IMG/VR virus record: IMGVR_UViG_3300029267_003325
Location: 1 to 50,769 of that record
DNA from: a virus
Reading direction: 5' to 3' (one strand)
Length of the DNA stretch: 50,769 nt
The translations under genes were made by a program, and so were the position numbers. The notes under the pieces are model-generated. The model worked only from the letters and a program-made list of their open reading frames with translations. It made no database searches and was not told the DNA's origin. Below, one piece after another: positions 1 through 50,769 of this stretch. The number at the start of each line of letters is the position of its first letter. The stretch's first letter is position 1.

Positions 1-1
1 T

Positions 2-163
2 GCTGTTATTGATTGTACTTCGAAGTTTATTTGGGGAGAGGTGGAATTGGTTCTTTTTCCATCGGGAAGGATCTTTATTCGCTCCACAGATAAGACTCGT
101 ACTCGTTCCAGATATGTCCGCACTTCTGTTTGCTTTAATTGGGAATTGAAATATGGTAATTGA
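2..163 (+). CDS. C-terminal end of a hypothetical protein (cut by window edge)
   Basis: An open frame enters from the left edge and ends at TGA 161-163, leaving 53 residues. The fragment is rich in Thr, Arg and aromatic residues, with a WGEVELVLFPSG stretch that could be beta strand. No family is recognised. Its stop overlaps a TTG that may start the next small gene, an arrangement typical of this genome. Confidence 0.55.
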   Translation, partial: AVIDCTSKFIWGEVELVLFPSGRIFIRSTDKTRTRSRYVRTSVCFNWELKYGN

Positions 164-276
164 TTCTTGGGATCGCCCTAGCAGCAGGAATCTTATTCTT
201 GAGTGTTTCCTTAATGGTGGAACTATTATGCGACATCCTTGGCTATTCCATTTTCCGCTATTATATGAAGAAATAA
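160..276 (+). CDS. Small single-pass membrane protein
   Basis: A 38-residue frame begins with TTG overlapping the upstream TGA (TTGA). It is almost entirely hydrophobic in its first 25 residues (LILGIALAAGILFLSVSLMV) and ends in a charged RYYMKK tail, as expected for one membrane helix with a positive cytoplasmic end. A competing frame from ATG 153 gives 44 residues without such character. Function unknown; the call rests on the hydrophobic pattern and the coupled start. Confidence 0.45.
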   Translation: MILGIALAAGILFLSVSLMVELLCDILGYSIFRYYMKK

Positions 277-308
277 ATCACAATCCTTAGAAACAAGGAC
301 CCTTCCAG

Positions 309-932
309 ATGAATAGAAGAGATTTTCTCAAAGGCACCGCTGCGGCGGGAGCCGCAGCGGTGCTTCCTCTATCGATTTTAAATGATAACTGTCCGTGTGA
401 GGGGGTTTGGTATTTACCTAAACGGTTAAGTACGGCTTTTGAGCCCTTCAAATGCAGAAAGACCGATATATGTCCGCATGGCGATTGTGTACATTACCAA
501 TATGAATGTCAGGCTCCAAGTGATGTCTTCCCTCCCTGTGGTTGCGACAGTTCATATCATCACGAAGACTGTCCGCAGCACCCTTTGAAAATGTTCACCA
601 ATCAAATCGATTACATTATCGCCAAATCACCAAAAGAAGCCGAGAAGTTTTTGGTTGAGATGATGTATGGGGAGAGGGCTATTCCTAGAGGAGAATTTTT
701 GTTGGAAAACGATATTCCCAAACTTTTCCCATTGCCCGCTGGCCGGAATTATTTCCGTAGGAACTATTTCCCCATTTACATGGATGAAATCGAGGGCGAA
801 GGATGGGAAGAAATGCCTATGGATTCCCAAATGGACGTGTGGGAGGAAGACACGGGCGAAACGCACAAGAAAACTGTCCGTGAGTGGATTGACGAATGGG
901 GTGAAGGCTACTTTGTTTCTACGGAGTATTAA
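309..932 (+). CDS. Tat-signal, cysteine-rich exported protein
   Basis: This 207-residue protein starts with a twin-arginine signal: MNRRDF, a short Ala/Gly-rich hydrophobic core and AVLP. That predicts export of a folded protein by the Tat system. The mature N-terminal part carries about ten cysteines and several histidines (CPCEG, CPHGDC, CGCDSSYHHEDC), suggesting bound metal, which fits Tat export. The C-terminal half is acidic and Trp-rich. The signal is encoded by a 13-bp perfect palindrome, repeated almost exactly in the gene at 4173. No family is recognised. It could be a periplasmic metal protein; that is inference. Confidence 0.8.
   Translation: MNRRDFLKGTAAAGAAAVLPLSILNDNCPCEGVWYLPKRLSTAFEPFKCRKTDICPHGDCVHYQYECQAPSDVFPPCGCDSSYHHEDCPQHPLKMFTNQIDYIIAKSPKEAEKFLVEMMYGERAIPRGEFLLENDIPKLFPLPAGRNYFRRNYFPIYMDEIEGEGWEEMPMDSQMDVWEEDTGETHKKTVREWIDEWGEGYFVSTEY
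331..360 (+). repeat. Palindrome encoding the Tat signal core, copy 1
   Basis: GCACCGCTGCGGC and GCCGCAGCGGTGC form a perfect 13-bp stem around a GGGA loop, inside the coding region of the Tat signal. The same sequence with the same flanks is present at about 4199-4228. No U-run follows, so it is not a normal intrinsic terminator. Coordinates are to within a base or two. Confidence 0.85.
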
Positions 933-935
933 AAT

Positions 936-1082
936 ATGAGAACAGTTTACGTTTTAATGGAAGACTCGGATGGTACAATGTGGTCCAGTCCTAAACCAAC
1001 TGGTGAAACCGTCAAAGAGTGGGTTGTTAAGCAAGAATGGTGGTGGCAAAGAACCTATAAAGAGGTTACAATTGACGATTAA
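936..1082 (+). CDS. Small hypothetical protein, Trp-rich
   Basis: A 48-residue frame starts at an ATG four bases after the upstream stop. It begins MRTVYVLMEDSDG and contains ETVKEWVVKQEWWWQR. Short length, tight spacing and matching orientation support a real small phage gene. Function not recognised. Confidence 0.6.
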   Translation: MRTVYVLMEDSDGTMWSSPKPTGETVKEWVVKQEWWWQRTYKEVTIDD

Positions 1083-1134
1083 ACTCAAGGCAAGAAAGGT
1101 TTTCCTGCTTTGATCGATCTGATAGGAGGCAAAA

Positions 1135-1314
1135 ATGAAACTTATTCACAAAGAAAAAATTGACGTAATGAAAAAGCGGCTGACAACTCTTGCAAAGATT
1201 GATCCTGAGGACTGCAAGATTAAAGAAGATGAAGCCGAGGCCGCCCAAGAAGTCATCGCCTCGATTGAAGAGGCATGGAAGAGCATTTTGGAGGAGTATG
1301 ATTTCAGCGAGTAA
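1135..1314 (+). CDS. Small hypothetical helical protein
   Basis: A 59-residue frame starts at ATG 1135 after a strong ribosome site (GGAGG at about 1125). It is charged and predicted helical (DVMKKRLTTLAKID, then an acidic stretch EDEAEAAQEV). The next gene begins two bases after its stop, so the two are probably one transcript. Function unknown. Confidence 0.7.
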   Translation: MKLIHKEKIDVMKKRLTTLAKIDPEDCKIKEDEAEAAQEVIASIEEAWKSILEEYDFSE

Positions 1315-1315
1315 G

Positions 1316-1555
1316 ATGATTTGGTATACGAAAGCAATCCGAGATTTTGATAGAACTGGTTCATGTGGGTTGCTGGCGGTAGTCTGGCGATGTCCTGAGT
1401 GTGGATATTTTCCCGGCTCCAGCAATCTACCTCATAAAGTATGCCAAAATTGCAAAGAAGTCTTGGAGGTTTCAGAGGATGGACTTGGAGTGACCAAGGT
1501 GAAGGTTAATCCAACCGCATATGGCTTTGAACCAGCATTTTGGAGATTTCAGTGA
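1316..1555 (+). CDS. Zinc-ribbon protein
   Basis: This 79-residue protein starts at ATG 1316, just after the upstream stop; a longer in-frame version from 1190 would run over the previous gene and is unlikely. It has a CPEC ... CQNC pair about 19 residues apart, a classic zinc ribbon. Such ribbons bind nucleic acid or stabilise small proteins. Its stop overlaps the GTG start of the next gene. Exact role unknown. Confidence 0.7.
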   Translation: MIWYTKAIRDFDRTGSCGLLAVVWRCPECGYFPGSSNLPHKVCQNCKEVLEVSEDGLGVTKVKVNPTAYGFEPAFWRFQ

Positions 1556-2292
1556 ACGAGATTGACCTTCTGAAAAGAAAAATCGCTATTCTTGAATCGG
1601 TGGATAAGATCCGAACTGGACATATCGCTCAGTTAGAGTACCGCATTCAAAAAGGTTGCGATCCTTCAATTGATGCTTGTCTAAAACTATCCAGAATTGA
1701 TGAATTGTACACCGAAAAGGCTCGACAACTCAAAATGGTCAATTTGGAACTTGAGAACATCGAATGGTCTCTATCCTCGGCTTCCTATGATCGTTGGTTA
1801 TCGGAAACCCAATACGATCAACCACGTCACTACTATGAAGATGCTTTTAACAAATTGTTCGACATTGCTCGTAATGAGGCAATCGAATCTGTAGAAAGGC
1901 AACGTAAATCTCAAAACAACAAAAGATTTTTCCGGCGTCGGCCTCCTCTTCTTCGCGTTAAGAGCAAGTGCCAGATATACCAGAAATTTCAAGGGTGCAT
2001 TCCTGAAAGAGTTCATGACAGTATCGCCCGAGCCAACAATGATCCTTTTTTTAAATTCCAAATTTTCATTATTACCGAAGCAGGTCCTTGGACGGTTGAA
2101 ACAATGGGCCAATCTTGGGAACGTAAGACTCCTACGATTCGTGACCGTATGAATCAATTTCTTGATAGAACGATTGATCCCCTGGTAATCGGTTGGGACC
2201 ATAGGTTCAAACAGGCTTTCTTAATCGATAGTTTCGATTTAAGTTCGGTGGAGGAAACGGTCCGAAGGGAATTTACGGAAGGAGAGTTGTAA
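1552..2292 (+). CDS. Hypothetical protein with N-terminal coiled coil
   Basis: A GTG start at 1552 is chosen because it overlaps the upstream TGA and follows GGAG by six bases; TTG 1540 is the alternative. About the first 70 residues are coiled-coil-like (LLKRKIAILE, then AQLEYRIQKG). A middle basic patch (NNKRFFRRRPP) may contact nucleic acid. The C-terminal 100 residues look globular. No family is recognised. Its stop overlaps the next start (TAATG), so translation is probably coupled. Confidence 0.75.
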   Translation: MNEIDLLKRKIAILESVDKIRTGHIAQLEYRIQKGCDPSIDACLKLSRIDELYTEKARQLKMVNLELENIEWSLSSASYDRWLSETQYDQPRHYYEDAFNKLFDIARNEAIESVERQRKSQNNKRFFRRRPPLLRVKSKCQIYQKFQGCIPERVHDSIARANNDPFFKFQIFIITEAGPWTVETMGQSWERKTPTIRDRMNQFLDRTIDPLVIGWDHRFKQAFLIDSFDLSSVEETVRREFTEGEL

Positions 2293-2681
2293 TGAAGGAT
2301 AAATTCATTGATAGCCAGAAGAAATACTGGCGGCTTCTCCGAGACAAAGAAGGCCTTCCGACAACACTCTTCCATGGACTCAGCGGCAGCAGAAGACTAC
2401 CGCTAGACGAATGGTTGGATGCAGAGATTAAGACCGTCACCGATGGCGGCAAGAAAAAGGCGAAGAAATACAAATCTGGTTTTCACGTTCTGCCGACACT
2501 AGAAGAGATCGTCAAATTCACAAACCGATTCAGGAGGATCGAGGATTTGGTAATTGTGGAAGTGGATGTCCAAGACCTTTGGAGTAAAGAACACAGTCCC
2601 GCCAACGTTTGGCTGGCGGCTAGAATGCGTATACGATCCAAACAATGGGAGAAACGGTTATGGGTCAAGCAACTTACTTAG
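2292..2681 (+). CDS. Hypothetical protein
   Basis: A 129-residue soluble protein, start overlapping the upstream stop. It has a basic centre (GGKKKAKKYKSG) followed by FHVLPTLEEIVKFTNRFRRI. No family is recognised. Its 3' end overlaps the next gene by about 20 bases. Confidence 0.7.
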   Translation: MKDKFIDSQKKYWRLLRDKEGLPTTLFHGLSGSRRLPLDEWLDAEIKTVTDGGKKKAKKYKSGFHVLPTLEEIVKFTNRFRRIEDLVIVEVDVQDLWSKEHSPANVWLAARMRIRSKQWEKRLWVKQLT

Positions 2682-3088
2682 CCATTCTCCGTAGGACCAC
2701 TCCTGCGGGCACAGAAGATACCGTCACCCTGCCCCTCACTAATGAAATGTCTATAGGCGAGTTGACGGATTGGTTGGAAAGATACCGAGGTAATTGCATT
2801 TGCGATGACTTGAAAATTGTGAAAACCGATGAAGGCCCATCCCAAAAACAAACGAAAGTGGTTATTGAAGAAATCTTTGTAGAAGCAACAGGTCAGGCCT
2901 ATGCCAAAATTAGTGGTGGGGTCGTCAATCTCCATACGGTGTCAAGAGTTTCCGAGGTACGAGCGGGAGATGAGTTGGAAACCGACGACCACAAAAAATG
3001 GGTTCATAGGCCCACCCGTAAACCCGGTGTGTCTAGTAGAGAAGAGATGTATGAGATCGAAGAATTACAAGGGCCAAAGAAAAAATAA
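2660..3088 (+). CDS. Hypothetical protein
   Basis: A 142-residue protein. ATG 2660 is preferred to the in-frame ATG 2645 because GGGAG lies eight bases before it. The N-terminus MGQATYLAILRRTTPAGTED reads like a strand-rich domain, and the C-terminal 40 residues are basic and polar. Located in a run of same-strand small genes. Function unknown. Confidence 0.7.
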   Translation: MGQATYLAILRRTTPAGTEDTVTLPLTNEMSIGELTDWLERYRGNCICDDLKIVKTDEGPSQKQTKVVIEEIFVEATGQAYAKISGGVVNLHTVSRVSEVRAGDELETDDHKKWVHRPTRKPGVSSREEMYEIEELQGPKKK

Positions 3089-3094
3089 CGCATT

Positions 3095-3328
3095 ATGAAA
3101 AAGGCAAAATGTCTTGGGCATATAAGTTTTGTTGAGGCTGATGAAATGAGTGAAATATTCGCACCAGGAATAGTCACAGAAGATGGACGAACCATCTATC
3201 CCACAGGGCTAGAATGGATTTTAGCCTTCGCCCTGAACGGCTGTCAATGGGCCATAGATGCGTTGCCGGAAGCAATCGAGAATGCTAAACGGCAGGAGAT
3301 TGAAAAAACTCTGGGAGGTGGAATATGA
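3095..3328 (+). CDS. Hypothetical protein
   Basis: A 77-residue protein six bases after the previous stop. It contains a mildly hydrophobic helix (GLEWILAFALNGCQWAIDAL) that could be membrane-associated or amphipathic. Its TGA overlaps the ATG of the next tiny frame. No family recognised. Confidence 0.65.
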   Translation: MKKAKCLGHISFVEADEMSEIFAPGIVTEDGRTIYPTGLEWILAFALNGCQWAIDALPEAIENAKRQEIEKTLGGGI

Positions 3329-3384
3329 AAATTACTGAACAAGATATCGAAAATTACGTTGAAACTAAAAAAAAAAGCTGGTAA
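3325..3384 (+). CDS. Tiny reading frame with a ten-A run (possible frameshift)
   Basis: ATG 3325 overlaps the upstream TGA and gives only 19 residues before TAA at 3382-3384. The frame crosses ten consecutive A's (3367-3376). With one A fewer it would continue ...TKKKAGKAEDKITKCWE to TAA 3416-3418, a more natural small protein. Polymerase or ribosome slippage, or a sequencing error, could each explain this. Confidence 0.4.
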   Translation: MKITEQDIENYVETKKKSW

Positions 3385-3448
3385 AGCCGAAGATAAAATA
3401 ACCAAGTGTTGGGAATAAAATGAATCGCACTTGTTACCCGGAGGGATA

Positions 3449-4162
3449 GTGAAGCTCTTTAAACCACAGATTCCAAAACGAAGTCTTGATTACGTTGTTA
3501 CAGGAACGGGACGCTGCGGTACGGTTTATATGGCGAGATTGCTGACTAGCTTGGGTTTTCCATGCACACATGAAGCAGTCTTTACTCCTACGGGAATTAG
3601 GCGAGATTCAATAGTTAAAAAGGTTTATGTTGTCGGTCGCGAAAATTGGTTTCCCATCAATCAAAACCCAGATGTTTGGGTAACCAAACAAGACAAAGTT
3701 GTTGCTGAGTCAAGCTACCTAGCGGCCCCATATTTAGCCGAATTAGATTCTTCAAAAGTGATTCATATAGTGAGAAATCCCGTAGACACAATTTCTTCCT
3801 TGTTGCAAGAGTTTATTTACTTTCGGGAGCGTCCTAATTCCGATTCGTCTGTTTACCACAAATTCATTTATGAACACGTTCCCAGCTTAAACCAGGACCT
3901 CGACCCAATTTTAAGAACATGCCTTTTTTACGTAGAGTGGAACGAACTCATTGAAAGACAAAAGCCAGACCTTCTATATCCCGTGGAATCTGATGTCAAG
4001 GTGTTGATGGATTTCCTGGGAGTGGATAAAAACTCCTACTACACAAATCGGCGGTGTAATATTGGAGGAAGTCGCAAGACACTAACCCAAATACCAGAGG
4101 GTAAAATCAAAGATCGGCTCATCGCTATGGCAGAAAGATATGGCTATACTATCAATATTTAA
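3449..4162 (+). CDS. Sulfotransferase family protein
   Basis: This 237-residue protein resembles PAPS-dependent sulfotransferases. Near residue 15 it has TGTGRCGTVYMARLL, matching the 5'-phosphosulfate-binding loop. Near residue 105 it has KVIHIVRNPVDTISSLL, matching the 3'-phosphate-binding segment. The usual role is transfer of sulfate from PAPS to a sugar or other acceptor. GTG 3449 is chosen as start since GGAGG lies five bases upstream; TTG 3431 is the alternative. A glycosyltransferase follows two genes downstream, so surface-glycan modification is a reasonable guess. The acceptor is unknown. Confidence 0.75.
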   Translation: MKLFKPQIPKRSLDYVVTGTGRCGTVYMARLLTSLGFPCTHEAVFTPTGIRRDSIVKKVYVVGRENWFPINQNPDVWVTKQDKVVAESSYLAAPYLAELDSSKVIHIVRNPVDTISSLLQEFIYFRERPNSDSSVYHKFIYEHVPSLNQDLDPILRTCLFYVEWNELIERQKPDLLYPVESDVKVLMDFLGVDKNSYYTNRRCNIGGSRKTLTQIPEGKIKDRLIAMAERYGYTINI

Positions 4163-4172
4163 GGACAGAAAA

Positions 4173-5216
4173 ATGAATAGAAGAGACTTTCTAAAAGGCA
4201 CCGCTGCGGCGGGAGCCGCAGCGGTGCTTCCTCTCAGGGTTTTGTCTGAAGACAAACCTAAACGCAAGTTGCCGCCTTTCAGAGTTCGAAACTATGATCG
4301 TGATACGATAAAGAAGATTGCTCTTAACAAATGGAGCAAGCATTTCGATTTCTCAAAGGTCAATGAAGAATATGCTCCTGAGTTGGCGGTAATGATCGAC
4401 AACCAGGATCTAATGAACGATTATCCGTTTTCTCCTTACAAGGATTGGCCCAACATCGATCTTCAAAAAGTTTTTGATGTATACTCTCAGTTCGTTGGAA
4501 AGGATTTAGTTTCGGTACAAGCCATGACCGCTCCTTATGACATGGTCATTTATGAGAGATTTAAATACGAAAAAAGCAACAAGAGTATTATTCTTGCTCG
4601 CGAACAAGAACAAATTTGTGCCAAGACCATGGTTTTGAAATCCCCATATTACTTTGATTCCCTTCAAATTGCCGACGAAATCACCAGGGAAATCGTTACC
4701 GATTTAAAAAACAATGTTGGTACAAAGGAAATATTGCGTTTACGTGATTGTGTCTTGCGAACTCATGGCAAGATTCTGAATGACATACATGTTCTTGGAT
4801 GTCTCATTCAAAGAAAGACTTTAAGGGGCAAGCACGATTGGATTTACACTTCTCCTGCAATGGCCCATAGGATTATTCCCCGGCATTTTTGGTGGAATTG
4901 TCCTATGGGGATTGGTTGCGTTAGTATTATTGGTTGCGTTGGTATTCTTAATTGTGCTTATAAAGTATTTGTTGATCCGCTCTTTCCCAAGAATGAGATC
5001 TTGCTTGGCAGACGACCCTCACCAGTGAACAAGGGCTGGTTCTATGACGCGGGCTATCAGTATTGTCCGTATATTCCGTTTACCAGACACCCTAATCCGG
5101 GTCACGTTAAACAGAATTGGGAGCCTCGATTTGACAGCCAATTGGTTACTAGGCGAGGTAAGAAAATGAGAAGGGAAGGTTCGGCCTATTATGCTCTTTT
5201 AACTGTGGAGTCATGA
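4173..5216 (+). CDS. Tat-signal protein, function unknown
   Basis: A 347-residue protein with the same twin-arginine signal as the gene at 309 (MNRRDFLKGTAAAG...), encoded by the same palindrome. ATG 4173 is chosen because it starts the signal; the in-frame ATG 4140 adds eleven residues in front. The mature part is mostly polar. Around residue 240 there is a hydrophobic stretch (GIGCVSIIGCVGILNCAYKV) that could be a membrane helix or buried core, followed by an aromatic, proline-rich region. No family is recognised. It overlaps the next gene by four bases. Confidence 0.8.
   Translation: MNRRDFLKGTAAAGAAAVLPLRVLSEDKPKRKLPPFRVRNYDRDTIKKIALNKWSKHFDFSKVNEEYAPELAVMIDNQDLMNDYPFSPYKDWPNIDLQKVFDVYSQFVGKDLVSVQAMTAPYDMVIYERFKYEKSNKSIILAREQEQICAKTMVLKSPYYFDSLQIADEITREIVTDLKNNVGTKEILRLRDCVLRTHGKILNDIHVLGCLIQRKTLRGKHDWIYTSPAMAHRIIPRHFWWNCPMGIGCVSIIGCVGILNCAYKVFVDPLFPKNEILLGRRPSPVNKGWFYDAGYQYCPYIPFTRHPNPGHVKQNWEPRFDSQLVTRRGKKMRREGSAYYALLTVES
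4199..4228 (+). repeat. Palindrome encoding the Tat signal core, copy 2
   Basis: Second copy of the 13-bp stem with GGGA loop found at about 331-360, in the same codon phase and signal-peptide position. Sequence similarity between the two genes stops soon after the signal peptide, so the signal segment was apparently copied as a unit. Confidence 0.85.
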
Positions 5217-6226
5217 GAATAAAGCGTAGTTCAATTCCAACTTTGAAATTAAGGAGTGGACCTCGTTGTCTACTTAGACTGGCACACAATCGAACTTACG
5301 GAGGAGGCGAAGCACACAGTTTTGGTATCCTGAAGATCCTTGGTAGATTCCTGAAGAACCTAGAAGTGGAGGTGGGTCCTGGGGGAGTTGCCTTAAGCGA
5401 AGTGTTTGGGATGAAGGGGCTATCGTATAGACCAAAGAGAGGTGGTCAATATGACCTCTTTATCAACATCTCCCATTTTACACTCCCGGAGCCCGTTGCC
5501 AGGAAGAACGTCGCGGTCATATTTTACCCACAATATGACTGGTCCGAAGGGATCAAAAAGTACGACAAGGTGGTTGCTAATTCAGGATTTACCGCCGAGC
5601 AAATTGAATTGAAATGGGGAGTGCGGGCTGATGTGATCGAACCATCTATGGAAATAGATCAGATCATTGAGGCCGCAAAATGCTACGAAAAGAAGAACCA
5701 GATTTTATCCATCGGCAGATTCTTTTGGATAGAAGACGGCAACAACAAAAATCAGGAGATTTTGGCTCAAGCTTTTAGAAAGATGCCCGAAGGATGGAAG
5801 TTGGTATTTGTGGGCACCGTCCAACAGAAAGACTATTTTCAGCGGGTAAAGCGGGTAGCTGAAGGGCAGGCCATCGAGTTCAAGCACAACATCTCTTACG
5901 ACGAGTTGCTTAAACTTTATGGGGAGAGTAAGATTTTGTGGCACGGAGCGGGCTATGGAGCTAGATATCCATCGAACTATGAACACTTTGGTATGATTGC
6001 GGTAGAAGCCCTCGCCGCCAATTGTAGAGCGTTGGTTTATGACGGCGGCGGCATCGCTAGGATTGAAGGGGTAGAAACATGGAACACGACGGATGAATTG
6101 ATAGCGAAAACCTTGGAGGATAAGCCGGTCGATTTGTCGAAGTTTGCGTTGCCATATGGACCCGATAAAATTGCTGAAAAGTGGAAGGACCTAATTTTAG
6201 CGTTGGGAGCTAGTGTCAGCTTATGA
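5213..6226 (+). CDS. GT4-type glycosyltransferase
   Basis: A 337-residue protein with GT-B fold features. The C-terminal half carries ILSIGRFF, LVFVGT and then EHFGMIAVEALAAN with a following GGG. This matches the nucleotide-sugar-binding E-x7-E signature of GT4 enzymes. The N-terminal half has a Gly-rich loop (NRTYGGGEAHSFG) as in acceptor-binding domains. It would transfer a sugar from an activated donor to a glycan, lipid or protein; donor and acceptor cannot be read from sequence. ATG overlaps the upstream stop and its own TGA overlaps the next ATG. Confidence 0.85.
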   Translation: MRIKRSSIPTLKLRSGPRCLLRLAHNRTYGGGEAHSFGILKILGRFLKNLEVEVGPGGVALSEVFGMKGLSYRPKRGGQYDLFINISHFTLPEPVARKNVAVIFYPQYDWSEGIKKYDKVVANSGFTAEQIELKWGVRADVIEPSMEIDQIIEAAKCYEKKNQILSIGRFFWIEDGNNKNQEILAQAFRKMPEGWKLVFVGTVQQKDYFQRVKRVAEGQAIEFKHNISYDELLKLYGESKILWHGAGYGARYPSNYEHFGMIAVEALAANCRALVYDGGGIARIEGVETWNTTDELIAKTLEDKPVDLSKFALPYGPDKIAEKWKDLILALGASVSL

Positions 6227-6423
6227 AAGCTCTAATCATCGTACTTGTTACTCTCGTTTTATTCGCTTGCGGCTATGGTCTCAGCCATTTGGTCAATGGT
6301 CCGCCCGATCCCGGTTATGAAAGACTATGGATGGCGACGGATGTTTGCATGGGATTCTTCTTTCTGATTGTCACTGGCGGTTTGATCTCTATCGGGATTT
6401 TGATCGGGAGGAAATTCAAATAA
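6223..6423 (+). CDS. Small two-helix membrane protein
   Basis: A 66-residue protein with one hydrophobic segment at residues 3-20 (LIIVLVTLVLFACGYGL) and another at about 44-62 (GFFFLIVTGGLISIGILIG), ending RKFK. This predicts two transmembrane helices with the C-terminus inside. It is translationally coupled to the glycosyltransferase. Function unknown. Confidence 0.75.
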   Translation: MKALIIVLVTLVLFACGYGLSHLVNGPPDPGYERLWMATDVCMGFFFLIVTGGLISIGILIGRKFK

Positions 6424-6482
6424 TGTCACGAATTAGAAAAAGTTGAATATCAAAATCCGATAGTTCTTAATGGAGCGACCCC

Positions 6483-6716
6483 ATGCCCAGAACTAGCAGC
6501 AAATACTCAAGCATTTCGTTTGAGTCACAAGGCTGTGATATGATTATCACAGTCTGGCACAAACAACTGTTTGGCGAATATTACGATCACGCAACTCACA
6601 GGCTCAAGCCGGATGAAATACAATTGTTGAAAGAGGAGTGCGAAGAATGCCAGAAGCACGACAAACCGGGGCCGGGGAAGAAGAAGTTCCCCAAAAAGAA
6701 GAAAAAGACCAAGTAA
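6483..6716 (+). CDS. Hypothetical protein with Lys-rich tail
   Basis: A 77-residue protein with a ribosome site GGAG before ATG. The body contains ECEECQKH, and the last 18 residues are almost all Lys, Gly and Pro, suggesting nucleic-acid binding or a disordered tail. No family recognised. Confidence 0.7.
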   Translation: MPRTSSKYSSISFESQGCDMIITVWHKQLFGEYYDHATHRLKPDEIQLLKEECEECQKHDKPGPGKKKFPKKKKKTK

Positions 6717-6796
6717 ATCCCATTGTTCGTTTCAATGAGGATGTGATTGTATGGGGCCTATTGCGTAATTCCTTTTGGAATCAAATGTGTCTGTAA
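6647..6796 (+). CDS. Tentative small protein overlapping the previous gene
   Basis: A 49-residue frame with GAGGAG about 10 bases upstream of ATG 6647. It overlaps the previous gene by 70 bases in another frame and continues with VNPIVRFNEDVIVWGLLRNSFW. The non-overlapping part reads like protein. Support is limited to start signals. Confidence 0.35.
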   Translation: MPEARQTGAGEEEVPQKEEKDQVNPIVRFNEDVIVWGLLRNSFWNQMCL

Positions 6797-6815
6797 CCAT
6801 TCCCATTCCTTTGCT

Positions 6816-6917
6816 ATGGGAATAGAAGCTGAATCTCATGAACCTTATGAATTTGTCATGAGATTCCCCGATGGTGAGGAAATCAGACGTAAACTAACTC
6901 ATGAAGAATGGGTGTGA
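6816..6917 (+). CDS. Tentative small protein
   Basis: A 33-residue frame, MGIEAESHEPYEFVMRFPDG then EEIRRKLTHEEWV. Composition is protein-like and it fills a gap otherwise without genes. There is no clear ribosome site, so confidence is low. Confidence 0.35.
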   Translation: MGIEAESHEPYEFVMRFPDGEEIRRKLTHEEWV

Positions 6918-7017
6918 TCCCTATACTGCCGAGGACCCGCCACCTTATCTGACACCTGGGGTAATTGAGAAACATCTTGAATATCTCGGTTGTACCTGTA
7001 GAGAGGAATTAAAATGA
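6901..7017 (+). CDS. Tentative small protein coupled to the next Tat gene
   Basis: A 38-residue frame whose TGA overlaps the ATG of the gene at 7014 (ATGA), the usual coupling here. It contains GCDPYTAEDPPPYLTPG and ends LGCTCREELK. The ATGA junction is the main support. Confidence 0.45.
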   Translation: MKNGCDPYTAEDPPPYLTPGVIEKHLEYLGCTCREELK

Positions 7018-7616
7018 ACCGACGTGAATTTCTGCAAGTCAGTGCGGCGGCATCGTTCTTACCGATGACTCTGGTTCCTTCCAAGGAGCCCGAGATTCCA
7101 CCTGTCTATAAGGGAGGGCCCATTGAGATAGATTTTCCAACCAGAGATGAATGGCAGGAATTGGAAGACGCATACAATGATCCCAACGGGGTCGTTGATT
7201 CCGACAGAGACCCTCTTCCCCATGATTGGTATGTGGATTTTGGCGATGAAAAGACTTGGGGATATAGCTATGTAACTGTCAAAGACAAACTGCCTTGTGC
7301 GGTCTATGAAGATGACAAACTAGCCAATGCAGACTTCCTCCACAACCATTATTTTAGAACAGGACAAACTCTTGTCTGGCTTCCCCGGCGATTCGCCCTG
7401 GAATTTTTTGGTCCAGCCATCGAAGGCGGTACTCGCGTGTGGATTTACTACAAGTTCTATGGCAGGGTTCAAATGACTGGATGCAAAAATTCTCATTGTC
7501 AACATACAACCATGGCTTTCTGCCGTCTCTGTGCTGAGGCAATGATGGATTTGTATCCAACGAAGCATTCCAATGAGATTGAGCGAAAAATCGGGCTTTA
7601 CAAACCCTACGATTGA
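7014..7616 (+). CDS. Exported protein with RR-type signal
   Basis: A 200-residue protein beginning MNRREFLQVSAAASFLP, a third twin-arginine-like signal, though shorter and without the palindrome. The mature region is acidic and aromatic. A cluster GCKNSHCQHTTMAFCRLC near residue 158 could bind a metal, in keeping with Tat export of folded metalloproteins. No family recognised. Confidence 0.75.
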   Translation: MNRREFLQVSAAASFLPMTLVPSKEPEIPPVYKGGPIEIDFPTRDEWQELEDAYNDPNGVVDSDRDPLPHDWYVDFGDEKTWGYSYVTVKDKLPCAVYEDDKLANADFLHNHYFRTGQTLVWLPRRFALEFFGPAIEGGTRVWIYYKFYGRVQMTGCKNSHCQHTTMAFCRLCAEAMMDLYPTKHSNEIERKIGLYKPYD

Positions 7617-7640
7617 GGCTATAATCAATTGTGTCAATCA

Positions 7641-7656
7641 CCCCTCCATAGGAGGG
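7641..7656 (+). other. Short hairpin between genes
   Basis: CCCTCC-ATA-GGAGGG forms a 6-bp stem upstream of the gene at 7676. It has no U-run. It might stabilise an mRNA end or affect translation. Position approximate. Confidence 0.35.
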
Positions 7657-7675
7657 CTACTAAAAAGGATAATAA

Positions 7676-7897
7676 ATGGCCAAACTGGAACAGAAAAAAT
7701 ATCCGTTTCCGTCTCAGTATGGTAGCCACAGAAGCATGGTTGTCGAAGAAGGGGAAAGCCATTGTATCTGCGAGGATGAGTTGGGAAGGTATGAAACCGA
7801 AATTTGGCGACTTGACAACGGATTGGCTGATCCAAATCGCTACGAGGAAAGTCGCTTGAAGAAGCTTATTGGTGGAAAGAAAAGAAGAAAAGAATGA
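7676..7897 (+). CDS. Hypothetical protein
   Basis: A 73-residue protein with AGGA before ATG. It contains ESHCICEDELGRYETEIWRL and ends in a basic GGKKRRKE tail. A competing frame at 7629 has poorer composition and no ribosome site. Function unknown. Confidence 0.6.
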   Translation: MAKLEQKKYPFPSQYGSHRSMVVEEGESHCICEDELGRYETEIWRLDNGLADPNRYEESRLKKLIGGKKRRKE

Positions 7898-7957
7898 AAG
7901 AATACAAAGACGAACGACACGAATTGCAACAGGGATACCGAGCATGATTGTCTGACT

Positions 7958-8092
7958 ATGGAACACGAAAGGGATGCCTCTTGGGATAGGGATACGTGTA
8001 CTGTATGTGGATGGATACGATACTGGAATGACGACGAGCATCACCCGCCGATCCATTTTCCCGACGATGAGGAAAATTCCGAAAATCAGTGA
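7958..8092 (+). CDS. Small CxxC protein
   Basis: A 44-residue frame with DTCTVCGWIRYWNDDEHHP, a CxxC knuckle followed by two His, suggesting a half zinc-binding site. The tail is very acidic. It is too short for family assignment. A 17-residue frame (7894-7947) lies just before it and is probably not real. Confidence 0.45.
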   Translation: MEHERDASWDRDTCTVCGWIRYWNDDEHHPPIHFPDDEENSENQ

Positions 8093-8296
8093 ACCATTTT
8101 CTCCGAGATGCGTCTACATAACTAACACGAACAATCGACTCAGGTAAGATCGATGAATAACTGCTGGCACATAGCGACCCGTCCAGAACCGCGAAGAACG
8201 GTCAGGATCGAGGTGCGTATGCCCGCAGCCGTCGATACCTAACCCTTCCTGAGCCCATATAGTCGGCTCAGGACTTTGCCTGGGCCGGTGGAATAG
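8093..8296. other. Intergenic region with possible structured RNA
   Basis: No convincing gene is seen in these 200 bases; the best frame, 29 residues from about 8153, has no ribosome site. The region contains an 8-bp stem (CCTGAGCC ... GGCTCAGG, about 8248-8272) and ends in a strong intrinsic terminator, so a short structured transcript is possible. Confidence 0.3.
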
Positions 8297-8331
8297 AAAA
8301 CCTCCCAGGCTTCGCCTGGGAGGTTTTTTTT
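8297..8331 (+). terminator. Intrinsic terminator
   Basis: CCTCCCAGGC-TTC-GCCTGGGAGG is a perfect 10-bp stem extended by A/T pairs and followed by eight T's. It separates the 1-8 kb block from the tRNA-Arg that follows nine bases later. Confidence 0.92.
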
Positions 8332-8339
8332 GTTGGGAT

Positions 8340-8410
8340 GAGCCATGAGTGTGGCGGATGCACGGCACCCTGCGAAGGTGCAAGAAGAAGTTCGACTCTT
8401 CTATGGCTCG
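8340..8410 (+). tRNA. tRNA-Arg (anticodon GCG)
   Basis: Acceptor GAGCCAT pairs with ATGGCTC. The D-stem is GTGT/GCAC with GG in the loop. The anticodon stem GCACC/GGTGC closes loop CTGCGAA, giving GCG, which reads CGC. The T-arm is AGAAG-TTCGACT-CTTCT. CCA is not encoded. The next gene starts three bases after it. Confidence 0.85.
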
Positions 8411-8412
8411 CT

Positions 8413-8589
8413 ATGAGAATTGATAAGAAAGACCTGGAGAAGATCAACGAACGGATGAAAGGCTGGACGGTGGATCGGGTAAGCTCCGGTTCAGGCGAAA
8501 AGCTCTTCATCTTCCATCTTTCAAAAGGGAAGAATAAGAGAACGGTAATTTTAGGTGCTAACGATTTAGGAGGTTGGTTAGAAAGATAA
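8413..8589 (+). CDS. Small hypothetical protein
   Basis: A 58-residue protein starting MRIDKKDLEKINERMKGWTV. The start is placed at ATG 8413, just after the tRNA; the longer in-frame version from 8338 would read through the tRNA. It ends GANDLGGWLER. No clear ribosome site, so initiation may depend on tRNA processing. Function unknown. Confidence 0.6.
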   Translation: MRIDKKDLEKINERMKGWTVDRVSSGSGEKLFIFHLSKGKNKRTVILGANDLGGWLER

Positions 8590-8644
8590 TGCTCACGATC
8601 ATACGCCAGTGCCAAAAACGGTGTTAATGCTCACGATCATACGC
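8588..8644 (+). repeat. Two 19-bp direct repeats, second within a hairpin
   Basis: AATGCTCACGATCATACGC occurs at 8588-8606 and again at 8626-8644, 38 bases apart. The second copy lies in a 10-bp inverted repeat (GTGTTAATGC ... GCATTAACAC) just before tRNA-Met. This could be a binding site, a processing signal or a duplication scar. Confidence 0.75.
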
Positions 8645-8652
8645 ATTAACAC

Positions 8653-8721
8653 AGCAGAGGAACTGGTGTTCAATTGCCTTTCATAAGGGCGATCTGGCGG
8701 GTTCGATCCCCGCCTCTGCTA
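8653..8721 (+). tRNA. tRNA with CAT anticodon (Met, or Ile if modified)
   Basis: Acceptor AGCAGAG/CTCTGCT, T-arm GCGGG-TTCGATC-CCCGC, anticodon loop TTCATAA with anticodon CAT. The D-arm is compact (GAAC-TGGT-GTTC). Initiator features are not clear. An Ile tRNA with modified C34 reading AUA cannot be excluded. Confidence 0.8.
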
Positions 8722-8746
8722 CTTGTTCCCGAACAGCGAACAAGTA
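8720..8746 (+). other. Hairpin directly after tRNA-Met
   Basis: TACTTGTTC and GAACAAGTA form a 9-bp perfect stem that starts at the tRNA 3' end. It may define the 3' end for processing or attenuate transcription into the endonuclease gene. There is no U-run. Confidence 0.6.
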
Positions 8747-8747
8747 G

Positions 8748-8801
8748 GTCGAACCCTTAAATTTTAAGACTTTTTTGGAGAAAAAGTTTGTGAGGTTCGA
8801 C
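8748..8801 (+). promoter_or_regulatory. Inverted repeat in the leader of the endonuclease gene
   Basis: GTCGAACC (8748-8755) and GGTTCGAC (8794-8801) can pair. They resemble the two sides of a tRNA T-arm. They lie upstream of ATG 8813 and are followed by ACTCTTTTAGAG, a motif also seen before other endonuclease genes here (10354 and 12971). Confidence 0.5.
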
Positions 8802-8812
8802 TCTTTTAGAGT

Positions 8813-9811
8813 ATGGATACTCAAGAAATAGACAAACAAATTGTGGAGTTATACGATCAAGGTTTAACTTATAAAGAGATTCAAGAAAAACTTGACGTTT
8901 GTAGTGCAAGGGTCGCAAAGAATGTGAAGGGAAGAAGATCCCTGAGTGAATCGTCTCAGCTTTGCATTAAGAGAGGTCGTCGTCGATTGAGTGAAGATGG
9001 TCGAAAGCGACTTAGTGAAGCGGGGAAAAAAGCCGCAAAGAGGAATAGAAAATTTTGGACAAAACCAGAAAGAAAATTTAAGGAGATATTAAATTCATTG
9101 GGTATAGGAGTAAAGTTTCCTGATTATGTTAAGGAAATTTGTTCATTAGTTGATGATCCTAATCCTCGGATATGTTTTCAATATCCCATACAACGATACG
9201 TTTGTGATTATGTGGATGTTGAAAGCAAGATTGTTTTTAGAGTGAATGGAGATTTTTGGCACGCTAATCCGATTTTGTATAATGAATCGAATTTAACAGA
9301 CATTCAAAAACACAATCTGAGGCAAGATAAGAATGCAATGATATTCTTGAAAAAAAGGGGCTGGGAAGTTTGTGACGTTTGGGAGAGTGAGATTTACTGG
9401 AACATAACATTAGTGAAAGAGAAAATAATTAACATTTATGGGCCTCTGGCGAAATTGGCTATCGCATCGGTGTTACATACCGGGGATTCCCAGTTCAAGT
9501 CTGGGGAGGCCCACTTGGAAAATGATTGGTCTCATAAACTTAAAAAATTGTGGTTCAAGAAACCAAGAAAACCAAAAGTGAAAGAGAAAGAATGTTTGCA
9601 TTGCGAAAAGTTGTTTAAGCCAAAACAAAATAGAATTAGATATTGCTCGAAAGAGTGTGCAGATTTATCTCGCAGAAAAGTGGAAAGGCCCACAAAAAAG
9701 CAGTTGCAGAGAGAAATTAAAGAAATGTCTTGGCTTGCATTGGGAAGAAAATACAACGTTACCGATAGTGCTGTTCGCAAGTGGGCGAGAAACTATGGGC
9801 TGATTGAATGA
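8813..9811 (+). CDS. Vsr-like homing endonuclease with zinc knuckle and HTH
   Basis: This 332-residue protein has an N-terminal helix-turn-helix-like segment (residues 1-35) and a basic linker. A central nuclease-like domain at about 75-205 contains CDYVDVESKIVFRVNGDFWH and later KKRGWEVCDVWESEI, resembling very-short-patch-repair or DUF559-type PD-(D/E)xK folds found in phage homing enzymes. After a segment encoded by a tRNA gene (about 210-233) come a CLHCEKLF ... YCSKEC zinc knuckle and a C-terminal HTH. It lies directly after tRNA-Met. Free-standing homing endonucleases cut near related sites and spread by repair. The domain call is by eye. Confidence 0.75.
   Translation: MDTQEIDKQIVELYDQGLTYKEIQEKLDVCSARVAKNVKGRRSLSESSQLCIKRGRRRLSEDGRKRLSEAGKKAAKRNRKFWTKPERKFKEILNSLGIGVKFPDYVKEICSLVDDPNPRICFQYPIQRYVCDYVDVESKIVFRVNGDFWHANPILYNESNLTDIQKHNLRQDKNAMIFLKKRGWEVCDVWESEIYWNITLVKEKIINIYGPLAKLAIASVLHTGDSQFKSGEAHLENDWSHKLKKLWFKKPRKPKVKEKECLHCEKLFKPKQNRIRYCSKECADLSRRKVERPTKKQLQREIKEMSWLALGRKYNVTDSAVRKWARNYGLIE
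9440..9513 (+). tRNA. tRNA-Val (anticodon TAC), nested inside the endonuclease frame
   Basis: Acceptor GGGCCTC/GAGGCCC, D-arm GCGAAATTGGCTATCGC with GG, anticodon stem TCGGT/ACCGG with loop GTTACAT (TAC), and T-arm CCCAG-TTCAAGT-CTGGG. All arms pair. The tRNA lies entirely within the open reading frame 8813-9811 on the same strand. Confidence 0.93.
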
Positions 9812-9969
9812 AACCGAAATCGACAAAACCGAAGAAAAAGAAACAGAAGCCCGACGTAGAGGCTGTCGAAACAGCCGATTGGGTAGAAGACCTTAAAGAT
9901 AAGGAGTACAAGCTTTCGGAGAAATACAAAAAAGGAAAAAGGCTCGCAGAAAACTACAAAGCCAAATGA
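9808..9969 (+). CDS. Small Lys-rich protein
   Basis: A 53-residue frame beginning MKPKSTKPKKKKQKPD, coupled by ATGA to the endonuclease gene and by ATGA to the next gene. The basic N-terminus and charged helical C-terminus suggest nucleic-acid contact. Function unknown. Confidence 0.6.
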   Translation: MKPKSTKPKKKKQKPDVEAVETADWVEDLKDKEYKLSEKYKKGKRLAENYKAK

Positions 9970-10244
9970 CTTGGAGACTTTGGCGACGTACACTTTGGTG
10001 GAGGTTCCTGAATTGGCTTGGGAAACCAGGACGTTGGTGGGAACACGAAAAAACCATCAAGGGTGAAGCGAGGGGAATACAACACAGTGACACAATTTAC
10101 ACGAAGGAGTTTCAATTATGGTGGTGTAGCGGATTGCGAAAATGTTACAAACATCCGTATCCTCAAGTTTGGCACATCATCCAAAGCATTGAATGTCCTA
10201 AGTGCAAAAAGGAGAGAATAGAAAAGAAACTTAGAGAAGAATAA
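9966..10244 (+). CDS. Hypothetical protein with CxxC
   Basis: A 92-residue protein, unusually Trp-rich at its start (MTWRLWRRTLWWRFLNWLG), with CPKCKKERIEKK near the end. The C-terminal CxxC could be half of a zinc ribbon, with an earlier Cys/His pair as partner. Its stop abuts the tRNA-Asp. Confidence 0.65.
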   Translation: MTWRLWRRTLWWRFLNWLGKPGRWWEHEKTIKGEARGIQHSDTIYTKEFQLWWCSGLRKCYKHPYPQVWHIIQSIECPKCKKERIEKKLREE

Positions 10245-10315
10245 GGTGCTGGGGTGTGATAGTAGCACAACGGCCTGTCGAGCCGTAAGAGCGGGAGCGT
10301 AACCCGTCAGCACCG
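10245..10315 (+). tRNA. tRNA-Asp (anticodon GTC) with altered elbow
   Basis: Acceptor GGTGCTG/CAGCACC, D-stem GTGT/GCAC, anticodon stem ACGGC/GCCGT with loop CTGTCGA (GTC), T-stem GCGGG/CCCGT. The D-loop GATAGTA has A18-G19 in place of GG. The T-loop AGCGTAA has G55 instead of U55 and A54. Confidence 0.85.
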
Positions 10316-10340
10316 CTTGGGTTTGAATCACTTGAGGGAA

Positions 10341-10378
10341 TTTGAACCTTCTTACTCATTTAGAGTAGGAGGTTCAAA
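10341..10378 (+). promoter_or_regulatory. Hairpin that sequesters the ribosome site of the HNH gene
   Basis: TTTGAACCT (10341-10349) pairs with AGGTTCAAA (10370-10378), which ends right at ATG 10379 and includes part of the AGGAGG ribosome site. The loop carries ACTCATTTAGAG. Such leaders delay translation of T4 homing endonucleases until a late promoter fires downstream of the 5' arm. Confidence 0.6.
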
Positions 10379-11053
10379 ATGCCATACAAAGACCCAGAAA
10401 AACAAAAAGAGTATTTAAGAGAACACTACAAAAGAAACAAAAAGGAATACCAACTTAAAGCCAAAAAGTTGAGGGAGGATCGGCAGACGAAGCTAAGACA
10501 ACTTAAGTGTGAAGCAGCCTGTTGTATTTGCGGTGAGGATGATCCAAGATGTTTGGATTTCCATCATCGAGATCCCAAAGAGAAAAACTTTGGAATAACA
10601 ACGGCTGTCAGGGACAGAGTTGCTTGGGACACAATTTTGGAAGAAATACAAAAGTGTGATTTGATATGTGCCAATTGTCATAGAAAGGGTCACGCAAATT
10701 CTGTCCCAAGTGGAAGATTAAAGAAAGGAAATCGCAGCCCGCAATACGAACAGAACAAGAGACGAATAGAAAGAGCAAGACAGTTTATCAAACAAGTGAG
10801 GGGAAATTCAAAGTGCAAAAATTGTGGTGAGAGTAGACCAGAATGTCTTGATTTTCACCATCGCCATGGTAAGGATTTTACAATATCCAAATTGGTTGTT
10901 CGGAAAGCGACAATACCAAAATTGAAAGAAGCCATAGCAAGATGTGATGTACTTTGTGCTAATTGTCACCGAATAGAACATGGCGGCAATATTTGGGAAC
11001 AGGATTCAAATGTCAAGCGTAACACAAAAACTAACGAAGAAAGGACTGATTAG
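10379..11053 (+). CDS. HNH-type endonuclease with duplicated domain
   Basis: A 224-residue protein with two copies of one zinc HNH-like unit. Copy 1 (about residues 45-105) has CCICGEDDPRCLDFHHRD and later LICANCHRKGH. Copy 2 (about 143-200) has CKNCGESRPECLDFHHRH and LCANCHRIEH. Each has the paired Cys and the HH of a beta-beta-alpha metal nuclease. The internal duplication suggests both half-sites could be cut, or one copy is for binding. It sits just after tRNA-Asp, and its 3' end overlaps the RNA-repair nucleotidyltransferase by 44 bases. Confidence 0.8.
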   Translation: MPYKDPEKQKEYLREHYKRNKKEYQLKAKKLREDRQTKLRQLKCEAACCICGEDDPRCLDFHHRDPKEKNFGITTAVRDRVAWDTILEEIQKCDLICANCHRKGHANSVPSGRLKKGNRSPQYEQNKRRIERARQFIKQVRGNSKCKNCGESRPECLDFHHRHGKDFTISKLVVRKATIPKLKEAIARCDVLCANCHRIEHGGNIWEQDSNVKRNTKTNEERTD

Positions 11054-11924
11054 TCCCCCGTCATTCGTCCCCACGAATGTCATGTACGAGACAATCATGG
11101 GTTCGGAGGCATATGGGGTCAGCACAGACAGTAGCGACATGGACGTGTACGGTTTCTGTGTTCCGACGAAGGAAATCGTTTTTCCGCACTTGGCAGGAGA
11201 GTTGGCACAATTTGACTGGAAGCCCGATAAGAAACGGTTCGGGCAGTTTTTGGCGGATCATGTTGATGTCGAAGACGAGAGGGGCGGAAAAGGTCGCCAG
11301 TATGACCTCACGATTTTCAACATCGTGAAGTTCTTCAAGCTGGTGACGGAGAACAACCCGAACGTCGTGGACAGCTTGTATACCCGGCAAGAGTGTGTAT
11401 TGCACATTACTCAGGTCGGAAACATGGTCCGAGAGAATCGGCACATTTTCATCCACAAAGGATGTTGGAATACTTTTAAGGGCTACGCTTTCAGTCAGCT
11501 TCACAAGATGAGGACGAAAGAGCCCGAAGGAAAAAGAAAGGAGATAAGGGAAGAATACGGATACGACGTGAAATTCGCGTACCACGTAGTTAGGCTTTTA
11601 GACGAAGTGGAACAATTGCTTATGCATGGGGATATGGACCTTATGCAAGCAAGAGAACACATGAAAGCTGTTCGACGTGGTGAAGTTCCTGAAGAGGAAA
11701 TTCGTGAATGGTTTAGTGTGAAGGAAAAAGAACTGGAGAAGTTGTATCACCAAAGTTCTCTTCCTGATCGGCCAGACAAAAAGAGAATCAAGAAATTGCT
11801 CCTTCAATGTCTGGAACATCACTATGGTAGCCTTGACAAATGCATCGTTAATCCCGATGCAGCAGTTACGGCATTAAGAGAAATCCAGGAGGTTTTGGAA
11901 AAGAACAGGAATCTATTGGGGTGA
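11010..11924 (+). CDS. RlaP-like nucleotidyltransferase (RNA repair)
   Basis: A 304-residue protein of the polymerase-beta-like nucleotidyltransferase fold. ETIMGSEAYGVSTDSSDMDVYG is the GS...D-x-D metal-binding motif of this superfamily and occurs about 25 residues in. The rest is helical. Families with this layout (DUF/RlaP type) are often next to RNA ligases in repair operons, and here an RNA ligase follows by three bases. The likely role is template-free nucleotide addition or end healing of cleaved RNA. ATG 11010 is chosen because AGGA precedes it; ATG 10980 is possible. Confidence 0.75.
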   Translation: MSSVTQKLTKKGLISPPSFVPTNVMYETIMGSEAYGVSTDSSDMDVYGFCVPTKEIVFPHLAGELAQFDWKPDKKRFGQFLADHVDVEDERGGKGRQYDLTIFNIVKFFKLVTENNPNVVDSLYTRQECVLHITQVGNMVRENRHIFIHKGCWNTFKGYAFSQLHKMRTKEPEGKRKEIREEYGYDVKFAYHVVRLLDEVEQLLMHGDMDLMQAREHMKAVRRGEVPEEEIREWFSVKEKELEKLYHQSSLPDRPDKKRIKKLLLQCLEHHYGSLDKCIVNPDAAVTALREIQEVLEKNRNLLG

Positions 11925-11927
11925 ATC

Positions 11928-12791
11928 ATGGGTTACATGCACATTGAAAATTTGTATAAGTGCCAGGAACTCCTTATGTTTAAGGAGTGCTATGCACTTG
12001 AGAAGATCCACGGTACGTCTGCTCATATCACGTATAAGATACAGGACGGAAAGCCGATGTTGTCGTTCTTCTCCGGTGGTGTAGACCATGTGAACTTCGT
12101 CGCTCTGTTCGACAAAAATACCCTCATGGAAAAGATGAAGGGCATTGATCGAGTGGAAATCTACGGCGAAGCCTACGGCGGGAAGTGCCAGGGTATGTCG
12201 GCAACTTACGGCAAAGTTCTGAAATTCGTCGTGTTTGATGTAAAAATCAACGATTGTTGGTTGGCTGTACCGCAGGCCGAAGAGTTCGCCAAAGATCTTG
12301 GTTTAGAGTTTGTAGCTTACGAAAAGATTTCAACTGATTTGGATGAGATTGACAAGGAACGAGATCGTGATTCGGTTCAGGCCGTTAGGAATGGAATGGG
12401 TGAGGGCCATCAGCGTGAAGGCGTGGTTCTCCGTCCGCTTATTGAACTGAGGAAAAATAACGATGACCGAATTATCTCGAAACATAAAAGAGATGAGTTC
12501 AAAGAAACAAAGACGAAAAGAGAAGTAAGTCCTGAACAATTAAAGATTTTGGATGATGCCAAAGCCATCGCAGAAGAGTGGGTAACTCCTATGCGTTTGG
12601 CACACATTCTCGATAAGATCGAGAATCCTTGTATGGAAAAGATGCGTGAAATTATTGCAGCTATGTGTGAGGATGTGCAGCGTGAAGCTGAGGGTGAAAT
12701 TGTTTGGGATAGGGCGGTTTCCAAAGCAGTGGGTAAGGCTACGGCATTGGCAACTAAGAAATATTTTCAAGACAAATTACGAGAGGAATAA
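11928..12791 (+). CDS. RNA ligase (Rnl2/DRB0094-like)
   Basis: A 287-residue ATP-dependent ligase. ALEKIHGTSAHI holds the nucleotidyl-lysine motif I (Lys 26). YGEAYGGKCQG resembles motif III region, REGVVLRP fits motif IV and SKHKRDEF fits motif V. It would seal 3'-OH/5'-phosphate RNA nicks. With the adjacent nucleotidyltransferase it forms a repair pair, and the many nearby tRNA genes suggest tRNAs cut by host anticodon nucleases as substrates. The substrate is inference; the ligase motifs are direct. Confidence 0.85.
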   Translation: MGYMHIENLYKCQELLMFKECYALEKIHGTSAHITYKIQDGKPMLSFFSGGVDHVNFVALFDKNTLMEKMKGIDRVEIYGEAYGGKCQGMSATYGKVLKFVVFDVKINDCWLAVPQAEEFAKDLGLEFVAYEKISTDLDEIDKERDRDSVQAVRNGMGEGHQREGVVLRPLIELRKNNDDRIISKHKRDEFKETKTKREVSPEQLKILDDAKAIAEEWVTPMRLAHILDKIENPCMEKMREIIAAMCEDVQREAEGEIVWDRAVSKAVGKATALATKKYFQDKLREE

Positions 12792-12793
12792 AA

Positions 12794-12867
12794 GAGCCCG
12801 AGCGGTCACGACGAGGAATAGGAACTCTGCGGGGTCCATGGCCCTTCGGAGAATAATGCCGGGCTCA
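12794..12867 (+). other. tRNA-sized element with perfect acceptor-like stem
   Basis: GAGCCCG and CGGGCTC form a 7-bp perfect stem 74 nt apart, followed by A. It lies two bases after the ligase stop and three before tRNA-Ala. No normal D- or T-arm can be folded inside, though an imperfect anticodon-like stem is present at 12821-12837. It could be a decayed tRNA or a processing stem. Confidence 0.35.
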
Positions 12868-12870
12868 CAT

Positions 12871-12943
12871 GGGGGCTTAGCTCAGTTGAGAGAGCGTCTG
12901 GTTTGCAACCAGAAGGTCACCGGTTTGAGCCCGGTAGCCTCCA
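12871..12943 (+). tRNA. tRNA-Ala (anticodon TGC) with altered elbow
   Basis: Acceptor GGGGGCT/AGCCTCC includes the G3-U70 wobble that marks tRNA-Ala. D-arm GCTC-AGTTGAGA-GAGC, anticodon loop TTTGCAA (TGC), T-arm ACCGG-TTTGAGC-CCGGT. Position 19 is A and position 56 is U, replacing the usual G19-C56 pair. Confidence 0.92.
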
Positions 12944-12957
12944 CTTGCGTGAGGAAA

Positions 12958-12994
12958 CTTGCCTCCACCACACTCTAATAAAGGTGGAGGTAAG
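12958..12994 (+). promoter_or_regulatory. Hairpin masking the ribosome site of the HNH gene
   Basis: CTTGCCTCCACC (12958-12969) pairs over 12 bp, with one G-U, with GGTGGAGGTAAG (12983-12994). The paired strand contains the GGAGG used by ATG 12999. The loop contains ACTCTAATAAAG. The layout matches the hairpin before the HNH gene at 10379. Confidence 0.65.
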
Positions 12995-12998
12995 TAAA

Positions 12999-13529
12999 AT
13001 GCAATATGTTTTTAAGGACGTTTGTGGAAAAAGGAGAAAGGGCTTTGTTAAGAATTGCCTGTTTTGCAAAGGAGAATTTTGGACCAGAATAGACCAAGAA
13101 GCTTTTTATTGCAGTAGAGATTGTGCAAGGAAAGCGGCTAGGAAGAGATACCCGTTGACTTGTGCAACATGCGGCAAAGAGTTCTTCAGGACAAAATCGA
13201 AAATGAAGAGTTCTAGAAGTGGATTCTATTTTTGCTCAAGACAATGTAAAGATAAAGCCCAAAGAGTAAAAGGGGGGATTAAGGAAATACAGCCTCCTCA
13301 TTACTCGACCGGGGAAGAGAAATACCGGGAACAATTTGAATTGGAGGAATTGGTTTGTGCAAGATGCGGGTATGATGAATTTGCTTCATGCGTAGAGATT
13401 CATCATAAAGATGGTAACCACGAAAACAACAAGAAAAGAAATTTGCTTCCGTTATGTCGTTGTTGCCATCGTGCCCTTCATCTAGGATTGTGGAGGTTAC
13501 AAGTTGGAAAAGAAATGCGGAATACATGA
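12999..13529 (+). CDS. HNH homing endonuclease with zinc fingers
   Basis: A 176-residue protein. Three Cys-rich units come first: CLFCKGEF ... YCSRDC (about residues 16-37), CATCGKEF ... YFCSRQC (about 48-74). The C-terminal nuclease has CARCGYDEF, VEIHHKDGNHENNKKRNLLP and LCRCCHRALH, the canonical zinc-HNH motif. ATG 12999 is chosen over upstream in-frame starts inside tRNA-Ala because GGAGG precedes it. It lies directly after tRNA-Ala, as other endonucleases here follow tRNAs. Confidence 0.85.
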   Translation: MQYVFKDVCGKRRKGFVKNCLFCKGEFWTRIDQEAFYCSRDCARKAARKRYPLTCATCGKEFFRTKSKMKSSRSGFYFCSRQCKDKAQRVKGGIKEIQPPHYSTGEEKYREQFELEELVCARCGYDEFASCVEIHHKDGNHENNKKRNLLPLCRCCHRALHLGLWRLQVGKEMRNT

Positions 13530-13680
13530 GTGCAAAAACGAACCCAACGTGTTTTGTCGCTGGGGAGGTCAAACGACCTCGGAAGCATATCTCTGCGATG
13601 AACATCGGCAAGAACTGTGGGAAAAATTAAGAGCCCCGGTTACAGCCGGGTTAATGTGGGTCGTTTTTGAAAAAGAGTAG
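13504..13680 (+). CDS. Small Cys/His-rich protein
   Basis: A 58-residue frame with TTG start and GGAGG eight bases upstream. CGIHECKNEP ... FCRWGG ... LCDEHRQELWEKL contains four Cys and His arranged like a small treble-clef or zinc ribbon. It overlaps the HNH gene end by 26 bases. Function unknown. Confidence 0.6.
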   Translation: MEKKCGIHECKNEPNVFCRWGGQTTSEAYLCDEHRQELWEKLRAPVTAGLMWVVFEKE

Positions 13681-13833
13681 ATGGTGAGAACTAAGTTCGA
13701 AGCCATGCGAGCAAAGACCTTGGGTGGAAAGGCTCGCGAATTTGTGTTCATTGACAATTTGGTTACGCACAGTGGTCTTTGTTTTGGGATGGGTGACCGC
13801 CCCCCAGCCAAAGCTGGGGGGCGGTTTGTTTAA
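13681..13833 (+). CDS. Doubtful small frame ending in a terminator
   Basis: A 50-residue frame starts directly after the previous stop, but its last 12 codons form the stem of a strong terminator. The first part (MVRTKFEAMRAKTLGGKARE) is protein-like. There is no ribosome site within range apart from upstream coding sequence, so it may not be translated. Confidence 0.3.
   Translation: MVRTKFEAMRAKTLGGKAREFVFIDNLVTHSGLCFGMGDRPPAKAGGRFV
13796..13831 (+). terminator. Intrinsic terminator, possibly bidirectional
   Basis: ACCGCCCCCCAGC and GCTGGGGGGCGGT form a 13-bp perfect stem with loop CAAA, followed by TTGTTT. It lies between plus-strand genes and the convergent minus-strand gene ending at 13830, so it could serve both. 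Confidence 0.9.
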
Positions 13834-14039
13834 CCCGAAGTAAAATCAAAATTTGTCCATTTAAATGGGGTCACTTTTGCCGTTAAATAATAAACCAAGT
13901 CAGCAGCAGTCGGCATATGATAAAGCTCTACACCAAGATATTCATAGGGATGAGTGCAATATTGAGGAGGATAAAGAGGCATTTTGGCACCGGTGCGACA
14001 AGCATTTTCATCTAATTTTAGCCATTCTTTAAATTCCAT
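13830..14039 (-). CDS. Small protein with capsid-targeting-like N-terminus
   Basis: A 69-residue protein starting MEFKEWLKLDENA. The F-x-x-W-L pattern at residues 3-7 followed by L-D-E matches the N-termini of five other proteins in this window and resembles the T4 capsid-targeting tag cleaved at [LI]-x-E. The rest is aromatic and rich in Tyr and Pro, with no known domain. CTAAATAC lies four bases before the ATG. The longer frame from 14078 is not used since it crosses that element. Confidence 0.75.
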   Translation of the reverse strand: MEFKEWLKLDENACRTGAKMPLYPPQYCTHPYEYLGVELYHMPTAADLVYYLTAKVTPFKWTNFDFTSG

Positions 14040-14043
14040 AATT

Positions 14044-14051
14044 GTATTTAG
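14044..14051 (-). promoter_or_regulatory. Late-promoter-like CTAAATAC
   Basis: On the minus strand CTAAATAC sits four bases upstream of the ATG at 14039. The same element precedes at least six other genes at almost the same distance. Confidence 0.6.
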
Positions 14052-14145
14052 TTTAACCCAAAGAAAATAAGGCACCATCGTCTAACTGTCATTATAGAGA
14101 ACAAACATGAATCCAAGATCGTACAAGAAAAGGGCTCACACTCTA

Positions 14146-14153
14146 CTAAATAC
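14146..14153 (+). promoter_or_regulatory. Late-promoter-like CTAAATAC
   Basis: CTAAATAC, preceded by ACTCTA, ends three bases before ATG 14157. There is no ribosome site between, so transcripts starting here would be nearly leaderless unless initiation is further upstream. Confidence 0.6.
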
Positions 14154-14156
14154 AGT

Positions 14157-15299
14157 ATGGCAAAGAAATCCGAAATCATTTTTGTTTTACACGCTTATCA
14201 ACCGCCATATCCAATTCAAGAACCTGAAGTTGTTCGACGTATTGTCAATAACACTTATCGTCCATTTGTTGAAGAGATCAATCGACGACAACATCTTAAA
14301 ATTGTTTTGAACATCCAAGGCTGCCTGACTAATATTCTTTGTGAGGAATATCCTGAAATTATTGAGCAAATAAGACAGGCAATTCAAGACGATAAGATTG
14401 AAATGCTCGATTCGGCCTGTTACCATCCGATCATGCCTCTCATTGATTGCAACTCTAGAAAATTGCAGATCGAGAAGCATCAAGCATTCAACAACGAAAC
14501 TTATGGACTAACAGAAAAACCGAGGGCCTTCTGGCCGCCCGAACAAGCTATTTCCACAGAAGTAGTCAAAGAGCTTGCCAACGAATATGAGGCTATTATC
14601 TGTCCGTCCAATACGCTTTTTCATTACCAACCAGGACGTTTGTACGCTATACGCAACGAAAGTAATCGAGCCCTGTTGCTTTGCAGAGACAAGGGCATTT
14701 CGAACCGCATCGCATTCCGACAGCATGGTGGAGTGGAAAGTGTCGTTTCCGAAATCCGCTACACTAGAGATCGATTAGGTGTGCCAATCGTTTTGGCAAT
14801 GGACATTGAAACTTTCGGAGAACATCAGCGAGGATACTTCGATTTCCTCTTCGCCCTACTCAACCACAGAAGTATTCGGTCGATTGGAACCGACGCTTTG
14901 GAATATCATGTCGATGAAAAGGATGAAATTGCCTCAACGACGTGGAGTACAGAAGACGAAGACAGAAATCGAGGCATCGCTTTCCCGTTATGGAACCACC
15001 CGCAAAATGCAATCCATCAGACGCAACATGCACACATGGCACTCCTGATTGCCGCTGCCAAAATTTCCGGTGCCGAAAAAAGCTGGAAGTTCCTAGCCGC
15101 CCAGCATTCGTGCCAATTCTGGTGGGCTCATGGCTTTGGCCATATGTGGTCCCCAAGCATGATCCGAAAAGGTTTCGATTTCCAACAAAACGTTCTCAAA
15201 GAAATTTGTGAGGGAATCGATTCGGCGGTAGCCGAATCGATTCTGGAACAGTCCAGGTATTTGTCTTGGCGACTTGATGAGACACTAAGAACTAGATAG
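14157..15299 (+). CDS. GH57-family glycoside hydrolase
   Basis: A 380-residue protein with the conserved regions of glycoside hydrolase family 57 in order. LHAYQPP (residues 11-17) fits region 1 and SACYHPIMPLI region 2. AFWPPEQAIS carries the likely nucleophile Glu. AMDIETFGEHQ carries the likely acid/base Asp. The family includes alpha-amylases and 4-alpha-glucanotransferases acting on alpha-glucans such as glycogen. At 380 residues it is near the core-domain length. It has no signal peptide, so it should act in the cytoplasm or virion. A CTAAATAC element before the ATG suggests late expression. Confidence 0.85.
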   Translation: MAKKSEIIFVLHAYQPPYPIQEPEVVRRIVNNTYRPFVEEINRRQHLKIVLNIQGCLTNILCEEYPEIIEQIRQAIQDDKIEMLDSACYHPIMPLIDCNSRKLQIEKHQAFNNETYGLTEKPRAFWPPEQAISTEVVKELANEYEAIICPSNTLFHYQPGRLYAIRNESNRALLLCRDKGISNRIAFRQHGGVESVVSEIRYTRDRLGVPIVLAMDIETFGEHQRGYFDFLFALLNHRSIRSIGTDALEYHVDEKDEIASTTWSTEDEDRNRGIAFPLWNHPQNAIHQTQHAHMALLIAAAKISGAEKSWKFLAAQHSCQFWWAHGFGHMWSPSMIRKGFDFQQNVLKEICEGIDSAVAESILEQSRYLSWRLDETLRTR

Positions 15300-15543
15300 G
15301 ACAGCCGAGGACCTCGGCAATCCGTTTGTCTACCTCCTCGTCTGGCCGGTTCAGACAAAAGGTGTGACAATCAAACTTCGTTTCGATCTTTGTGAGAAAG
15401 TCCCTCAACGGAATGTCGTCAATTGAACAGTCTTCCATGTCCCAAATTTCGCACTCTAAGAGTTGTCGCACATCTTTGGCGGTGTCGCAGTAACATGAGA
15501 AGTAAGGTCTTGCTCCGGTAACTCTGTACTTGATGGTGGGCAT
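15292..15543 (-). CDS. Hypothetical protein
   Basis: An 83-residue acidic protein with five to six cysteines, starting MPTIKYRVTGARPYFSCYCD. It overlaps the neighbouring minus-strand gene by 88 bases and the convergent GH57 gene by eight. No family recognised. Downstream position on the same strand as the tail-tube-like gene suggests co-expression. Confidence 0.6.
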   Translation of the reverse strand: MPTIKYRVTGARPYFSCYCDTAKDVRQLLECEIWDMEDCSIDDIPLRDFLTKIETKFDCHTFCLNRPDEEVDKRIAEVLGCPI

Positions 15544-16019
15544 AAGTTTTTGTAAATAGCTGTGCTATATCTCCATGTAAATTCAACGGTAACGGGTTCA
15601 GAATTAGTGAAGTCTAGTTCTGAGAAATTTACATCCACAAGTTCCAGATCTGAAAGCGTCCACTGTTCAAATGGCTTCATTGGAACATTGCTGAGACACG
15701 TTTCTTCTGTGAACTCGGTATGATCTGGAAGCCATATGGTCAGAACTCCAGTTCCGTACTTGTTGCGTTCTGGATGGCTGGATTTCCACAACTCACAGAG
15801 CCTTATGATTTCGTTGTTAACATCGGAGAAATCATAAAGGATCGTAGTCAAAGTGCCTTCGCCTTCGGCTGGTCGGCTTGTGACTTTCATCTTGGAGTTT
15901 AAGTAGATTTCCTCTTCGACAAAGTCAACCTTGAAAGTCCAAAACCATTTGTGGATGAACTTGATTTTCTTGGCATCCTCGCCCAGCAGGCCGAGGCCTA
16001 TATTCTTAGTGGGTTTCAT
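15456..16019 (-). CDS. Tail-tube-like (T4 gp19-type) protein, paralogue A
   Basis: A 187-residue protein. From about residue 85 it has TGVLTIWLPD, then EQWTLSDLELVDVNFSELDF, then EPVTVEFTWRYSTA. This strand-turn-strand order (short hydrophobic strand, W-T-L, acidic D-F/Y, alternating V/T strand ending in WRY) resembles the C-terminal half of contractile-tail tube proteins. The gene at 16146 shares it. Fold similarity is judged by eye and the first 60 residues differ from known tubes. It could be a tube, a terminator or another virion protein. Confidence 0.5.
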   Translation of the reverse strand: MKPTKNIGLGLLGEDAKKIKFIHKWFWTFKVDFVEEEIYLNSKMKVTSRPAEGEGTLTTILYDFSDVNNEIIRLCELWKSSHPERNKYGTGVLTIWLPDHTEFTEETCLSNVPMKPFEQWTLSDLELVDVNFSELDFTNSEPVTVEFTWRYSTAIYKNLCPPSSTELPEQDLTSHVTATPPKMCDNS

Positions 16020-16069
16020 AACGCTCCTGAATAGGATTTTAGGTGTGTACTCTAATATGTATGCTTCAA

Positions 16070-16144
16070 GGCCCCATCGTCTAGTCAGGTCTAGGACAAC
16101 GGCCTTTCACGCCGTAAGCACCGGTTCAAATCCGGTTGGGGTCA
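16070..16144 (+). tRNA. tRNA-Glu (anticodon TTC)
   Basis: Acceptor GGCCCCA/TGGGGTC, D-stem GTC/GAC with AGG in the loop, anticodon stem ACGGC/GCCGT with loop CTTTCAC (TTC), T-arm ACCGG-TTCAAAT-CCGGT. It lies on the plus strand between two minus-strand genes. Confidence 0.93.
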
Positions 16145-16145
16145 C

Positions 16146-16715
16146 TTAGCCAAGAAGCCAAATCAGACCGTAGACAAGGCCGACTATTACCACGATTCCT
16201 AGAAAAGCGTGCTTAATGGAACAGTTGCATGTCGGGGCATTTTCTATGAAAGGAGCCCCACAAGTACATTTCACATTACGTTTCTGTTTTTTCGGTGGTT
16301 TCGTCATTTCTAAAAGAGTGTGATGTTTGAAGATTTCATGGGTGCATTTGTTGTATCGCCAATGGACGGTGATTTTGCATTCCGAGGATGTGGAATAATC
16401 TAGATCGCCAAAATCCATGTAAGTTGGGTACATTTCTTCTAGGGTCCATTTTTCTATGATGTCGCCTTTTTTGTCGTATACCTCTAAGATGCCCTTGCTA
16501 AAGTGATGAGGTTCTTTGAGGTCTTTGCCGAGTTGGTAATGTAATGCCAAGCCGGTTCCTAGCTCCATCCATTCATCTTCGTTGATGTTGTTTTCGTAAT
16601 CGACTGTAATTGTGGTGTGGAAGTAGCCTTCACCGGGCAATTTGGGGACTTTGACGAATGTGGGCCTGAGTTTGGCATCTTCGGTAAATTCAGCACTGAA
16701 CACGAATCGAAACAT
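16146..16715 (-). CDS. Tail-tube-like domain with zinc ribbon and C-terminal membrane helix, paralogue B
   Basis: A 189-residue protein. Residues about 75-130 (KGILEVYDKKGDIIEKWTLE, then MDFGDLDY, then CKITVHWRYNKC) match paralogue A and resemble tail-tube proteins. After that come a CTCGAPF ... CNC ribbon (about 151-165) and a strongly hydrophobic end (FLGIVVIVGLVYGLIWLLG). A tube-like domain fused to a membrane anchor is unusual and argues against a simple structural role. It may be a membrane-tethered assembly or superinfection protein, which is speculation. Confidence 0.5.
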   Translation of the reverse strand: MFRFVFSAEFTEDAKLRPTFVKVPKLPGEGYFHTTITVDYENNINEDEWMELGTGLALHYQLGKDLKEPHHFSKGILEVYDKKGDIIEKWTLEEMYPTYMDFGDLDYSTSSECKITVHWRYNKCTHEIFKHHTLLEMTKPPKKQKRNVKCTCGAPFIENAPTCNCSIKHAFLGIVVIVGLVYGLIWLLG

Positions 16716-16778
16716 GATTCCTCCTAAGGTGGGATAAAAAAGGTGTGATGCCTTAAACTAGTAAGATCACTTAAATCT

Positions 16779-16849
16779 CGGCGTGGAGTGTAACAGTAGC
16801 ATACGTCGTTCGGGACGACGGGGACCCAGTGCAATTCTGGGCACGCCGA
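16779..16849 (+). tRNA. tRNA-Pro (anticodon CGG) with altered elbow
   Basis: Acceptor CGGCGTG/CACGCCG with the C1-G72 pair typical of tRNA-Pro, anticodon stem CGTCG/CGACG with loop TTCGGGA (CGG), T-arm CCCAG-TGCAATT-CTGGG. The D-loop AACAGTA has A18-G19 and the T-loop has G55. Confidence 0.9.
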
Positions 16850-16853
16850 CTTG

Positions 16854-16927
16854 CGGCCTGGGGTGTGACGGAAAATGCATACGTGGTTTGGGACCACGGG
16901 GACACAGTTCGACTCTGTGCTGGCCGA
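16854..16927 (+). tRNA. tRNA-Pro (anticodon TGG), standard elbow
   Basis: Acceptor CGGCCTG/CTGGCCG (one T-T mismatch), anticodon stem CGTGG/CCACG with loop TTTGGGA (TGG), T-arm CACAG-TTCGACT-CTGTG. The D-loop keeps GG and the T-loop keeps TTC, unlike the neighbouring Pro tRNAs. Confidence 0.88.
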
Positions 16928-16931
16928 CTTT

Positions 16932-17004
16932 CAGCTAGTGGTGTTCAACAGTAGCATACGTGGTTTGGGGCCACGGGGACGAGATGCAAATTCTCGCTAG
17001 CTGA
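16932..17004 (+). tRNA. tRNA-Pro (anticodon TGG), second copy, altered elbow
   Basis: Acceptor CAGCTAG/CTAGCTG, anticodon stem CGTGG/CCACG with loop TTTGGGG (TGG), T-arm CGAGA-TGCAAAT-TCTCG. The D-loop has A18-G19 and the T-loop G55. It is nearly identical to the next tRNA, so the pair arose by tandem duplication. Confidence 0.9.
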
Positions 17005-17008
17005 CTTT

Positions 17009-17081
17009 CAGCGTGTGGTGTTCAACAGTAGCATACGTGGCTGGGGGCCACGGGGACGAGATGCAAATTCTCGCACGCTGA
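17009..17081 (+). tRNA. tRNA-Pro (anticodon GGG), altered elbow
   Basis: Acceptor CAGCGTG/CACGCTG, anticodon stem CGTGG/CCACG with loop CTGGGGG (GGG), T-arm CGAGA-TGCAAAT-TCTCG. D-loop A18-G19, T-loop G55. Together the four tandem tRNAs cover all Pro codons. Confidence 0.9.
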
Positions 17082-17086
17082 CTTTC

Positions 17087-17120
17087 TTCGCTAGATTTGG
17101 AACATTCGCTAGATTTGGAA
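17087..17120 (+). repeat. Two 16-bp tandem repeats after the Pro tRNA cluster
   Basis: TTCGCTAGATTTGGAA occurs at 17087-17102 and 17105-17120, just upstream of the HNH gene. This could be a duplicated target site or a regulatory repeat. Confidence 0.8.
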
Positions 17121-17140
17121 TCTTTTTACTCTTATAGGGC

Positions 17141-17741
17141 ATGAAAAAGAAACCATACTCAGATAAAGACTTTATCAGGGCAATCGAACAAAGCGTTTCA
17201 AAAGGTCAAGTTTGTCGGAAACTCAACCTGTATAACAATGGGACAAATTTTGCAAAAATTAAGCGTGATGTGGAACGTCTCAACCTAGATGTTTCACATT
17301 TTGTAAAGTGGGGTGGAGAAGTCACTAGGAAATATCCTTTAGTTGACAAAATATGTCCCGTTTGCAAAAATAAATTCCAAGTAGGAGAGGGACAGCCTAA
17401 GGAAAAAACAACTTGTTCCTATGCGTGTTCTAATACACATTTTAGGTCTGGTAGGAATCATCCCAATTGGAAAAAGGCCAAAGGATCTAGTACGCAAAGA
17501 AAGCATTTACCGAAGGTTGTGTTTTGATGAATACGATCACGAAGAAAAATGCATTATCTGCGGTTGGGATGCTTCTATTGATGTTCATCATGTTGATGGA
17601 GATCACGACAACAATGACAAATTTAATCTAGCTCCTGTTTGTCCAAATCATCATCGCATGGCCGGAATGAAAAAATACAAGGAAGAAATCAGAGAACAGC
17701 TAGAATCTCTATTGAAAGAGTATTGGGAATCCAAAGTTTGA
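17141..17741 (+). pseudogene. Frameshifted HNH homing endonuclease
   Basis: Two overlapping frames together make one typical endonuclease. The first (from ATG 17141) has an HTH-like N-terminus and a CPVCKNKF ... CSYACSNTHF zinc finger, ending at TGA 17527. The second, in the +1 frame, carries YRRLCFDEY, CIICGWDASIDVHHVDGDHD and LAPVCPNHHR, the HNH core, to TGA 17741. The join falls after NHPNWKK near AAAAAGG (about 17470-17476). This could be an inactivating indel, programmed slippage or a sequencing error. It follows the Pro tRNA cluster, like the other tRNA-linked endonucleases. Confidence 0.8.
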
Positions 17742-17836
17742 TCTTCCGAGGGTTCTAAACAGTTGAAGAAAAATCTTCGGAAATCTACGGATTGCTAAAG
17801 AAAAAATGAAGTTGAGACGACTATTATAAGGAGAGA

Positions 17837-18037
17837 ATGAACATGTTGAGTCGAAAAATCGTTAGAGTAACCAAAACCGAGTTTGAGATGGAAGATGGTA
17901 CAATCCACCCGATTCTCTTTGATTTGGAGGAAACTCCGACAGTAGAGGAGTTTCAGGAACAATACGATGAATGGCTCAATGCGTTCCTTGAAAAAGGACT
18001 CATTGAGAATGAACGAACAGTTGTTGAGCATCGGTAA
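17837..18037 (+). CDS. Small protein overlapping the IS607 recombinase
   Basis: A 66-residue protein with AAGGAG before ATG. RKIVRVTKTEFEMEDGTIHP followed by an acidic helix EEFQEQYDEWLNAFLEKGL. Its last ten codons overlap the start of the recombinase gene, so the two are coupled and it may belong to the mobile element. Possible small regulator; no family recognised. Confidence 0.65.
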   Translation: MNMLSRKIVRVTKTEFEMEDGTIHPILFDLEETPTVEEFQEQYDEWLNAFLEKGLIENERTVVEHR

Positions 18038-18662
18038 GGCGGCTGACATCCTCGGTGTCTGCCTCGATACGCTCAGAGAATGGGATAAAGAAGGAAAGCT
18101 AGTTCCAGTAAAAACACCGGGAAACCACAGAAGGTACAGATTATCAGACATCAAAGCCTTCTGCGGCGAGATCGTGGAACACAAGAAAGAAAGTGAAGTC
18201 AAGGTCGCAACTTACGCAAGAGTAAGTTCCCACGAACAGAAGAAAAAGGGCGACCTAGAACGACAGAATAGGCGGCTACTGACTTATTGCGTCAAAAAGC
18301 AATACAAGGTCGTCAAATCCTACGAGGAAGTAGGATCGGGCATGTCAGACACCAGAGCGAAGTTGAGAAACTTGTTCGGGTTGGTCAGGGATAAGAAAAT
18401 CAACAAGGTTGTGGTCGAGCATAAAGATCGTTTGACCCGCTTCAACTTTCAATTCTTGGACGATTTCTTCACCAGTCATGGTGTTCAGATTGAGTGGATG
18501 GAGAACGTGTTGGGCAAGTCTTATGAGCAGGAACTTGTAGAAGACATGCTCACATTGATGTCTTCGTTCAGCAATAAGATTTACGGCAAGCGTAGTGCTG
18601 AAAATCGCAGGAAGAAGAAAGAACAGAAGTTGGCGGCAGAACAAGAGGTAGCAGCGATATGA
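18009..18662 (+). CDS. tnpA: IS607-family serine recombinase (TnpA)
   Basis: A 217-residue transposase. The N-terminus LLSIGKAADILGVCLDTLRE with GNHRRYRLSDI is a MerR-like HTH that binds element ends. From about residue 65, VATYARVSSHEQKKKGDLERQ carries the serine-recombinase active site (Ser in RVSS and Arg in ERQ). EHKDRLTRF and the end of the domain fit the resolvase fold. Length is normal and no frameshift is seen, so it is probably functional. ATG 18009 is chosen since the IS607 N-terminus begins there. Confidence 0.92.
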   Translation: MNEQLLSIGKAADILGVCLDTLREWDKEGKLVPVKTPGNHRRYRLSDIKAFCGEIVEHKKESEVKVATYARVSSHEQKKKGDLERQNRRLLTYCVKKQYKVVKSYEEVGSGMSDTRAKLRNLFGLVRDKKINKVVVEHKDRLTRFNFQFLDDFFTSHGVQIEWMENVLGKSYEQELVEDMLTLMSSFSNKIYGKRSAENRRKKKEQKLAAEQEVAAI

Positions 18663-18988
18663 CAGAAGATGAAATGCACACATTTGTTAAACAAGCAAAC
18701 AAAATCCACCAATTAACCCTGCAAACAGATCATTATATTCCTTTAGATGAACAACCGACCTTGACGATTAAATTGGGTGATCGACAGTTTGTTGCTATTG
18801 AATACTGGTGGGAGGATGATGACTTTGTTTTTGTTACAGATAATGATGAAAAATATCGTTGTGTCAATGCGTATCCGGTTTCTATGAGAATGGATGGTCT
18901 TGATTACAGTTCCACTGATGAAATTGTGATGGTGGAGAATAAAATACGGTATAATAAGGAGCAAATTGAAGATACAGAGGGGCTATAA
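18659..18988 (+). CDS. Extra gene between tnpA and tnpB
   Basis: A 109-residue acidic protein coupled to tnpA by ATGA and overlapping the tnpB start by 23 bases. It has strand-like segments (TLTIKLGDRQFVAIEYWWED) and an acidic DDDFVFVTDNDEK stretch. No family recognised. Its tight overlaps on both sides suggest it moves with the element or captures its expression. It could be a phage gene trapped in the element. Confidence 0.7.
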   Translation: MTEDEMHTFVKQANKIHQLTLQTDHYIPLDEQPTLTIKLGDRQFVAIEYWWEDDDFVFVTDNDEKYRCVNAYPVSMRMDGLDYSSTDEIVMVENKIRYNKEQIEDTEGL

Positions 18989-20072
18989 AACCGAATTGAG
19001 GTTGAACAATAAGCAGAGAACCGCATGTCTAAAACATGCGGGTGTTGCGAGGTTCGCATATAATTGGGGCATGAACCAGAAAAAGGTGGCAATGGAAGTC
19101 AAAGACAAGATTCCAAACGCCATTGAACTTCATCGTCGCCTCAACGCCCTCAAGAAAGACGCATTCCCTTGGATGTATGAAGTCAGCAAATGTAGCCCAC
19201 AGGAAGCCCTCAGAAACCTAGATCGTGCCTTTGGTAACTTCTTCAAGAAGCGAGGTAAGTTCCCGAAATTCAAGAGCAAGAGGAAAGGCATTGGAGGCTT
19301 CCGATTAACAGGAACGATCAAAATAACAGAGAACACAATCCAACTTCCGAGACTTGGAAAATTGAAACTCAAAGAAAGTGGATACTTGCCGACCAATGCC
19401 AAGATATTGTCGGCAACTGTAAGTGAAAGAGCAGGTCGATGGTTTGTCAGCATCCAAGTTGAAGAAGATATGTCAGAACACAATATCCAGAAGGACGAAC
19501 ATGATGTGGTCGGAATGGATTTGGGGATCAAAACACTAGCGACCGTGAGCGATGGTACGACCTTTGAGAACCCGAAACCGCTCAAGCAAAAACTAAGGAA
19601 ACTCAAACGGCTCAATCAAAATTTGAGTCGCAAACAAAAAGGAAGTCAGAACCGAAAGAAAGCGGCGAACCGCCTTGCTCGGCTTTGCTTCAAGATCAGC
19701 AACATCCGTAAAGATACATTGCACAAGATGACAACCGCATTAGCGAAAACCAAGCGTGTGATTGGCATTGAAGACCTGAATGTATCAGGAATGTTGAAGA
19801 ACAGAAGATTATCTCGATCAATCGCAGATATTGGATTTTTCGAGTGTAGAAGGCAACTGGAATACAAAGGAACTTGGTATGGGTGTAGGATCGTTCCTGT
19901 GGATCGGTTCTTCCCATCTAGCAAGACTTGCTCAATCTGTGGTCAAATCAATGACAATTTGACCTTAGCAGACCGAGAATGGGATTGCGATGGATGTGGT
20001 ACTCACCACGACCGAGACTTCAATGCCAGTTGTAATTTAGAATATATCGCCGCCAGTTCGACGGAGATGTGA
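18966..20072 (+). CDS. tnpB: TnpB RNA-guided nuclease
   Basis: A 368-residue TnpB. N-terminal KIQRGYKTELRLNNKQ is typical. The RuvC catalytic residues are present: GMDLGIKTLA (Asp near 185), IGIEDLNVSGM (Glu) and HDRDFNASCNL (Asp). The zinc finger is CSICGQ ... CDGCGTHH. TnpB cuts DNA guided by an omega RNA made from the element's right end and helps retain the element. A TTG start is used. It looks intact. Confidence 0.93.
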   Translation: MKIQRGYKTELRLNNKQRTACLKHAGVARFAYNWGMNQKKVAMEVKDKIPNAIELHRRLNALKKDAFPWMYEVSKCSPQEALRNLDRAFGNFFKKRGKFPKFKSKRKGIGGFRLTGTIKITENTIQLPRLGKLKLKESGYLPTNAKILSATVSERAGRWFVSIQVEEDMSEHNIQKDEHDVVGMDLGIKTLATVSDGTTFENPKPLKQKLRKLKRLNQNLSRKQKGSQNRKKAANRLARLCFKISNIRKDTLHKMTTALAKTKRVIGIEDLNVSGMLKNRRLSRSIADIGFFECRRQLEYKGTWYGCRIVPVDRFFPSSKTCSICGQINDNLTLADREWDCDGCGTHHDRDFNASCNLEYIAASSTEM

Positions 20073-20190
20073 AACGCTTGTGGAGAGGAAGGCTCTGGCT
20101 CAGAACTTGTAGTTTTGAGTGAAACCAGCCTCAGTGAAGCAAGAATGGAACAGGGAATTTAGGGCATTTTTGTGTCTCTTAGATTTCCGT
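20073..20190 (+). ncRNA. Probable omega RNA region at the TnpB right end
   Basis: The sequence after tnpB can fold (CTGGCTCA ... TGAG ... CCAG), with CAGTGAAGCAAGAA near its end, as in known TnpB guide scaffolds that cover the right end. The guide would be the sequence just past the element border, which is not fixed here. Extent is approximate. Confidence 0.45.
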
Positions 20191-20201
20191 AGGTTTTCAG
20201 G

Positions 20202-20226
20202 AACGGTTCAAGTCCCTTAGACTCCA
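20202..20226 (+). other. 3' half of a tRNA, remnant
   Basis: AACGG-TTCAAGT-CCCTT looks like a T-arm (one mismatch), followed by AGACTCC and A, then CTTG, which matches the downstream bases of intact tRNAs here. No matching GGAGTCT is seen upstream. The 5' half was probably lost when the IS607 element inserted or a recombination occurred. Confidence 0.5.
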
Positions 20227-20227
20227 C

Positions 20228-20256
20228 TTGTTTTTTCTAGTTAGATCTGTTAAAAT
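20228..20256 (+). promoter_or_regulatory. Possible promoter for the secreted protein gene
   Basis: TTGTTT and TAAAAT are separated by 17 bases and the -10-like box ends six bases before ATG 20263. An imperfect inverted repeat (TAGTTAGAT ... ATCTAGCTA) spans the -10 box. A very short leader would result, similar to genes with CTAAATA. Confidence 0.35.
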
Positions 20257-20262
20257 CTAGCT

Positions 20263-20664
20263 ATGATCCTTTTCTATCTCATCCTATCCCTGTTACCGGT
20301 TAACACGGTTCCCGTACCCAAGGGACCCGAAGAGTCCAGAACGGTTCGTCAATTTCTTCCTGACCGACAAGGTTTTACAATCAACGGAAAGCACATTTGT
20401 ATCACAGAAGTGTATCGGGAAGATTTTATGCAGCCATCTTGGGAGAGCAAATATTACGTAGATGTCACTTCGGTTTGCTATACCGTCGAATGTTTGGAAG
20501 AAGGGGAAAATGTGCGATTTTGGATTTACAAAGGAATGATTTGGCATCGAGTAGAATTTTTCGCTTATTGCGATATAAGAGAACGCTTCATTTGGTTCAA
20601 GGACAAACGAGGTGGCGAAAGTGATATGATAGAAGAAGCAATAGCACAAATGCTCTCTCACTAG
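20263..20664 (+). CDS. Putative secreted protein
   Basis: A 133-residue protein with a short signal peptide (MILFYLILSLLPVNTVPVP). The mature part is aromatic with a few Cys (ICITEVYR, CYTVECLEEG). No family recognised. Its 3' end overlaps the convergent fucosyltransferase-like gene by four bases. Confidence 0.65.
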   Translation: MILFYLILSLLPVNTVPVPKGPEESRTVRQFLPDRQGFTINGKHICITEVYREDFMQPSWESKYYVDVTSVCYTVECLEEGENVRFWIYKGMIWHRVEFFAYCDIRERFIWFKDKRGGESDMIEEAIAQMLSH

Positions 20665-21289
20665 AGATACAATGGTTTATTTACAACGAGCTTCTTTCCG
20701 TGTATTTCATACTCCAATTCATAACAACCTTCATAAACGTCTTTGTGAGGCATTGTCGGATTGACGCAGAGTATGAAGTTGTTCATGTTGCTACAGCCGT
20801 GAATGAACACATCCGATTTGGCTAACAGCCAAGCATCAACCAGGGCCTCGACACCAAGACGATGTTTTGAATACTCACCTTTATTGGCCTCATGAGTTTC
20901 CCCTGCATCCATGTGGTAATCTGAAGACCAGATTACAACATCTCCATATCTCTTTCGAAGTGTTTGTTGCACATCTCGGGCGTCGGTGCCTAAGAACACA
21001 ACGGAAGAGTTTGTTAGATGTTCATCAACTGCTTTGAAGTAGAGTTCATAGGGTGGATTGGGGACATCAAGAGTTGCAGTTTTTTGAATAGGTTGCTTTG
21101 TTCATGCCCAATCCTTTCGAAAAATTGATCCCAAGCATTGTTGAGGGGTGGTTCGCTGTAGCATCGAGAAACCCAATCTGGAACAAGGATGATATTATGA
21201 TCTTCAGCATAGCCGAAAGCCTTAATGGCTGTTCTGAGTTTACAGAACATTCCATATCGGTAAGGCAATTGTAATCGTCTTAAGTCCAT
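20661..21289 (-). pseudogene. Frameshifted fucosyltransferase-like gene
   Basis: Two minus-strand frames form one protein. The first (from ATG 21289) has YGMFCKLRTAIKAFGYAEDH and VPDWVSRCYSEPPLNN. After a -1 shift at a six-A run (about 21080) the natural continuation is KTATLDVPNPPYELYFKAV, leading into SSVVFLGTDARDVQQTLRK and LGVEALVDAWLLAKSD then SNMNNFILCVNPT. The pattern fits GDP-fucose-dependent GT-B enzymes (O-FucT/GT23 style), whose C-terminus reads FLGTD ... D.LLLS..D ... SN ... NP. It could be decayed, phase-variable or mis-sequenced. Confidence 0.65.
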
Positions 21290-21357
21290 GGCGTAGTTTG
21301 CTGTGGTAAGGCATACCTAGAAAATAGCTAGTTAGCTAAATTAAGTCAACATGAAAC

Positions 21358-21432
21358 GGCTCCATCGTCTAGTTTGGTCAGGACACCGGACCTTCAATCC
21401 GGGAACGGTGGGTTCAAATCCCCCTGGAGTCG
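21358..21432 (+). tRNA. tRNA-Glu (anticodon TTC), C33 variant
   Basis: Acceptor GGCTCCA/TGGAGTC, D-stem GTC/GAC with GG, anticodon stem CCGGA/TCCGG with loop CCTTCAA (TTC), and T-loop TTCAAAT with one T-stem mismatch. Position 33 is C instead of the near-universal U. Confidence 0.85.
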
Positions 21433-21463
21433 CTAATATAGATATGAGTGGTTTGTGCATTTT

Positions 21464-21538
21464 GGCTCCATCGTCTAGTCTGGTCAGGACACCGGGCCCT
21501 CAATCCGGTAACGGCGGGTTCAAATCCCCCTGGAGTCA
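21464..21538 (+). tRNA. tRNA-Glu (anticodon CTC), C33 variant
   Basis: Acceptor GGCTCCA/TGGAGTC, anticodon stem CCGGG/TCCGG with loop CCCTCAA (CTC), T-loop TTCAAAT. Nearly identical to the previous Glu tRNA, so a recent duplication changed the wobble base from T to C. Position 33 is C. Confidence 0.85.
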
Positions 21539-21551
21539 CTTGGAGGTAGAA

Positions 21552-21812
21552 ATGAAACTAGAGCATGTATTGTGGGGAATTATCATTGTTTTGGCAGTGA
21601 TCTTGAGTATTTTGATATGGGACACCTATTTCAGACCTGAAGGCGATCCTATTCCGATTCAGCCAAAGGAATATGTTCATCCAAAGGATATTGAAAAACA
21701 CTATCGGGATATTGAGAAAGACCTGAAAGAAAATGATGAGAAGGGCATAGGGCACATCAATCCTGGAGATGCCCTGAAACCGCCTCCTGGACCTTTACCA
21801 CCTGAATACTAA
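21552..21812 (+). CDS. Membrane-anchored small protein, spanin-like architecture
   Basis: An 87-residue protein with GGAGG before ATG 21552. One N-terminal helix (VLWGIIIVLAVILSILIW) is followed by a charged periplasmic part and a Pro-rich end (KPPPGPLPPEY). An N-in helix with a charged or Pro-rich tail is seen in spanins, but no lipoprotein partner overlaps it, so the assignment stays open. Convergent with the protease gene, overlapping by four bases. Confidence 0.7.
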   Translation: MKLEHVLWGIIIVLAVILSILIWDTYFRPEGDPIPIQPKEYVHPKDIEKHYRDIEKDLKENDEKGIGHINPGDALKPPPGPLPPEY

Positions 21813-22603
21813 TCTTCGATATCCAAAACTGGTTTTTCAGGTTCTTTTGGAGGCTTTTCTTCTGGTTTTTCCTCTGGTTCTTTTTTTGGTACTTTGGGGA
21901 TCAAGTTGTTGCCAAGTAACCGGCAGATATATGGTGTACTGATAGCTATACCATCTCCTGGTCCTTGTAAGATCAACACTCCTAAAATTTTCGTGCCTGC
22001 GTCATCAAAGATCCCCGATCCGCTACGGCCTTTCGTTGGTCGAGGGATGAATCGAAATCCAGCATGACCCACCATTGTTGCACTACCGATAAAGGCATTG
22101 GGCCAATTACCGCTAGGACATCCCGCAGAGATCAGTCTTTGATTTGGCTTGACGTGTTCATTGGAGATGGGAATTGATTTGGGGATTGGATAGTCACCAA
22201 ACGCTTTCTTTTCCAATGAAAGGATCGCCACATCTTCGATTGTATTTTTGCGATATTTTTCGAACAGAACTTGTGGCTTCATCATTGATGAAGGCTTGCC
22301 TGTTTTAAAGAAAAGCGTATACAAATCTCCAATTCGACCGCTCACAACATGACCAGCAGTTAGGATGTAAACATGCTTTTCATCGTCATGGAAAATTACG
22401 CCGGTGCCAACTCTTAGTTGGAAGCCTTTTCTTTTTTCTTTTTTCACTGAGCCATCTTTCTGTATAACATCAACTTCGACTTCAGCCTCGACTTTTTTCA
22501 TGATGAGACAGGTTGCTTCAAGGCAATCGGTCATGGAGGCGTGACAAAAATTAGGAAGGAGAAGAAGTGACAAAAGAACCAGCGGGAGGAGTTTTAGTTT
22601 CAT
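21809..22603 (-). CDS. Secreted trypsin-like serine protease
   Basis: A 264-residue protein with a signal peptide (LKLLPLVLLSLLLLPNFCHA). The triad is visible: His in YILTAGHVVSGR, Asp in IEDVAILSLE and Ser in TKGRSGSGIFDD. The spacing fits the S1/HtrA-like trypsin fold. A long Pro-Glu-Lys tail (PKKEPEEKPEEKPPKEPEKP) follows. It would act outside the cytoplasm, perhaps on host envelope proteins or virion maturation; the target is unknown. ATG 22603 is chosen because GGAG lies six bases upstream. Confidence 0.85.
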   Translation of the reverse strand: MKLKLLPLVLLSLLLLPNFCHASMTDCLEATCLIMKKVEAEVEVDVIQKDGSVKKEKRKGFQLRVGTGVIFHDDEKHVYILTAGHVVSGRIGDLYTLFFKTGKPSSMMKPQVLFEKYRKNTIEDVAILSLEKKAFGDYPIPKSIPISNEHVKPNQRLISAGCPSGNWPNAFIGSATMVGHAGFRFIPRPTKGRSGSGIFDDAGTKILGVLILQGPGDGIAISTPYICRLLGNNLIPKVPKKEPEEKPEEKPPKEPEKPVLDIED

Positions 22604-22661
22604 GAAGTTCTCCATTGTACTAACACTATCTTAATATAGTTATGGTTGGAGAACGAAAAAC

Positions 22662-22925
22662 TTGAATATTTTGTGTGCTGGTATACCGCGTTCGGGTAGC
22701 ACTTGGTTGTTCAATGTGCTAAGAACGATCTTTCTTTCTCAAGGAAAATCAGTTTGTAGCGGTTGGAATATCCCTCTTTCTGAAGCATATGAGGTTAATA
22801 TTGTGAACTACCCCGACCCTAAAGAGGTCGGGGCTTCCCGCTTCACCCTGAGCCGAGAGATATTTCCCTCGGTTTTGTTTCTCAGTCTGCGGGCTTTACT
22901 TAGCTCGTTTCTCAAAGGCAATTGA
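22662..22925 (+). pseudogene. Truncated sulfotransferase N-terminus
   Basis: The first 30 residues (NILCAGIPRSGSTWLFNVLR) are the PAPS-binding loop of a sulfotransferase. Soon after, the frame passes into sequence containing the hairpin at 22811-22833 and ends after 87 residues, far short of about 230. The rest is missing, so this is a remnant. The start is a TTG, which is weak. Confidence 0.6.
22811..22833 (+). other. IS200/IS605-like end hairpin
   Basis: CCCCGACC-CTAAAGA-GGTCGGGG is an 8-bp stem followed by CTTCCCGCTTC. Hairpins of this form with GGGGCTTCC downstream are typical of IS200/IS605/IS1341 ends. A second stem (CCGAG ... CTCGG) follows at about 22852-22876. This is probably the scar that cut the sulfotransferase gene. 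Confidence 0.5.
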
Positions 22926-23006
22926 ATGGCATTATTGTTCCTGGCTGAAGAGATTTGGTTATGGAATCAAAACCATGTTGTGATGATATATAGGCCAGGA
23001 GGGAAT

Positions 23007-23582
23007 ATGGCATATAATGCAAAACAATATTGGCAAACACGTTCAGCAACTTGGAATCGAGGAAAAAGAAAAGACGAACACACACACCTAGTAAACTTCC
23101 TAAATCACTACCTGCCAGATACCGGGACAATCCTGGATGTTGGGTCGGGTGATGGGAAGATATATCTGTTTCTGAAAGAAGACTTCGGAGACTTTCTTGA
23201 TGACCGTTATACGATGTGTGATTTTGTGGATGGCATGAGGCAAAAATGTTACGATAACACAGGTATGATGCCCGACAAATGGGACGGCAAGGTGTTGCCT
23301 TACGACGATGACAGCTTCGATGTCGTTTTGTCGGTCTCGGTTTGGTTGCACGTTCCGTTCGACAATATCAGAGAAGTCATTGCAGAGCATCAGCGGGTAG
23401 CCAAGAATTACATCTTTGTAGCCACATGGTATGATGGTGGTGACAAAAAAGTCGTTGGACCACACTGCTTTCATCACGATTATTACAGGTGGTTTGATGA
23501 ATTGAGTCTTGAAGTCATAGAAAAACACAAAACCCGATATGGCAATAGTGCCAAAAGACGTTGTTGGGTTCTGAAAACATAA
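23007..23582 (+). CDS. SAM-dependent methyltransferase
   Basis: A 191-residue class I methyltransferase. GTILDVGSGDGKIYLFLKE (about residue 38) is motif I for SAM binding. VLPYDDDSFDVVLSVSVWLH is motif IV with the DxxF(DV)V pattern. EHQRVAKNYIFVATW follows. Small-molecule-type methyltransferase; substrate unknown. ATG 23007 is chosen since AGGAGG precedes it; the frame from 22926 adds weakly supported residues. tRNA-Arg follows one base after the stop. Confidence 0.85.
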   Translation: MAYNAKQYWQTRSATWNRGKRKDEHTHLVNFLNHYLPDTGTILDVGSGDGKIYLFLKEDFGDFLDDRYTMCDFVDGMRQKCYDNTGMMPDKWDGKVLPYDDDSFDVVLSVSVWLHVPFDNIREVIAEHQRVAKNYIFVATWYDGGDKKVVGPHCFHHDYYRWFDELSLEVIEKHKTRYGNSAKRRCWVLKT

Positions 23583-23583
23583 A

Positions 23584-23655
23584 CCCGCTTAACTCAGAGG
23601 ATAGAGTGCCGCTTTCCTAAAGCGGGAGTCACAGGTTCAAATCCTGTAGCGGGTA
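23584..23655 (+). tRNA. tRNA-Arg (anticodon CCT)
   Basis: Acceptor ACCCGCT/AGCGGGT, D-arm ACTC-AGAGGATA-GAGT, anticodon stem CCGCT/AGCGG with loop TTCCTAA (CCT), T-arm ACAGG-TTCAAAT-CCTGT. Standard elbow. Confidence 0.93.
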
Positions 23656-23659
23656 CTAT

Positions 23660-23731
23660 GGGGCGTTAGCTTAAAGGATAAAGCAAGGGCCTTCTAAGCC
23701 TTAGATAGGGGTTCAATTCCTCTACGCCCTG
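23660..23731 (+). tRNA. tRNA-Arg (anticodon TCT)
   Basis: Acceptor GGGGCGT/ACGCCCT with G1-U72, D-arm GCTT-AAAGGATA-AAGC, anticodon stem AGGGC/GCCTT with loop CTTCTAA (TCT), T-arm AGGGG-TTCAATT-CCTCT. Standard elbow. Confidence 0.92.
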
Positions 23732-23775
23732 CTTAATAGTGGGCATAATCTTTGTGGTTAATGCCTAGATATTAT

Positions 23776-25194
23776 ATGCAATTCAGACGATGGTTAGAAG
23801 CAATTGACCCGGAAGAATACAAAAAGCTTCGGGGAGAAATTGAAAAAGCACGACAAAAGCAGTTTATCAAGAGCCAAGGGGGTCTGGGTAAAGCCATTCA
23901 CAAGGCCCGAGGCGTCTGGATGCTTCCATTTAGAGCCGCTCAGAAAGATCCGCAAGAGGGTTGGTTTATAGATTGGTTCGATCAGCCGGGTTCCATTCAA
24001 GATCTGAATGATGTTAGTATTGGAGACAAGGTGGCTGACCATTCATTGAACATGACTCCTTATTGGACAATTGCTGGGATCGATGAGGATAAGGGGAGGA
24101 TCTATTTGACACCCATTGAGCCCAATCCCTTTACTACTGGTGTCGGAGCAGGAGGCAAGAAGCTGGATCAATTTGATTACGATGTTCACAGCGGGGACTA
24201 TGAAAAGGAAAGAGTGGACCGTATTCTTGATAGGATCAGGCAGGGACAAGTCCACGATATAGACGACATGAAGTATTTATTACTAGGCACCGTTCCTGTG
24301 AATATGGGACCGAATGGGGCACAAGGAGGTTGGTACAATGCTTCCGATACGATGGCAAATCGCGGCGGGAATAAGGGTTTTGATGCCAAAACCATAATGA
24401 AGAAAGATGCGGAGAGTTTGAAACAATTTGGATTTTCGATGCCTACTAAAGCTCTAACCGGAGAATTGGACCCATATCTTTGGAGTCAATTCGTCAATGG
24501 TGAGACAGATCCAGAAAAAGCCCGAGAAACTCAGGTAGAAGGCGAAAACTTCGATGATCCAAACCAAATGTACAAGATGATTATGCAGCATCCTTCACCT
24601 CAAATCAAAATCCGTAACTGGGAGGCTCTGGTAGATCAATACAAGGGTTATAGTCGCTATCGCAAGGAATGGAGGGCGAAAGATTACGCTTCCGAGATAA
24701 GCGATAAGTGGGAAGCTGGAGGTTTTACCGATAAGAAATTCTTGCCGATAATTAAAAAAGCAGCAATTAGTATATCAAAACTACCGCCTCCTAAGGCCCG
24801 GAGAGATCCTTACTGGTACTTGAAAGAAAAGGCCATCATCTTCGCTAGTCAACACGACTGGGATGATGTAGTCAGGATGTTTGAGGATTCTGATACGGCT
24901 GACAATCGGAGATATATCTTCTATCATTATCGCGGTGATCGTTTTGGCAAAGAAGAAAAGCCGCAACTCAAGAATATCTGGAGGATGCTAGAGAAAGAAA
25001 GGCATCCAAAGAACTTGGAGGAGATCTTGAGTTTCTTGCACAAACAAGAACCCGAAGAAACAGAACAATGGGTTAAGAAACACGAAGATTTACTACAGAA
25101 GTCAATGAATGATGAGATTTATGGAAGAGATCTCAAGATTGTGTATGGTCGCATCAAGAACTGGCGGAATCTTCGAAGTAAATTTGGATTTTAG
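23776..25194 (+). CDS. Large protein with capsid-targeting-like N-terminus
   Basis: A 472-residue protein. ATG 23776 is chosen because MQFRRWLEAID matches the F-x-x-W-L tag of other proteins here and TAGATAT, a late-promoter-like sequence, lies just before it; GTG/ATG starts at 23752-23761 are possible. The body is charged and helical with many Lys, Asp and Trp (KGYSRYRKEWRAKDYA). The C-terminal 200 residues look like helical repeats. Probably a packaged internal head protein. No enzyme motif seen. Confidence 0.75.
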   Translation: MQFRRWLEAIDPEEYKKLRGEIEKARQKQFIKSQGGLGKAIHKARGVWMLPFRAAQKDPQEGWFIDWFDQPGSIQDLNDVSIGDKVADHSLNMTPYWTIAGIDEDKGRIYLTPIEPNPFTTGVGAGGKKLDQFDYDVHSGDYEKERVDRILDRIRQGQVHDIDDMKYLLLGTVPVNMGPNGAQGGWYNASDTMANRGGNKGFDAKTIMKKDAESLKQFGFSMPTKALTGELDPYLWSQFVNGETDPEKARETQVEGENFDDPNQMYKMIMQHPSPQIKIRNWEALVDQYKGYSRYRKEWRAKDYASEISDKWEAGGFTDKKFLPIIKKAAISISKLPPPKARRDPYWYLKEKAIIFASQHDWDDVVRMFEDSDTADNRRYIFYHYRGDRFGKEEKPQLKNIWRMLEKERHPKNLEEILSFLHKQEPEETEQWVKKHEDLLQKSMNDEIYGRDLKIVYGRIKNWRNLRSKFGF

Positions 25195-25215
25195 TCGCCA
25201 CCGCCGAATTATGGT

Positions 25216-25851
25216 CTAGGCTTCGTTGAAACCGCCCAGTGCTTCTTTGACCCTAGAGGGAATCAGAGTTAAAGCAGTATCATGAGGATCGTTACCCAAC
25301 CAGGGCTTAATTTCGATAATTTCATCTATGTCAATTTCGTGCGGTTTATTGCCTCCTCCTGGCAGGTCATCTATGAGTACAGTGTTGGCATTTTGGGCGA
25401 TCAAGTTCGCTTCATTATATCGGTCTTTGCCAAGGACTCGATCTGGAGGAATGGGGAACTCATTGGCTTCGATAACCATCCGTTGGAAAGCAGTTCCGCC
25501 GCTTGTTAGAATATAAACCTCTCCCATTTGTTGTAGAGTCTTTAATGTTTCTTGGGCATGTGGTCGAGATCTTGTGATGAACCACTTGTTCATCCAATCT
25601 TCTGGGGATTCATCTATCTTGATGATTTTGGCACCTTTTTCTTCCCATGCTTGAGTTAATTCCTCGGGACCGAGAGGCAGTTGGTTTACAATGGCCATTC
25701 GATCAGCAAGCCCTTGTTCTGGCTCTCTGGGAGCGAGATCGTTCCTTGAGTTGACAAGATATTGGGTTCTGACAAGGGTTTCATCGAGATCACAGAAGAT
25801 GACAGCCCTTCCGTTTTTCTCTTCTTTTATTAGCCACTGTCGAAAGTTCAT
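25216..25851 (-). CDS. HAD-superfamily phosphatase with capsid-targeting-like tag
   Basis: A 211-residue protein. Residues 1-11, MNFRQWLIKEE, form the tag seen on five other proteins. The HAD motifs follow: VIFCDLDETLVRT (motif I, Asp nucleophile), YILTSGG (motif II) and TVLIDDLP (motif IV). It would be a phosphohydrolase. It resembles small HAD phosphatases or 5'-nucleotidases; the substrate is unknown. The tag suggests it is packaged and injected, so it could act at once on infection. ATG 25851 is chosen because of the tag; TAGATAAATAC lies upstream. Confidence 0.85.
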   Translation of the reverse strand: MNFRQWLIKEEKNGRAVIFCDLDETLVRTQYLVNSRNDLAPREPEQGLADRMAIVNQLPLGPEELTQAWEEKGAKIIKIDESPEDWMNKWFITRSRPHAQETLKTLQQMGEVYILTSGGTAFQRMVIEANEFPIPPDRVLGKDRYNEANLIAQNANTVLIDDLPGGGNKPHEIDIDEIIEIKPWLGNDPHDTALTLIPSRVKEALGGFNEA

Positions 25852-25862
25852 GTATTTATCTA
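25852..25862 (-). promoter_or_regulatory. Late-promoter-like TAGATAAATAC
   Basis: On the minus strand TAGATAAATAC ends directly at the ATG of the HAD gene. It touches the 5' end of the divergent tRNA-Arg at 25863. Confidence 0.55.
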
Positions 25863-25934
25863 GGGCCGTGGGTGTGAAAGATAGCACGGTAGGCTTCGAA
25901 CCTGCAAGAAGGGGAGCGTTACCTCTACGGCCTA
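25863..25934 (+). tRNA. tRNA-Arg (anticodon TCG) with altered elbow
   Basis: Acceptor GGGCCGT/ACGGCCT (G1-U72), D-stem GTGT/GCAC, anticodon stem GTAGG/CCTGC with loop CTTCGAA (TCG), T-stem AGGGG/CCTCT. The D-loop GAAAGATA has A18-G19, and the T-loop AGCGTTA has A54-G55-C56. Confidence 0.87.
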
Positions 25935-25951
25935 CTTTTGCGGGAAATCTG

Positions 25952-25958
25952 CTAAATA
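25952..25958 (+). promoter_or_regulatory. Late-promoter-like CTAAATA
   Basis: CTAAATA ends four bases before ATG 25963 of a capsid-targeted protein gene. A weak AAGG lies between. Confidence 0.6.
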
Positions 25959-25962
25959 AGGT

Positions 25963-26361
25963 ATGAACTTTAGACAGTGGTTGGCGAATGAGTCTCTATG
26001 GGGGAAGGTGCCAACCTTCAAGTATGTGAAAAACCCTAGAGCCTACGCCGCCGACGCAGTGATTAAGAAAGAAATCAGCTTCCCGGTTTTTAAGAATCCC
26101 ACTCCCGAAGAGTTGGATTCTCTGACGAGGGATCATCACGAAGTTGGCGGGATCATAACCCCTAACGACGATGTCTATATCTGGCCCAGACTATACAAGA
26201 GCCATGAAAAGATGTTGGGATTGCTGGGAGAAAGGCAAATGAAGATGGCCTTTTACGCTCACCCGAAGAGGCGGATCGAGAAAGGCTATTCCACTCCCTA
26301 TATTGACATAGACGAACTACGAAATCACCCTAGAGTTCGGGAAATGGTGGGGAGGGGCTAA
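25963..26361 (+). CDS. Protein with capsid-targeting-like N-terminus
   Basis: A 132-residue protein starting MNFRQWLANESLWG. The first seven residues equal those of the HAD phosphatase gene on the other strand. The rest contains HHEVGGIITPNDDVYIWPRLY, which looks globular. No family recognised. Probably packaged. Its stop overlaps the CTAAATAC element of the next gene. Confidence 0.78.
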   Translation: MNFRQWLANESLWGKVPTFKYVKNPRAYAADAVIKKEISFPVFKNPTPEELDSLTRDHHEVGGIITPNDDVYIWPRLYKSHEKMLGLLGERQMKMAFYAHPKRRIEKGYSTPYIDIDELRNHPRVREMVGRG

Positions 26362-26365
26362 ATAC
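26358..26365 (+). promoter_or_regulatory. Late-promoter-like CTAAATAC
   Basis: CTAAATAC ends four bases before ATG 26370 and includes the TAA stop of the previous gene, so this promoter and the upstream stop share bases. Confidence 0.6.
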
Positions 26366-26369
26366 TACC

Positions 26370-27011
26370 ATGGACCTCAGTTTCTACGACTTTTACAACG
26401 TGATGAATGGTGGCAAGCCAGCCAAGCCTCTTCATTATGATCTGGAGGATTATACGAAGCAAATTACCAATTCTCCGGTGAATGGAATGGAGGGTGGCAC
26501 TTGGGAGTTGACTCCTCTTGAGGGAGAAGATTTTGCCCGATATTCTCATGATGATGTCGTAGATGCCTACACAAAAATTCATCAGGGCAAAAGCCCAACT
26601 GCTCTTGGCGAACCTCTGGATGACGCTGGCATGAGCAAATATGCAGGGATGCCTAACGAAAGTGTCTTAAACGAAGAGGACAAAAAGGTCTGGAGAGCCA
26701 AAAGACCCGATATTATCGATCTTTGGAGCAAACTTCGACCATATCTACCCATAAACGCAGAGCCAGTTCCCCATCATCATGAAGGCACTCGATACCGATA
26801 CGATGGCATCAGGATTACGGGAACTTCTACATTCATTAACGCTATATTAAGCAGGGTAAAAGATATTCTCCGATATGACAACTATCCGGGACTTAAAGTT
26901 GATGTGGAATATGAACAAATCAAAACCAAAGAGCGGGAAATGAAAGAAGGCCCTCGATTTGTGTGTTACATCCACGTAACAGAAAAACCAATCAAATATC
27001 CACTAAAGTGA
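26370..27011 (+). CDS. Probable virion or late protein
   Basis: A 213-residue protein. Its N-terminus MDLSFYDFYNVMNGGKPAKP is different from, but reminiscent of, the packaged-protein tags. The middle is acidic; residues 130-200 form a domain with HHHEGTRYRYDGIRITG. No family recognised. The late-promoter element and neighbours suggest a structural or packaged protein. It ends one base before tRNA-Thr. Confidence 0.72.
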   Translation: MDLSFYDFYNVMNGGKPAKPLHYDLEDYTKQITNSPVNGMEGGTWELTPLEGEDFARYSHDDVVDAYTKIHQGKSPTALGEPLDDAGMSKYAGMPNESVLNEEDKKVWRAKRPDIIDLWSKLRPYLPINAEPVPHHHEGTRYRYDGIRITGTSTFINAILSRVKDILRYDNYPGLKVDVEYEQIKTKEREMKEGPRFVCYIHVTEKPIKYPLK

Positions 27012-27083
27012 GCCTCTGTAGTGTAGCGGCCAGCACATCGCACCCGTAATGCGATAACGTGGGTTCAAGTCCCACCGGAGGCC
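27012..27083 (+). tRNA. tRNA-Thr (anticodon CGT), C33 variant
   Basis: Acceptor GCCTCTG/CGGAGGC, D-arm GTGT-AGCGGCCA-GCAC, anticodon stem TCGCA/TGCGA with loop CCCGTAA (CGT), T-arm GTGGG-TTCAAGT-CCCAC. Position 33 is C. The GGAGG in its 3' acceptor strand lies at ribosome-site distance from a GTG at 27086. Confidence 0.9.
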
Positions 27084-27085
27084 TT

Positions 27086-27253
27086 GTGGCAAAACCTAAA
27101 AAGATGGTCAGAAAACCGGCAACCAAGTTTGCACATCTTCGGAAGAAAATGAGGCGACGAGGGGGGTTAGTGAAATGGGATCACGCTAGAATGGCATTCT
27201 GGAATTACGAGTTCGACTCTCGTACCCTCCACTCTAAAAAAGGAGAACCATGA
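27086..27253 (+). CDS. Small basic protein whose frame runs through tRNA-Ala
   Basis: A 55-residue frame from GTG 27086, with GGAGG (in tRNA-Thr) four bases upstream. The first 27 residues are strongly basic (AKPKKMVRKPATKFAHLRKK), and the frame then passes through tRNA-Ala (27161-27231) and ends with a TGA that overlaps the next ATG. The ATGA overlap suggests it is translated. If it is, tRNA and mRNA share sequence. Alternatively translation is incidental. Confidence 0.5.
   Translation: MAKPKKMVRKPATKFAHLRKKMRRRGGLVKWDHARMAFWNYEFDSRTLHSKKGEP
27161..27231 (+). tRNA. tRNA-Ala (anticodon GGC), nested in a small frame
   Basis: Acceptor GGGGGGT/ACCCTCC with the G3-U70 Ala marker, D-arm GTGA-AATGGGA-TCAC, anticodon stem CTAGA/TCTGG with loop ATGGCAT (GGC), T-arm ACGAG-TTCGACT-CTCGT. 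Standard elbow. Confidence 0.9.
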
Positions 27254-27468
27254 GTTGGCTACTGTATGAAACTAATCATGAACTGTATGTTGGGTCTTAC
27301 AAAGAATCAGACGAGACCGTCTATTGCGGCGATTTTGTCTTGAGACCGTTTTGCACACTTAAAGAGAAAGACCGTGCCCTGACATTCGATACGAAGTTCG
27401 GTGCGGATATGGCGAAACAGCTTTTGGAAGATCGACACAATTTAAGTCTTGTGGTAAAGGAGGAGTAA
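27250..27468 (+). CDS. Hypothetical protein
   Basis: A 72-residue protein with AAAGGAG before ATG 27250. It has the pattern YETNHELYVGSYKESDETV, suggesting an anti-parallel sheet. Followed one base later by an HNH-type gene. Function unknown. Confidence 0.72.
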   Translation: MSWLLYETNHELYVGSYKESDETVYCGDFVLRPFCTLKEKDRALTFDTKFGADMAKQLLEDRHNLSLVVKEE

Positions 27469-27469
27469 A

Positions 27470-27754
27470 ATGTGTTTAACTATCCACACAATCAAATGTA
27501 AACTTTGTGGATCGGAAGCGTATAACTTCCACCACTTCATTCCGAAGACCCTCCACAGCAACAAATGGTTTAAAAAACGTTACACGAAAAAGGAAATGTC
27601 GGAAAGTGGCATTGACATTTGTAAGGATTGCCATAAAATGGTACACGATATTATTCCTTCGGAAAAAGATCTAGGTAGGAACTTCAATACCCTTAAAAAA
27701 CTGCGGGCTCATCCGAAGATGGCCGTGTATCTTGAATGGAAGGCGAAGCAATGA
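27470..27754 (+). CDS. HNH-type zinc protein
   Basis: A 94-residue protein. CKLCGSEAYNFHHFIPKTLH and later GIDICKDCHKMVHDI give the C-x2-C ... HH ... C-x2-C-H arrangement of an HNH nuclease core. It is short, lacks a DNA-binding extension and is in line with neighbours rather than next to a tRNA, so it might be a resident phage nuclease. It could be catalytic or structural. Confidence 0.7.
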   Translation: MCLTIHTIKCKLCGSEAYNFHHFIPKTLHSNKWFKKRYTKKEMSESGIDICKDCHKMVHDIIPSEKDLGRNFNTLKKLRAHPKMAVYLEWKAKQ

Positions 27755-27960
27755 ATTGTTTCAACGAAAAAAACGAACACATTGGTTCCCTTATCGAAAT
27801 TGCACGTTTTGATGGGGACGACCCAATAAGCGAGAGTGTGGTTAGATGGTGCCCTCAATGTGGTGCAGTGGTTGTTGACATAGAATGCGATGGAAGGATT
27901 TATCCTGGTCGAGTACGTAAAATGCAATTCCCAAGGGCCGGTTCCGAGAAAGCTGATTGA
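27751..27960 (+). CDS. Small zinc-binding protein
   Basis: A 69-residue protein starting at an ATG that overlaps the upstream TGA. VVRWCPQCGAVVVDIECDG gives a CxxC knuckle and a further Cys. Its 3' end overlaps a tRNA-like element. Function unknown. Confidence 0.68.
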   Translation: MNCFNEKNEHIGSLIEIARFDGDDPISESVVRWCPQCGAVVVDIECDGRIYPGRVRKMQFPRAGSEKAD

Positions 27961-28012
27961 CGAAAGCTTCATCGCACCAATCGGCAGCAGGGTTCGACTC
28001 CCTGCCGGTCCA
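27935..28012 (+). other. tRNA-like element with abnormal middle
   Basis: GGGCCGG/CCGGTCC makes a 7-bp acceptor-like stem and CAGGG-TTCGACT-CCCTG is a perfect T-arm, followed by A and CTT as in intact tRNAs. The middle does not give a normal D- or anticodon arm. Instead GCTGATTG pairs with CAATCGGC over 8 bp with an 18-nt loop. It may be a decayed tRNA, or one interrupted by a small insertion. Confidence 0.5.
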
Positions 28013-28024
28013 CTTAGGAGAGAA

Positions 28025-28711
28025 ATGGTTGTTGGACTAGCGGGTTACTATCTAGGAGATGCTTGGACTTCAATCAACTATTTTTTGAGAGCGAGCGAAT
28101 GTCAGCAAGAACCAATGGAAATTTCCACTATTGTGGAAGGAATAGATTTCAAAGAGTTAATTATTTCGATCATGGAATTGCTAGATGCTCCCAATAGTCA
28201 ACTCATTTTAACCAACAAAGAGCCCGATTGGAAACCGAAATTTTACGAGACCTATTTCTCGAAATTGTACCCCACAAAAATCCGGTGGTCGGGCAATTCA
28301 AATATAATCTGCTATCAATTTGATGCCCGTTGCAACGCTGATTTGAAGAGTTGTACAAAGCAAGAGGTCGGGGCAATTCAGGCTCATTTAGAAAGCCTCC
28401 AGTTTCGTGTTGTCGATGTTGGGCATTTTACTCCTTTAGCTAAAATCGTGGATTATTTGGCTTCTTCGGCATTGTATGTTGGCTTGGATAGCGGGGTGAC
28501 TTGGGTGGCGGCGAGCGTAGGAGTGCCCATTGCTTTGATTATGAACGACATGAGGGGCAACGCGATTAACTCAATGTTTGACAGAAAGGTCGTCTTCTAT
28601 CACCGGACCAGCGATTTCATTGAACACGAAGGATTTCTAGCCGATTACGAAAAGAATGTGGGGAAAATTATCACCCAAGAGATAGATTCTCAGTGGATTC
28701 ATTTACTTTAG
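28025..28711 (+). CDS. GT9-like glycosyltransferase (heptosyltransferase type)
   Basis: A 228-residue protein. The C-terminal half has FTPLAKIVDYLASSALYVGL, then DSGVTWVAASVGVPIALIM, the D-S-G ... A...G.P signature of GT9 enzymes that bind ADP- or other nucleotide sugars. It lacks a full N-terminal Rossmann domain (usual length about 320), so it may be a short or divergent form. ATG 28025 is chosen for its GGAG; the frame from 27890 would read through the tRNA-like element. Confidence 0.7.
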   Translation: MVVGLAGYYLGDAWTSINYFLRASECQQEPMEISTIVEGIDFKELIISIMELLDAPNSQLILTNKEPDWKPKFYETYFSKLYPTKIRWSGNSNIICYQFDARCNADLKSCTKQEVGAIQAHLESLQFRVVDVGHFTPLAKIVDYLASSALYVGLDSGVTWVAASVGVPIALIMNDMRGNAINSMFDRKVVFYHRTSDFIEHEGFLADYEKNVGKIITQEIDSQWIHLL

Positions 28712-28782
28712 GAATTGCAATTGCAATTTATTTTGGAATCATCTATATTGTTCGTCTAAGATTAGAAAATCATGGAAGTTAA
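28693..28782 (+). CDS. Tiny membrane peptide
   Basis: A 29-residue frame from GTG 28693, hydrophobic (TLGIAIAIYFGIIYIV) with a basic end (RLRLENHGS). It ends one base before the next ATG. The size resembles other one-helix phage peptides. Weak support, as there is only a poor ribosome site. Confidence 0.42.
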   Translation: MDSFTLGIAIAIYFGIIYIVRLRLENHGS

Positions 28783-29157
28783 ATGAAGAAATCTTATTCA
28801 GAACGGCTTAAAATTCCTTTAGAAGGCTCTAAAACCCTTCAATTCTTCACGAAATCCGGGACGCATGTCGCCACGGGTTATGAAAGAATTGTAATTGGGG
28901 GTAGAGGCCCTTATGTGGAATTTAGAGCCGATCAAATAGTTGAAGAAAACTTCGAAATTCCCGAGGATCAGGAATACAGGAAAACAGACAAGAGGGTGTA
29001 TTACATAGAGGCTCGCAGCAAGGACGAATCTTATGTGAAGTTATACATCCAGAAGAAAACTGTTGCTTATGCCGATTATAAAATCGGTATGCTTTATATT
29101 TCACCTTTTGAGTTAAAAACCGAAGAAATTGAGGAATTAGTGGAGCCTTTAGAATGA
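28783..29157 (+). CDS. Hypothetical protein
   Basis: A 124-residue protein with alternating strands (LQFFTKSGTHVATGYERIVI, GPYVEFRADQIVEE). A compact beta-rich fold with a charged C-terminal helix is likely. Its stop overlaps the endonuclease VII-like gene by four bases. Function unknown. Confidence 0.75.
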   Translation: MKKSYSERLKIPLEGSKTLQFFTKSGTHVATGYERIVIGGRGPYVEFRADQIVEENFEIPEDQEYRKTDKRVYYIEARSKDESYVKLYIQKKTVAYADYKIGMLYISPFELKTEEIEELVEPLE

Positions 29158-30086
29158 GTGAAGATAAAAAAGTTCCGGTTCAGGGCATATGTCCTGTTTG
29201 CAATAATATTTTTGATTATACAAAAAGGCCTCAAGGAGGAGGAAAACGGCAGATATATTGTTCTCACAAATGTTGCTCTCTAGACTGGGTCAAGGGAAAT
29301 GCCAAAAAGAGAAAAGCTGCTGTGGCCAAATACGATAGCAAACCGGAAAACAAGGAAAAGAAAAGAAAGCGAGGAAGATTACGCAGGCTCAAAAAATACG
29401 GGTTAACCGAGAATGATTTTGAAATTCAATTACATAGGCAAAATTATTCTTGCTATGGATGTCTAAGAAAGATTGACAAAAAATCTGCACGAATAGATCA
29501 TTGTCACGTTACGGGAAGATTTCGTGGTTTGTTGTGCGACCAATGTAACTGGGTTTTGGGTTACGTAAGAGATAACCCGATTGTATTAAGAAGATTGATG
29601 GCTTATTTGGATTACAGGAGAAGTTCACTTTCGATATATCTTATCGGGGCACTTAAAAATGAAATTCGTATTCCAGAGATAGGAAACATTTTGCGTGAAG
29701 AGGGATACGATGTAATGGATGAGTGGATTACGCCAGGGGAACATGCCGATGAAAATTGGCAAAGATATGAAAAAATTCGTGGAAGAACTTACAAGCAGGC
29801 ATTGTGTGGAAGAGCAGCCACTAATATTTACTTATTCGACAAATCGTATATCGACATCTTCGATGTAGCAGTATGTGTGATGCCAGCGGGAAAGTCCGCA
29901 TTTATTGAATTAGGATATGCAAAAGGACGTGGGAAGAAAACATTTATTCTTTTGGACGGAGAAGATCCTGAAAGATATGATATTATGCCCAATATAGTTG
30001 ATAAAGTTTGTTTCGATATCGAAGAATTAAAAAAGGAGTTAAAGGAAATAAGCTGCATCGCATCTGAAGATAAATACCATAAATAA
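29154..30086 (+). CDS. Endonuclease VII-like HNH fused to nucleoside deoxyribosyltransferase-like domain
   Basis: A 310-residue two-domain protein. Residues 1-65 have a CPVCNNIF ... CSHKCC zinc finger and basic linker. Residues about 75-160 match phage recombination endonuclease VII: YSCYGCLRKIDKK, ARIDHCHVTGRFRGLLCDQCN, WVLGYVRDNPIVLRRLMAYL. From about 163, SIYLIGALKNEIRIPEIGNI through DVAVCVMPAGKSAFIELGYA and KKTFILLDGED resembles nucleoside 2-deoxyribosyltransferase, with the usual start of that domain at the junction. An endonuclease inserted ahead of an enzyme gene is the likely origin. Confidence 0.75.
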   Translation: MSEDKKVPVQGICPVCNNIFDYTKRPQGGGKRQIYCSHKCCSLDWVKGNAKKRKAAVAKYDSKPENKEKKRKRGRLRRLKKYGLTENDFEIQLHRQNYSCYGCLRKIDKKSARIDHCHVTGRFRGLLCDQCNWVLGYVRDNPIVLRRLMAYLDYRRSSLSIYLIGALKNEIRIPEIGNILREEGYDVMDEWITPGEHADENWQRYEKIRGRTYKQALCGRAATNIYLFDKSYIDIFDVAVCVMPAGKSAFIELGYAKGRGKKTFILLDGEDPERYDIMPNIVDKVCFDIEELKKELKEISCIASEDKYHK

Positions 30087-30087
30087 C

Positions 30088-30168
30088 ATGGTATTGGAGA
30101 CGATGAAAGAGAAGGTGTTGAAAATGGCCATCATGATTCTTCGCCGCCCGAGGATTACACAAGATTAA
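30088..30168 (+). CDS. Tentative small peptide after a late-promoter-like sequence
   Basis: A 26-residue frame with CATAAATAAC directly before ATG 30088, similar to the start context of late genes here. The product is basic with a short hydrophobic patch (MAIMILRRPRITQD). Evidence is limited to the start context. Confidence 0.35.
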   Translation: MVLETMKEKVLKMAIMILRRPRITQD

Positions 30169-30180
30169 AAACCGGATAAA

Positions 30181-30252
30181 GGGCCGTTAGCTCAGTGGAA
30201 GAGTATCTGTCTGACGTACAGAATGTCACTGGTTCAATTCCAGTACGGCCCA
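30181..30252 (+). tRNA. tRNA-Val (anticodon GAC)
   Basis: Acceptor GGGCCGT/ACGGCCC, D-arm GCTC-AGTGGAA-GAGT, anticodon stem TCTGT/ACAGA with loop CTGACGT (GAC), T-arm ACTGG-TTCAATT-CCAGT. Standard elbow. Confidence 0.93.
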
Positions 30253-30269
30253 CTATTTGGGAATCAGCA

Positions 30270-30428
30270 ATGGAAATTACGTTATTTATCGGTTTGATTC
30301 TTTTCAGTATAGCTTTTTTATGCGAGTATACTGATTCTACGTTGGGTATGGGGTATGGGACCACAATGACTCCGATATTGTTGTTGATGGGATTTGAACC
30401 ATTGGATGGCTTTGAAAAGTATTGCTGA
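30270..30428 (+). CDS. N-terminal piece of a TauE/SafE-like transporter
   Basis: A 52-residue frame with EITLFIGLILFSIAFLCEYT and DSTLGMGYGTTMTPILLLMG, matching the first helix and the GxG..T.P loop of TauE/SafE-type anion exporters (usually 240-260 residues). It stops early, with the rest absent. Either it is a remnant, or a short one-and-a-half-helix protein. ATG 30270 lies 18 bases after tRNA-Val. Confidence 0.5.
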   Translation: MEITLFIGLILFSIAFLCEYTDSTLGMGYGTTMTPILLLMGFEPLDGFEKYC

Positions 30429-30437
30429 AAAAGAACA

Positions 30438-30704
30438 ATGAAAAAGCCGAAATATAGACAATGCAAAGTATGTCGTCCGACAAAGGAAGGCGAAGTGATG
30501 CAGGTTACTTATCTCCCTGAAAAATATGCTGTCGTGGGGAAGCCTTTGAAACTCAAAGGCGATAATGGAATATGGACCAATGGATGGGTCGTAAAATCCG
30601 CAGGGGAACTTGTGGACGAGCCGCCCGATTGGAGGAAGGCTATTCGCAAACATAGGGAAGAAACTGGGGATGATTTGCCAAAGGTGCCAGATGAACAAAA
30701 ATGA
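30438..30704 (+). CDS. Hypothetical protein with CxxC
   Basis: An 88-residue protein starting MKKPKYRQCKVCRPTKEG. The middle (YAVVGKPLKLKGDNGIWTNG) looks like a small beta barrel. Coupled to the next gene, which starts inside it. Function unknown. Confidence 0.68.
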   Translation: MKKPKYRQCKVCRPTKEGEVMQVTYLPEKYAVVGKPLKLKGDNGIWTNGWVVKSAGELVDEPPDWRKAIRKHREETGDDLPKVPDEQK

Positions 30705-30933
30705 AGAAAAACTTCAACAATTTACGGATCTCTATTCTGCCTTCCATGAAACTGTTAGGAAGTCGATTCGCCAGATGTCACAAGAGGATCGTGTGGAATT
30801 GGGTCGGGCTGCCAGAGAAATTCAGGAAGCCAAGAACGACCATCCCTGGAAAGTTTGGGAAATGGCGAACATACTCTGCACAGATACAATGTTCTGGCAT
30901 GAAATCTGTTACCATCCTCGCAGAGAAAACTAA
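30691..30933 (+). CDS. Hypothetical protein
   Basis: An 80-residue helical, charged protein; ATG 30691 overlaps the previous stop region by 14 bases. It has RKSIRQMSQEDRVELGRAAR. No family recognised. The tRNA-like element at 30942 follows nine bases later. Confidence 0.65.
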   Translation: MNKNEEKLQQFTDLYSAFHETVRKSIRQMSQEDRVELGRAAREIQEAKNDHPWKVWEMANILCTDTMFWHEICYHPRREN

Positions 30934-30941
30934 CCGAGGAT

Positions 30942-31032
30942 CGGAGATGCGTGACAGCAAGTCTTATAAGCTTGTGGGAGCATAAATAAATGTCAATGGT
31001 TGCTCCGTGAGGTTCGATTCCTCCATCTCCGA
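30942..31032 (+). tRNA. Atypical tRNA-like gene, probable TAT anticodon (Ile)
   Basis: Acceptor CGGAGAT/ATCTCCG is perfect and a TTCGATT T-loop has a GAGG/CCTC stem. CAAGT/GCTTG closes loop CTTATAA, giving TAT. Only nine bases lie between acceptor and this stem, so a D-arm is missing. A long variable arm (GGAGCA ... TGCTCC, 6 bp) contains CATAAATAAATG, a late-promoter-like sequence. It is a divergent or decayed tRNA. Confidence 0.55.
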
Positions 31033-31236
31033 CTATTTTTTAACTCCCCATTTACATTTATACCACAATCTTTCGTGGATATAGTAAAAGAAAATTTTAG
31101 CAAAAAACTCTACAATTCCAATTATTCCTCCCATTTTTACATTTTCGGTTAGGAACCAAGCAATCAAGGCTGTTACGATACTACCAGTGATTCTATAGGT
31201 GAACGCTTTTGCTAAGTGTCTTTTTCGGCTAATCAT
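31033..31236 (-). CDS. DUF2061-family small membrane protein
   Basis: A 67-residue protein. KRHLAKAFTYRITGSIVTAL and GIVEFFAKIFFYYIHERLW match the conserved ends of DUF2061 proteins, which have two membrane helices. Function of the family is unknown. CTAAATAA lies just upstream on the minus strand, so it is probably a late gene. It sits next to the atypical tRNA on the opposite strand. Confidence 0.88.
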   Translation of the reverse strand: MISRKRHLAKAFTYRITGSIVTALIAWFLTENVKMGGIIGIVEFFAKIFFYYIHERLWYKCKWGVKK

Positions 31237-31239
31237 GCT

Positions 31240-31247
31240 TTATTTAG
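31240..31247 (-). promoter_or_regulatory. Late-promoter-like CTAAATAA
   Basis: CTAAATAA ends three bases upstream of the ATG of the DUF2061 gene on the minus strand. Confidence 0.55.
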
Positions 31248-31352
31248 TCTCTGAATGGACAGAAACAGTCGAAATGATTAAGTGTATTAGCCCTAGATAC
31301 CGACAGCAAGGAGGTATCCTGGGCATGGATGCCCCTTCTTTTTGGGGGTAAC

Positions 31353-31556
31353 ATGGGAGCTACAAGCGTAACAGGCAAGGGAGCAGGCGACTCTGACGGC
31401 AAACAAAAGCCCGAAAATCACTGTGGTTGCGGTTGTGGCTTTACAGAAGAGGAACCACGGGCTAGAATCAAGCTGGGTTGTGTAACCCATTATAAGTCCA
31501 GCAATAAAACCAGCCATACGGCTGCCCACGGCAAACCCAATATCAAAGTCTGCTAA
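31353..31556 (+). CDS. Small Cys-rich protein
   Basis: A 67-residue protein starting MGATSVTGKGAGDSDGKQKP, then ENHCGCGCGFTEEE. The Gly/Ser start and CGCGCG cluster suggest a metal-binding motif. The minus strand also has an open, hydrophobic frame (31293-31676), but it lacks a start signal. The next gene begins directly after the stop. Confidence 0.58.
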   Translation: MGATSVTGKGAGDSDGKQKPENHCGCGCGFTEEEPRARIKLGCVTHYKSSNKTSHTAAHGKPNIKVC

Positions 31557-31970
31557 ATGTCCTACGATTATCCCGATGCCTATATCAGTTTTTGTATTGA
31601 GACTGATAAAGAACCATATCCTGTCGTTTGTGCCCGAACGGCTCTCTTTGGTTTGATGTATTGGAATGCTCACCATAGACCGCGAAAACCTTTTCCCGAA
31701 TTGCCAGATTTCATGAAGGGCAAGCTGACCGTATTCGATACAGGCGAAAAGTGCATTAGTGCCGAGGACTCTGAGACCCTACTGACTGTGGCCATTTCTG
31801 TCTGTGAACGGAAATGGAATAAAAGCCCATTCACGCCGCAGGGAGCCTCTCCCCAGGAGCATAAGTTTTGGCCGGGAGAGGAAGAAAATAAAGCCTTGTA
31901 TTTCTTGAAATGGCTCCGACAGAACGGAGACATCACGAAACTCAAAATTAACGGAGAGGAGTGGGAATGA
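31557..31970 (+). CDS. Hypothetical protein
   Basis: A 137-residue protein with ATG immediately after the previous TAA. It contains CARTALFGLMYWNAHHRPRK and LLTVAISVCERKW. The aromatic and His content suggests a folded domain of unknown type. Its stop overlaps the next ATG. Confidence 0.72.
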   Translation: MSYDYPDAYISFCIETDKEPYPVVCARTALFGLMYWNAHHRPRKPFPELPDFMKGKLTVFDTGEKCISAEDSETLLTVAISVCERKWNKSPFTPQGASPQEHKFWPGEEENKALYFLKWLRQNGDITKLKINGEEWE

Positions 31971-32167
31971 GCTTAGAAGACAACCCATTGTTGAATTGTC
32001 GGTTCCCGGATCACATTATGTGGCGTCAGGCCACCGAGCAGCAAAAGGCCCAGGCGATTGCTGTCGAGCAACTACGCATAGAAGCGAAAGACAGCAGTAT
32101 GATGACCGGATTGGAATGGTTAAAGCAGCAGAAAATCCAAGGAGAGGATTATGAAAGATCTGATTAA
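31967..32167 (+). CDS. Small hypothetical protein
   Basis: A 66-residue protein coupled by ATGA. MSLEDNPLLNCRFPDHIMWR then a helix rich in Gln and Glu (QQKAQAIAVEQLRIEAKD). Function unknown. Confidence 0.68.
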   Translation: MSLEDNPLLNCRFPDHIMWRQATEQQKAQAIAVEQLRIEAKDSSMMTGLEWLKQQKIQGEDYERSD

Positions 32168-32474
32168 GGCACTTTGGTGGTGGCCCATTCTGTTCTTTGC
32201 TCTGTTCTTACAGATACAATTTGGCTGTGTCCCGGTAGACAAAAAACCCAGGCAAAAGCCCAAGCCGCCGACCGTCGAAGGGATTGTGACGGATGTTACC
32301 ATCATTCCCGAAGATGGTCATGATTCTATCGTCCTGATAGAATTTGAAGATGGCAGAATCCAAAAACTAAGGATGAGAAATTCAGCGACATTTCAGTTTC
32401 AGAAGAATAAGTGGAACGTAATCGAATACGAAATACTATACGGTAGTATAACCAACGTCAGAACAAGGGAATGA
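32151..32474 (+). CDS. Membrane-anchored or lipoprotein-like protein
   Basis: A 107-residue protein with an N-terminal hydrophobic stretch (LWWWPILFFALFLQIQFGC) ending in Cys, possibly a degenerate lipobox. The exported part has strands (EGIVTDVTIIPEDGHDSIVL) like a small beta barrel. Localised to envelope by prediction; role unknown. Confidence 0.7.
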   Translation: MKDLIKALWWWPILFFALFLQIQFGCVPVDKKPRQKPKPPTVEGIVTDVTIIPEDGHDSIVLIEFEDGRIQKLRMRNSATFQFQKNKWNVIEYEILYGSITNVRTRE

Positions 32475-32475
32475 C

Positions 32476-32829
32476 ATGAAACTGACTCGTCAACAAATGG
32501 CTGTTTTCGTAAAAGGTCAAATCTTGGCCATCACATCCGACCCAGATGAGGCGGAAAGACGGGCTACGGGTTACTACTACATACTAGCCGAGGATATATG
32601 GAAAACAATCTCTATCTCAGAACAGGTTTCCGAAGCAACCAAAGAGCGTCTAGTCGCTTTCCTCAAGGAGAATTATTTCATGGAGGGCGAGAACAAATGC
32701 GACATCTTCCAATTCGGAGTGGCGATGGGCACATTTCTGAAAAACTCGCCCAAGGAAGAGCAGCTTCCAATCCGAATGATGATGTTCGAATTTCACGATA
32801 CTCCCAAATATAGGTTTGACGAAATCTAG
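32476..32829 (+). CDS. Hypothetical protein
   Basis: A 117-residue helical protein starting MKLTRQQMAVFVKGQILAIT. Charged, no transmembrane segment. Starts one base after the previous stop. No family recognised. Confidence 0.68.
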   Translation: MKLTRQQMAVFVKGQILAITSDPDEAERRATGYYYILAEDIWKTISISEQVSEATKERLVAFLKENYFMEGENKCDIFQFGVAMGTFLKNSPKEEQLPIRMMMFEFHDTPKYRFDEI

Positions 32830-32882
32830 GTTGAGGTTTTTTGGAAGATCTAGTATGTTGTATCTCTACGGAGGGAGAGACA

Positions 32883-33500
32883 ATGAAGATAGATCCAGAT
32901 AACATTACAAACTTCAATCTCACAAAGCATCAATTAGAAAAGACCCTTTTGTTTTGGATATGTGCGGCAGCCCAGAATGGGCACACAGCATCTAATTCTC
33001 TGGAAATGATGTTCGCCAAGATCAGGAAGTTTTTGAAATTTGCGGGACATAAGCCAAAGAGGAGTCCTTTTGCCGCTTTGCGGCAAAAGGACTCTTTACA
33101 CAGAGGGAGGCCAGGGGCTAAAGGGAAGTGGCTAGAGGCTTTGATGAGGATTTGCGGTGTTCGTTTCTATAAATACAAGTCTAAGGCGGCAATCAATTTG
33201 GCCTATAGCGATTTGAACTTGAGAACTTGCACTGTCGATGATCTTGAGGAGATCAACGGGATCGGGCCGAAAACGGCTCGATGTTTCTTGATTCACAGCA
33301 GGCCGGATCAGCAGTTTGCGGGATTGGACACGCATATTTTGAAACATCTAAGGGCCGAAGGAATCGAAGCTCCCCTTAGCACACCTTCCGGCAGGCGGTA
33401 TCAAGAATTGGAACAAGAGTTTTTGCAATTGGCCGAGGCAGCGGGGATGAGTCCCGCTGACTACGATTTGATGATTTGGAAGAAGTATCGAATCAAATGA
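32883..33500 (+). CDS. HhH-GPD-like DNA glycosylase domain protein
   Basis: A 205-residue protein with GGAGGGAG before ATG 32883. The C-terminal half has LEEINGIGPKTARCFLIHS, a helix-hairpin-helix with Lys, then FAGLDTHILKHLRAE, where Asp fits the catalytic Asp of endonuclease III-type glycosylases. The usual iron-sulfur cluster is absent. Likely base-excision repair, or DNA-base scrutiny. Between the N-terminal helix and the core is a 15-bp perfect palindrome in the coding region. Confidence 0.7.
   Translation: MKIDPDNITNFNLTKHQLEKTLLFWICAAAQNGHTASNSLEMMFAKIRKFLKFAGHKPKRSPFAALRQKDSLHRGRPGAKGKWLEALMRICGVRFYKYKSKAAINLAYSDLNLRTCTVDDLEEINGIGPKTARCFLIHSRPDQQFAGLDTHILKHLRAEGIEAPLSTPSGRRYQELEQEFLQLAEAAGMSPADYDLMIWKKYRIK
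33062..33094 (+). repeat. Perfect 15-bp palindrome inside the HhH gene
   Basis: GAGTCCTTTTGCCGC-TTT-GCGGCAAAAGGACTC. It is in frame and adds about 11 residues between two domains of the HhH protein. A strong stem in an mRNA could pause translation or attenuate transcription. Confidence 0.9.
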
Positions 33501-33751
33501 CGGTAGAATTAGGGTTAGTGATCGGTGTCGAGTGTCAAGGGCCGAGACCTTACGGTCTTACTTGGCAACAGTTTGAGCTTCGACCGGGTATGGCGAAGGA
33601 TAGCTATCCTTGTATGTGTCCCAGGTGTAAAAGTGGTCTTAGATTTACCAAAAAGTGGCTTGGCAAGACGAAGAAAACCAAATGCGATTGTTGCGGTTTT
33701 CCACTATTCATCACAATAGGGGTACACAGAATCGAATATCAGTTGCCATGA
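33497..33751 (+). CDS. Zinc-ribbon protein
   Basis: An 84-residue protein coupled by ATGA. CMCPRCKSGL and KCDCCGFPLF form two CxxC knuckles about 20 residues apart, a zinc ribbon. Basic linker in between (KKWLGKTKKT). Likely nucleic-acid binding; role unknown. Confidence 0.72.
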   Translation: MTVELGLVIGVECQGPRPYGLTWQQFELRPGMAKDSYPCMCPRCKSGLRFTKKWLGKTKKTKCDCCGFPLFITIGVHRIEYQLP

Positions 33752-34113
33752 TTCATATCGACATCAGCAATCCCGAATTTCTTCCGACGCTCGCGTCTAA
33801 CATGAAGCGAGAGGCGACCTTTGCTGCCAAGGGCGAGTCCAAGAAGGTGTCGGTTGACTTTCTTTTGAATCACTTAAGGCTATTCGAACAGGATGGAAAC
33901 AGATACACACTAATGCTTTCGGTACTTGCCGAACACGGCGAAAGGTACTGGCATCTTTCGATAGGCGGCTTGCCCGCTACTACAGTCATTCCTCCTGACC
34001 AACTCTGTTGGTATCTTATTGACCACATCCTGGGTTTAGACGGAGTCTTGGAAGGTGAAAACCATGATAAGCAGCGACCCGGTGTGCGGCATTTCTTAAA
34101 GAAAATCATTTAG
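33748..34113 (+). CDS. Hypothetical protein
   Basis: A 121-residue protein coupled by ATGA. It begins MIHIDISNPEFLPTLASNMK and has strand-rich YTLMLSVLAEHGERYWHLSI. No family recognised. tRNA-Thr begins one base after its stop. Confidence 0.72.
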   Translation: MIHIDISNPEFLPTLASNMKREATFAAKGESKKVSVDFLLNHLRLFEQDGNRYTLMLSVLAEHGERYWHLSIGGLPATTVIPPDQLCWYLIDHILGLDGVLEGENHDKQRPGVRHFLKKII

Positions 34114-34114
34114 T

Positions 34115-34185
34115 GCCACCGTAGCTCAATGGTAGAGCCCATGTTCGGTAAACATGAGATTTGAGTTCGATTCTCAGCGGTGGCT
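34115..34185 (+). tRNA. tRNA-Thr (anticodon GGT), C33 variant
   Basis: Acceptor GCCACCG/CGGTGGC, D-arm GCTC-AATGGTA-GAGC, anticodon stem CATGT/ACATG with loop TCGGTAA (GGT), T-arm TTGAG-TTCGATT-CTCAG. Position 33 is C. Standard elbow. Confidence 0.93.
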
Positions 34186-34367
34186 TTCAGGTTCGATCAG
34201 TTATTGGACAAAGAAAGTTTACAAATCCTGAGAATAGGCTATAATGGTGCCACAATTGTGTTACCAAACCCCTAATGTAGCTCTTTTGGGTGGTGTTTAA
34301 TGAATATCTGGTGTGACGATTGGCACGGTGGGTGCCCTGCACCGTGAGATTTGCAAGAGGTGCGGTA
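34186..34367 (+). promoter_or_regulatory. Structured leader before the E2-like pair
   Basis: This gene-free stretch has two competing stems: GTGCCA (34247) with TGGCAC (34321), and CACGGTG with CACCGTG (about 34324-34346), which share bases. The next gene starts at 34368. Mutually exclusive folds just upstream of a start are typical of regulated leaders, but no known riboswitch is recognised. Confidence 0.35.
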
Positions 34368-35069
34368 ATGAAGTTCCCTAAAACGGTCAAGAAGTTGGTC
34401 AACACGTCTGTTGAAAAAGTGTACCCTAAGTTTGTCGAAAATCCGGCATGCACTCTTTCTGGATGGAAGTGGAAACTTCTGGATAAATACAAAAATAGAA
34501 AGATCACCATCCTGGAGATGGAGCCCCATGTAAGAATGATTCGTTTGAATCACCTCCCTGACCCACCCCCTACGGAGTCGCTATTTGAAGGGGCAAAAAC
34601 ATTTACCCTTGCCTTCCCCTGGACGCAGTTTACCTTCTTCATGGGGAAAATGTTGGTTGGGTTCAAGAAAGAGCCGGGAAACCCGTTCGGACCTTTGATC
34701 TTTCCTCCCCTTCCAAACATTTACAATGAAGGCCAAGTTTGTTTTGGAGAGTGCAATGCACCGACTAATCGGATGAGTCTCGAAAAAGCCGTCAATTTCT
34801 TGGGTTGGTTTTGGATGTCCGAGTTTGACTTGTATCCCATTTTGCATTGGAGGGGATTGGTTCATCTAATGCAAATTTGGGGAGGAAGTGAAAAATCAGT
34901 TGACAATCCGCAGCCAAATTTGACAGTTGACCCGCAGCCAATTTTGACTGGATTCGGCAGATGGCAAGAGGCATCCAAGGATCGAGACTTTTGGAAAGAC
35001 ATAAAGATTTTCCAACACTACCGGATAGAATCTATAATAAAAAATAGAGTGGGGTATACAACGTGGTGA
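34368..35069 (+). CDS. E2-like (Prok-E2_D/PRTRC-B type) protein, copy 1
   Basis: A 233-residue protein. The centre reads MLVGFKKEPGNPFGPLIFPP, LPNIYNEGQVCFGECN. The N-I-Y-x-x-G-x-V-C-F-G motif, with Cys at about 125, resembles the catalytic-Cys motif of bacterial ubiquitin-conjugating-like E2 families. It is followed by FWMSEFDLYPILHWRG, shared with copy 2. If the family call holds, the Cys would form a thioester with a ubiquitin-like partner. No E1, JAB or ubiquitin-like gene is visible nearby. An E2-fold protein without such activity is also possible. Confidence 0.5.
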   Translation: MKFPKTVKKLVNTSVEKVYPKFVENPACTLSGWKWKLLDKYKNRKITILEMEPHVRMIRLNHLPDPPPTESLFEGAKTFTLAFPWTQFTFFMGKMLVGFKKEPGNPFGPLIFPPLPNIYNEGQVCFGECNAPTNRMSLEKAVNFLGWFWMSEFDLYPILHWRGLVHLMQIWGGSEKSVDNPQPNLTVDPQPILTGFGRWQEASKDRDFWKDIKIFQHYRIESIIKNRVGYTTW

Positions 35070-35698
35070 TGCCGGAAAACATAAGCATCTTGTTTCAAGG
35101 AACCTTGAAAGAGGTGGGCCAGGAGTATGGTGAGAATCAGTGGGGAGAGTACAGCTATTCCCACCGACAGGTTACAATTTTAGAAACAGCCCCACAAATA
35201 AGGACGATCAAGGTAACATATACATATAGCGATAGCCCGATTTGTTTCGGGATTCGCACTTTTCATGTTGCAATTCCTTATTTTCAATTCGCTTTAGCTA
35301 ATGGTAGAGTGGTTGTGGCATTTAAACGAAGCCAAGGCAATCCGTTTGGTCGTATGTCGTTGCCGTGTTTGCCCAACATTTATAATAACGGTACAGTCTG
35401 TTTTGGAAGGCAAAAAGTGCATGTTGAGGGCACCTTAAAAAATACGGTAGAGATGTTGGGTCAGTTTTGGATGACTGAGTTTGATTTATATCCGATTTAT
35501 GGATGGGGAGGGTTAGTATGTTTGCAATCTCTTTGGTCTCTTTCAGCAGACAGTCACACTCCACGAATCATCCGTTATTTTGAGGCTTGGGAGAAAGTGA
35601 CTAAAGAACAAGGAAAACCTGATTTCATGCTTTCCCTTGATTGGCCTGCAAACTTGGACTGGAAGGATTTTATGCGAAAGAGGGCAACTTTTAGATGA
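35069..35698 (+). CDS. E2-like protein, copy 2
   Basis: A 209-residue paralogue of the upstream gene. Shared blocks: VVVAFKRSQGNPFGRMSLPC, LPNIYNNGTVCFGRQK (Cys at about 111), and QFWMTEFDLYPIYGWGGLVC. The two differ outside these blocks. ATG 35069 overlaps the upstream stop; GTG 35063 or 35066 are alternatives. The retained Cys motif in both copies suggests it is functional. Confidence 0.5.
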   Translation: MPENISILFQGTLKEVGQEYGENQWGEYSYSHRQVTILETAPQIRTIKVTYTYSDSPICFGIRTFHVAIPYFQFALANGRVVVAFKRSQGNPFGRMSLPCLPNIYNNGTVCFGRQKVHVEGTLKNTVEMLGQFWMTEFDLYPIYGWGGLVCLQSLWSLSADSHTPRIIRYFEAWEKVTKEQGKPDFMLSLDWPANLDWKDFMRKRATFR

Positions 35699-35916
35699 AC
35701 TCCCAAGAGAAGCTAGCATACAGATATATTTTCGGAGAATTGAGTGACACACAATTTCATTGGTGGATCGTCAAGGAGGGTTTTGACGAGAAAGCGATGC
35801 ATGTGTTGGTTAAAGAGCTTCGTTTGAAATTGCGGCGGGCGGTAGGACAATTTGTTGTTGCGATGGGATTTATCATAGTTGGATTGGCTCTTATTCTTTA
35901 CTCATGGTGTTTTTAA
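35695..35916 (+). CDS. Small membrane protein
   Basis: A 73-residue protein with a charged N-terminal half and a C-terminal helix (FVVAMGFIIVGLALILYSW). Single-pass with N-terminus in the cytoplasm. Coupled by ATGA to the E2-like gene. Function unknown. Confidence 0.72.
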   Translation: MNSQEKLAYRYIFGELSDTQFHWWIVKEGFDEKAMHVLVKELRLKLRRAVGQFVVAMGFIIVGLALILYSWCF

Positions 35917-36201
35917 ATGGATGTTAGACGAGCAATTCGAACAGCAACGGCTTGGGGTCGCGGAGAAGAGGGTCGGGCTTTAACGCAGTTGGCCCGAAAA
36001 AAAATTATTGTTGATGAACAACATCGCTTCCGATTGATTTGCGAAGTCGTGATGGAACGTCAGTGGTTGAGAGATCACTTAAAGAGCGATGAAACATACG
36101 AAAGCGGGAAGTATTCTCAGGAGGATTATGTGGACTTTGATTGTCTCTTGGATGTCATCATAAATTCGGAATTGGGGGATGATCTTAATGGATATTGCTA
36201 G
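35917..36201 (+). CDS. Hypothetical protein, tandem paralogue 1
   Basis: A 94-residue protein starting MDVRRAIRTATAWGRGEEGR. Its N-terminus and the later MERQWLRDHL are shared with the next gene. Starts directly after the upstream stop and overlaps the next gene by 14 bases. Function unknown. Confidence 0.7.
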   Translation: MDVRRAIRTATAWGRGEEGRALTQLARKKIIVDEQHRFRLICEVVMERQWLRDHLKSDETYESGKYSQEDYVDFDCLLDVIINSELGDDLNGYC

Positions 36202-36361
36202 GGCACTCAAAACAGCGAGAGAATGGAATCGAATGGGATTTGGTTCGCACCTACACCAGTTTTATACGATGCGACAAGTTCTCGACAAGGAACATAAAGA
36301 AGAGTTGATCGGGTATCTCCAGGGAGAACAGATGTGGCTTAAGGAGACCATAGAATCATAA
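36188..36361 (+). CDS. Tandem paralogue 2, cut by an in-frame TAA
   Basis: A 57-residue protein, MDIARALKTAREWNRMGFGS then LDKEHKEELIGYLQGEQMWL, similar to paralogue 1. The same frame stays open past TAA 36359-36361 for 37 more codons (EAGRNLYPHQYDDEDREDLR ...) to TGA 36474, and that part resembles the C-terminus of paralogue 1. This suggests a nonsense mutation or read-through. Confidence 0.6.
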   Translation: MDIARALKTAREWNRMGFGSHLHQFYTMRQVLDKEHKEELIGYLQGEQMWLKETIES

Positions 36362-36464
36362 GAAGCAGGACGGAATCTATATCCACATCAGTATGATGAC
36401 GAGGACAGGGAGGATTTGAGAAATCTTTTGGAGGTCATTCAAAGCGTTCCAATAGGAGAGCCCT

Positions 36465-36821
36465 TTGACGTATGAGCCGGAAATTGCTTACGAGTTTGCG
36501 GATGAACAACACATTACGGTTATGTTGAAAAGTCGGTCGATAGCCCAACTGGATCGAGCCGACTTTTTGATCGACCAGTATGATGTGGTTTTAGAGTCGC
36601 TGCTTTTTTGGTTTGCGAGAATTAAAGCAATCCATGAAGGCAGAGGCGATGGTACACTAATGATGCGGCGGGTTTGTTACCATCTCGATAAAATGAAAGC
36701 AACAGCAATCAACGAGATCAATCCATACGGAAAGCGTGACTTAGAAGAGTTGATTGGGTTTTTTGCCTTGTTCGGCTTTCAGCAAATCGGGGAGGCGAGA
36801 ATCATGAGGAGATCGCAATGA
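36465..36821 (+). CDS. Hypothetical protein
   Basis: A 118-residue helical protein from a TTG start with AGGAG seven bases upstream. Contains DRADFLIDQYDVVLESLLFW and a C-terminal FFALFGFQQIGEARI. No family recognised. Coupled by ATGA to the next gene. Confidence 0.68.
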   Translation: MTYEPEIAYEFADEQHITVMLKSRSIAQLDRADFLIDQYDVVLESLLFWFARIKAIHEGRGDGTLMMRRVCYHLDKMKATAINEINPYGKRDLEELIGFFALFGFQQIGEARIMRRSQ

Positions 36822-37204
36822 ATGAGGTCGCAATCCCCGAAAGGCATTTGGTTCTTTCAAGAAAAGCTGTAAAGATGTTGAAAGAGATTCATTATATTCC
36901 TGAACATGATACCAACCATTCTCTTTGCGACACGAAAATTTTCAAGATGGACAAAATTGTTCCTCTGATCGTTCGCGGCAAGCCACGAACGATCACTTGC
37001 GAGAAGTGTCAAAATGCATTAAAACGATTTAAGACGGTTCGAATTGCTCGCCCCAAGAAAGGGCAAAAGAACATCCAACATCTCACGGGTCACGGCCCGC
37101 CATTTCCGGCTCAGGGGAGAGATGGCAATTTTTATTTGGATAAGGCAACGGGTTGGAAATACAAGAAGATTTGCGGTGCTTGGATAATTATTGGCAAGGA
37201 CTAA
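36818..37204 (+). CDS. Hypothetical zinc-binding protein, paralogue of the 37757 gene
   Basis: A 128-residue protein. LVLSRKAVKMLKEIHYI, SLCDTKIFKMDKI, ITCEKCQNALKRF and RIARPKKGQKNIQHL each have matches in the gene at 37757. Three Cys (C, C-x2-C) with His suggest a zinc site. Family and role unknown. Confidence 0.7.
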   Translation: MNEVAIPERHLVLSRKAVKMLKEIHYIPEHDTNHSLCDTKIFKMDKIVPLIVRGKPRTITCEKCQNALKRFKTVRIARPKKGQKNIQHLTGHGPPFPAQGRDGNFYLDKATGWKYKKICGAWIIIGKD

Positions 37205-37205
37205 A

Positions 37206-37481
37206 ATGAAAGAAACGATGGTAATTGCCTGTGTTCCTGTGAGTGAAAAAGCTCGTAGGGGGATTCCTTATTTTAAAGATCCGGCGAGCAAGGGCTACAC
37301 GGTTGCAAGGTGCAACGAGTGCAACGAGGATGTTTGGCTTGGACCGAAATCCAAGGTGATGTGTGACGCACATGGCCTGACAATCCTATGTGTCGAATGT
37401 AGTATTGTCCATCATCAGAAAGAGAGTCCCGGTAAGCCTTTGAACCTCAAAAGTTTTGAAGAGTTAAGTGGGAGACAATAA
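37206..37481 (+). CDS. Zinc-binding protein
   Basis: A 91-residue protein. ARCNECNEDVWLGPKSKVMC and later ILCVECSIVHHQ give two CxxC knuckles plus Cys and His, consistent with a zinc-bound beta fold. Starts one base after the upstream stop and overlaps the next gene by 14 bases. Role unknown. Confidence 0.7.
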   Translation: MKETMVIACVPVSEKARRGIPYFKDPASKGYTVARCNECNEDVWLGPKSKVMCDAHGLTILCVECSIVHHQKESPGKPLNLKSFEELSGRQ

Positions 37482-37767
37482 GACCTATCGCTGTCGCATC
37501 TACAACGAACGGCCCGAATGGTGTCGAGGCTATCCATGGGGCCTGGAGAACGATCTGTTTCCGTGGTGTCAATTCACCAAGCAAGCGGGCGAGGATCTGG
37601 AGCTAATTCCCGAAGCGGAGGTTTTAGAAACGAAGAGCCGAGAGGAGATCGAGGACTACTGTATTCATTGCGGGGCGTGCTGTATGTTTTGGGAGGCAGG
37701 CAAGGTTATTCATCATTGTTCGGCACTTATTGTTGAAGAACCCAAAGGAAAAGAAGATGTTATTTAG
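37468..37767 (+). CDS. YkgJ-like CxxCxxCC protein with swapped order
   Basis: A 99-residue protein from GTG 37468. YRCRIYNERPEWCRGYPWGL (residues 7-26) and YCIHCGACCMFWEAGK (about 73-88) are the two motifs of YkgJ-type zinc/iron-chelating proteins. In those proteins the C-G-x-C-C motif comes first and the C-x-Y-x-x-R-P motif last; here the order is reversed. Likely a metal-binding protein. Alternatively two gene pieces were joined. Confidence 0.55.
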   Translation: MGDNKTYRCRIYNERPEWCRGYPWGLENDLFPWCQFTKQAGEDLELIPEAEVLETKSREEIEDYCIHCGACCMFWEAGKVIHHCSALIVEEPKGKEDVI

Positions 37768-38281
37768 ACTCTTGGGAAAGCTGTTGCGTCCGAGCGACCT
37801 ATTTGAGGTTAATTTTCCGGTTCCAGAATGCACACTATCAGAACACAGTTCTTCGGTGCCAGAGAAAGTACCTGTTGCACCAAAACCAACGGAGCCCCAA
37901 ACCGAAGGAACAGCGATGGTTGCCACAACAATTCCTTCCCTGGTTCTATCCCGTGCCACAGTAAAGATATTTCAGGATACACATTATGTAGATTCCAATC
38001 GTCCTGGTTTTTCCTTATGTGGCCAAAGGATCTTCAAAAACGACAAGCGGGAGAAGGTTGTACAAGACGGTAAGGTCGTCCAAGTTGATTGCAAGCAATG
38101 CCACAATAAGCTCAAATACTATGGTGGTCTCGTCAAAATTGCCCGTGTCAAAAAGAAAGAGAAAGAGAAGAAAGAGAAAAGAACAGGTCTGGGACGAATC
38201 GGCAGCAAGAAAGAGAAGCCGCCGTTAAATGACGGAATTTCTAACATTAAGCACTTAGGGCCATCATCACAGGAACCATGA
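37757..38281 (+). CDS. Hypothetical zinc-binding protein with basic tail
   Basis: A 174-residue protein, paralogue of the gene at 36818: LVLSRATVKIFQDTHYV, SLCGQRIFKND, VDCKQCHNKLKYY. It adds a Pro/Thr-rich N-terminal linker and a Lys-rich segment (KKKEKEKKEKRTG) before the shared ISNIKHL end. ATG 37757 is chosen since it follows the GAAG and overlaps the previous stop. Function unknown. Confidence 0.68.
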   Translation: MLFRLLGKLLRPSDLFEVNFPVPECTLSEHSSSVPEKVPVAPKPTEPQTEGTAMVATTIPSLVLSRATVKIFQDTHYVDSNRPGFSLCGQRIFKNDKREKVVQDGKVVQVDCKQCHNKLKYYGGLVKIARVKKKEKEKKEKRTGLGRIGSKKEKPPLNDGISNIKHLGPSSQEP

Positions 38282-38643
38282 TGCACATTATTCCGACTCC
38301 TGACTATGAAGCGACGGATTTTCACATTCCTTACGTTTGTAGTTATTCACCTCTGTTGCGATGGGCGGTTAAGCACGATGGTCGTAGCCTAAGGAAGTTT
38401 ATCGAACCCGCACTAGAAGACGTTGCGGGGAATGACGAAATTGCTCAAGCATTACAACAGTCTTGCGTCATTCCAGGAGGTTTATCGTATCGCGAAGTAG
38501 CCATCGGTCCTGCTCCTGGAAGGCCGCCTGCTTTGAAGTGCTTGATTGCATGGTTAGCCGACAAGAAGGTCTGGATCATTTTTGCCGAGGGGGGTATGGA
38601 GGATTTTTGGGAAGAAAGATGGCAAGCTATGGGACATGAGTGA
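38278..38643 (+). CDS. Hypothetical protein
   Basis: A 121-residue protein starting MMHIIPTPDYEATDFHIPYV. The middle is helical (SLRKFIEPALEDVAG) and the C-terminal LIAWLADKKVWIIFAEGG looks like a strand-turn. Coupled by ATGA. No family recognised. Confidence 0.72.
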   Translation: MMHIIPTPDYEATDFHIPYVCSYSPLLRWAVKHDGRSLRKFIEPALEDVAGNDEIAQALQQSCVIPGGLSYREVAIGPAPGRPPALKCLIAWLADKKVWIIFAEGGMEDFWEERWQAMGHE

Positions 38644-38647
38644 AGTT

Positions 38648-39820
38648 TTAGGCTAATAATTCTAATCCCAAATTGAAGATCGCATCATGGAACCACTGAT
38701 GTGGTCTTTTATCTTTGTGGAATGACTTGATATGTGATAGTTCGTTTGTGTCTTCGGTCTGGTTTACTTTAAGCTGTTGAGCAAGGTCGGCTCCTTCATA
38801 AATTGCCAAATTGTAGACGTTCAAATGAGATATGACATCTCGATTTTCTTCAACATAATGTAATGTTCTGCCATAAGTTTCCATCGTTTCTTGTGGGAAA
38901 CCGACGATAAGATTGGGAATTAGTCGGATTTCTGAATCCCGAAATCTTTTGGTGGCTTCTGCGATATGACGCTCTGAAGATGGTTTACGATGTTTTTTGA
39001 GGATTGGATCATTAAAGGTTTCGACTCCCAATTCGATGAATTTCACTTGAGACTTTTCAAGAAAACTAAAATCCATTTTTAACAATTGGGCAGGAGTTGT
39101 TTGGATAATAAATCCTTCAAAGTTGTTGTTAATGGCTTTGATTTTTTCTGAAAGTTTTGGTAGAAGTCTTCGATTTTTAGCTTGTCCGAATGTCTTGTCA
39201 TTCAGATAGACCAGTTTGAAGTTAAGGTTGCGGAATGCCTTAATGTGGTCTTCAATTTTCCATTGGTCGATTTCTTTCAGTTTGTTGGAAACGGTACAAA
39301 ACATACATCGATGCCGACAACCGGTACTTAGGGCCAATCTGGGTATGCATTTATATCCTCGGAAGTCCGAATAGTCGTAGTCGTAGACAAAATTACCCGA
39401 TACAAGGCAACTGAAATCTTTGATAGTTTCGAAAGCTGCGACGTTATCATAACCGGCGAAGTATTTCCTCAGATTGATATATCCGCCCAGAGCGAAAGTG
39501 GCATTTCCTACATATTTATCGATGATTTCTTTTACTAGAGCCTTGTTGGCTTCAAGAACGCTAAAACAAATGTAATGATAGGAATCACAGCCATTGAGGA
39601 ACTCGACAAACTTGTCGATCTTGCGGATAATCTTAAAATCGGCAATTCCGATATTCCTTCTGAGAAGGGCCACCCAATTGGGGATTTCCCAAAAATCTTT
39701 AGGTTTTACGTAACCTTCATCTTGACGGGCGGTCCAGATTTTTTCATAATATTGACTACTAATATCGTTGCGTAAAGGGTTGATTAAATTTGTGGAAATC
39801 TGACAGAAAAGAACACTCAT
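38648..39820 (-). CDS. B12-binding-type radical SAM enzyme
   Basis: A 390-residue protein. STGCRHRCMFCTVSNK (about residue 170) is the CxxxCxxC motif for the 4Fe-4S cluster and SAM. ELGVETFNDPILKKHRK and PNLIVGFPQET fit the TIM-barrel core. The first 140 residues look like a cobalamin-binding-type domain, as in Elp3/MiaB-related B12 radical SAM enzymes, though the DxHxxG motif is not obvious. The substrate is unknown; tRNA or small-molecule modification is possible. ATG 39820 follows AGGGG. Confidence 0.82.
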   Translation of the reverse strand: MSVLFCQISTNLINPLRNDISSQYYEKIWTARQDEGYVKPKDFWEIPNWVALLRRNIGIADFKIIRKIDKFVEFLNGCDSYHYICFSVLEANKALVKEIIDKYVGNATFALGGYINLRKYFAGYDNVAAFETIKDFSCLVSGNFVYDYDYSDFRGYKCIPRLALSTGCRHRCMFCTVSNKLKEIDQWKIEDHIKAFRNLNFKLVYLNDKTFGQAKNRRLLPKLSEKIKAINNNFEGFIIQTTPAQLLKMDFSFLEKSQVKFIELGVETFNDPILKKHRKPSSERHIAEATKRFRDSEIRLIPNLIVGFPQETMETYGRTLHYVEENRDVISHLNVYNLAIYEGADLAQQLKVNQTEDTNELSHIKSFHKDKRPHQWFHDAIFNLGLELLA

Positions 39821-39831
39821 AGTCACCCCTG

Positions 39832-39844
39832 TATAGTTATGGTT
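39832..39844 (-). promoter_or_regulatory. Possible promoter element AACCATAACTATA
   Basis: On the minus strand AACCATAACTATA lies upstream of the radical SAM gene. The same 13-mer occurs upstream of the secreted protease gene (about 22634-22646, minus strand). Coordinates to within a few bases. Confidence 0.45.
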
Positions 39845-39918
39845 AGTATTTAAAGAAGCCAGGGACGACTTTGGTTTTTTACCCAGAACCGGGACGACCC
39901 GGAGGAGGTTCAGATGAA

Positions 39919-40083
39919 GTGTTGGTTGTTGAATTTGTCGTTTTTACGGTGTTGCCATTTTGGGCTACTTGGAAGGTTCTGGATTGGAGTTTAGAACGAC
40001 TAAAAAGTAGGTATCGGCCTTCTGGCGAGCCTGAATTTAGGATTATTGAAATCGAGGAAAGTTGTTTTAGTAAAATCGAATAG
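39919..40083 (+). CDS. Small membrane protein
   Basis: A 54-residue frame from GTG 39919, with GGAGGAGG about ten bases upstream. A hydrophobic start (LVVEFVVFTVLPFWATWKVL) is followed by a charged region (SLERLKSRYRPSG). Predicted single-pass membrane protein. A 26-residue frame from ATG 39914 in another frame is the alternative. Confidence 0.5.
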   Translation: MLVVEFVVFTVLPFWATWKVLDWSLERLKSRYRPSGEPEFRIIEIEESCFSKIE

Positions 40084-40120
40084 TTCCTTCTCTTTTAATG
40101 CAGACAAAAGAGGAGAAACT

Positions 40121-40699
40121 ATGGTTTGGCAAACCGACCTATATGCAACACATCAACCGTTACTGTTTTGGGCTGTTAAAAATACACTCGGACCAGTTTT
40201 AGAATTGGGAATGGGTTCGTATTCCACCCCAATTCTTCACCTTCTCTGCTCAGATCGGGTTTTGGTTTCGCTTGAGGCCAATCCGAGGTATTTTAAGGCA
40301 TTTGAGAGCCTTCAGACTGATAATCATCGGCTCCTTTTCGTGCCGAATTGGAATGAATGCAAGTTGCTCGATATGGAATGGGACGTGGTTTTTGTCAATA
40401 ATAGTCCCACCGCTGCCCGTAAGCCTGCCGTGCTTCGATTGAAGAACAAGTGTAGGTATCTTGTGGCCCACGATACAGAATGCAGTCTCTATGGATACGA
40501 GAGTGCGTTTAGCGAATACACATATCGAGTGGATTGTAAATGGCAAAACAAATGGGCAAGTGTTTTGAGTATGACAGAGCCGTTGGATGATATAGAGCAA
40601 CTATTGGAATTGTATGAGCCGGAAGAAGAAAAACCCGAAGAAGTCGAAGAAGTCGAAGAATCTCAATACGAAGAGGCTGAAGACGGACTTGAACTCTAA
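40121..40699 (+). CDS. Methyltransferase-like protein with acidic tail
   Basis: A 192-residue protein with GGAG before ATG 40121. LGPVLELGMGSYSTPILHLL resembles SAM-binding motif I, SDRVLVSLEANPRYF motif II, and MEWDVVFVNNSP motif IV; KCRYLVAHDTE follows. This fits class I methyltransferases of the glycan or small-molecule type. The last 30 residues are almost all Glu. The next gene, a glycosyltransferase, may start inside it. Confidence 0.7.
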   Translation: MVWQTDLYATHQPLLFWAVKNTLGPVLELGMGSYSTPILHLLCSDRVLVSLEANPRYFKAFESLQTDNHRLLFVPNWNECKLLDMEWDVVFVNNSPTAARKPAVLRLKNKCRYLVAHDTECSLYGYESAFSEYTYRVDCKWQNKWASVLSMTEPLDDIEQLLELYEPEEEKPEEVEEVEESQYEEAEDGLEL

Positions 40700-42623
40700 G
40701 GCCACAATTTGCATATATGCCCCCATGAAGAATGAGGAGGGCAATATCTCAGAGTGGTGTGAGAGTGCAAGACAGATAGCCGATCAGATTGTTATATTGG
40801 ATACCGGCTCTACCGATGGCACCATTGAGGCTGCCCAAAAAGAGGAAGGTGTTGAGGTTTATTTCTCCAAACATTTCAATAGAGAAACAAAACGTGGTGA
40901 ATTTAAGTTTGATGTGGCTCGCAATGAGGCTCTGGATTACTCGAAATGCGATTGGAATATTGCTGTCGATGCCGACGAGCGACTCGTTATAAACGACCCT
41001 AATCTTAAAAAGAATCTCGCTGATGTTCCTGCCTCAATATCTCTGTTTTTCTGCTCTGTTCAAATGTTAGATGATGCGGGAAGGGTGTCTACAGACTTTC
41101 AGGGCGAGAGGATTTTTAGAAATCTCTCCGATGTTCGCTACAAAGGAGAAATGCACAACTATGTGAATGTTCCGCATAATCAACGATCTTCCTGCAACTG
41201 GATTACCGTGACTTCGTGTCGCAATAAGCGGACTCATGAAGCCCGAGCGGAGAGACATAAACAACGGATGGAAATGGCCGAGGCCAATTTTATTCCGAAG
41301 ATTAAAGACAACCCTCAAGACACTCGTTCAATATTCTATCTCGCCCGCACTTATAAGGAGGACGGACAGATTGTCCGAGCGATTCCCTGGTTCAGGAGAT
41401 ACTTGAAAACTGGTGGTTGGTCTTCAGAAAGATTTCAAGCGGCCTTAGAAATGGCGGGTTGTTTGATGTCCATATTTGATTATGACGAAGCTTTTGAAGT
41501 CATGGTTAAACACATCAAAGAAAACTGGCGACGGGCTGAAGGATACATCACGCTGGGAGATATTTGTTATGCTAAAAACGATCACACACAAGCAGCGTGG
41601 TGGTATCAAATCGCGGCGGGTTGTGAACCTTTTGAGGAACGGCTATTCCTCAATAAGTCGGCCTACACTTGGGTGCCTTGGGACAAGATGGCTATGTGTC
41701 ACTATCATCTCAAGGAATACGAAAGGGCGGTCGTGGCAGTTCAGACAGCGTTGAGATTTGATGATGTGTCCGAAGGAGTGCGGGCAAGGTTAGAGAAGAA
41801 CCTAAAAGTTTTCAAATCGAATCTCCCGGTAGTACAGGAGATTTGTCAGGCCCATGTGTCAAGAGCCCTAAGTTTCTTCGCCCCACCATTGCAAAAAAAA
41901 TTCAACTTTAAGCCTTATAGCGATCCGACTAAACCGGCGTTATTTTATGGCTGTTATTATCGACAAGGGGATGTGGAGAAAATTATGGCCCACAAGAACC
42001 TAGCTATTTGTGCTTGGACAGGCTCAGACGGCGGATTCTTGGCTCGCAAACCCGATCAATACAGAGTTTTGAAAGAGGCCCGACACATACGTCATGTGGC
42101 AACCTCCAAGTTTATTGCGGACGATCTAGAAAAATTCGGTCTGAAGCATGTTTACTTGCCTATCTTTCTTTCCGACGAGAACTTTAAAGCTGTTCCTCTG
42201 GGCAAAAAGATATATGTCTATGGAGACAGTAGAAATACATGGCTCTATGGTTTCGACATTATTCGACAGGTTCAAAAAGAATTACCCGATTTTGAATTTC
42301 TAGAGATCAATTCTCCGTTGTCAGAAAAGGATCGGGAAAGGGATATGAAGGAGGTTTACGGAGAATGCTTCGTGGGTCTTAGGCCGACACGTCATGACGG
42401 GATTTGTCATACGGCAGTTGAGATGGGATTGATGGGAAGAAGAATGATTTGGAATGGATCAATGCCCAATGCGATTCGTTGGAAAACTGTTGAGGATGTG
42501 ATAATCAATATTAAGAAAGAAGCGGAACTTATTGGTATAACCAACGTCAACCTTGCCAGTGAAATGAAAGAGCATATCAGTCTGCCAAGGGATTGGCTCA
42601 CTTTAGATTTTTGGGAGGAATGA
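40614..42623 (+). CDS. Two-domain glycosyltransferase (GT2, TPR, GT-B-like)
   Basis: Up to 669 residues. ICIYAPMKNEEGNISEWCES, VILDTGSTDGT and NIAVDADERLV form a GT2 (GT-A) domain with DxD-like motif near residue 115. A TPR region at about 260-400 includes YLARTYKEDGQIVRAIPWFR. The C-terminal 240 residues (LYGFDIIRQVQKELPDFEFL, VGLRPTRHDGICHTAVEMGL) resemble a GT-B nucleotide-sugar domain. It probably builds a repeat or decorates glycans. ATG 40614 overlaps the upstream gene by 86 bases; TTG 40689 is the alternative. Confidence 0.8.
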   Translation: MSRKKKNPKKSKKSKNLNTKRLKTDLNSKATICIYAPMKNEEGNISEWCESARQIADQIVILDTGSTDGTIEAAQKEEGVEVYFSKHFNRETKRGEFKFDVARNEALDYSKCDWNIAVDADERLVINDPNLKKNLADVPASISLFFCSVQMLDDAGRVSTDFQGERIFRNLSDVRYKGEMHNYVNVPHNQRSSCNWITVTSCRNKRTHEARAERHKQRMEMAEANFIPKIKDNPQDTRSIFYLARTYKEDGQIVRAIPWFRRYLKTGGWSSERFQAALEMAGCLMSIFDYDEAFEVMVKHIKENWRRAEGYITLGDICYAKNDHTQAAWWYQIAAGCEPFEERLFLNKSAYTWVPWDKMAMCHYHLKEYERAVVAVQTALRFDDVSEGVRARLEKNLKVFKSNLPVVQEICQAHVSRALSFFAPPLQKKFNFKPYSDPTKPALFYGCYYRQGDVEKIMAHKNLAICAWTGSDGGFLARKPDQYRVLKEARHIRHVATSKFIADDLEKFGLKHVYLPIFLSDENFKAVPLGKKIYVYGDSRNTWLYGFDIIRQVQKELPDFEFLEINSPLSEKDRERDMKEVYGECFVGLRPTRHDGICHTAVEMGLMGRRMIWNGSMPNAIRWKTVEDVIINIKKEAELIGITNVNLASEMKEHISLPRDWLTLDFWEE

Positions 42624-42880
42624 TGCCTTTTAGCACCATTTTTGTCACCTTCATAAGCGACACCGATGCTGAAAGTATCCTCGGAGAACATAAATTGTTT
42701 GGTACATTGGTTTCCACCTTGTTTCCCAGATTTGCCGTAGAAGTGCCATTGGGGAAAGAAAAAGAGTACACGGAATTACTACGAAATACCGAAGGTGTAA
42801 AAGACGTAAGTGAATCCTGTTTAATGGGAAAGGAGAAGCGTGAGCCAAGAACCAAAACAAGTAATAGTGATCCGAAGTGA
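42623..42880 (+). CDS. Hypothetical protein
   Basis: An 85-residue protein, MPFSTIFVTFISDTDAESIL, then LFPRFAVEVPLGKEKEYTEL. The strand-helix pattern could be a ferredoxin-like fold. ATG 42623 and 42620 are both possible. Overlaps the Pth2 gene by 41 bases. Confidence 0.65.
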   Translation: MPFSTIFVTFISDTDAESILGEHKLFGTLVSTLFPRFAVEVPLGKEKEYTELLRNTEGVKDVSESCLMGKEKREPRTKTSNSDPK

Positions 42881-43247
42881 TCTAAACATGCCAAAAGGTA
42901 AAGAAGGTGCCCAAGTAGCTCATGCTGCTATGGCCTTTTTGACCAATCGATTGGAGGCCATTGGATCACAAATATCAGCAACCCACACAATGGTTCTAAC
43001 CGGGTGTTTTTCTCAGCCGGAATTAGATTGGATTAACGGTAGCTTCCGCAAAGTTGTTCTAGTTGCTCATAATGAAGAAGAACTTTTGGAAGTCTATGAG
43101 AAAGCCAAAAAAGCAGGATTAGAAACCCATCTGATAACAGACAGTGGATATACTTGTTTCGCTGAACCCACAAATACATGCGTTGGCATCGGTCCCGATT
43201 TGCCTGATAAGATCGATCCGATCACCGGGCATCTCAAACTTAGATAG
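42840..43247 (+). CDS. Peptidyl-tRNA hydrolase 2 (Pth2 family)
   Basis: A 135-residue protein from GTG 42840 with AAAGGAG before it. KQVIVIRSDLNMPKGKEGAQ with VAHAAMAF is the conserved N-terminal Pth2 motif, KKAGLETHLITDSGYT the central part and TCVGIGPDLPDKI the C-terminal end. Pth2 is the archaeal/eukaryotic-type enzyme, found in some bacteria and phages. It frees tRNA from prematurely released peptidyl-tRNA. With the tRNAs and release factor here it fits a role in preserving tRNA supply. Confidence 0.92.
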   Translation: MSQEPKQVIVIRSDLNMPKGKEGAQVAHAAMAFLTNRLEAIGSQISATHTMVLTGCFSQPELDWINGSFRKVVLVAHNEEELLEVYEKAKKAGLETHLITDSGYTCFAEPTNTCVGIGPDLPDKIDPITGHLKLR

Positions 43248-43259
43248 CTGTGCGTAACC

Positions 43260-43604
43260 ATGAATTACTGTACTGTTGACGATCTTGTAGATCGATTCAG
43301 AAACAAAGTTAGATATTTCCAACGAATTACAGAGCCGGTTGGATTGTGCCCTACCGATGATGAAAACTGGTGGGCAATAGTCCGGTTGTTTCGCTGCGAG
43401 GCTTTGAAGCTACCCGGCGAGTGGCTTCCTGTGAAACTCTGGAAGATTCGATTGAAAAAGCAAGATGTCAACATGGTCAATGAGTTTTTGGCAGAAGCAT
43501 GTAAAATGTGCGATATTCTGTACGAAGACTTAATAGGTACAGATGTGAAGCTTGATTCAATAAATAAAGATGGAGGCAGCATAATAGTGGTAGATAGCTT
43601 GTGA
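43260..43604 (+). CDS. Hypothetical protein
   Basis: A 114-residue protein, MNYCTVDDLVDRFRNKVRYF, helical and charged, with three Cys near FLAEACKMCDILYEDL. No family recognised. Its stop overlaps the GTG or leads to the ATG of the HNH gene. Confidence 0.7.
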   Translation: MNYCTVDDLVDRFRNKVRYFQRITEPVGLCPTDDENWWAIVRLFRCEALKLPGEWLPVKLWKIRLKKQDVNMVNEFLAEACKMCDILYEDLIGTDVKLDSINKDGGSIIVVDSL

Positions 43605-43618
43605 AAGGAGGTTTAATT

Positions 43619-44239
43619 ATGGCTGTACTTAAAAATCGTAACGTTCTAGTTCTCAATAAGTTGTGGACTGCTGTGAGTATCGCAACCCTTGAGCGGGCTA
43701 TCAGTCTGCTCGCTAATCAGAACGGGCCGAAAGCACAAGTTATCACGCCGCCACCGCTTGGTTCCTATGAAACCTACACTTGGGCCGATTGGTCTAAATT
43801 GAAGCCGGAAGAAGGCGAAGATGTCATAGTGTCCCCACAGCAAGTGTGGAAGATTCCCCAAGTTATTCTTTTGAATGACTACGAGGGTATGCCGGAAAGA
43901 ACTGTGCAGTTCTCTCGTAGGCAAATCTACAAGCGGGACAACTATATGTGCCAATACTGCGGTTGCCGACCGGGTACTGAGGAATTGACAATCGACCACA
44001 TTACTCCGAGGGCACAAGGCGGTCTAACTACTTGGACTAACTGCGTCCTTGCCTGTTCCGAGTGCAATACCAAGAAGGCTAACAGAACCCCAAAGGAAGC
44101 TGGTATGAAGCTCAGGAAAGAACCGGTTAAGCCGAAGTTCTCACTCCTGAAAACTCAGGGTCGAGTCCTGTCAACCTGGAAGCACTGGCTAAGTGAAGCC
44201 TACTGGGAAGTCCCTCTTGTGAATGATATGCAAGAGTAG
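43619..44239 (+). CDS. HNH endonuclease of the chromosomal type
   Basis: A 206-residue protein. VLVLNKLWTAVSIATLERAI starts a conserved N-terminal domain; RRQIYKRDNYMCQYCGCRPG, LTIDHITPRAQGG and CSECNTKKANRTPKEAGM form a full zinc-HNH core. This architecture is common in bacterial chromosomes (cyanobacteria, Planctomycetota and others) rather than being a homing type. ATG 43619 follows AAAGGAGG. A strong terminator follows. It may be recruited for phage DNA processing or host DNA degradation. Confidence 0.85.
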   Translation: MAVLKNRNVLVLNKLWTAVSIATLERAISLLANQNGPKAQVITPPPLGSYETYTWADWSKLKPEEGEDVIVSPQQVWKIPQVILLNDYEGMPERTVQFSRRQIYKRDNYMCQYCGCRPGTEELTIDHITPRAQGGLTTWTNCVLACSECNTKKANRTPKEAGMKLRKEPVKPKFSLLKTQGRVLSTWKHWLSEAYWEVPLVNDMQE

Positions 44240-44302
44240 AGCTACGCCAGCGGCGATAGCTTTTAAGCCTCCCACTGAGCCCGCCTGGATAAATCAGTGG
44301 TA

Positions 44303-44334
44303 AAACCGCTCCCGCCTGCGGGAGCGGTTTTTTT
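44303..44334 (+). terminator. Intrinsic terminator
   Basis: ACCGCTCCCGC and GCGGGAGCGGT pair around a two-base or larger loop and are followed by seven T's. It ends the 40-44 kb gene run. A 6-bp stem (CCACTG ... CAGTGG) precedes it. Confidence 0.92.
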
Positions 44335-44349
44335 AAGCTACTATAAATG

Positions 44350-44378
44350 GCACGATAACATTGCCCATGTTATCGTGC
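44350..44378 (+). promoter_or_regulatory. 12-bp inverted repeat between terminator and promoter
   Basis: GCACGATAACAT and ATGTTATCGTGC are perfectly inverted around TGCCC. It lies 30 bases upstream of a sigma70 promoter, so it might be an operator. It has no T-run, so it is not a terminator. Preceded by CTATAAATGG. Confidence 0.6.
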
Positions 44379-44409
44379 AAAACAATGTTACACCCCCCCC
44401 TGGAGGTAC

Positions 44410-44438
44410 TTTACAAAAAAGTCCCTGTAGACTATAAT
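44410..44438 (+). promoter_or_regulatory. Sigma70-type promoter
   Basis: TTTACA (44410-44415), a 17-base spacer and TATAAT (44433-44438). One mismatch at most from consensus and ideal spacing. It should be recognised by the host RNA polymerase and would start at about 44445, before the ATG at 44466. This suggests early expression of the following genes. A CTAAATAG element (44447) follows, so late expression may add to it. Confidence 0.85.
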
Positions 44439-44465
44439 GATTTTGTCTAAATAGGGAAAAAGAAC

Positions 44466-44651
44466 ATGGGTTTTTTCGTGGCATATCCGTCTTTTGATGA
44501 GGATGATAAAAGAATCGAAGACTGCGATATAACCTCTTGGCCTTGGGAAGAAACAGAATATGAAACTTTCGAGGCGGCCAAAAAAGAGTGCGATAAAATC
44601 AACAAGCGTGCAGGCAAAGTTGTGTGTCTTGTTGTAAGAGTAGGAGGCTAG
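44466..44651 (+). CDS. Small acidic protein
   Basis: A 61-residue protein, MGFFVAYPSFDEDDKRIEDC, then TFEAAKKECDKINKRAGKVV. First gene after the sigma70 promoter. The pattern strand-helix-strand is compact. Function unknown. The next gene starts directly after its stop. Confidence 0.72.
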   Translation: MGFFVAYPSFDEDDKRIEDCDITSWPWEETEYETFEAAKKECDKINKRAGKVVCLVVRVGG

Positions 44652-45479
44652 ATGAGTTTTCAAAAATATTTGATAGAAGCAGGCTTCGCAAGAGCCCGAC
44701 GAATTATGATGGGTGATGTGCCCCACATCAACACAGTGGGTATCATGACGGCACACAATCCAGCATATCGTGATGAATTTGCGGACGACAGCAACAAGGA
44801 AAGAAACCGACATTTGTGGGATCACTTGCGTACTGCGGGTTACGGTCCTGCCAAAATGAAAGGCAAGTACGGTCGATGGGAAGATTCATTTTTAATTCCC
44901 CATATCACGAAAGATGATATCATTACCTTAGGAAGACGCTATGGTCAAGAGGCGGTGATTTGGGGGGAAAAGAAGATTGATGATAATGGCAACCCGTATT
45001 TTCTTTTTCATTGGGTCGGTTTTGATGAGGAGGGGAATGCCTCAATCAATCCCGCCGACTCAAAACCCGTCAGTCTTTCAAGTTTTGCAGACATCCAAAA
45101 GAGAAAAGACTTTTTCAGCCAGATCGGTAGTAGAAAATTCATCATTCCGTTCGATCCTGACAAATATGCAGGAGCAAAGCCTGGAGAGAAGTATGGTACG
45201 ATTAAGTTACCGACTCCTGAAGAAGAGGACGAGGAACGCAAGAAGGTCGAATCGCATATTCCGTTGTTTGAAAATCCCTTTTTCGATCTAATTCCTTCTT
45301 CAGGCCCCGAGGTAACTTATTTTCGTGAGAAACTGCCTCAAGACGATGAGGTTCAAGAACTTCTGGCCGAGATCGATAAGCGACATGAGCGAATGCTGGT
45401 AACCGAATACAAAAGTTGCTGGATTGCCCGTTGTGGAATGCAGAACGCTTTAAAAAAGCTCGTAGAAAGACTGACATGA
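44652..45479 (+). CDS. DUF3293-like protein with capsid-targeting-like start
   Basis: A 275-residue protein. MSFQKYLIEAGFARA at the start fits the F-x-x-[WY]-L tag and L-I-E cleavage motif of the other packaged proteins. Then VGIMTAHNPAYRDEFADDSN, ERNRHLWDHLRTAGYGPAKM, WEDSFLIPHITKDDIITLGR and YGQEAVIWGE match the DUF3293 pattern (T-A-x-N-P, E-S). The function of DUF3293 is not known. The C-terminus adds a large acidic and basic region. If packaged, it would be injected with the DNA. Confidence 0.7.
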   Translation: MSFQKYLIEAGFARARRIMMGDVPHINTVGIMTAHNPAYRDEFADDSNKERNRHLWDHLRTAGYGPAKMKGKYGRWEDSFLIPHITKDDIITLGRRYGQEAVIWGEKKIDDNGNPYFLFHWVGFDEEGNASINPADSKPVSLSSFADIQKRKDFFSQIGSRKFIIPFDPDKYAGAKPGEKYGTIKLPTPEEEDEERKKVESHIPLFENPFFDLIPSSGPEVTYFREKLPQDDEVQELLAEIDKRHERMLVTEYKSCWIARCGMQNALKKLVERLT

Positions 45480-45793
45480 GCGACGACTATCTCAAACGGA
45501 TCACCACAGCCGACGAGGCTCCCGACATGGAGAGGGACGAGCCTAATGTCAGGCGAAAGATCGGCAACATCGAGCTTCGTTACGACAGCGAAGGAGAGAT
45601 TGACGAAATCCTCTTGTCTGTCAAGGGCGAGTGTGTGTTTCATATGGAGAGAATGGACAAAAGCTTTTGGTGGTCTGCACTATACGACGATGAAAACGGC
45701 TTCTGTCTCCATATCAACATGACATCGGATGATAAGTGTCGTCTGCCTGTCCCGGTTTTAGCGAATTGGCCCGACGAAGAGTCTTCCGAATGA
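45476..45793 (+). CDS. Hypothetical acidic protein
   Basis: A 105-residue protein, coupled by ATGA. IGNIELRYDSEGEIDEILLS and ENGFCLHINMTSDD suggest an all-beta domain. No family recognised. Overlaps the AAA+ gene start by four bases. Confidence 0.7.
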   Translation: MSDDYLKRITTADEAPDMERDEPNVRRKIGNIELRYDSEGEIDEILLSVKGECVFHMERMDKSFWWSALYDDENGFCLHINMTSDDKCRLPVPVLANWPDEESSE

Positions 45794-47559
45794 CCTATCA
45801 ATTCTACAAGAAATTCGCCCGAATCATTAACGCTCGGCAAAGCCGCAGTGTAATTTTATGTGGCAATGTGTATGATCTCTTTCGCCATGAGGGGACGTAT
45901 TTGCCCCTTATAGATTTCTTGTTGAAGAAGATAGAGCATCCGAATATCATGCAAGTGGTCTATGAACTTAACGGGCCCATTCGCATCGAAGACAAGCAAA
46001 TGCTGAAGGAAGCATATATTGCGGGCAAGGCTGGGAAATCCGCGAATGACATCGCCATTGAAAACAGCCTTAGGAAGTTGCCGCCTAAAGTAGATCTGCT
46101 TAAGTTCTTAGATGATGAATTTGAGAGTCTGCTTCGGGAGTGCCAAGGTAATGCCACTTTGGCACTCCAATTTCTTCGTCAATTGACCACGCTCTCCAGG
46201 AAATATTTGCGAAACAAGGTAGGAGAGAAGGTAAACCTCGTCATCATCATTGAGGCGGCGGATATGCTGTTGCCTGCCGGAAAAGACATTGCTTCTTTGA
46301 ACGAGGTTGATCGAAGACGCATCTCCATCGTGCAGGATTGGTTTTCTGATCCCCAGTTCTGTGCTGGAGGGGATGCTGTGTGTTTGATCGCAGAATCGAG
46401 GAGCTTGATACATTCCAGGGTTTCTCGTCTGCCCCAAGTGCTTTCGGTTGAAATCCCTTCGCCCAACACGTCTGAAAGACAGGCTTTCATTGATTGGTTT
46501 GACTATGAAGTAGATCCATCCATAGCGAAACTGACGGCGGGTCTATCTCTTCATGCGGTTCAACAATTGTTGGCTGGTGCGAAATATTCGGGTACACCCA
46601 TTACTCCCGATCTCCTTGTAGACAAGGTGGAAGAATACATCAAGGGACAGGTGGGAGATGATGTTGTTGAGTTCAAAAAGCCCGATCACAGCCTTACGGA
46701 CATTGTGGGTTTTTCACACCTGAAAAAGTTCTTGCAAGAAGAATTGATTCCTCGGTTCAAAGCGTCGGGAGAACACGCATTGCCGGGAGCGGCGGTAGCA
46801 GGACCAATCGGGAGTGGTAAGACATTTATTTTTGAGGCTGTAGCTGCGGAACTAGGTGTCCCTGTCCTGGTCTTGAAGAATATTCGTAGTCAGTGGTTTG
46901 GTCAAACCGATGTGATTTTTGAAAGATTGCGGCGAGTGCTAGAAGCTTTGGAGAAGGTGATTATCTTTGTCGATGAAGCTGACACGCAATTCGGAGGAGT
47001 GGGAGCAGAAACACATTCTACCGAACGTCGCCTTACCGGCAAGATTCAAGCAATGATGTCCGACCCTAAGCTGCGAGGTAAAGTCACTTGGCTCTTGATG
47101 ACCGCGAGGATCAATTTGCTATCTGCCGACATTCGCCGCCCTGGACGGGTTGGCGACTTAATTATCCCGATCCTAGATCCAGAGGGGAACGACCATGTAG
47201 ACTTTGTTGAATGGGTCCTATCGTCAGTTTGTGACAACTACGATTCCAAAGAGCGGTCACAGATCGCCTTCTTGACGAAGGGATATTCCGCTGCCGGTTT
47301 CGCCTCTCTGCGGTCGAACCTGTTGGCCAAAAAGAGTCTCTATCCTGATAGGTTCACTTTTGATATGATCGAAAAAGTGGTGGATGACCATATTCCCCCA
47401 GCCATCGGAAAAACCAGGGAATACCAAAGGCTTCAAGCTCTTTTGAATTGCACCCGGAAAAGTCTCTTGCCTGAGTCTGCACTTTTTGGTAACATTACCG
47501 AGGCCAAGCAGCAATGGGAGAAGCGAATTATAGAGTTGGAATCTGAGGGAATAAGGTAA
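45790..47559 (+). CDS. AAA+ ATPase with a degenerate first AAA domain
   Basis: A 589-residue protein. Residues about 20-270 resemble an AAA domain without Walker A; it keeps a Walker-B-like LVIIIEAADMLLP. The second domain (about 300-500) has AAVAGPIGSGKTFIFEAVAA (Walker A), VIIFVDEADTQFGG (Walker B) and IRRPGRVGDLI (likely arginine finger). This resembles Ycf46-like AAA ATPases. The family remodels or unfolds protein complexes; role in phage unknown. Start is ATGA-coupled. The next gene shares its stop. Confidence 0.85.
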   Translation: MTYQFYKKFARIINARQSRSVILCGNVYDLFRHEGTYLPLIDFLLKKIEHPNIMQVVYELNGPIRIEDKQMLKEAYIAGKAGKSANDIAIENSLRKLPPKVDLLKFLDDEFESLLRECQGNATLALQFLRQLTTLSRKYLRNKVGEKVNLVIIIEAADMLLPAGKDIASLNEVDRRRISIVQDWFSDPQFCAGGDAVCLIAESRSLIHSRVSRLPQVLSVEIPSPNTSERQAFIDWFDYEVDPSIAKLTAGLSLHAVQQLLAGAKYSGTPITPDLLVDKVEEYIKGQVGDDVVEFKKPDHSLTDIVGFSHLKKFLQEELIPRFKASGEHALPGAAVAGPIGSGKTFIFEAVAAELGVPVLVLKNIRSQWFGQTDVIFERLRRVLEALEKVIIFVDEADTQFGGVGAETHSTERRLTGKIQAMMSDPKLRGKVTWLLMTARINLLSADIRRPGRVGDLIIPILDPEGNDHVDFVEWVLSSVCDNYDSKERSQIAFLTKGYSAAGFASLRSNLLAKKSLYPDRFTFDMIEKVVDDHIPPAIGKTREYQRLQALLNCTRKSLLPESALFGNITEAKQQWEKRIIELESEGIR

Positions 47560-47900
47560 TGGATATCAAAAAATTCGAAAGATTTATGTCGGATGTGAAG
47601 AAAATTCTCTACGAATGTCAGGAGGGTGCCAGAGCTTTCGATGATGGGAAAACTTTGGCCGACAATCCGCATCAGATACCAACTCGGAAGGCTGCGGATT
47701 GGCAGCTTGGGTGGCTTGAGGCCAAGTATGCCAAAGAGTATTGGGAGGACCAAGCAGCAGAGTTTAATAAAATATTCGATGTGCCATTTGTCTTCTGGAC
47801 GTGTACCAATGGGTGTCGCGGTCGGGTAGAATGGAACGAAGAATGTACCGAGGCAGTTTGCCTTGAATGCGGAATGAAATCGACCGATGGAAGTAAATAG
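47559..47900 (+). CDS. Zinc-ribbon protein
   Basis: A 113-residue protein whose ATG overlaps the AAA+ stop. The N-terminal half is helical (KKFERFMSDVKKILYECQEG). The C-terminus, FWTCTNGCRGRVEWNEEC with AVCLECGMKS, is a zinc ribbon with C-x3-C and C-x2-C. It may be an adaptor for the ATPase, given coupling. This is inference. Confidence 0.72.
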   Translation: MDIKKFERFMSDVKKILYECQEGARAFDDGKTLADNPHQIPTRKAADWQLGWLEAKYAKEYWEDQAAEFNKIFDVPFVFWTCTNGCRGRVEWNEECTEAVCLECGMKSTDGSK

Positions 47901-47970
47901 TTGAGGAGATTTCTATGATAAGGACTAGAGCTAATTTCCGTTAGGTAATTTCACCTAATGGAGATTAAAT

Positions 47971-48198
47971 ATGAAGTCAGGATTTATGCGTTATCCTCGC
48001 ACGACACAAGAACGTCGTGCAAACAGCAGAGGAATGCGGCACGAATACAAAATCCGTGCCAGAAGAAACCAGAAGAATCTAGTGGAAGCCTGGGATGATA
48101 TTTGGAAACGTCCTCAAAGAAACTGGAAAAAACATAGGAGAACCCAGTACAAGGAGAAAAACCATGAAGAAGCACAAGAAAATACAAAGGAGGTCTGA
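47971..48198 (+). CDS. Small basic protein
   Basis: A 75-residue protein with GGAG before ATG. Very basic (RYPRTTQERRANSRGMRHEY, then RNWKKHRRTQYKEKNH), so likely to bind nucleic acid. A short stem (TTAGGT ... ACCTAA) lies upstream at about 47940-47957. Function unknown. Confidence 0.65.
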   Translation: MKSGFMRYPRTTQERRANSRGMRHEYKIRARRNQKNLVEAWDDIWKRPQRNWKKHRRTQYKEKNHEEAQENTKEV

Positions 48199-48203
48199 GA
48201 TCC

Positions 48204-48926
48204 ATGCGAAGAACTTGAACTGTCTTTAGCCTCACCGCAACCGAGATTATTCTCGAAATTAGAGCCGGTGAGGGGGGCGAAGATAGCAAACTCTTCGTCC
48301 ACGATTTGTTTGCCGCTTACGTCAAGTACGGCAATTCTCTTAAACTCAAGTCAGAGATCCTTGAGTCCTCCCACGGTAGCATAACTGCCAAATTCTGCGG
48401 AGATGGTGCGGGTAAAGCCTTCGTAAATGAAGGTGGCAAGCACACTATTCAAAGAATCCCACCCACTGAAAAGCGGGACCGTAGGCAAACTTCACAAGTA
48501 AGTGTGGCTGTTTTGCCCATGCCGCCCAGACGAGAGCGAAGTCTGTTGCCCGAGAGCGAGATCGATATCAAGTTCTCGGTCGGATCAGGTCCAGGTGGGC
48601 AGCATAAAAACCGAACGGAATCAGCCGTGACAATGGTTCACAGGCCGACCAAGATCAAGGTCTATTTGGATGGTGGTCGCTGTCAGCATAGAAATAAAGC
48701 TGACGCTCTGGAGATACTTTCTGCTAAGGTCAATCAGCATCACAATGCCCAGAAGGCCGCAGAAAGGAGTGCTGAAAGGAAACGGCAAGTTGATGGAGGA
48801 GGACGTGGGAATAAAATCCGCACGTACAACTACATCAAATCGCGAGCCGTGGATCATAGAACCGGCAAGAAGACCAAGAATGTCAAGGCCGTAATTGAGA
48901 AAGGTCGATTCGACCTTTTGATGTAA
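48204..48926 (+). CDS. RF1-like peptide chain release factor with in-frame UGA near the start
   Basis: A class I release factor. The frame reads ILEIRAGEGGEDSKLFVHDL (PCRF domain), GKHTIQRIPPTEKRDRRQTS with a P-x-T motif as in RF1, then VGSGPGGQHKNRTESAV with the GGQ catalytic motif. It would read UAA/UAG if the P-x-T holds. Domain 1 is missing. ATG 48204 has AAAGGAGG about ten bases upstream but TGA follows after four codons (48216), in the same frame as the body, which is open from 48219. An alternative canonical start (TTG 48306) would cut the PCRF motif. See findings. Confidence 0.7.
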
Positions 48927-48937
48927 TGACTGGATTT

Positions 48938-49030
48938 GGCCGGATTATGGCCGGATTCGTCAAAAATTTGGTTTTTAGCCGTGTTTATCAAGCCAAAAAG
49001 GCGGGATTCATGGCCGGATTTGGCCGGATT
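48938..49030 (+). repeat. GGCCGGATT short repeats
   Basis: GGCCGGATT occurs at 48938, 48949, 49012 and 49022, with a near copy at about 49000, in an intergenic region of about 150 bases. An open frame crosses it but reads as a repeat-derived shadow. This could be a binding array or a recombination scar. Confidence 0.75.
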
Positions 49031-49073
49031 CGGCTAAAATGCACTGGTATTGCATATTGGTCGGATTCTATAG

Positions 49074-49100
49074 GCCGCTCCCGGCAAAGCCGGGAGCGGC
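49074..49100 (+). terminator. Terminator-like hairpin 1
   Basis: GCCGCTCCCGGC-AAA-GCCGGGAGCGGC is a perfect 12-bp stem followed by TTTACATC, a weak T-run. It may be a backup terminator to the one at 49109. Confidence 0.75.
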
Positions 49101-49108
49101 TTTACATC

Positions 49109-49144
49109 AACCCCTTTTCGCCTACGGCGAAAAGGGGTTTTTTT
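49109..49144 (+). terminator. Intrinsic terminator 2
   Basis: CCCCTTTTCGCC-TAC-GGCGAAAAGGGG is a perfect 12-bp stem, extended by two A-T pairs and followed by seven T's. It ends the release-factor block, so the packaged-protein gene downstream needs its own promoter. Confidence 0.92.
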
Positions 49145-49155
49145 ATTTAACTCAT

Positions 49156-49167
49156 CTAAATAAATAC
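49156..49167 (+). promoter_or_regulatory. Late-promoter-like CTAAATAAATAC
   Basis: CTAAATAAATAC is directly followed by ATG 49168, after ACTCAT. It lies between a terminator and a packaged-protein gene, which is good evidence that it is a promoter. Confidence 0.72.
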
Positions 49168-50331
49168 ATGAGTGGTTTCAGAGAATGGCTATTGAAGGTT
49201 GAGGCGGCGGCTATTTCCCCCAATGTCAATATGCCTGGACATCTGCGACCTCTAGACATCTCAGTTTCCCGCAAGTGGTTGATGTCTAAACATGCTAAAG
49301 CTGGCGGCAATCCAAAACACACCTTCAAACGCAAGGTCAAGAGTGATAAGTTCTTCGACACTTTCTTTCCTGGCAAGGACATCCACATTACGGTCAAGGA
49401 TGATAACAATGCTAGTTTCTGGACACAAATGAATTTCGGCTATGAAGATAAAACGGGCTGGGATGCTTGGACAGACGCACGCAAAAAATTCGATCAAGGG
49501 TCTGATGTTGAGATTTCACTAATTGTTGATCTAGCTCCCATAGGAACCAAGCGAAGCGAAGAGGCCTATCTGGCCGGGTATACCGACTATGGAAACTATG
49601 GATTGTCTGACGAGGAAGAAAAACGCTATTTGCAGGGCAAGTATGATGCAACTCATTTTTATGCATACGGTGCTTCGGCCCCAGATCTTTCAAAGGCTCC
49701 AGTCTCCAGAGGGCATCCTTGGAATTGGAAGCCCTCAGATGGAACCATAGTGCCTTCCCACTGGCGAAATGCCGTCCAACCTGCACTTAATACAATTTTA
49801 GATGAAGAACTACGACGCAAGTATCCTCCTAAGTTAGTTGCTTATATTCGCAAAAAGATCGTCAGTTCAAGTAGTTACCGCTACCCAAGCCTTGCAGACA
49901 TGCAGAACAAGAAGTATGAATTTGTGAACGAAATCGAAAAACGGGTTCTACATTACGGGGAAAATCTCGGAATAGATGGAGCCAGGGAAATTATTAGGAA
50001 ATTTATCGACACGCAATTAGGCAATATCTTAGATCGACATGACGATGAGTTGCGTGGCGACATTGAGCATTTACGAAAAACACACGACAGCGTATCAAAA
50101 CAACCCCCCCGAGATCCAGAGAAGACTCGACACATATCTGGGTGGGGCCATAGCAGGGACGTGACGGCTCAAGAAGATTGGGAAGATTATGTGGCATATT
50201 TGGCACGACGAATGCGTGGGGCAGAACGAAGGCTAAAAGGCTGGAAAAAACGATATGATTTGCGACGACAACCTCAGTTGCCCTTTGGTTCTTCCCCTGC
50301 CACATCGTATGACTTTGTTAAGGAAGAGTAG
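49168..50331 (+). CDS. Large protein with capsid-targeting-like N-terminus
   Basis: A 387-residue protein. MSGFREWLLKVEAAAISPNV carries the F-x-x-W-L tag, with a probable cleavage after Glu 12. ATG 49168 is chosen since the tag begins there and the promoter element abuts it; an in-frame start at 49039 would run through two terminators. The body is charged, with beta-like VKDDNNASFWTQMNFGYEDK and SEEAYLAGYTDYGNYGLSDE and a helical C-terminus. No known family. Likely an internal head protein. Confidence 0.78.
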   Translation: MSGFREWLLKVEAAAISPNVNMPGHLRPLDISVSRKWLMSKHAKAGGNPKHTFKRKVKSDKFFDTFFPGKDIHITVKDDNNASFWTQMNFGYEDKTGWDAWTDARKKFDQGSDVEISLIVDLAPIGTKRSEEAYLAGYTDYGNYGLSDEEEKRYLQGKYDATHFYAYGASAPDLSKAPVSRGHPWNWKPSDGTIVPSHWRNAVQPALNTILDEELRRKYPPKLVAYIRKKIVSSSSYRYPSLADMQNKKYEFVNEIEKRVLHYGENLGIDGAREIIRKFIDTQLGNILDRHDDELRGDIEHLRKTHDSVSKQPPRDPEKTRHISGWGHSRDVTAQEDWEDYVAYLARRMRGAERRLKGWKKRYDLRRQPQLPFGSSPATSYDFVKEE

Positions 50332-50467
50332 GATATGGAATCAAAAGTTAGCCAACAGATTATCCCAAAATTCTGGATTTAGGTTGTTGGGGTCAAATAC
50401 CACAACTGTCCCAGGTTCAAAAGTTTTCATCATTGACAGGTTCGATGGTATATCCTTCATATTCTAG

Positions 50468-50632
50468 GGCTCGCATCCAAGAACCTCAGGCGAGATATTC
50501 AAGTGTCAGAGTTGTGGTCATACTGATAATGCTGATGTTAATGCAGCCAAGAATATACTTGACCGATTTCTCACCGGACCCTACGGTGCCGGTTTCAAAC
50601 CTGAAAATCCAGAGTATCTTTGCGTTTTATGA
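50468..50632 (+). pseudogene. C-terminal remnant of a TnpB
   Basis: The frame ending at TGA 50632 reads IFKCQSCGHTDNADVNAAKN, the last zinc knuckle and the D-x-N-A-A catalytic motif of TnpB, then a C-terminal tail. The upstream part is missing (a stop at 50465). It is a decayed IS605/IS607-type element. Confidence 0.75.
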
Positions 50633-50651
50633 TCGGCGGCGTAAAACCCCT

Positions 50652-50720
50652 ACTTTTCTATAGAATAGAAAAGTTTGGTCGCAAAGCGAGTGAGCGAAGC
50701 GAACGAGTCTGCGACCAAAC
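50652..50720 (+). other. Right-end hairpins of the TnpB remnant
   Basis: ACTTTTCTAT/ATAGAAAAGT (10 bp, 50652-50674) and GTTTGGTCGCA/TGCGACCAAAC (11 bp, 50673-50720) lie after the TnpB remnant. The loop GCGAGTGAGCGAAGCGAACG is typical of TnpB guide scaffolds and element ends. Confidence 0.65.
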
Positions 50721-50769
50721 CTCTTTAGGGTAGCGGGATGTAAGCCGCCTAAATGGAAATTACATCTTA

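Follow-up and report, generated by a model that had tools for sequence, protein, structure and literature searches.

The contact between G18 of the D-loop and pseudouridine 55 of the T-loop is regarded as invariant in tRNA. A stretch of viral DNA in which several tRNA genes encode neither partner raises the question of whether these are functional tRNAs built on a different elbow, products of neutral drift or of matching to unusual hosts, or simply decayed genes. The canonical class I elbow combines G18-pseudouridine 55 with G19-C56 and U54-A58 (PMC4810234, PMC7912444). Here, the window is the whole stretch of DNA that was analysed, 50,769 nucleotides in length, and its tRNAs were called with a cloverleaf scan that is blind to loop sequence.

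Five window tRNAs, all on the plus strand, combine A18-G19 in the D-loop with G55-C56 in the T-loop, as an earlier note on this DNA had claimed: tRNA-Asp(GTC) at 10245..10315 (D-loop GATAGTA, T-loop AGCGTAA), tRNA-Pro(CGG) at 16779..16849 (AACAGTA, TGCAATT), the second copy of tRNA-Pro(TGG) at 16932..17004 and tRNA-Pro(GGG) at 17009..17081 (both TCAACAGTA, TGCAAAT), and tRNA-Arg(TCG) at 25863..25934 (GAAAGATA, AGCGTTA). The canonical G18-U55 is absent from all five, and A18-G55 stands in its place. tRNA-Ala(TGC), on the plus strand at 12871..12943 (D-loop AGTTGAGA, T-loop TTTGAGC), has G18-A19 with U55-U56, i.e. the A19-U56 exchange that was also claimed, and the 19-56 Watson-Crick pair is kept in all six, as G-C in the five A18/G55 tRNAs and as A-U in Ala(TGC). 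The remaining 12 readable tRNAs (Glu TTC twice, Glu CTC, Val TAC, Val GAC, Pro TGG copy 1, Arg GCG, Arg CCT, Arg TCT, Thr CGT, Thr GGT and Ala GGC) carry D-loop GG and T-loop UUC, again in agreement with the earlier reading; Met(CAT) at 8648 was excluded from the comparison on account of its irregular D-arm. Under random pairing, the chance that the same 5 of 18 tRNAs carry both changes is, by our arithmetic, 1 in 8,568, or 1 in 560 when the three Pro paralogues are counted once. Since most window tRNAs are canonical, a strong general need of the phage to avoid U55 is unlikely.

Decay of the genes, or an artefact of assembly or scanning, might be suspected from the failure of standard tools to find them: ARAGORN detected none of the five in the window, and Rfam RF00005 (gathering score 29 bits) reported Asp(GTC) at 45.3 bits and left Pro(CGG), Pro(TGG) copy 2, Pro(GGG) and Arg(TCG) unreported. 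Most relatives sharing the elbow do pass the RF00005 gathering score. All five genes have intact stems (stem scores of 19–20 of 21 possible in the cloverleaf scan), four paired arms, U33 and a 7-base T-loop, and signs of a pseudogene such as broken stems or unpaired changes are absent from them. The pairing of the D-T contact is substituted rather than lost, unlike that of mitochondrial type II tRNAs, which lack such a contact. Pro(TGG) copy 1 (16854..16927, plus strand), a paralogue of copy 2 with the canonical GG/UUC elbow, is identical to it at 29 of 30 positions from the D-stem to the variable loop, yet both loops are switched, and the acceptor-stem differences between Pro(GGG) and Pro(TGG) copy 2 are paired changes. 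Near-identical copies of four of the altered tRNAs lie within the span of a second contig (L009), which stops short of Arg(TCG). With loop changes that are paired and not random in several hundred distinct tRNAs, the reading as decay or artefact, scarcely credible in our estimation, is refuted by covariation.

Two T-loop subtypes, unremarked in the earlier note, can be distinguished among the altered window tRNAs, UGCAAWU in Pro and AGCGUWA in Asp and Arg. The three Pro tRNAs keep the canonical U54-A58 with a pyrimidine at position 60, and Asp and Arg(TCG) have A54-U58-A60, with the 54-58 pair inverted from U-A to A-U. In the wider set the subtypes at 54-58 are A-U, G-G or C-A/C-C, with position 60 changing alongside, and the 54-58-60 triads covary (UA-Y; AU-A in 78 of 79, GG-A in 30 of 34 and AA-G in 10 of 11). 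As a separate observation, G8-G14 occurs in window Asp, Arg(TCG), Arg(GCG) and Pro(TGG) copy 1, independently of elbow type; a tie between G8-G14 and the elbow was rejected, as 8-14 covaries in its own right (38 of 56 tRNAs with G8 have G14) and both elbow classes carry the combination.

Covariation between the two loops extends well beyond the window. When 2.9 million viral contigs were scanned with a fixed D-arm, the tRNAs verified as cloverleaves comprised 48 with A18/G55, 5 with A18/U55, 1 with G18/G55 and at least 73 with G18/U55 (Fisher p about 5e-28 for the 18-55 association). Among 1,424 by-catch tRNAs remaining after thinning at 80% identity, U55C56 accompanied GG in 1,051 cases versus 9, and G55C56 accompanied AG in 238 versus 8; other T-loop/D-loop combinations were UU-GA (24), UA-GU (8) and GG-AC (6). 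A18 is thus rarely found without G55 (5 versus 48 with it in viruses, 9 versus 238 in the thinned by-catch), so that the counter-evidence named in the earlier note, related tRNAs with A18 but no G55 about as often, was looked for and did not appear. Position 19-56 exchanges as a Watson-Crick pair (G-C, A-U, U-A and C-G), and 24 of 28 UU-type by-catch tRNAs have the GA/UU pairing of window Ala(TGC). Among same-anticodon relatives whose sequences agree to 80% or more outside the loops, 14 pairs differ at both the 18 and the 55 sites. The earlier proposal that these are compensating, selected and functional variants gains support from such matched changes. The trait is not common to the wider group defined by the window's RNA ligase: near relatives found with that gene (49–62% identity, the near-identical L009 apart) had no altered elbows in their tRNAs, and the 56 tRNAs of a distant relative with the same ligase (G001) are all canonical. 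Neither among 50,697 phage records nor in plasmids did similarity searches with the altered tRNAs reveal a clear relative with A18/G55, and in stretches of Lak-A2 and of a Rhizobium phage only the 19-56 A-U form was present.

The A18/G55 elbow also occurs in bacteria. In Patescibacteria it is found in chromosomal tRNAs, including an initiator-type tRNA; taking one initiator match per genome, 24 are G18/U55, 3 are A18/G55 and none of the 27 is mixed. Random Patescibacteria gave 10 / 0 / 1 in the series that reads 48 / 5 / 1 / at least 73 in viruses. The carriers are ordinary chromosomal tRNAs with no evident conflict setting. Verrucomicrobia have arrays of about 20 tRNAs, with U55 missing from nearly every T-loop. 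On this comparison of sequences, the matched A18/G55 swap is a real alternative tRNA design, found in many large phages and some bacteria, and its presence in Patescibacteria chromosomes and Verrucomicrobia arrays makes a purely viral evasion account too narrow.

The target of TruB in the T-arm is GUUYRANYC (PMC7912444), and the five window tRNAs do not match it, having no U55; the AGCGUWA loops of Asp and Arg(TCG) lack U54 as well. By this rule the main pseudouridine-making enzyme should not modify these tRNAs. The earlier suggestion of reduced recognition by modification enzymes therefore holds, as a prediction, for pseudouridine 55 (PMC7912444); its other part, escape from host cleavage, is plausible, and only the setting among RNA-repair genes points that way. 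A different account would have the elbow adapted to, or inherited from, hosts without TruB, in which U55 would carry no particular advantage. Of 22 Patescibacteria chosen for their A18/G55 tRNAs, 3 had a TruB match, versus 125 of 192 random ones (p about 4e-6), as this account would have it. However, within the random Patescibacteria the figures are 5 of 11 genomes with A18/G55 (picked by eye, 10 of the 11 cloverleaf-verified) versus 120 of 181 (p = 0.2), so that lineage explains much of the hand-picked contrast, and TruB is present in 13 of 13 Verrucomicrobia carrying the elbow. Loss of TruB as the cause was accordingly rejected, and we regard host matching in general as improbable.

The window also encodes RNA repair. 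An RlaP nucleotidyltransferase of the RNA repair pathway (10980..11924, plus strand; Pfam PF10127, E 3.2e-18) adjoins an Rnl2-like RNA ligase (11928..12791, plus strand; Pfam PF09414, E 5.6e-13; TIGR02307, E 2e-11, below its cut-off), which sits between the Asp and Ala tRNAs, and one Verrucomicrobia tRNA array has RtcB and Ro60 (Rsr) genes. An RNA ligase is present in 16 of 25 phage records with the A18/G55 elbow versus 4 of 25 others (p = 0.001), and in 14 of 18 versus 2 of 11 when only records of 120 kb or more are counted, an enrichment that may stem in part from lineage or tRNA number. Jumbo phages are described with tRNA arrays and RNA-repair modules, and, as here, many tRNAs stand beside RlaP with an ATP-grasp RNA ligase, or RtcB with TROVE/Ro60; unlike here, changed elbows go unmentioned in the available portion of that survey (PMC7824862). 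Some phage tRNAs are altered to resist anticodon nucleases, at the sites in the anticodon loop where these enzymes cut (PMC10264068). The window tRNAs resemble these in being phage-borne and in their proposed part in surviving host tRNA attack, but the changes described here lie in the elbow, and their resistance is only putative.

The literature searched, a scope outside which key combinatorial tRNA studies fall, yielded no account of an elbow with A18-G55. In vivo suppressor-tRNA selections reportedly tolerated non-standard 18-55 pairs. The staphylococcal peptidoglycan tRNA-Gly has no pseudouridine 55, with GUGC replacing GTPsiC, and a D-loop UU; it is a single glycine species acting outside translation, whereas here the D-loop has AG and many isoacceptors are affected, including an initiator-like one. 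UGNRA-type T-loops, with G at the second position, are known from rRNA, RNase P and riboswitches, and an A is often intercalated in them. The Pro-type loops (UGCRANU) appear to match this pattern, for which no description at the D-T contact of tRNAs was found in the literature searched.

We consider it probable that the A18/G55 genes encode working tRNAs with an alternative elbow that folds without pseudouridine 55; the likeliest reason for keeping it would be independence of the host under tRNA attack. As in the canonical elbow, a cloverleaf with a 7-base T-loop has its loops linked by one D-loop purine and the 19-56 Watson-Crick pair; unlike it, 18-55 is A-G instead of G-U and there is no site for pseudouridine 55. 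A18 would lie between bases 57 and 58 of the T-loop, the place of G18, and touch G55 where U or pseudouridine 55 would be, an exact contact suggested by the covariation, and with 19-56 still paired the D- and T-loops would still lock and preserve the L-shape. By established enzyme rules, a tRNA without U55 would be barred from TruB-made pseudouridine 55; A54, G54 and C54 subtypes would also forfeit m5U54, and A18 would abolish the Gm18 site. Such tRNAs would fold and function without the elbow-modifying enzymes of the host. RNase P, RNase Z and CCA-adding enzymes recognise the elbow, as do modification enzymes and the ribosome. A18/G55 tRNAs might be less visible to host factors reading the standard elbow, which would aid translation when host tRNAs are attacked; for a protective role of this elbow taken alone, we would put the chances a little short of even.

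Neutral compensatory drift, in which A18-G55 is just another acceptable solution and nothing is gained by losing pseudouridine 55, is somewhat less probable again, although a serious contender. Entry would be where selection on single genes is weak, as in redundant phage tRNAs or small genomes. The many alternative solutions at 18-55, 19-56 and 54-58-60 do resemble wandering on a structural plateau, and Patescibacteria show the change in single tRNAs only. Drift would, however, scatter the alternative elbow, and strong clustering is seen instead: 139 of 498 by-catch tRNAs are alternative in loci caught by that elbow, versus 9 of 668 in canonical-caught loci, and whole arrays of many isoacceptors have a common alternative elbow. 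Returning to working tRNAs kept for host independence, a broader and distinctly speculative extension, which we think rather unlikely, is a shielded class of tRNAs, i.e. spare sets in phages and some bacteria with elbows recoded against host elbow-reading and elbow-modifying enzymes, kept together with genes for RNA repair (RlaP with a ligase, or RtcB with Ro60) as a reserve for translation in conflict.

If the proposed explanation is true, the tRNA elbow would have alternative codes, reached by matched substitutions that are widespread across phages, Patescibacteria and Verrucomicrobia, and pseudouridine 55 would be dispensable in natural tRNAs, including an apparent initiator. Standard tools would be overlooking some tRNA genes, and A18/G55-type elbows could be used in engineered tRNAs that evade host modification. 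The question of why phages carry many tRNAs would become testable at a new site, the elbow.

The window record is linear (50.8 kb, IMG/VR), and its tRNAs were called by a cloverleaf scan that is blind to loop sequence. The elbows described in the earlier note are all recovered: Asp(GTC), Pro(CGG), Pro(GGG), Arg(TCG) and the second of two tandem Pro(TGG) copies carry A18-G19 with G55-C56 on intact stems, Ala(TGC) pairs G18-A19 with U55-U56, and the remaining 12 readable tRNAs have the canonical GG and UUC. ARAGORN called none of the five altered tRNAs in the window, and Rfam reported Asp alone among them. A second contig, near-identical to the window, carries the four altered tRNAs within its span. 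Beyond the earlier note, the five fall into two T-loop subtypes: UGCAAWU in the Pro tRNAs, with U54-A58 retained, and AGCGUWA in Asp and Arg(TCG), where the 54-58 pair is inverted from U-A to A-U. The tandem paralogues Pro(TGG)-1 (16854..16927; loops GACGGAAAAT and UUCGACU) and Pro(TGG)-2 (16932..17004; loops UCAACAGUA and UGCAAAU) are identical at 29 of 30 positions from D-stem to variable loop, and differ in class in both loops.

CCA is encoded in none of the window tRNAs (8340-34185), and nearly all have CT, mostly CTT, after the discriminator base, perhaps as a processing signal. tRNA-Val(TAC) (9440-9514) lies on the same strand as its enclosing open frame (8813-9811), the product of which looks like a putative homing-type endonuclease, and a tRNA-like stretch (27937-28015) combines a good T-arm (GGGTTCGACTCCC) with irregular D and anticodon arms. 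Directly after the Pro tRNA cluster is an IS607-like element (17967-20072), comprising a serine resolvase with a MerR-type helix-turn-helix and then a TnpB-like frame. The window also holds a Guanidine-II riboswitch match (39857-39901; 34.2 bits, above the gathering score) upstream of ORF 40046-40699, and three proteins (309, 4140, 7014) with a common Tat-like start, nearly identical in two of them (MNRRDFLKGTAAAGAAAVLPL).

We ran four pattern scans over 2.9 million viral contigs; they kept the D-arm fixed as GTGT...xGTA GCAY and drew chiefly on one D-arm type. Raw matches were 105 for A18/G55, 33 for A18/U55, 11 for G18/G55 and over 120 for G18/U55; virus records are fragments. A18 without G55 is not equally frequent: among the matches listed, those with a full cloverleaf number 48 A18/G55, 5 A18/U55, 1 G18/G55 and at least 73 G18/U55 (Fisher p about 5e-28). 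The counted sequences are mutually related and p values therefore overstate independence, but the direction of the association is not in doubt. The 48 verified A18/G55 tRNAs span His, Asn, Trp, Met, Gln, Gly, Phe, Ile and others.

So that the retrieving patterns could not dictate the result, every other tRNA in all 458 fetched loci was also counted, with matches to those patterns dropped and thinning at 80% identity. In this by-catch, U55C56 tRNAs have a GG D-loop in 1,051 cases and AG in 9, and G55C56 tRNAs have AG in 238 and GG in 8; since the loop-blind scan requires good stems, such frequencies are lower bounds. C55 also occurs, together with G18 (n=23), and 19-56 is swapped as a Watson-Crick pair (UU-GA 24, UA-GU 8, GG-AC 6, GA-AU 3). 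Within G55C56 tRNAs, positions 54, 58 and 60 vary as a triad: U-A with Y60, A-U with A60 (78/79), G-G with A60 (30/34) and A-A with G60 (10/11). Across the pool, 14 same-anticodon pairs at least 80% identical outside the loops differ at both 18 and 55, and half-switched forms, such as a Verrucomicrobia Asp with G18/G55, are uncommon. A further form, a U19-G56 wobble, is probable in Verrucomicrobia Pro(TGG) from four loci (L369, L377, L406, L515); their T-loop reads UGG, and AGUCUUUA and AGUAUUCA are examples of their D-loops.

The canonical elbow has G18 inserted between 57 and 58 in contact with pseudouridine 55, and a G19-C56 base pair (PMC4810234). As 18 and 55 change in concert between G-U, A-G and G-C, and 19-56 remains Watson-Crick paired, docking of the D- and T-loops appears to be kept. 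A natural reading is that A18 N6 would lie opposite G55 O6, with G55 taking over the turn otherwise made by U55. The pseudouridine 55 synthase TruB requires GUUYRANYC (PMC7912444), so it follows from known enzyme rules that the five altered window tRNAs lack TruB-made pseudouridine 55; U54 is also missing in AGCGUWA loops, and by the same rules Gm18 is impossible at A18. Loss of host TruB was tested as a cause of the altered elbow and proved not to be a clean one.

A single scan across 84,980 species genomes of bacteria and archaea, mostly metagenome-assembled and possibly including viral contigs, found 85 matching stretches; among the matches listed 72 fold as tRNAs, chiefly from Verrucomicrobia (Asn, Lys, Gln, His) and Patescibacteria (His, Pro, Met). 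In 192 evenly drawn Patescibacteria genomes, verified tRNAs number 10 A18/G55, 0 G18/G55 and 1 A18/U55. The initiator-type tRNA-Met pattern has a single match in each of 27 of these 192 genomes (24 G18/U55, 3 A18/G55, none mixed), so that, as far as the pattern covers, the A18/G55 form looks like the sole initiator in three Patescibacteria, and would then be a working tRNA.

The altered elbow is unevenly distributed among phages, making up 139 of 498 by-catch tRNAs in loci caught by altered patterns versus 9 of 668 in canonical-caught loci. Some arrays are nearly all converted to non-U55 forms. In one Verrucomicrobia genome (L516, L517) essentially all array tRNAs lack U55, except Leu(TAA), which is canonical and lies about 7 kb away; a second Verrucomicrobia array (L515) has a single canonical Leu among about 20 tRNAs, and a 203-kb phage (L149) has U55 in only a few of about 26. 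The Verrucomicrobia with converted arrays have many further tRNAs dispersed in the genome, and the U55-free statement covers the arrays. Structure-neutral drift could produce the covariation, but this clustering is not easily produced by it.

The setting points to RNA repair. The window tRNAs flank a nucleotidyltransferase (RlaP) beside an Rnl2-like RNA ligase, described as a repair pair of jumbo phages facing tRNA cleavage (PMC7824862), and in L515 the U55-free tRNAs are interspersed with RtcB (TIGR03073 family) and an Rsr/Ro60 homologue (6932-8125 and 13431-15080). RNA ligase PF09414 occurs in 16 of 25 altered-elbow phage records versus 4 of 25 canonical ones (p = 0.001), and, with records restricted to those of 120 kb or longer, in 14/18 versus 2/11; RtcB by itself does not differ in this way (4 versus 3 phage records). 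A 206-aa release-factor protein in the window (48306-48926), with an RF-1 domain and only the end of a PCRF domain, is possibly a rescue factor, which fits the repair theme. Against a role in surviving tRNA attack, many phage tRNAs beside repair genes are canonical, as in G001, a distant relative by RNA ligase. This 365-kb phage record (L010, L055-L058) has at least 56 tRNAs, a near-full set with standard elbows where read, and ARAGORN also calls a CTA-anticodon tRNA in it.

Two reviews treat 18-55 and 19-56 as conserved (PMC4810234, PMC7912444), and a review of non-canonical tRNAs reports that tRNA-Pyl and mitochondrial tRNAs have lost these motifs, with no mention of an A-G swap. We found no description of the A18-G55 elbow in the open-access literature covered, and priority is uncertain. 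We file the molecule as a tRNA with a non-canonical yet internally consistent elbow. The repair genes in the window and L515 and the PF09414 enrichment fit, without proving, a putative role of the altered elbow in surviving attack on tRNAs, in line with the anticodon-loop changes reported in phage tRNAs (PMC10264068).
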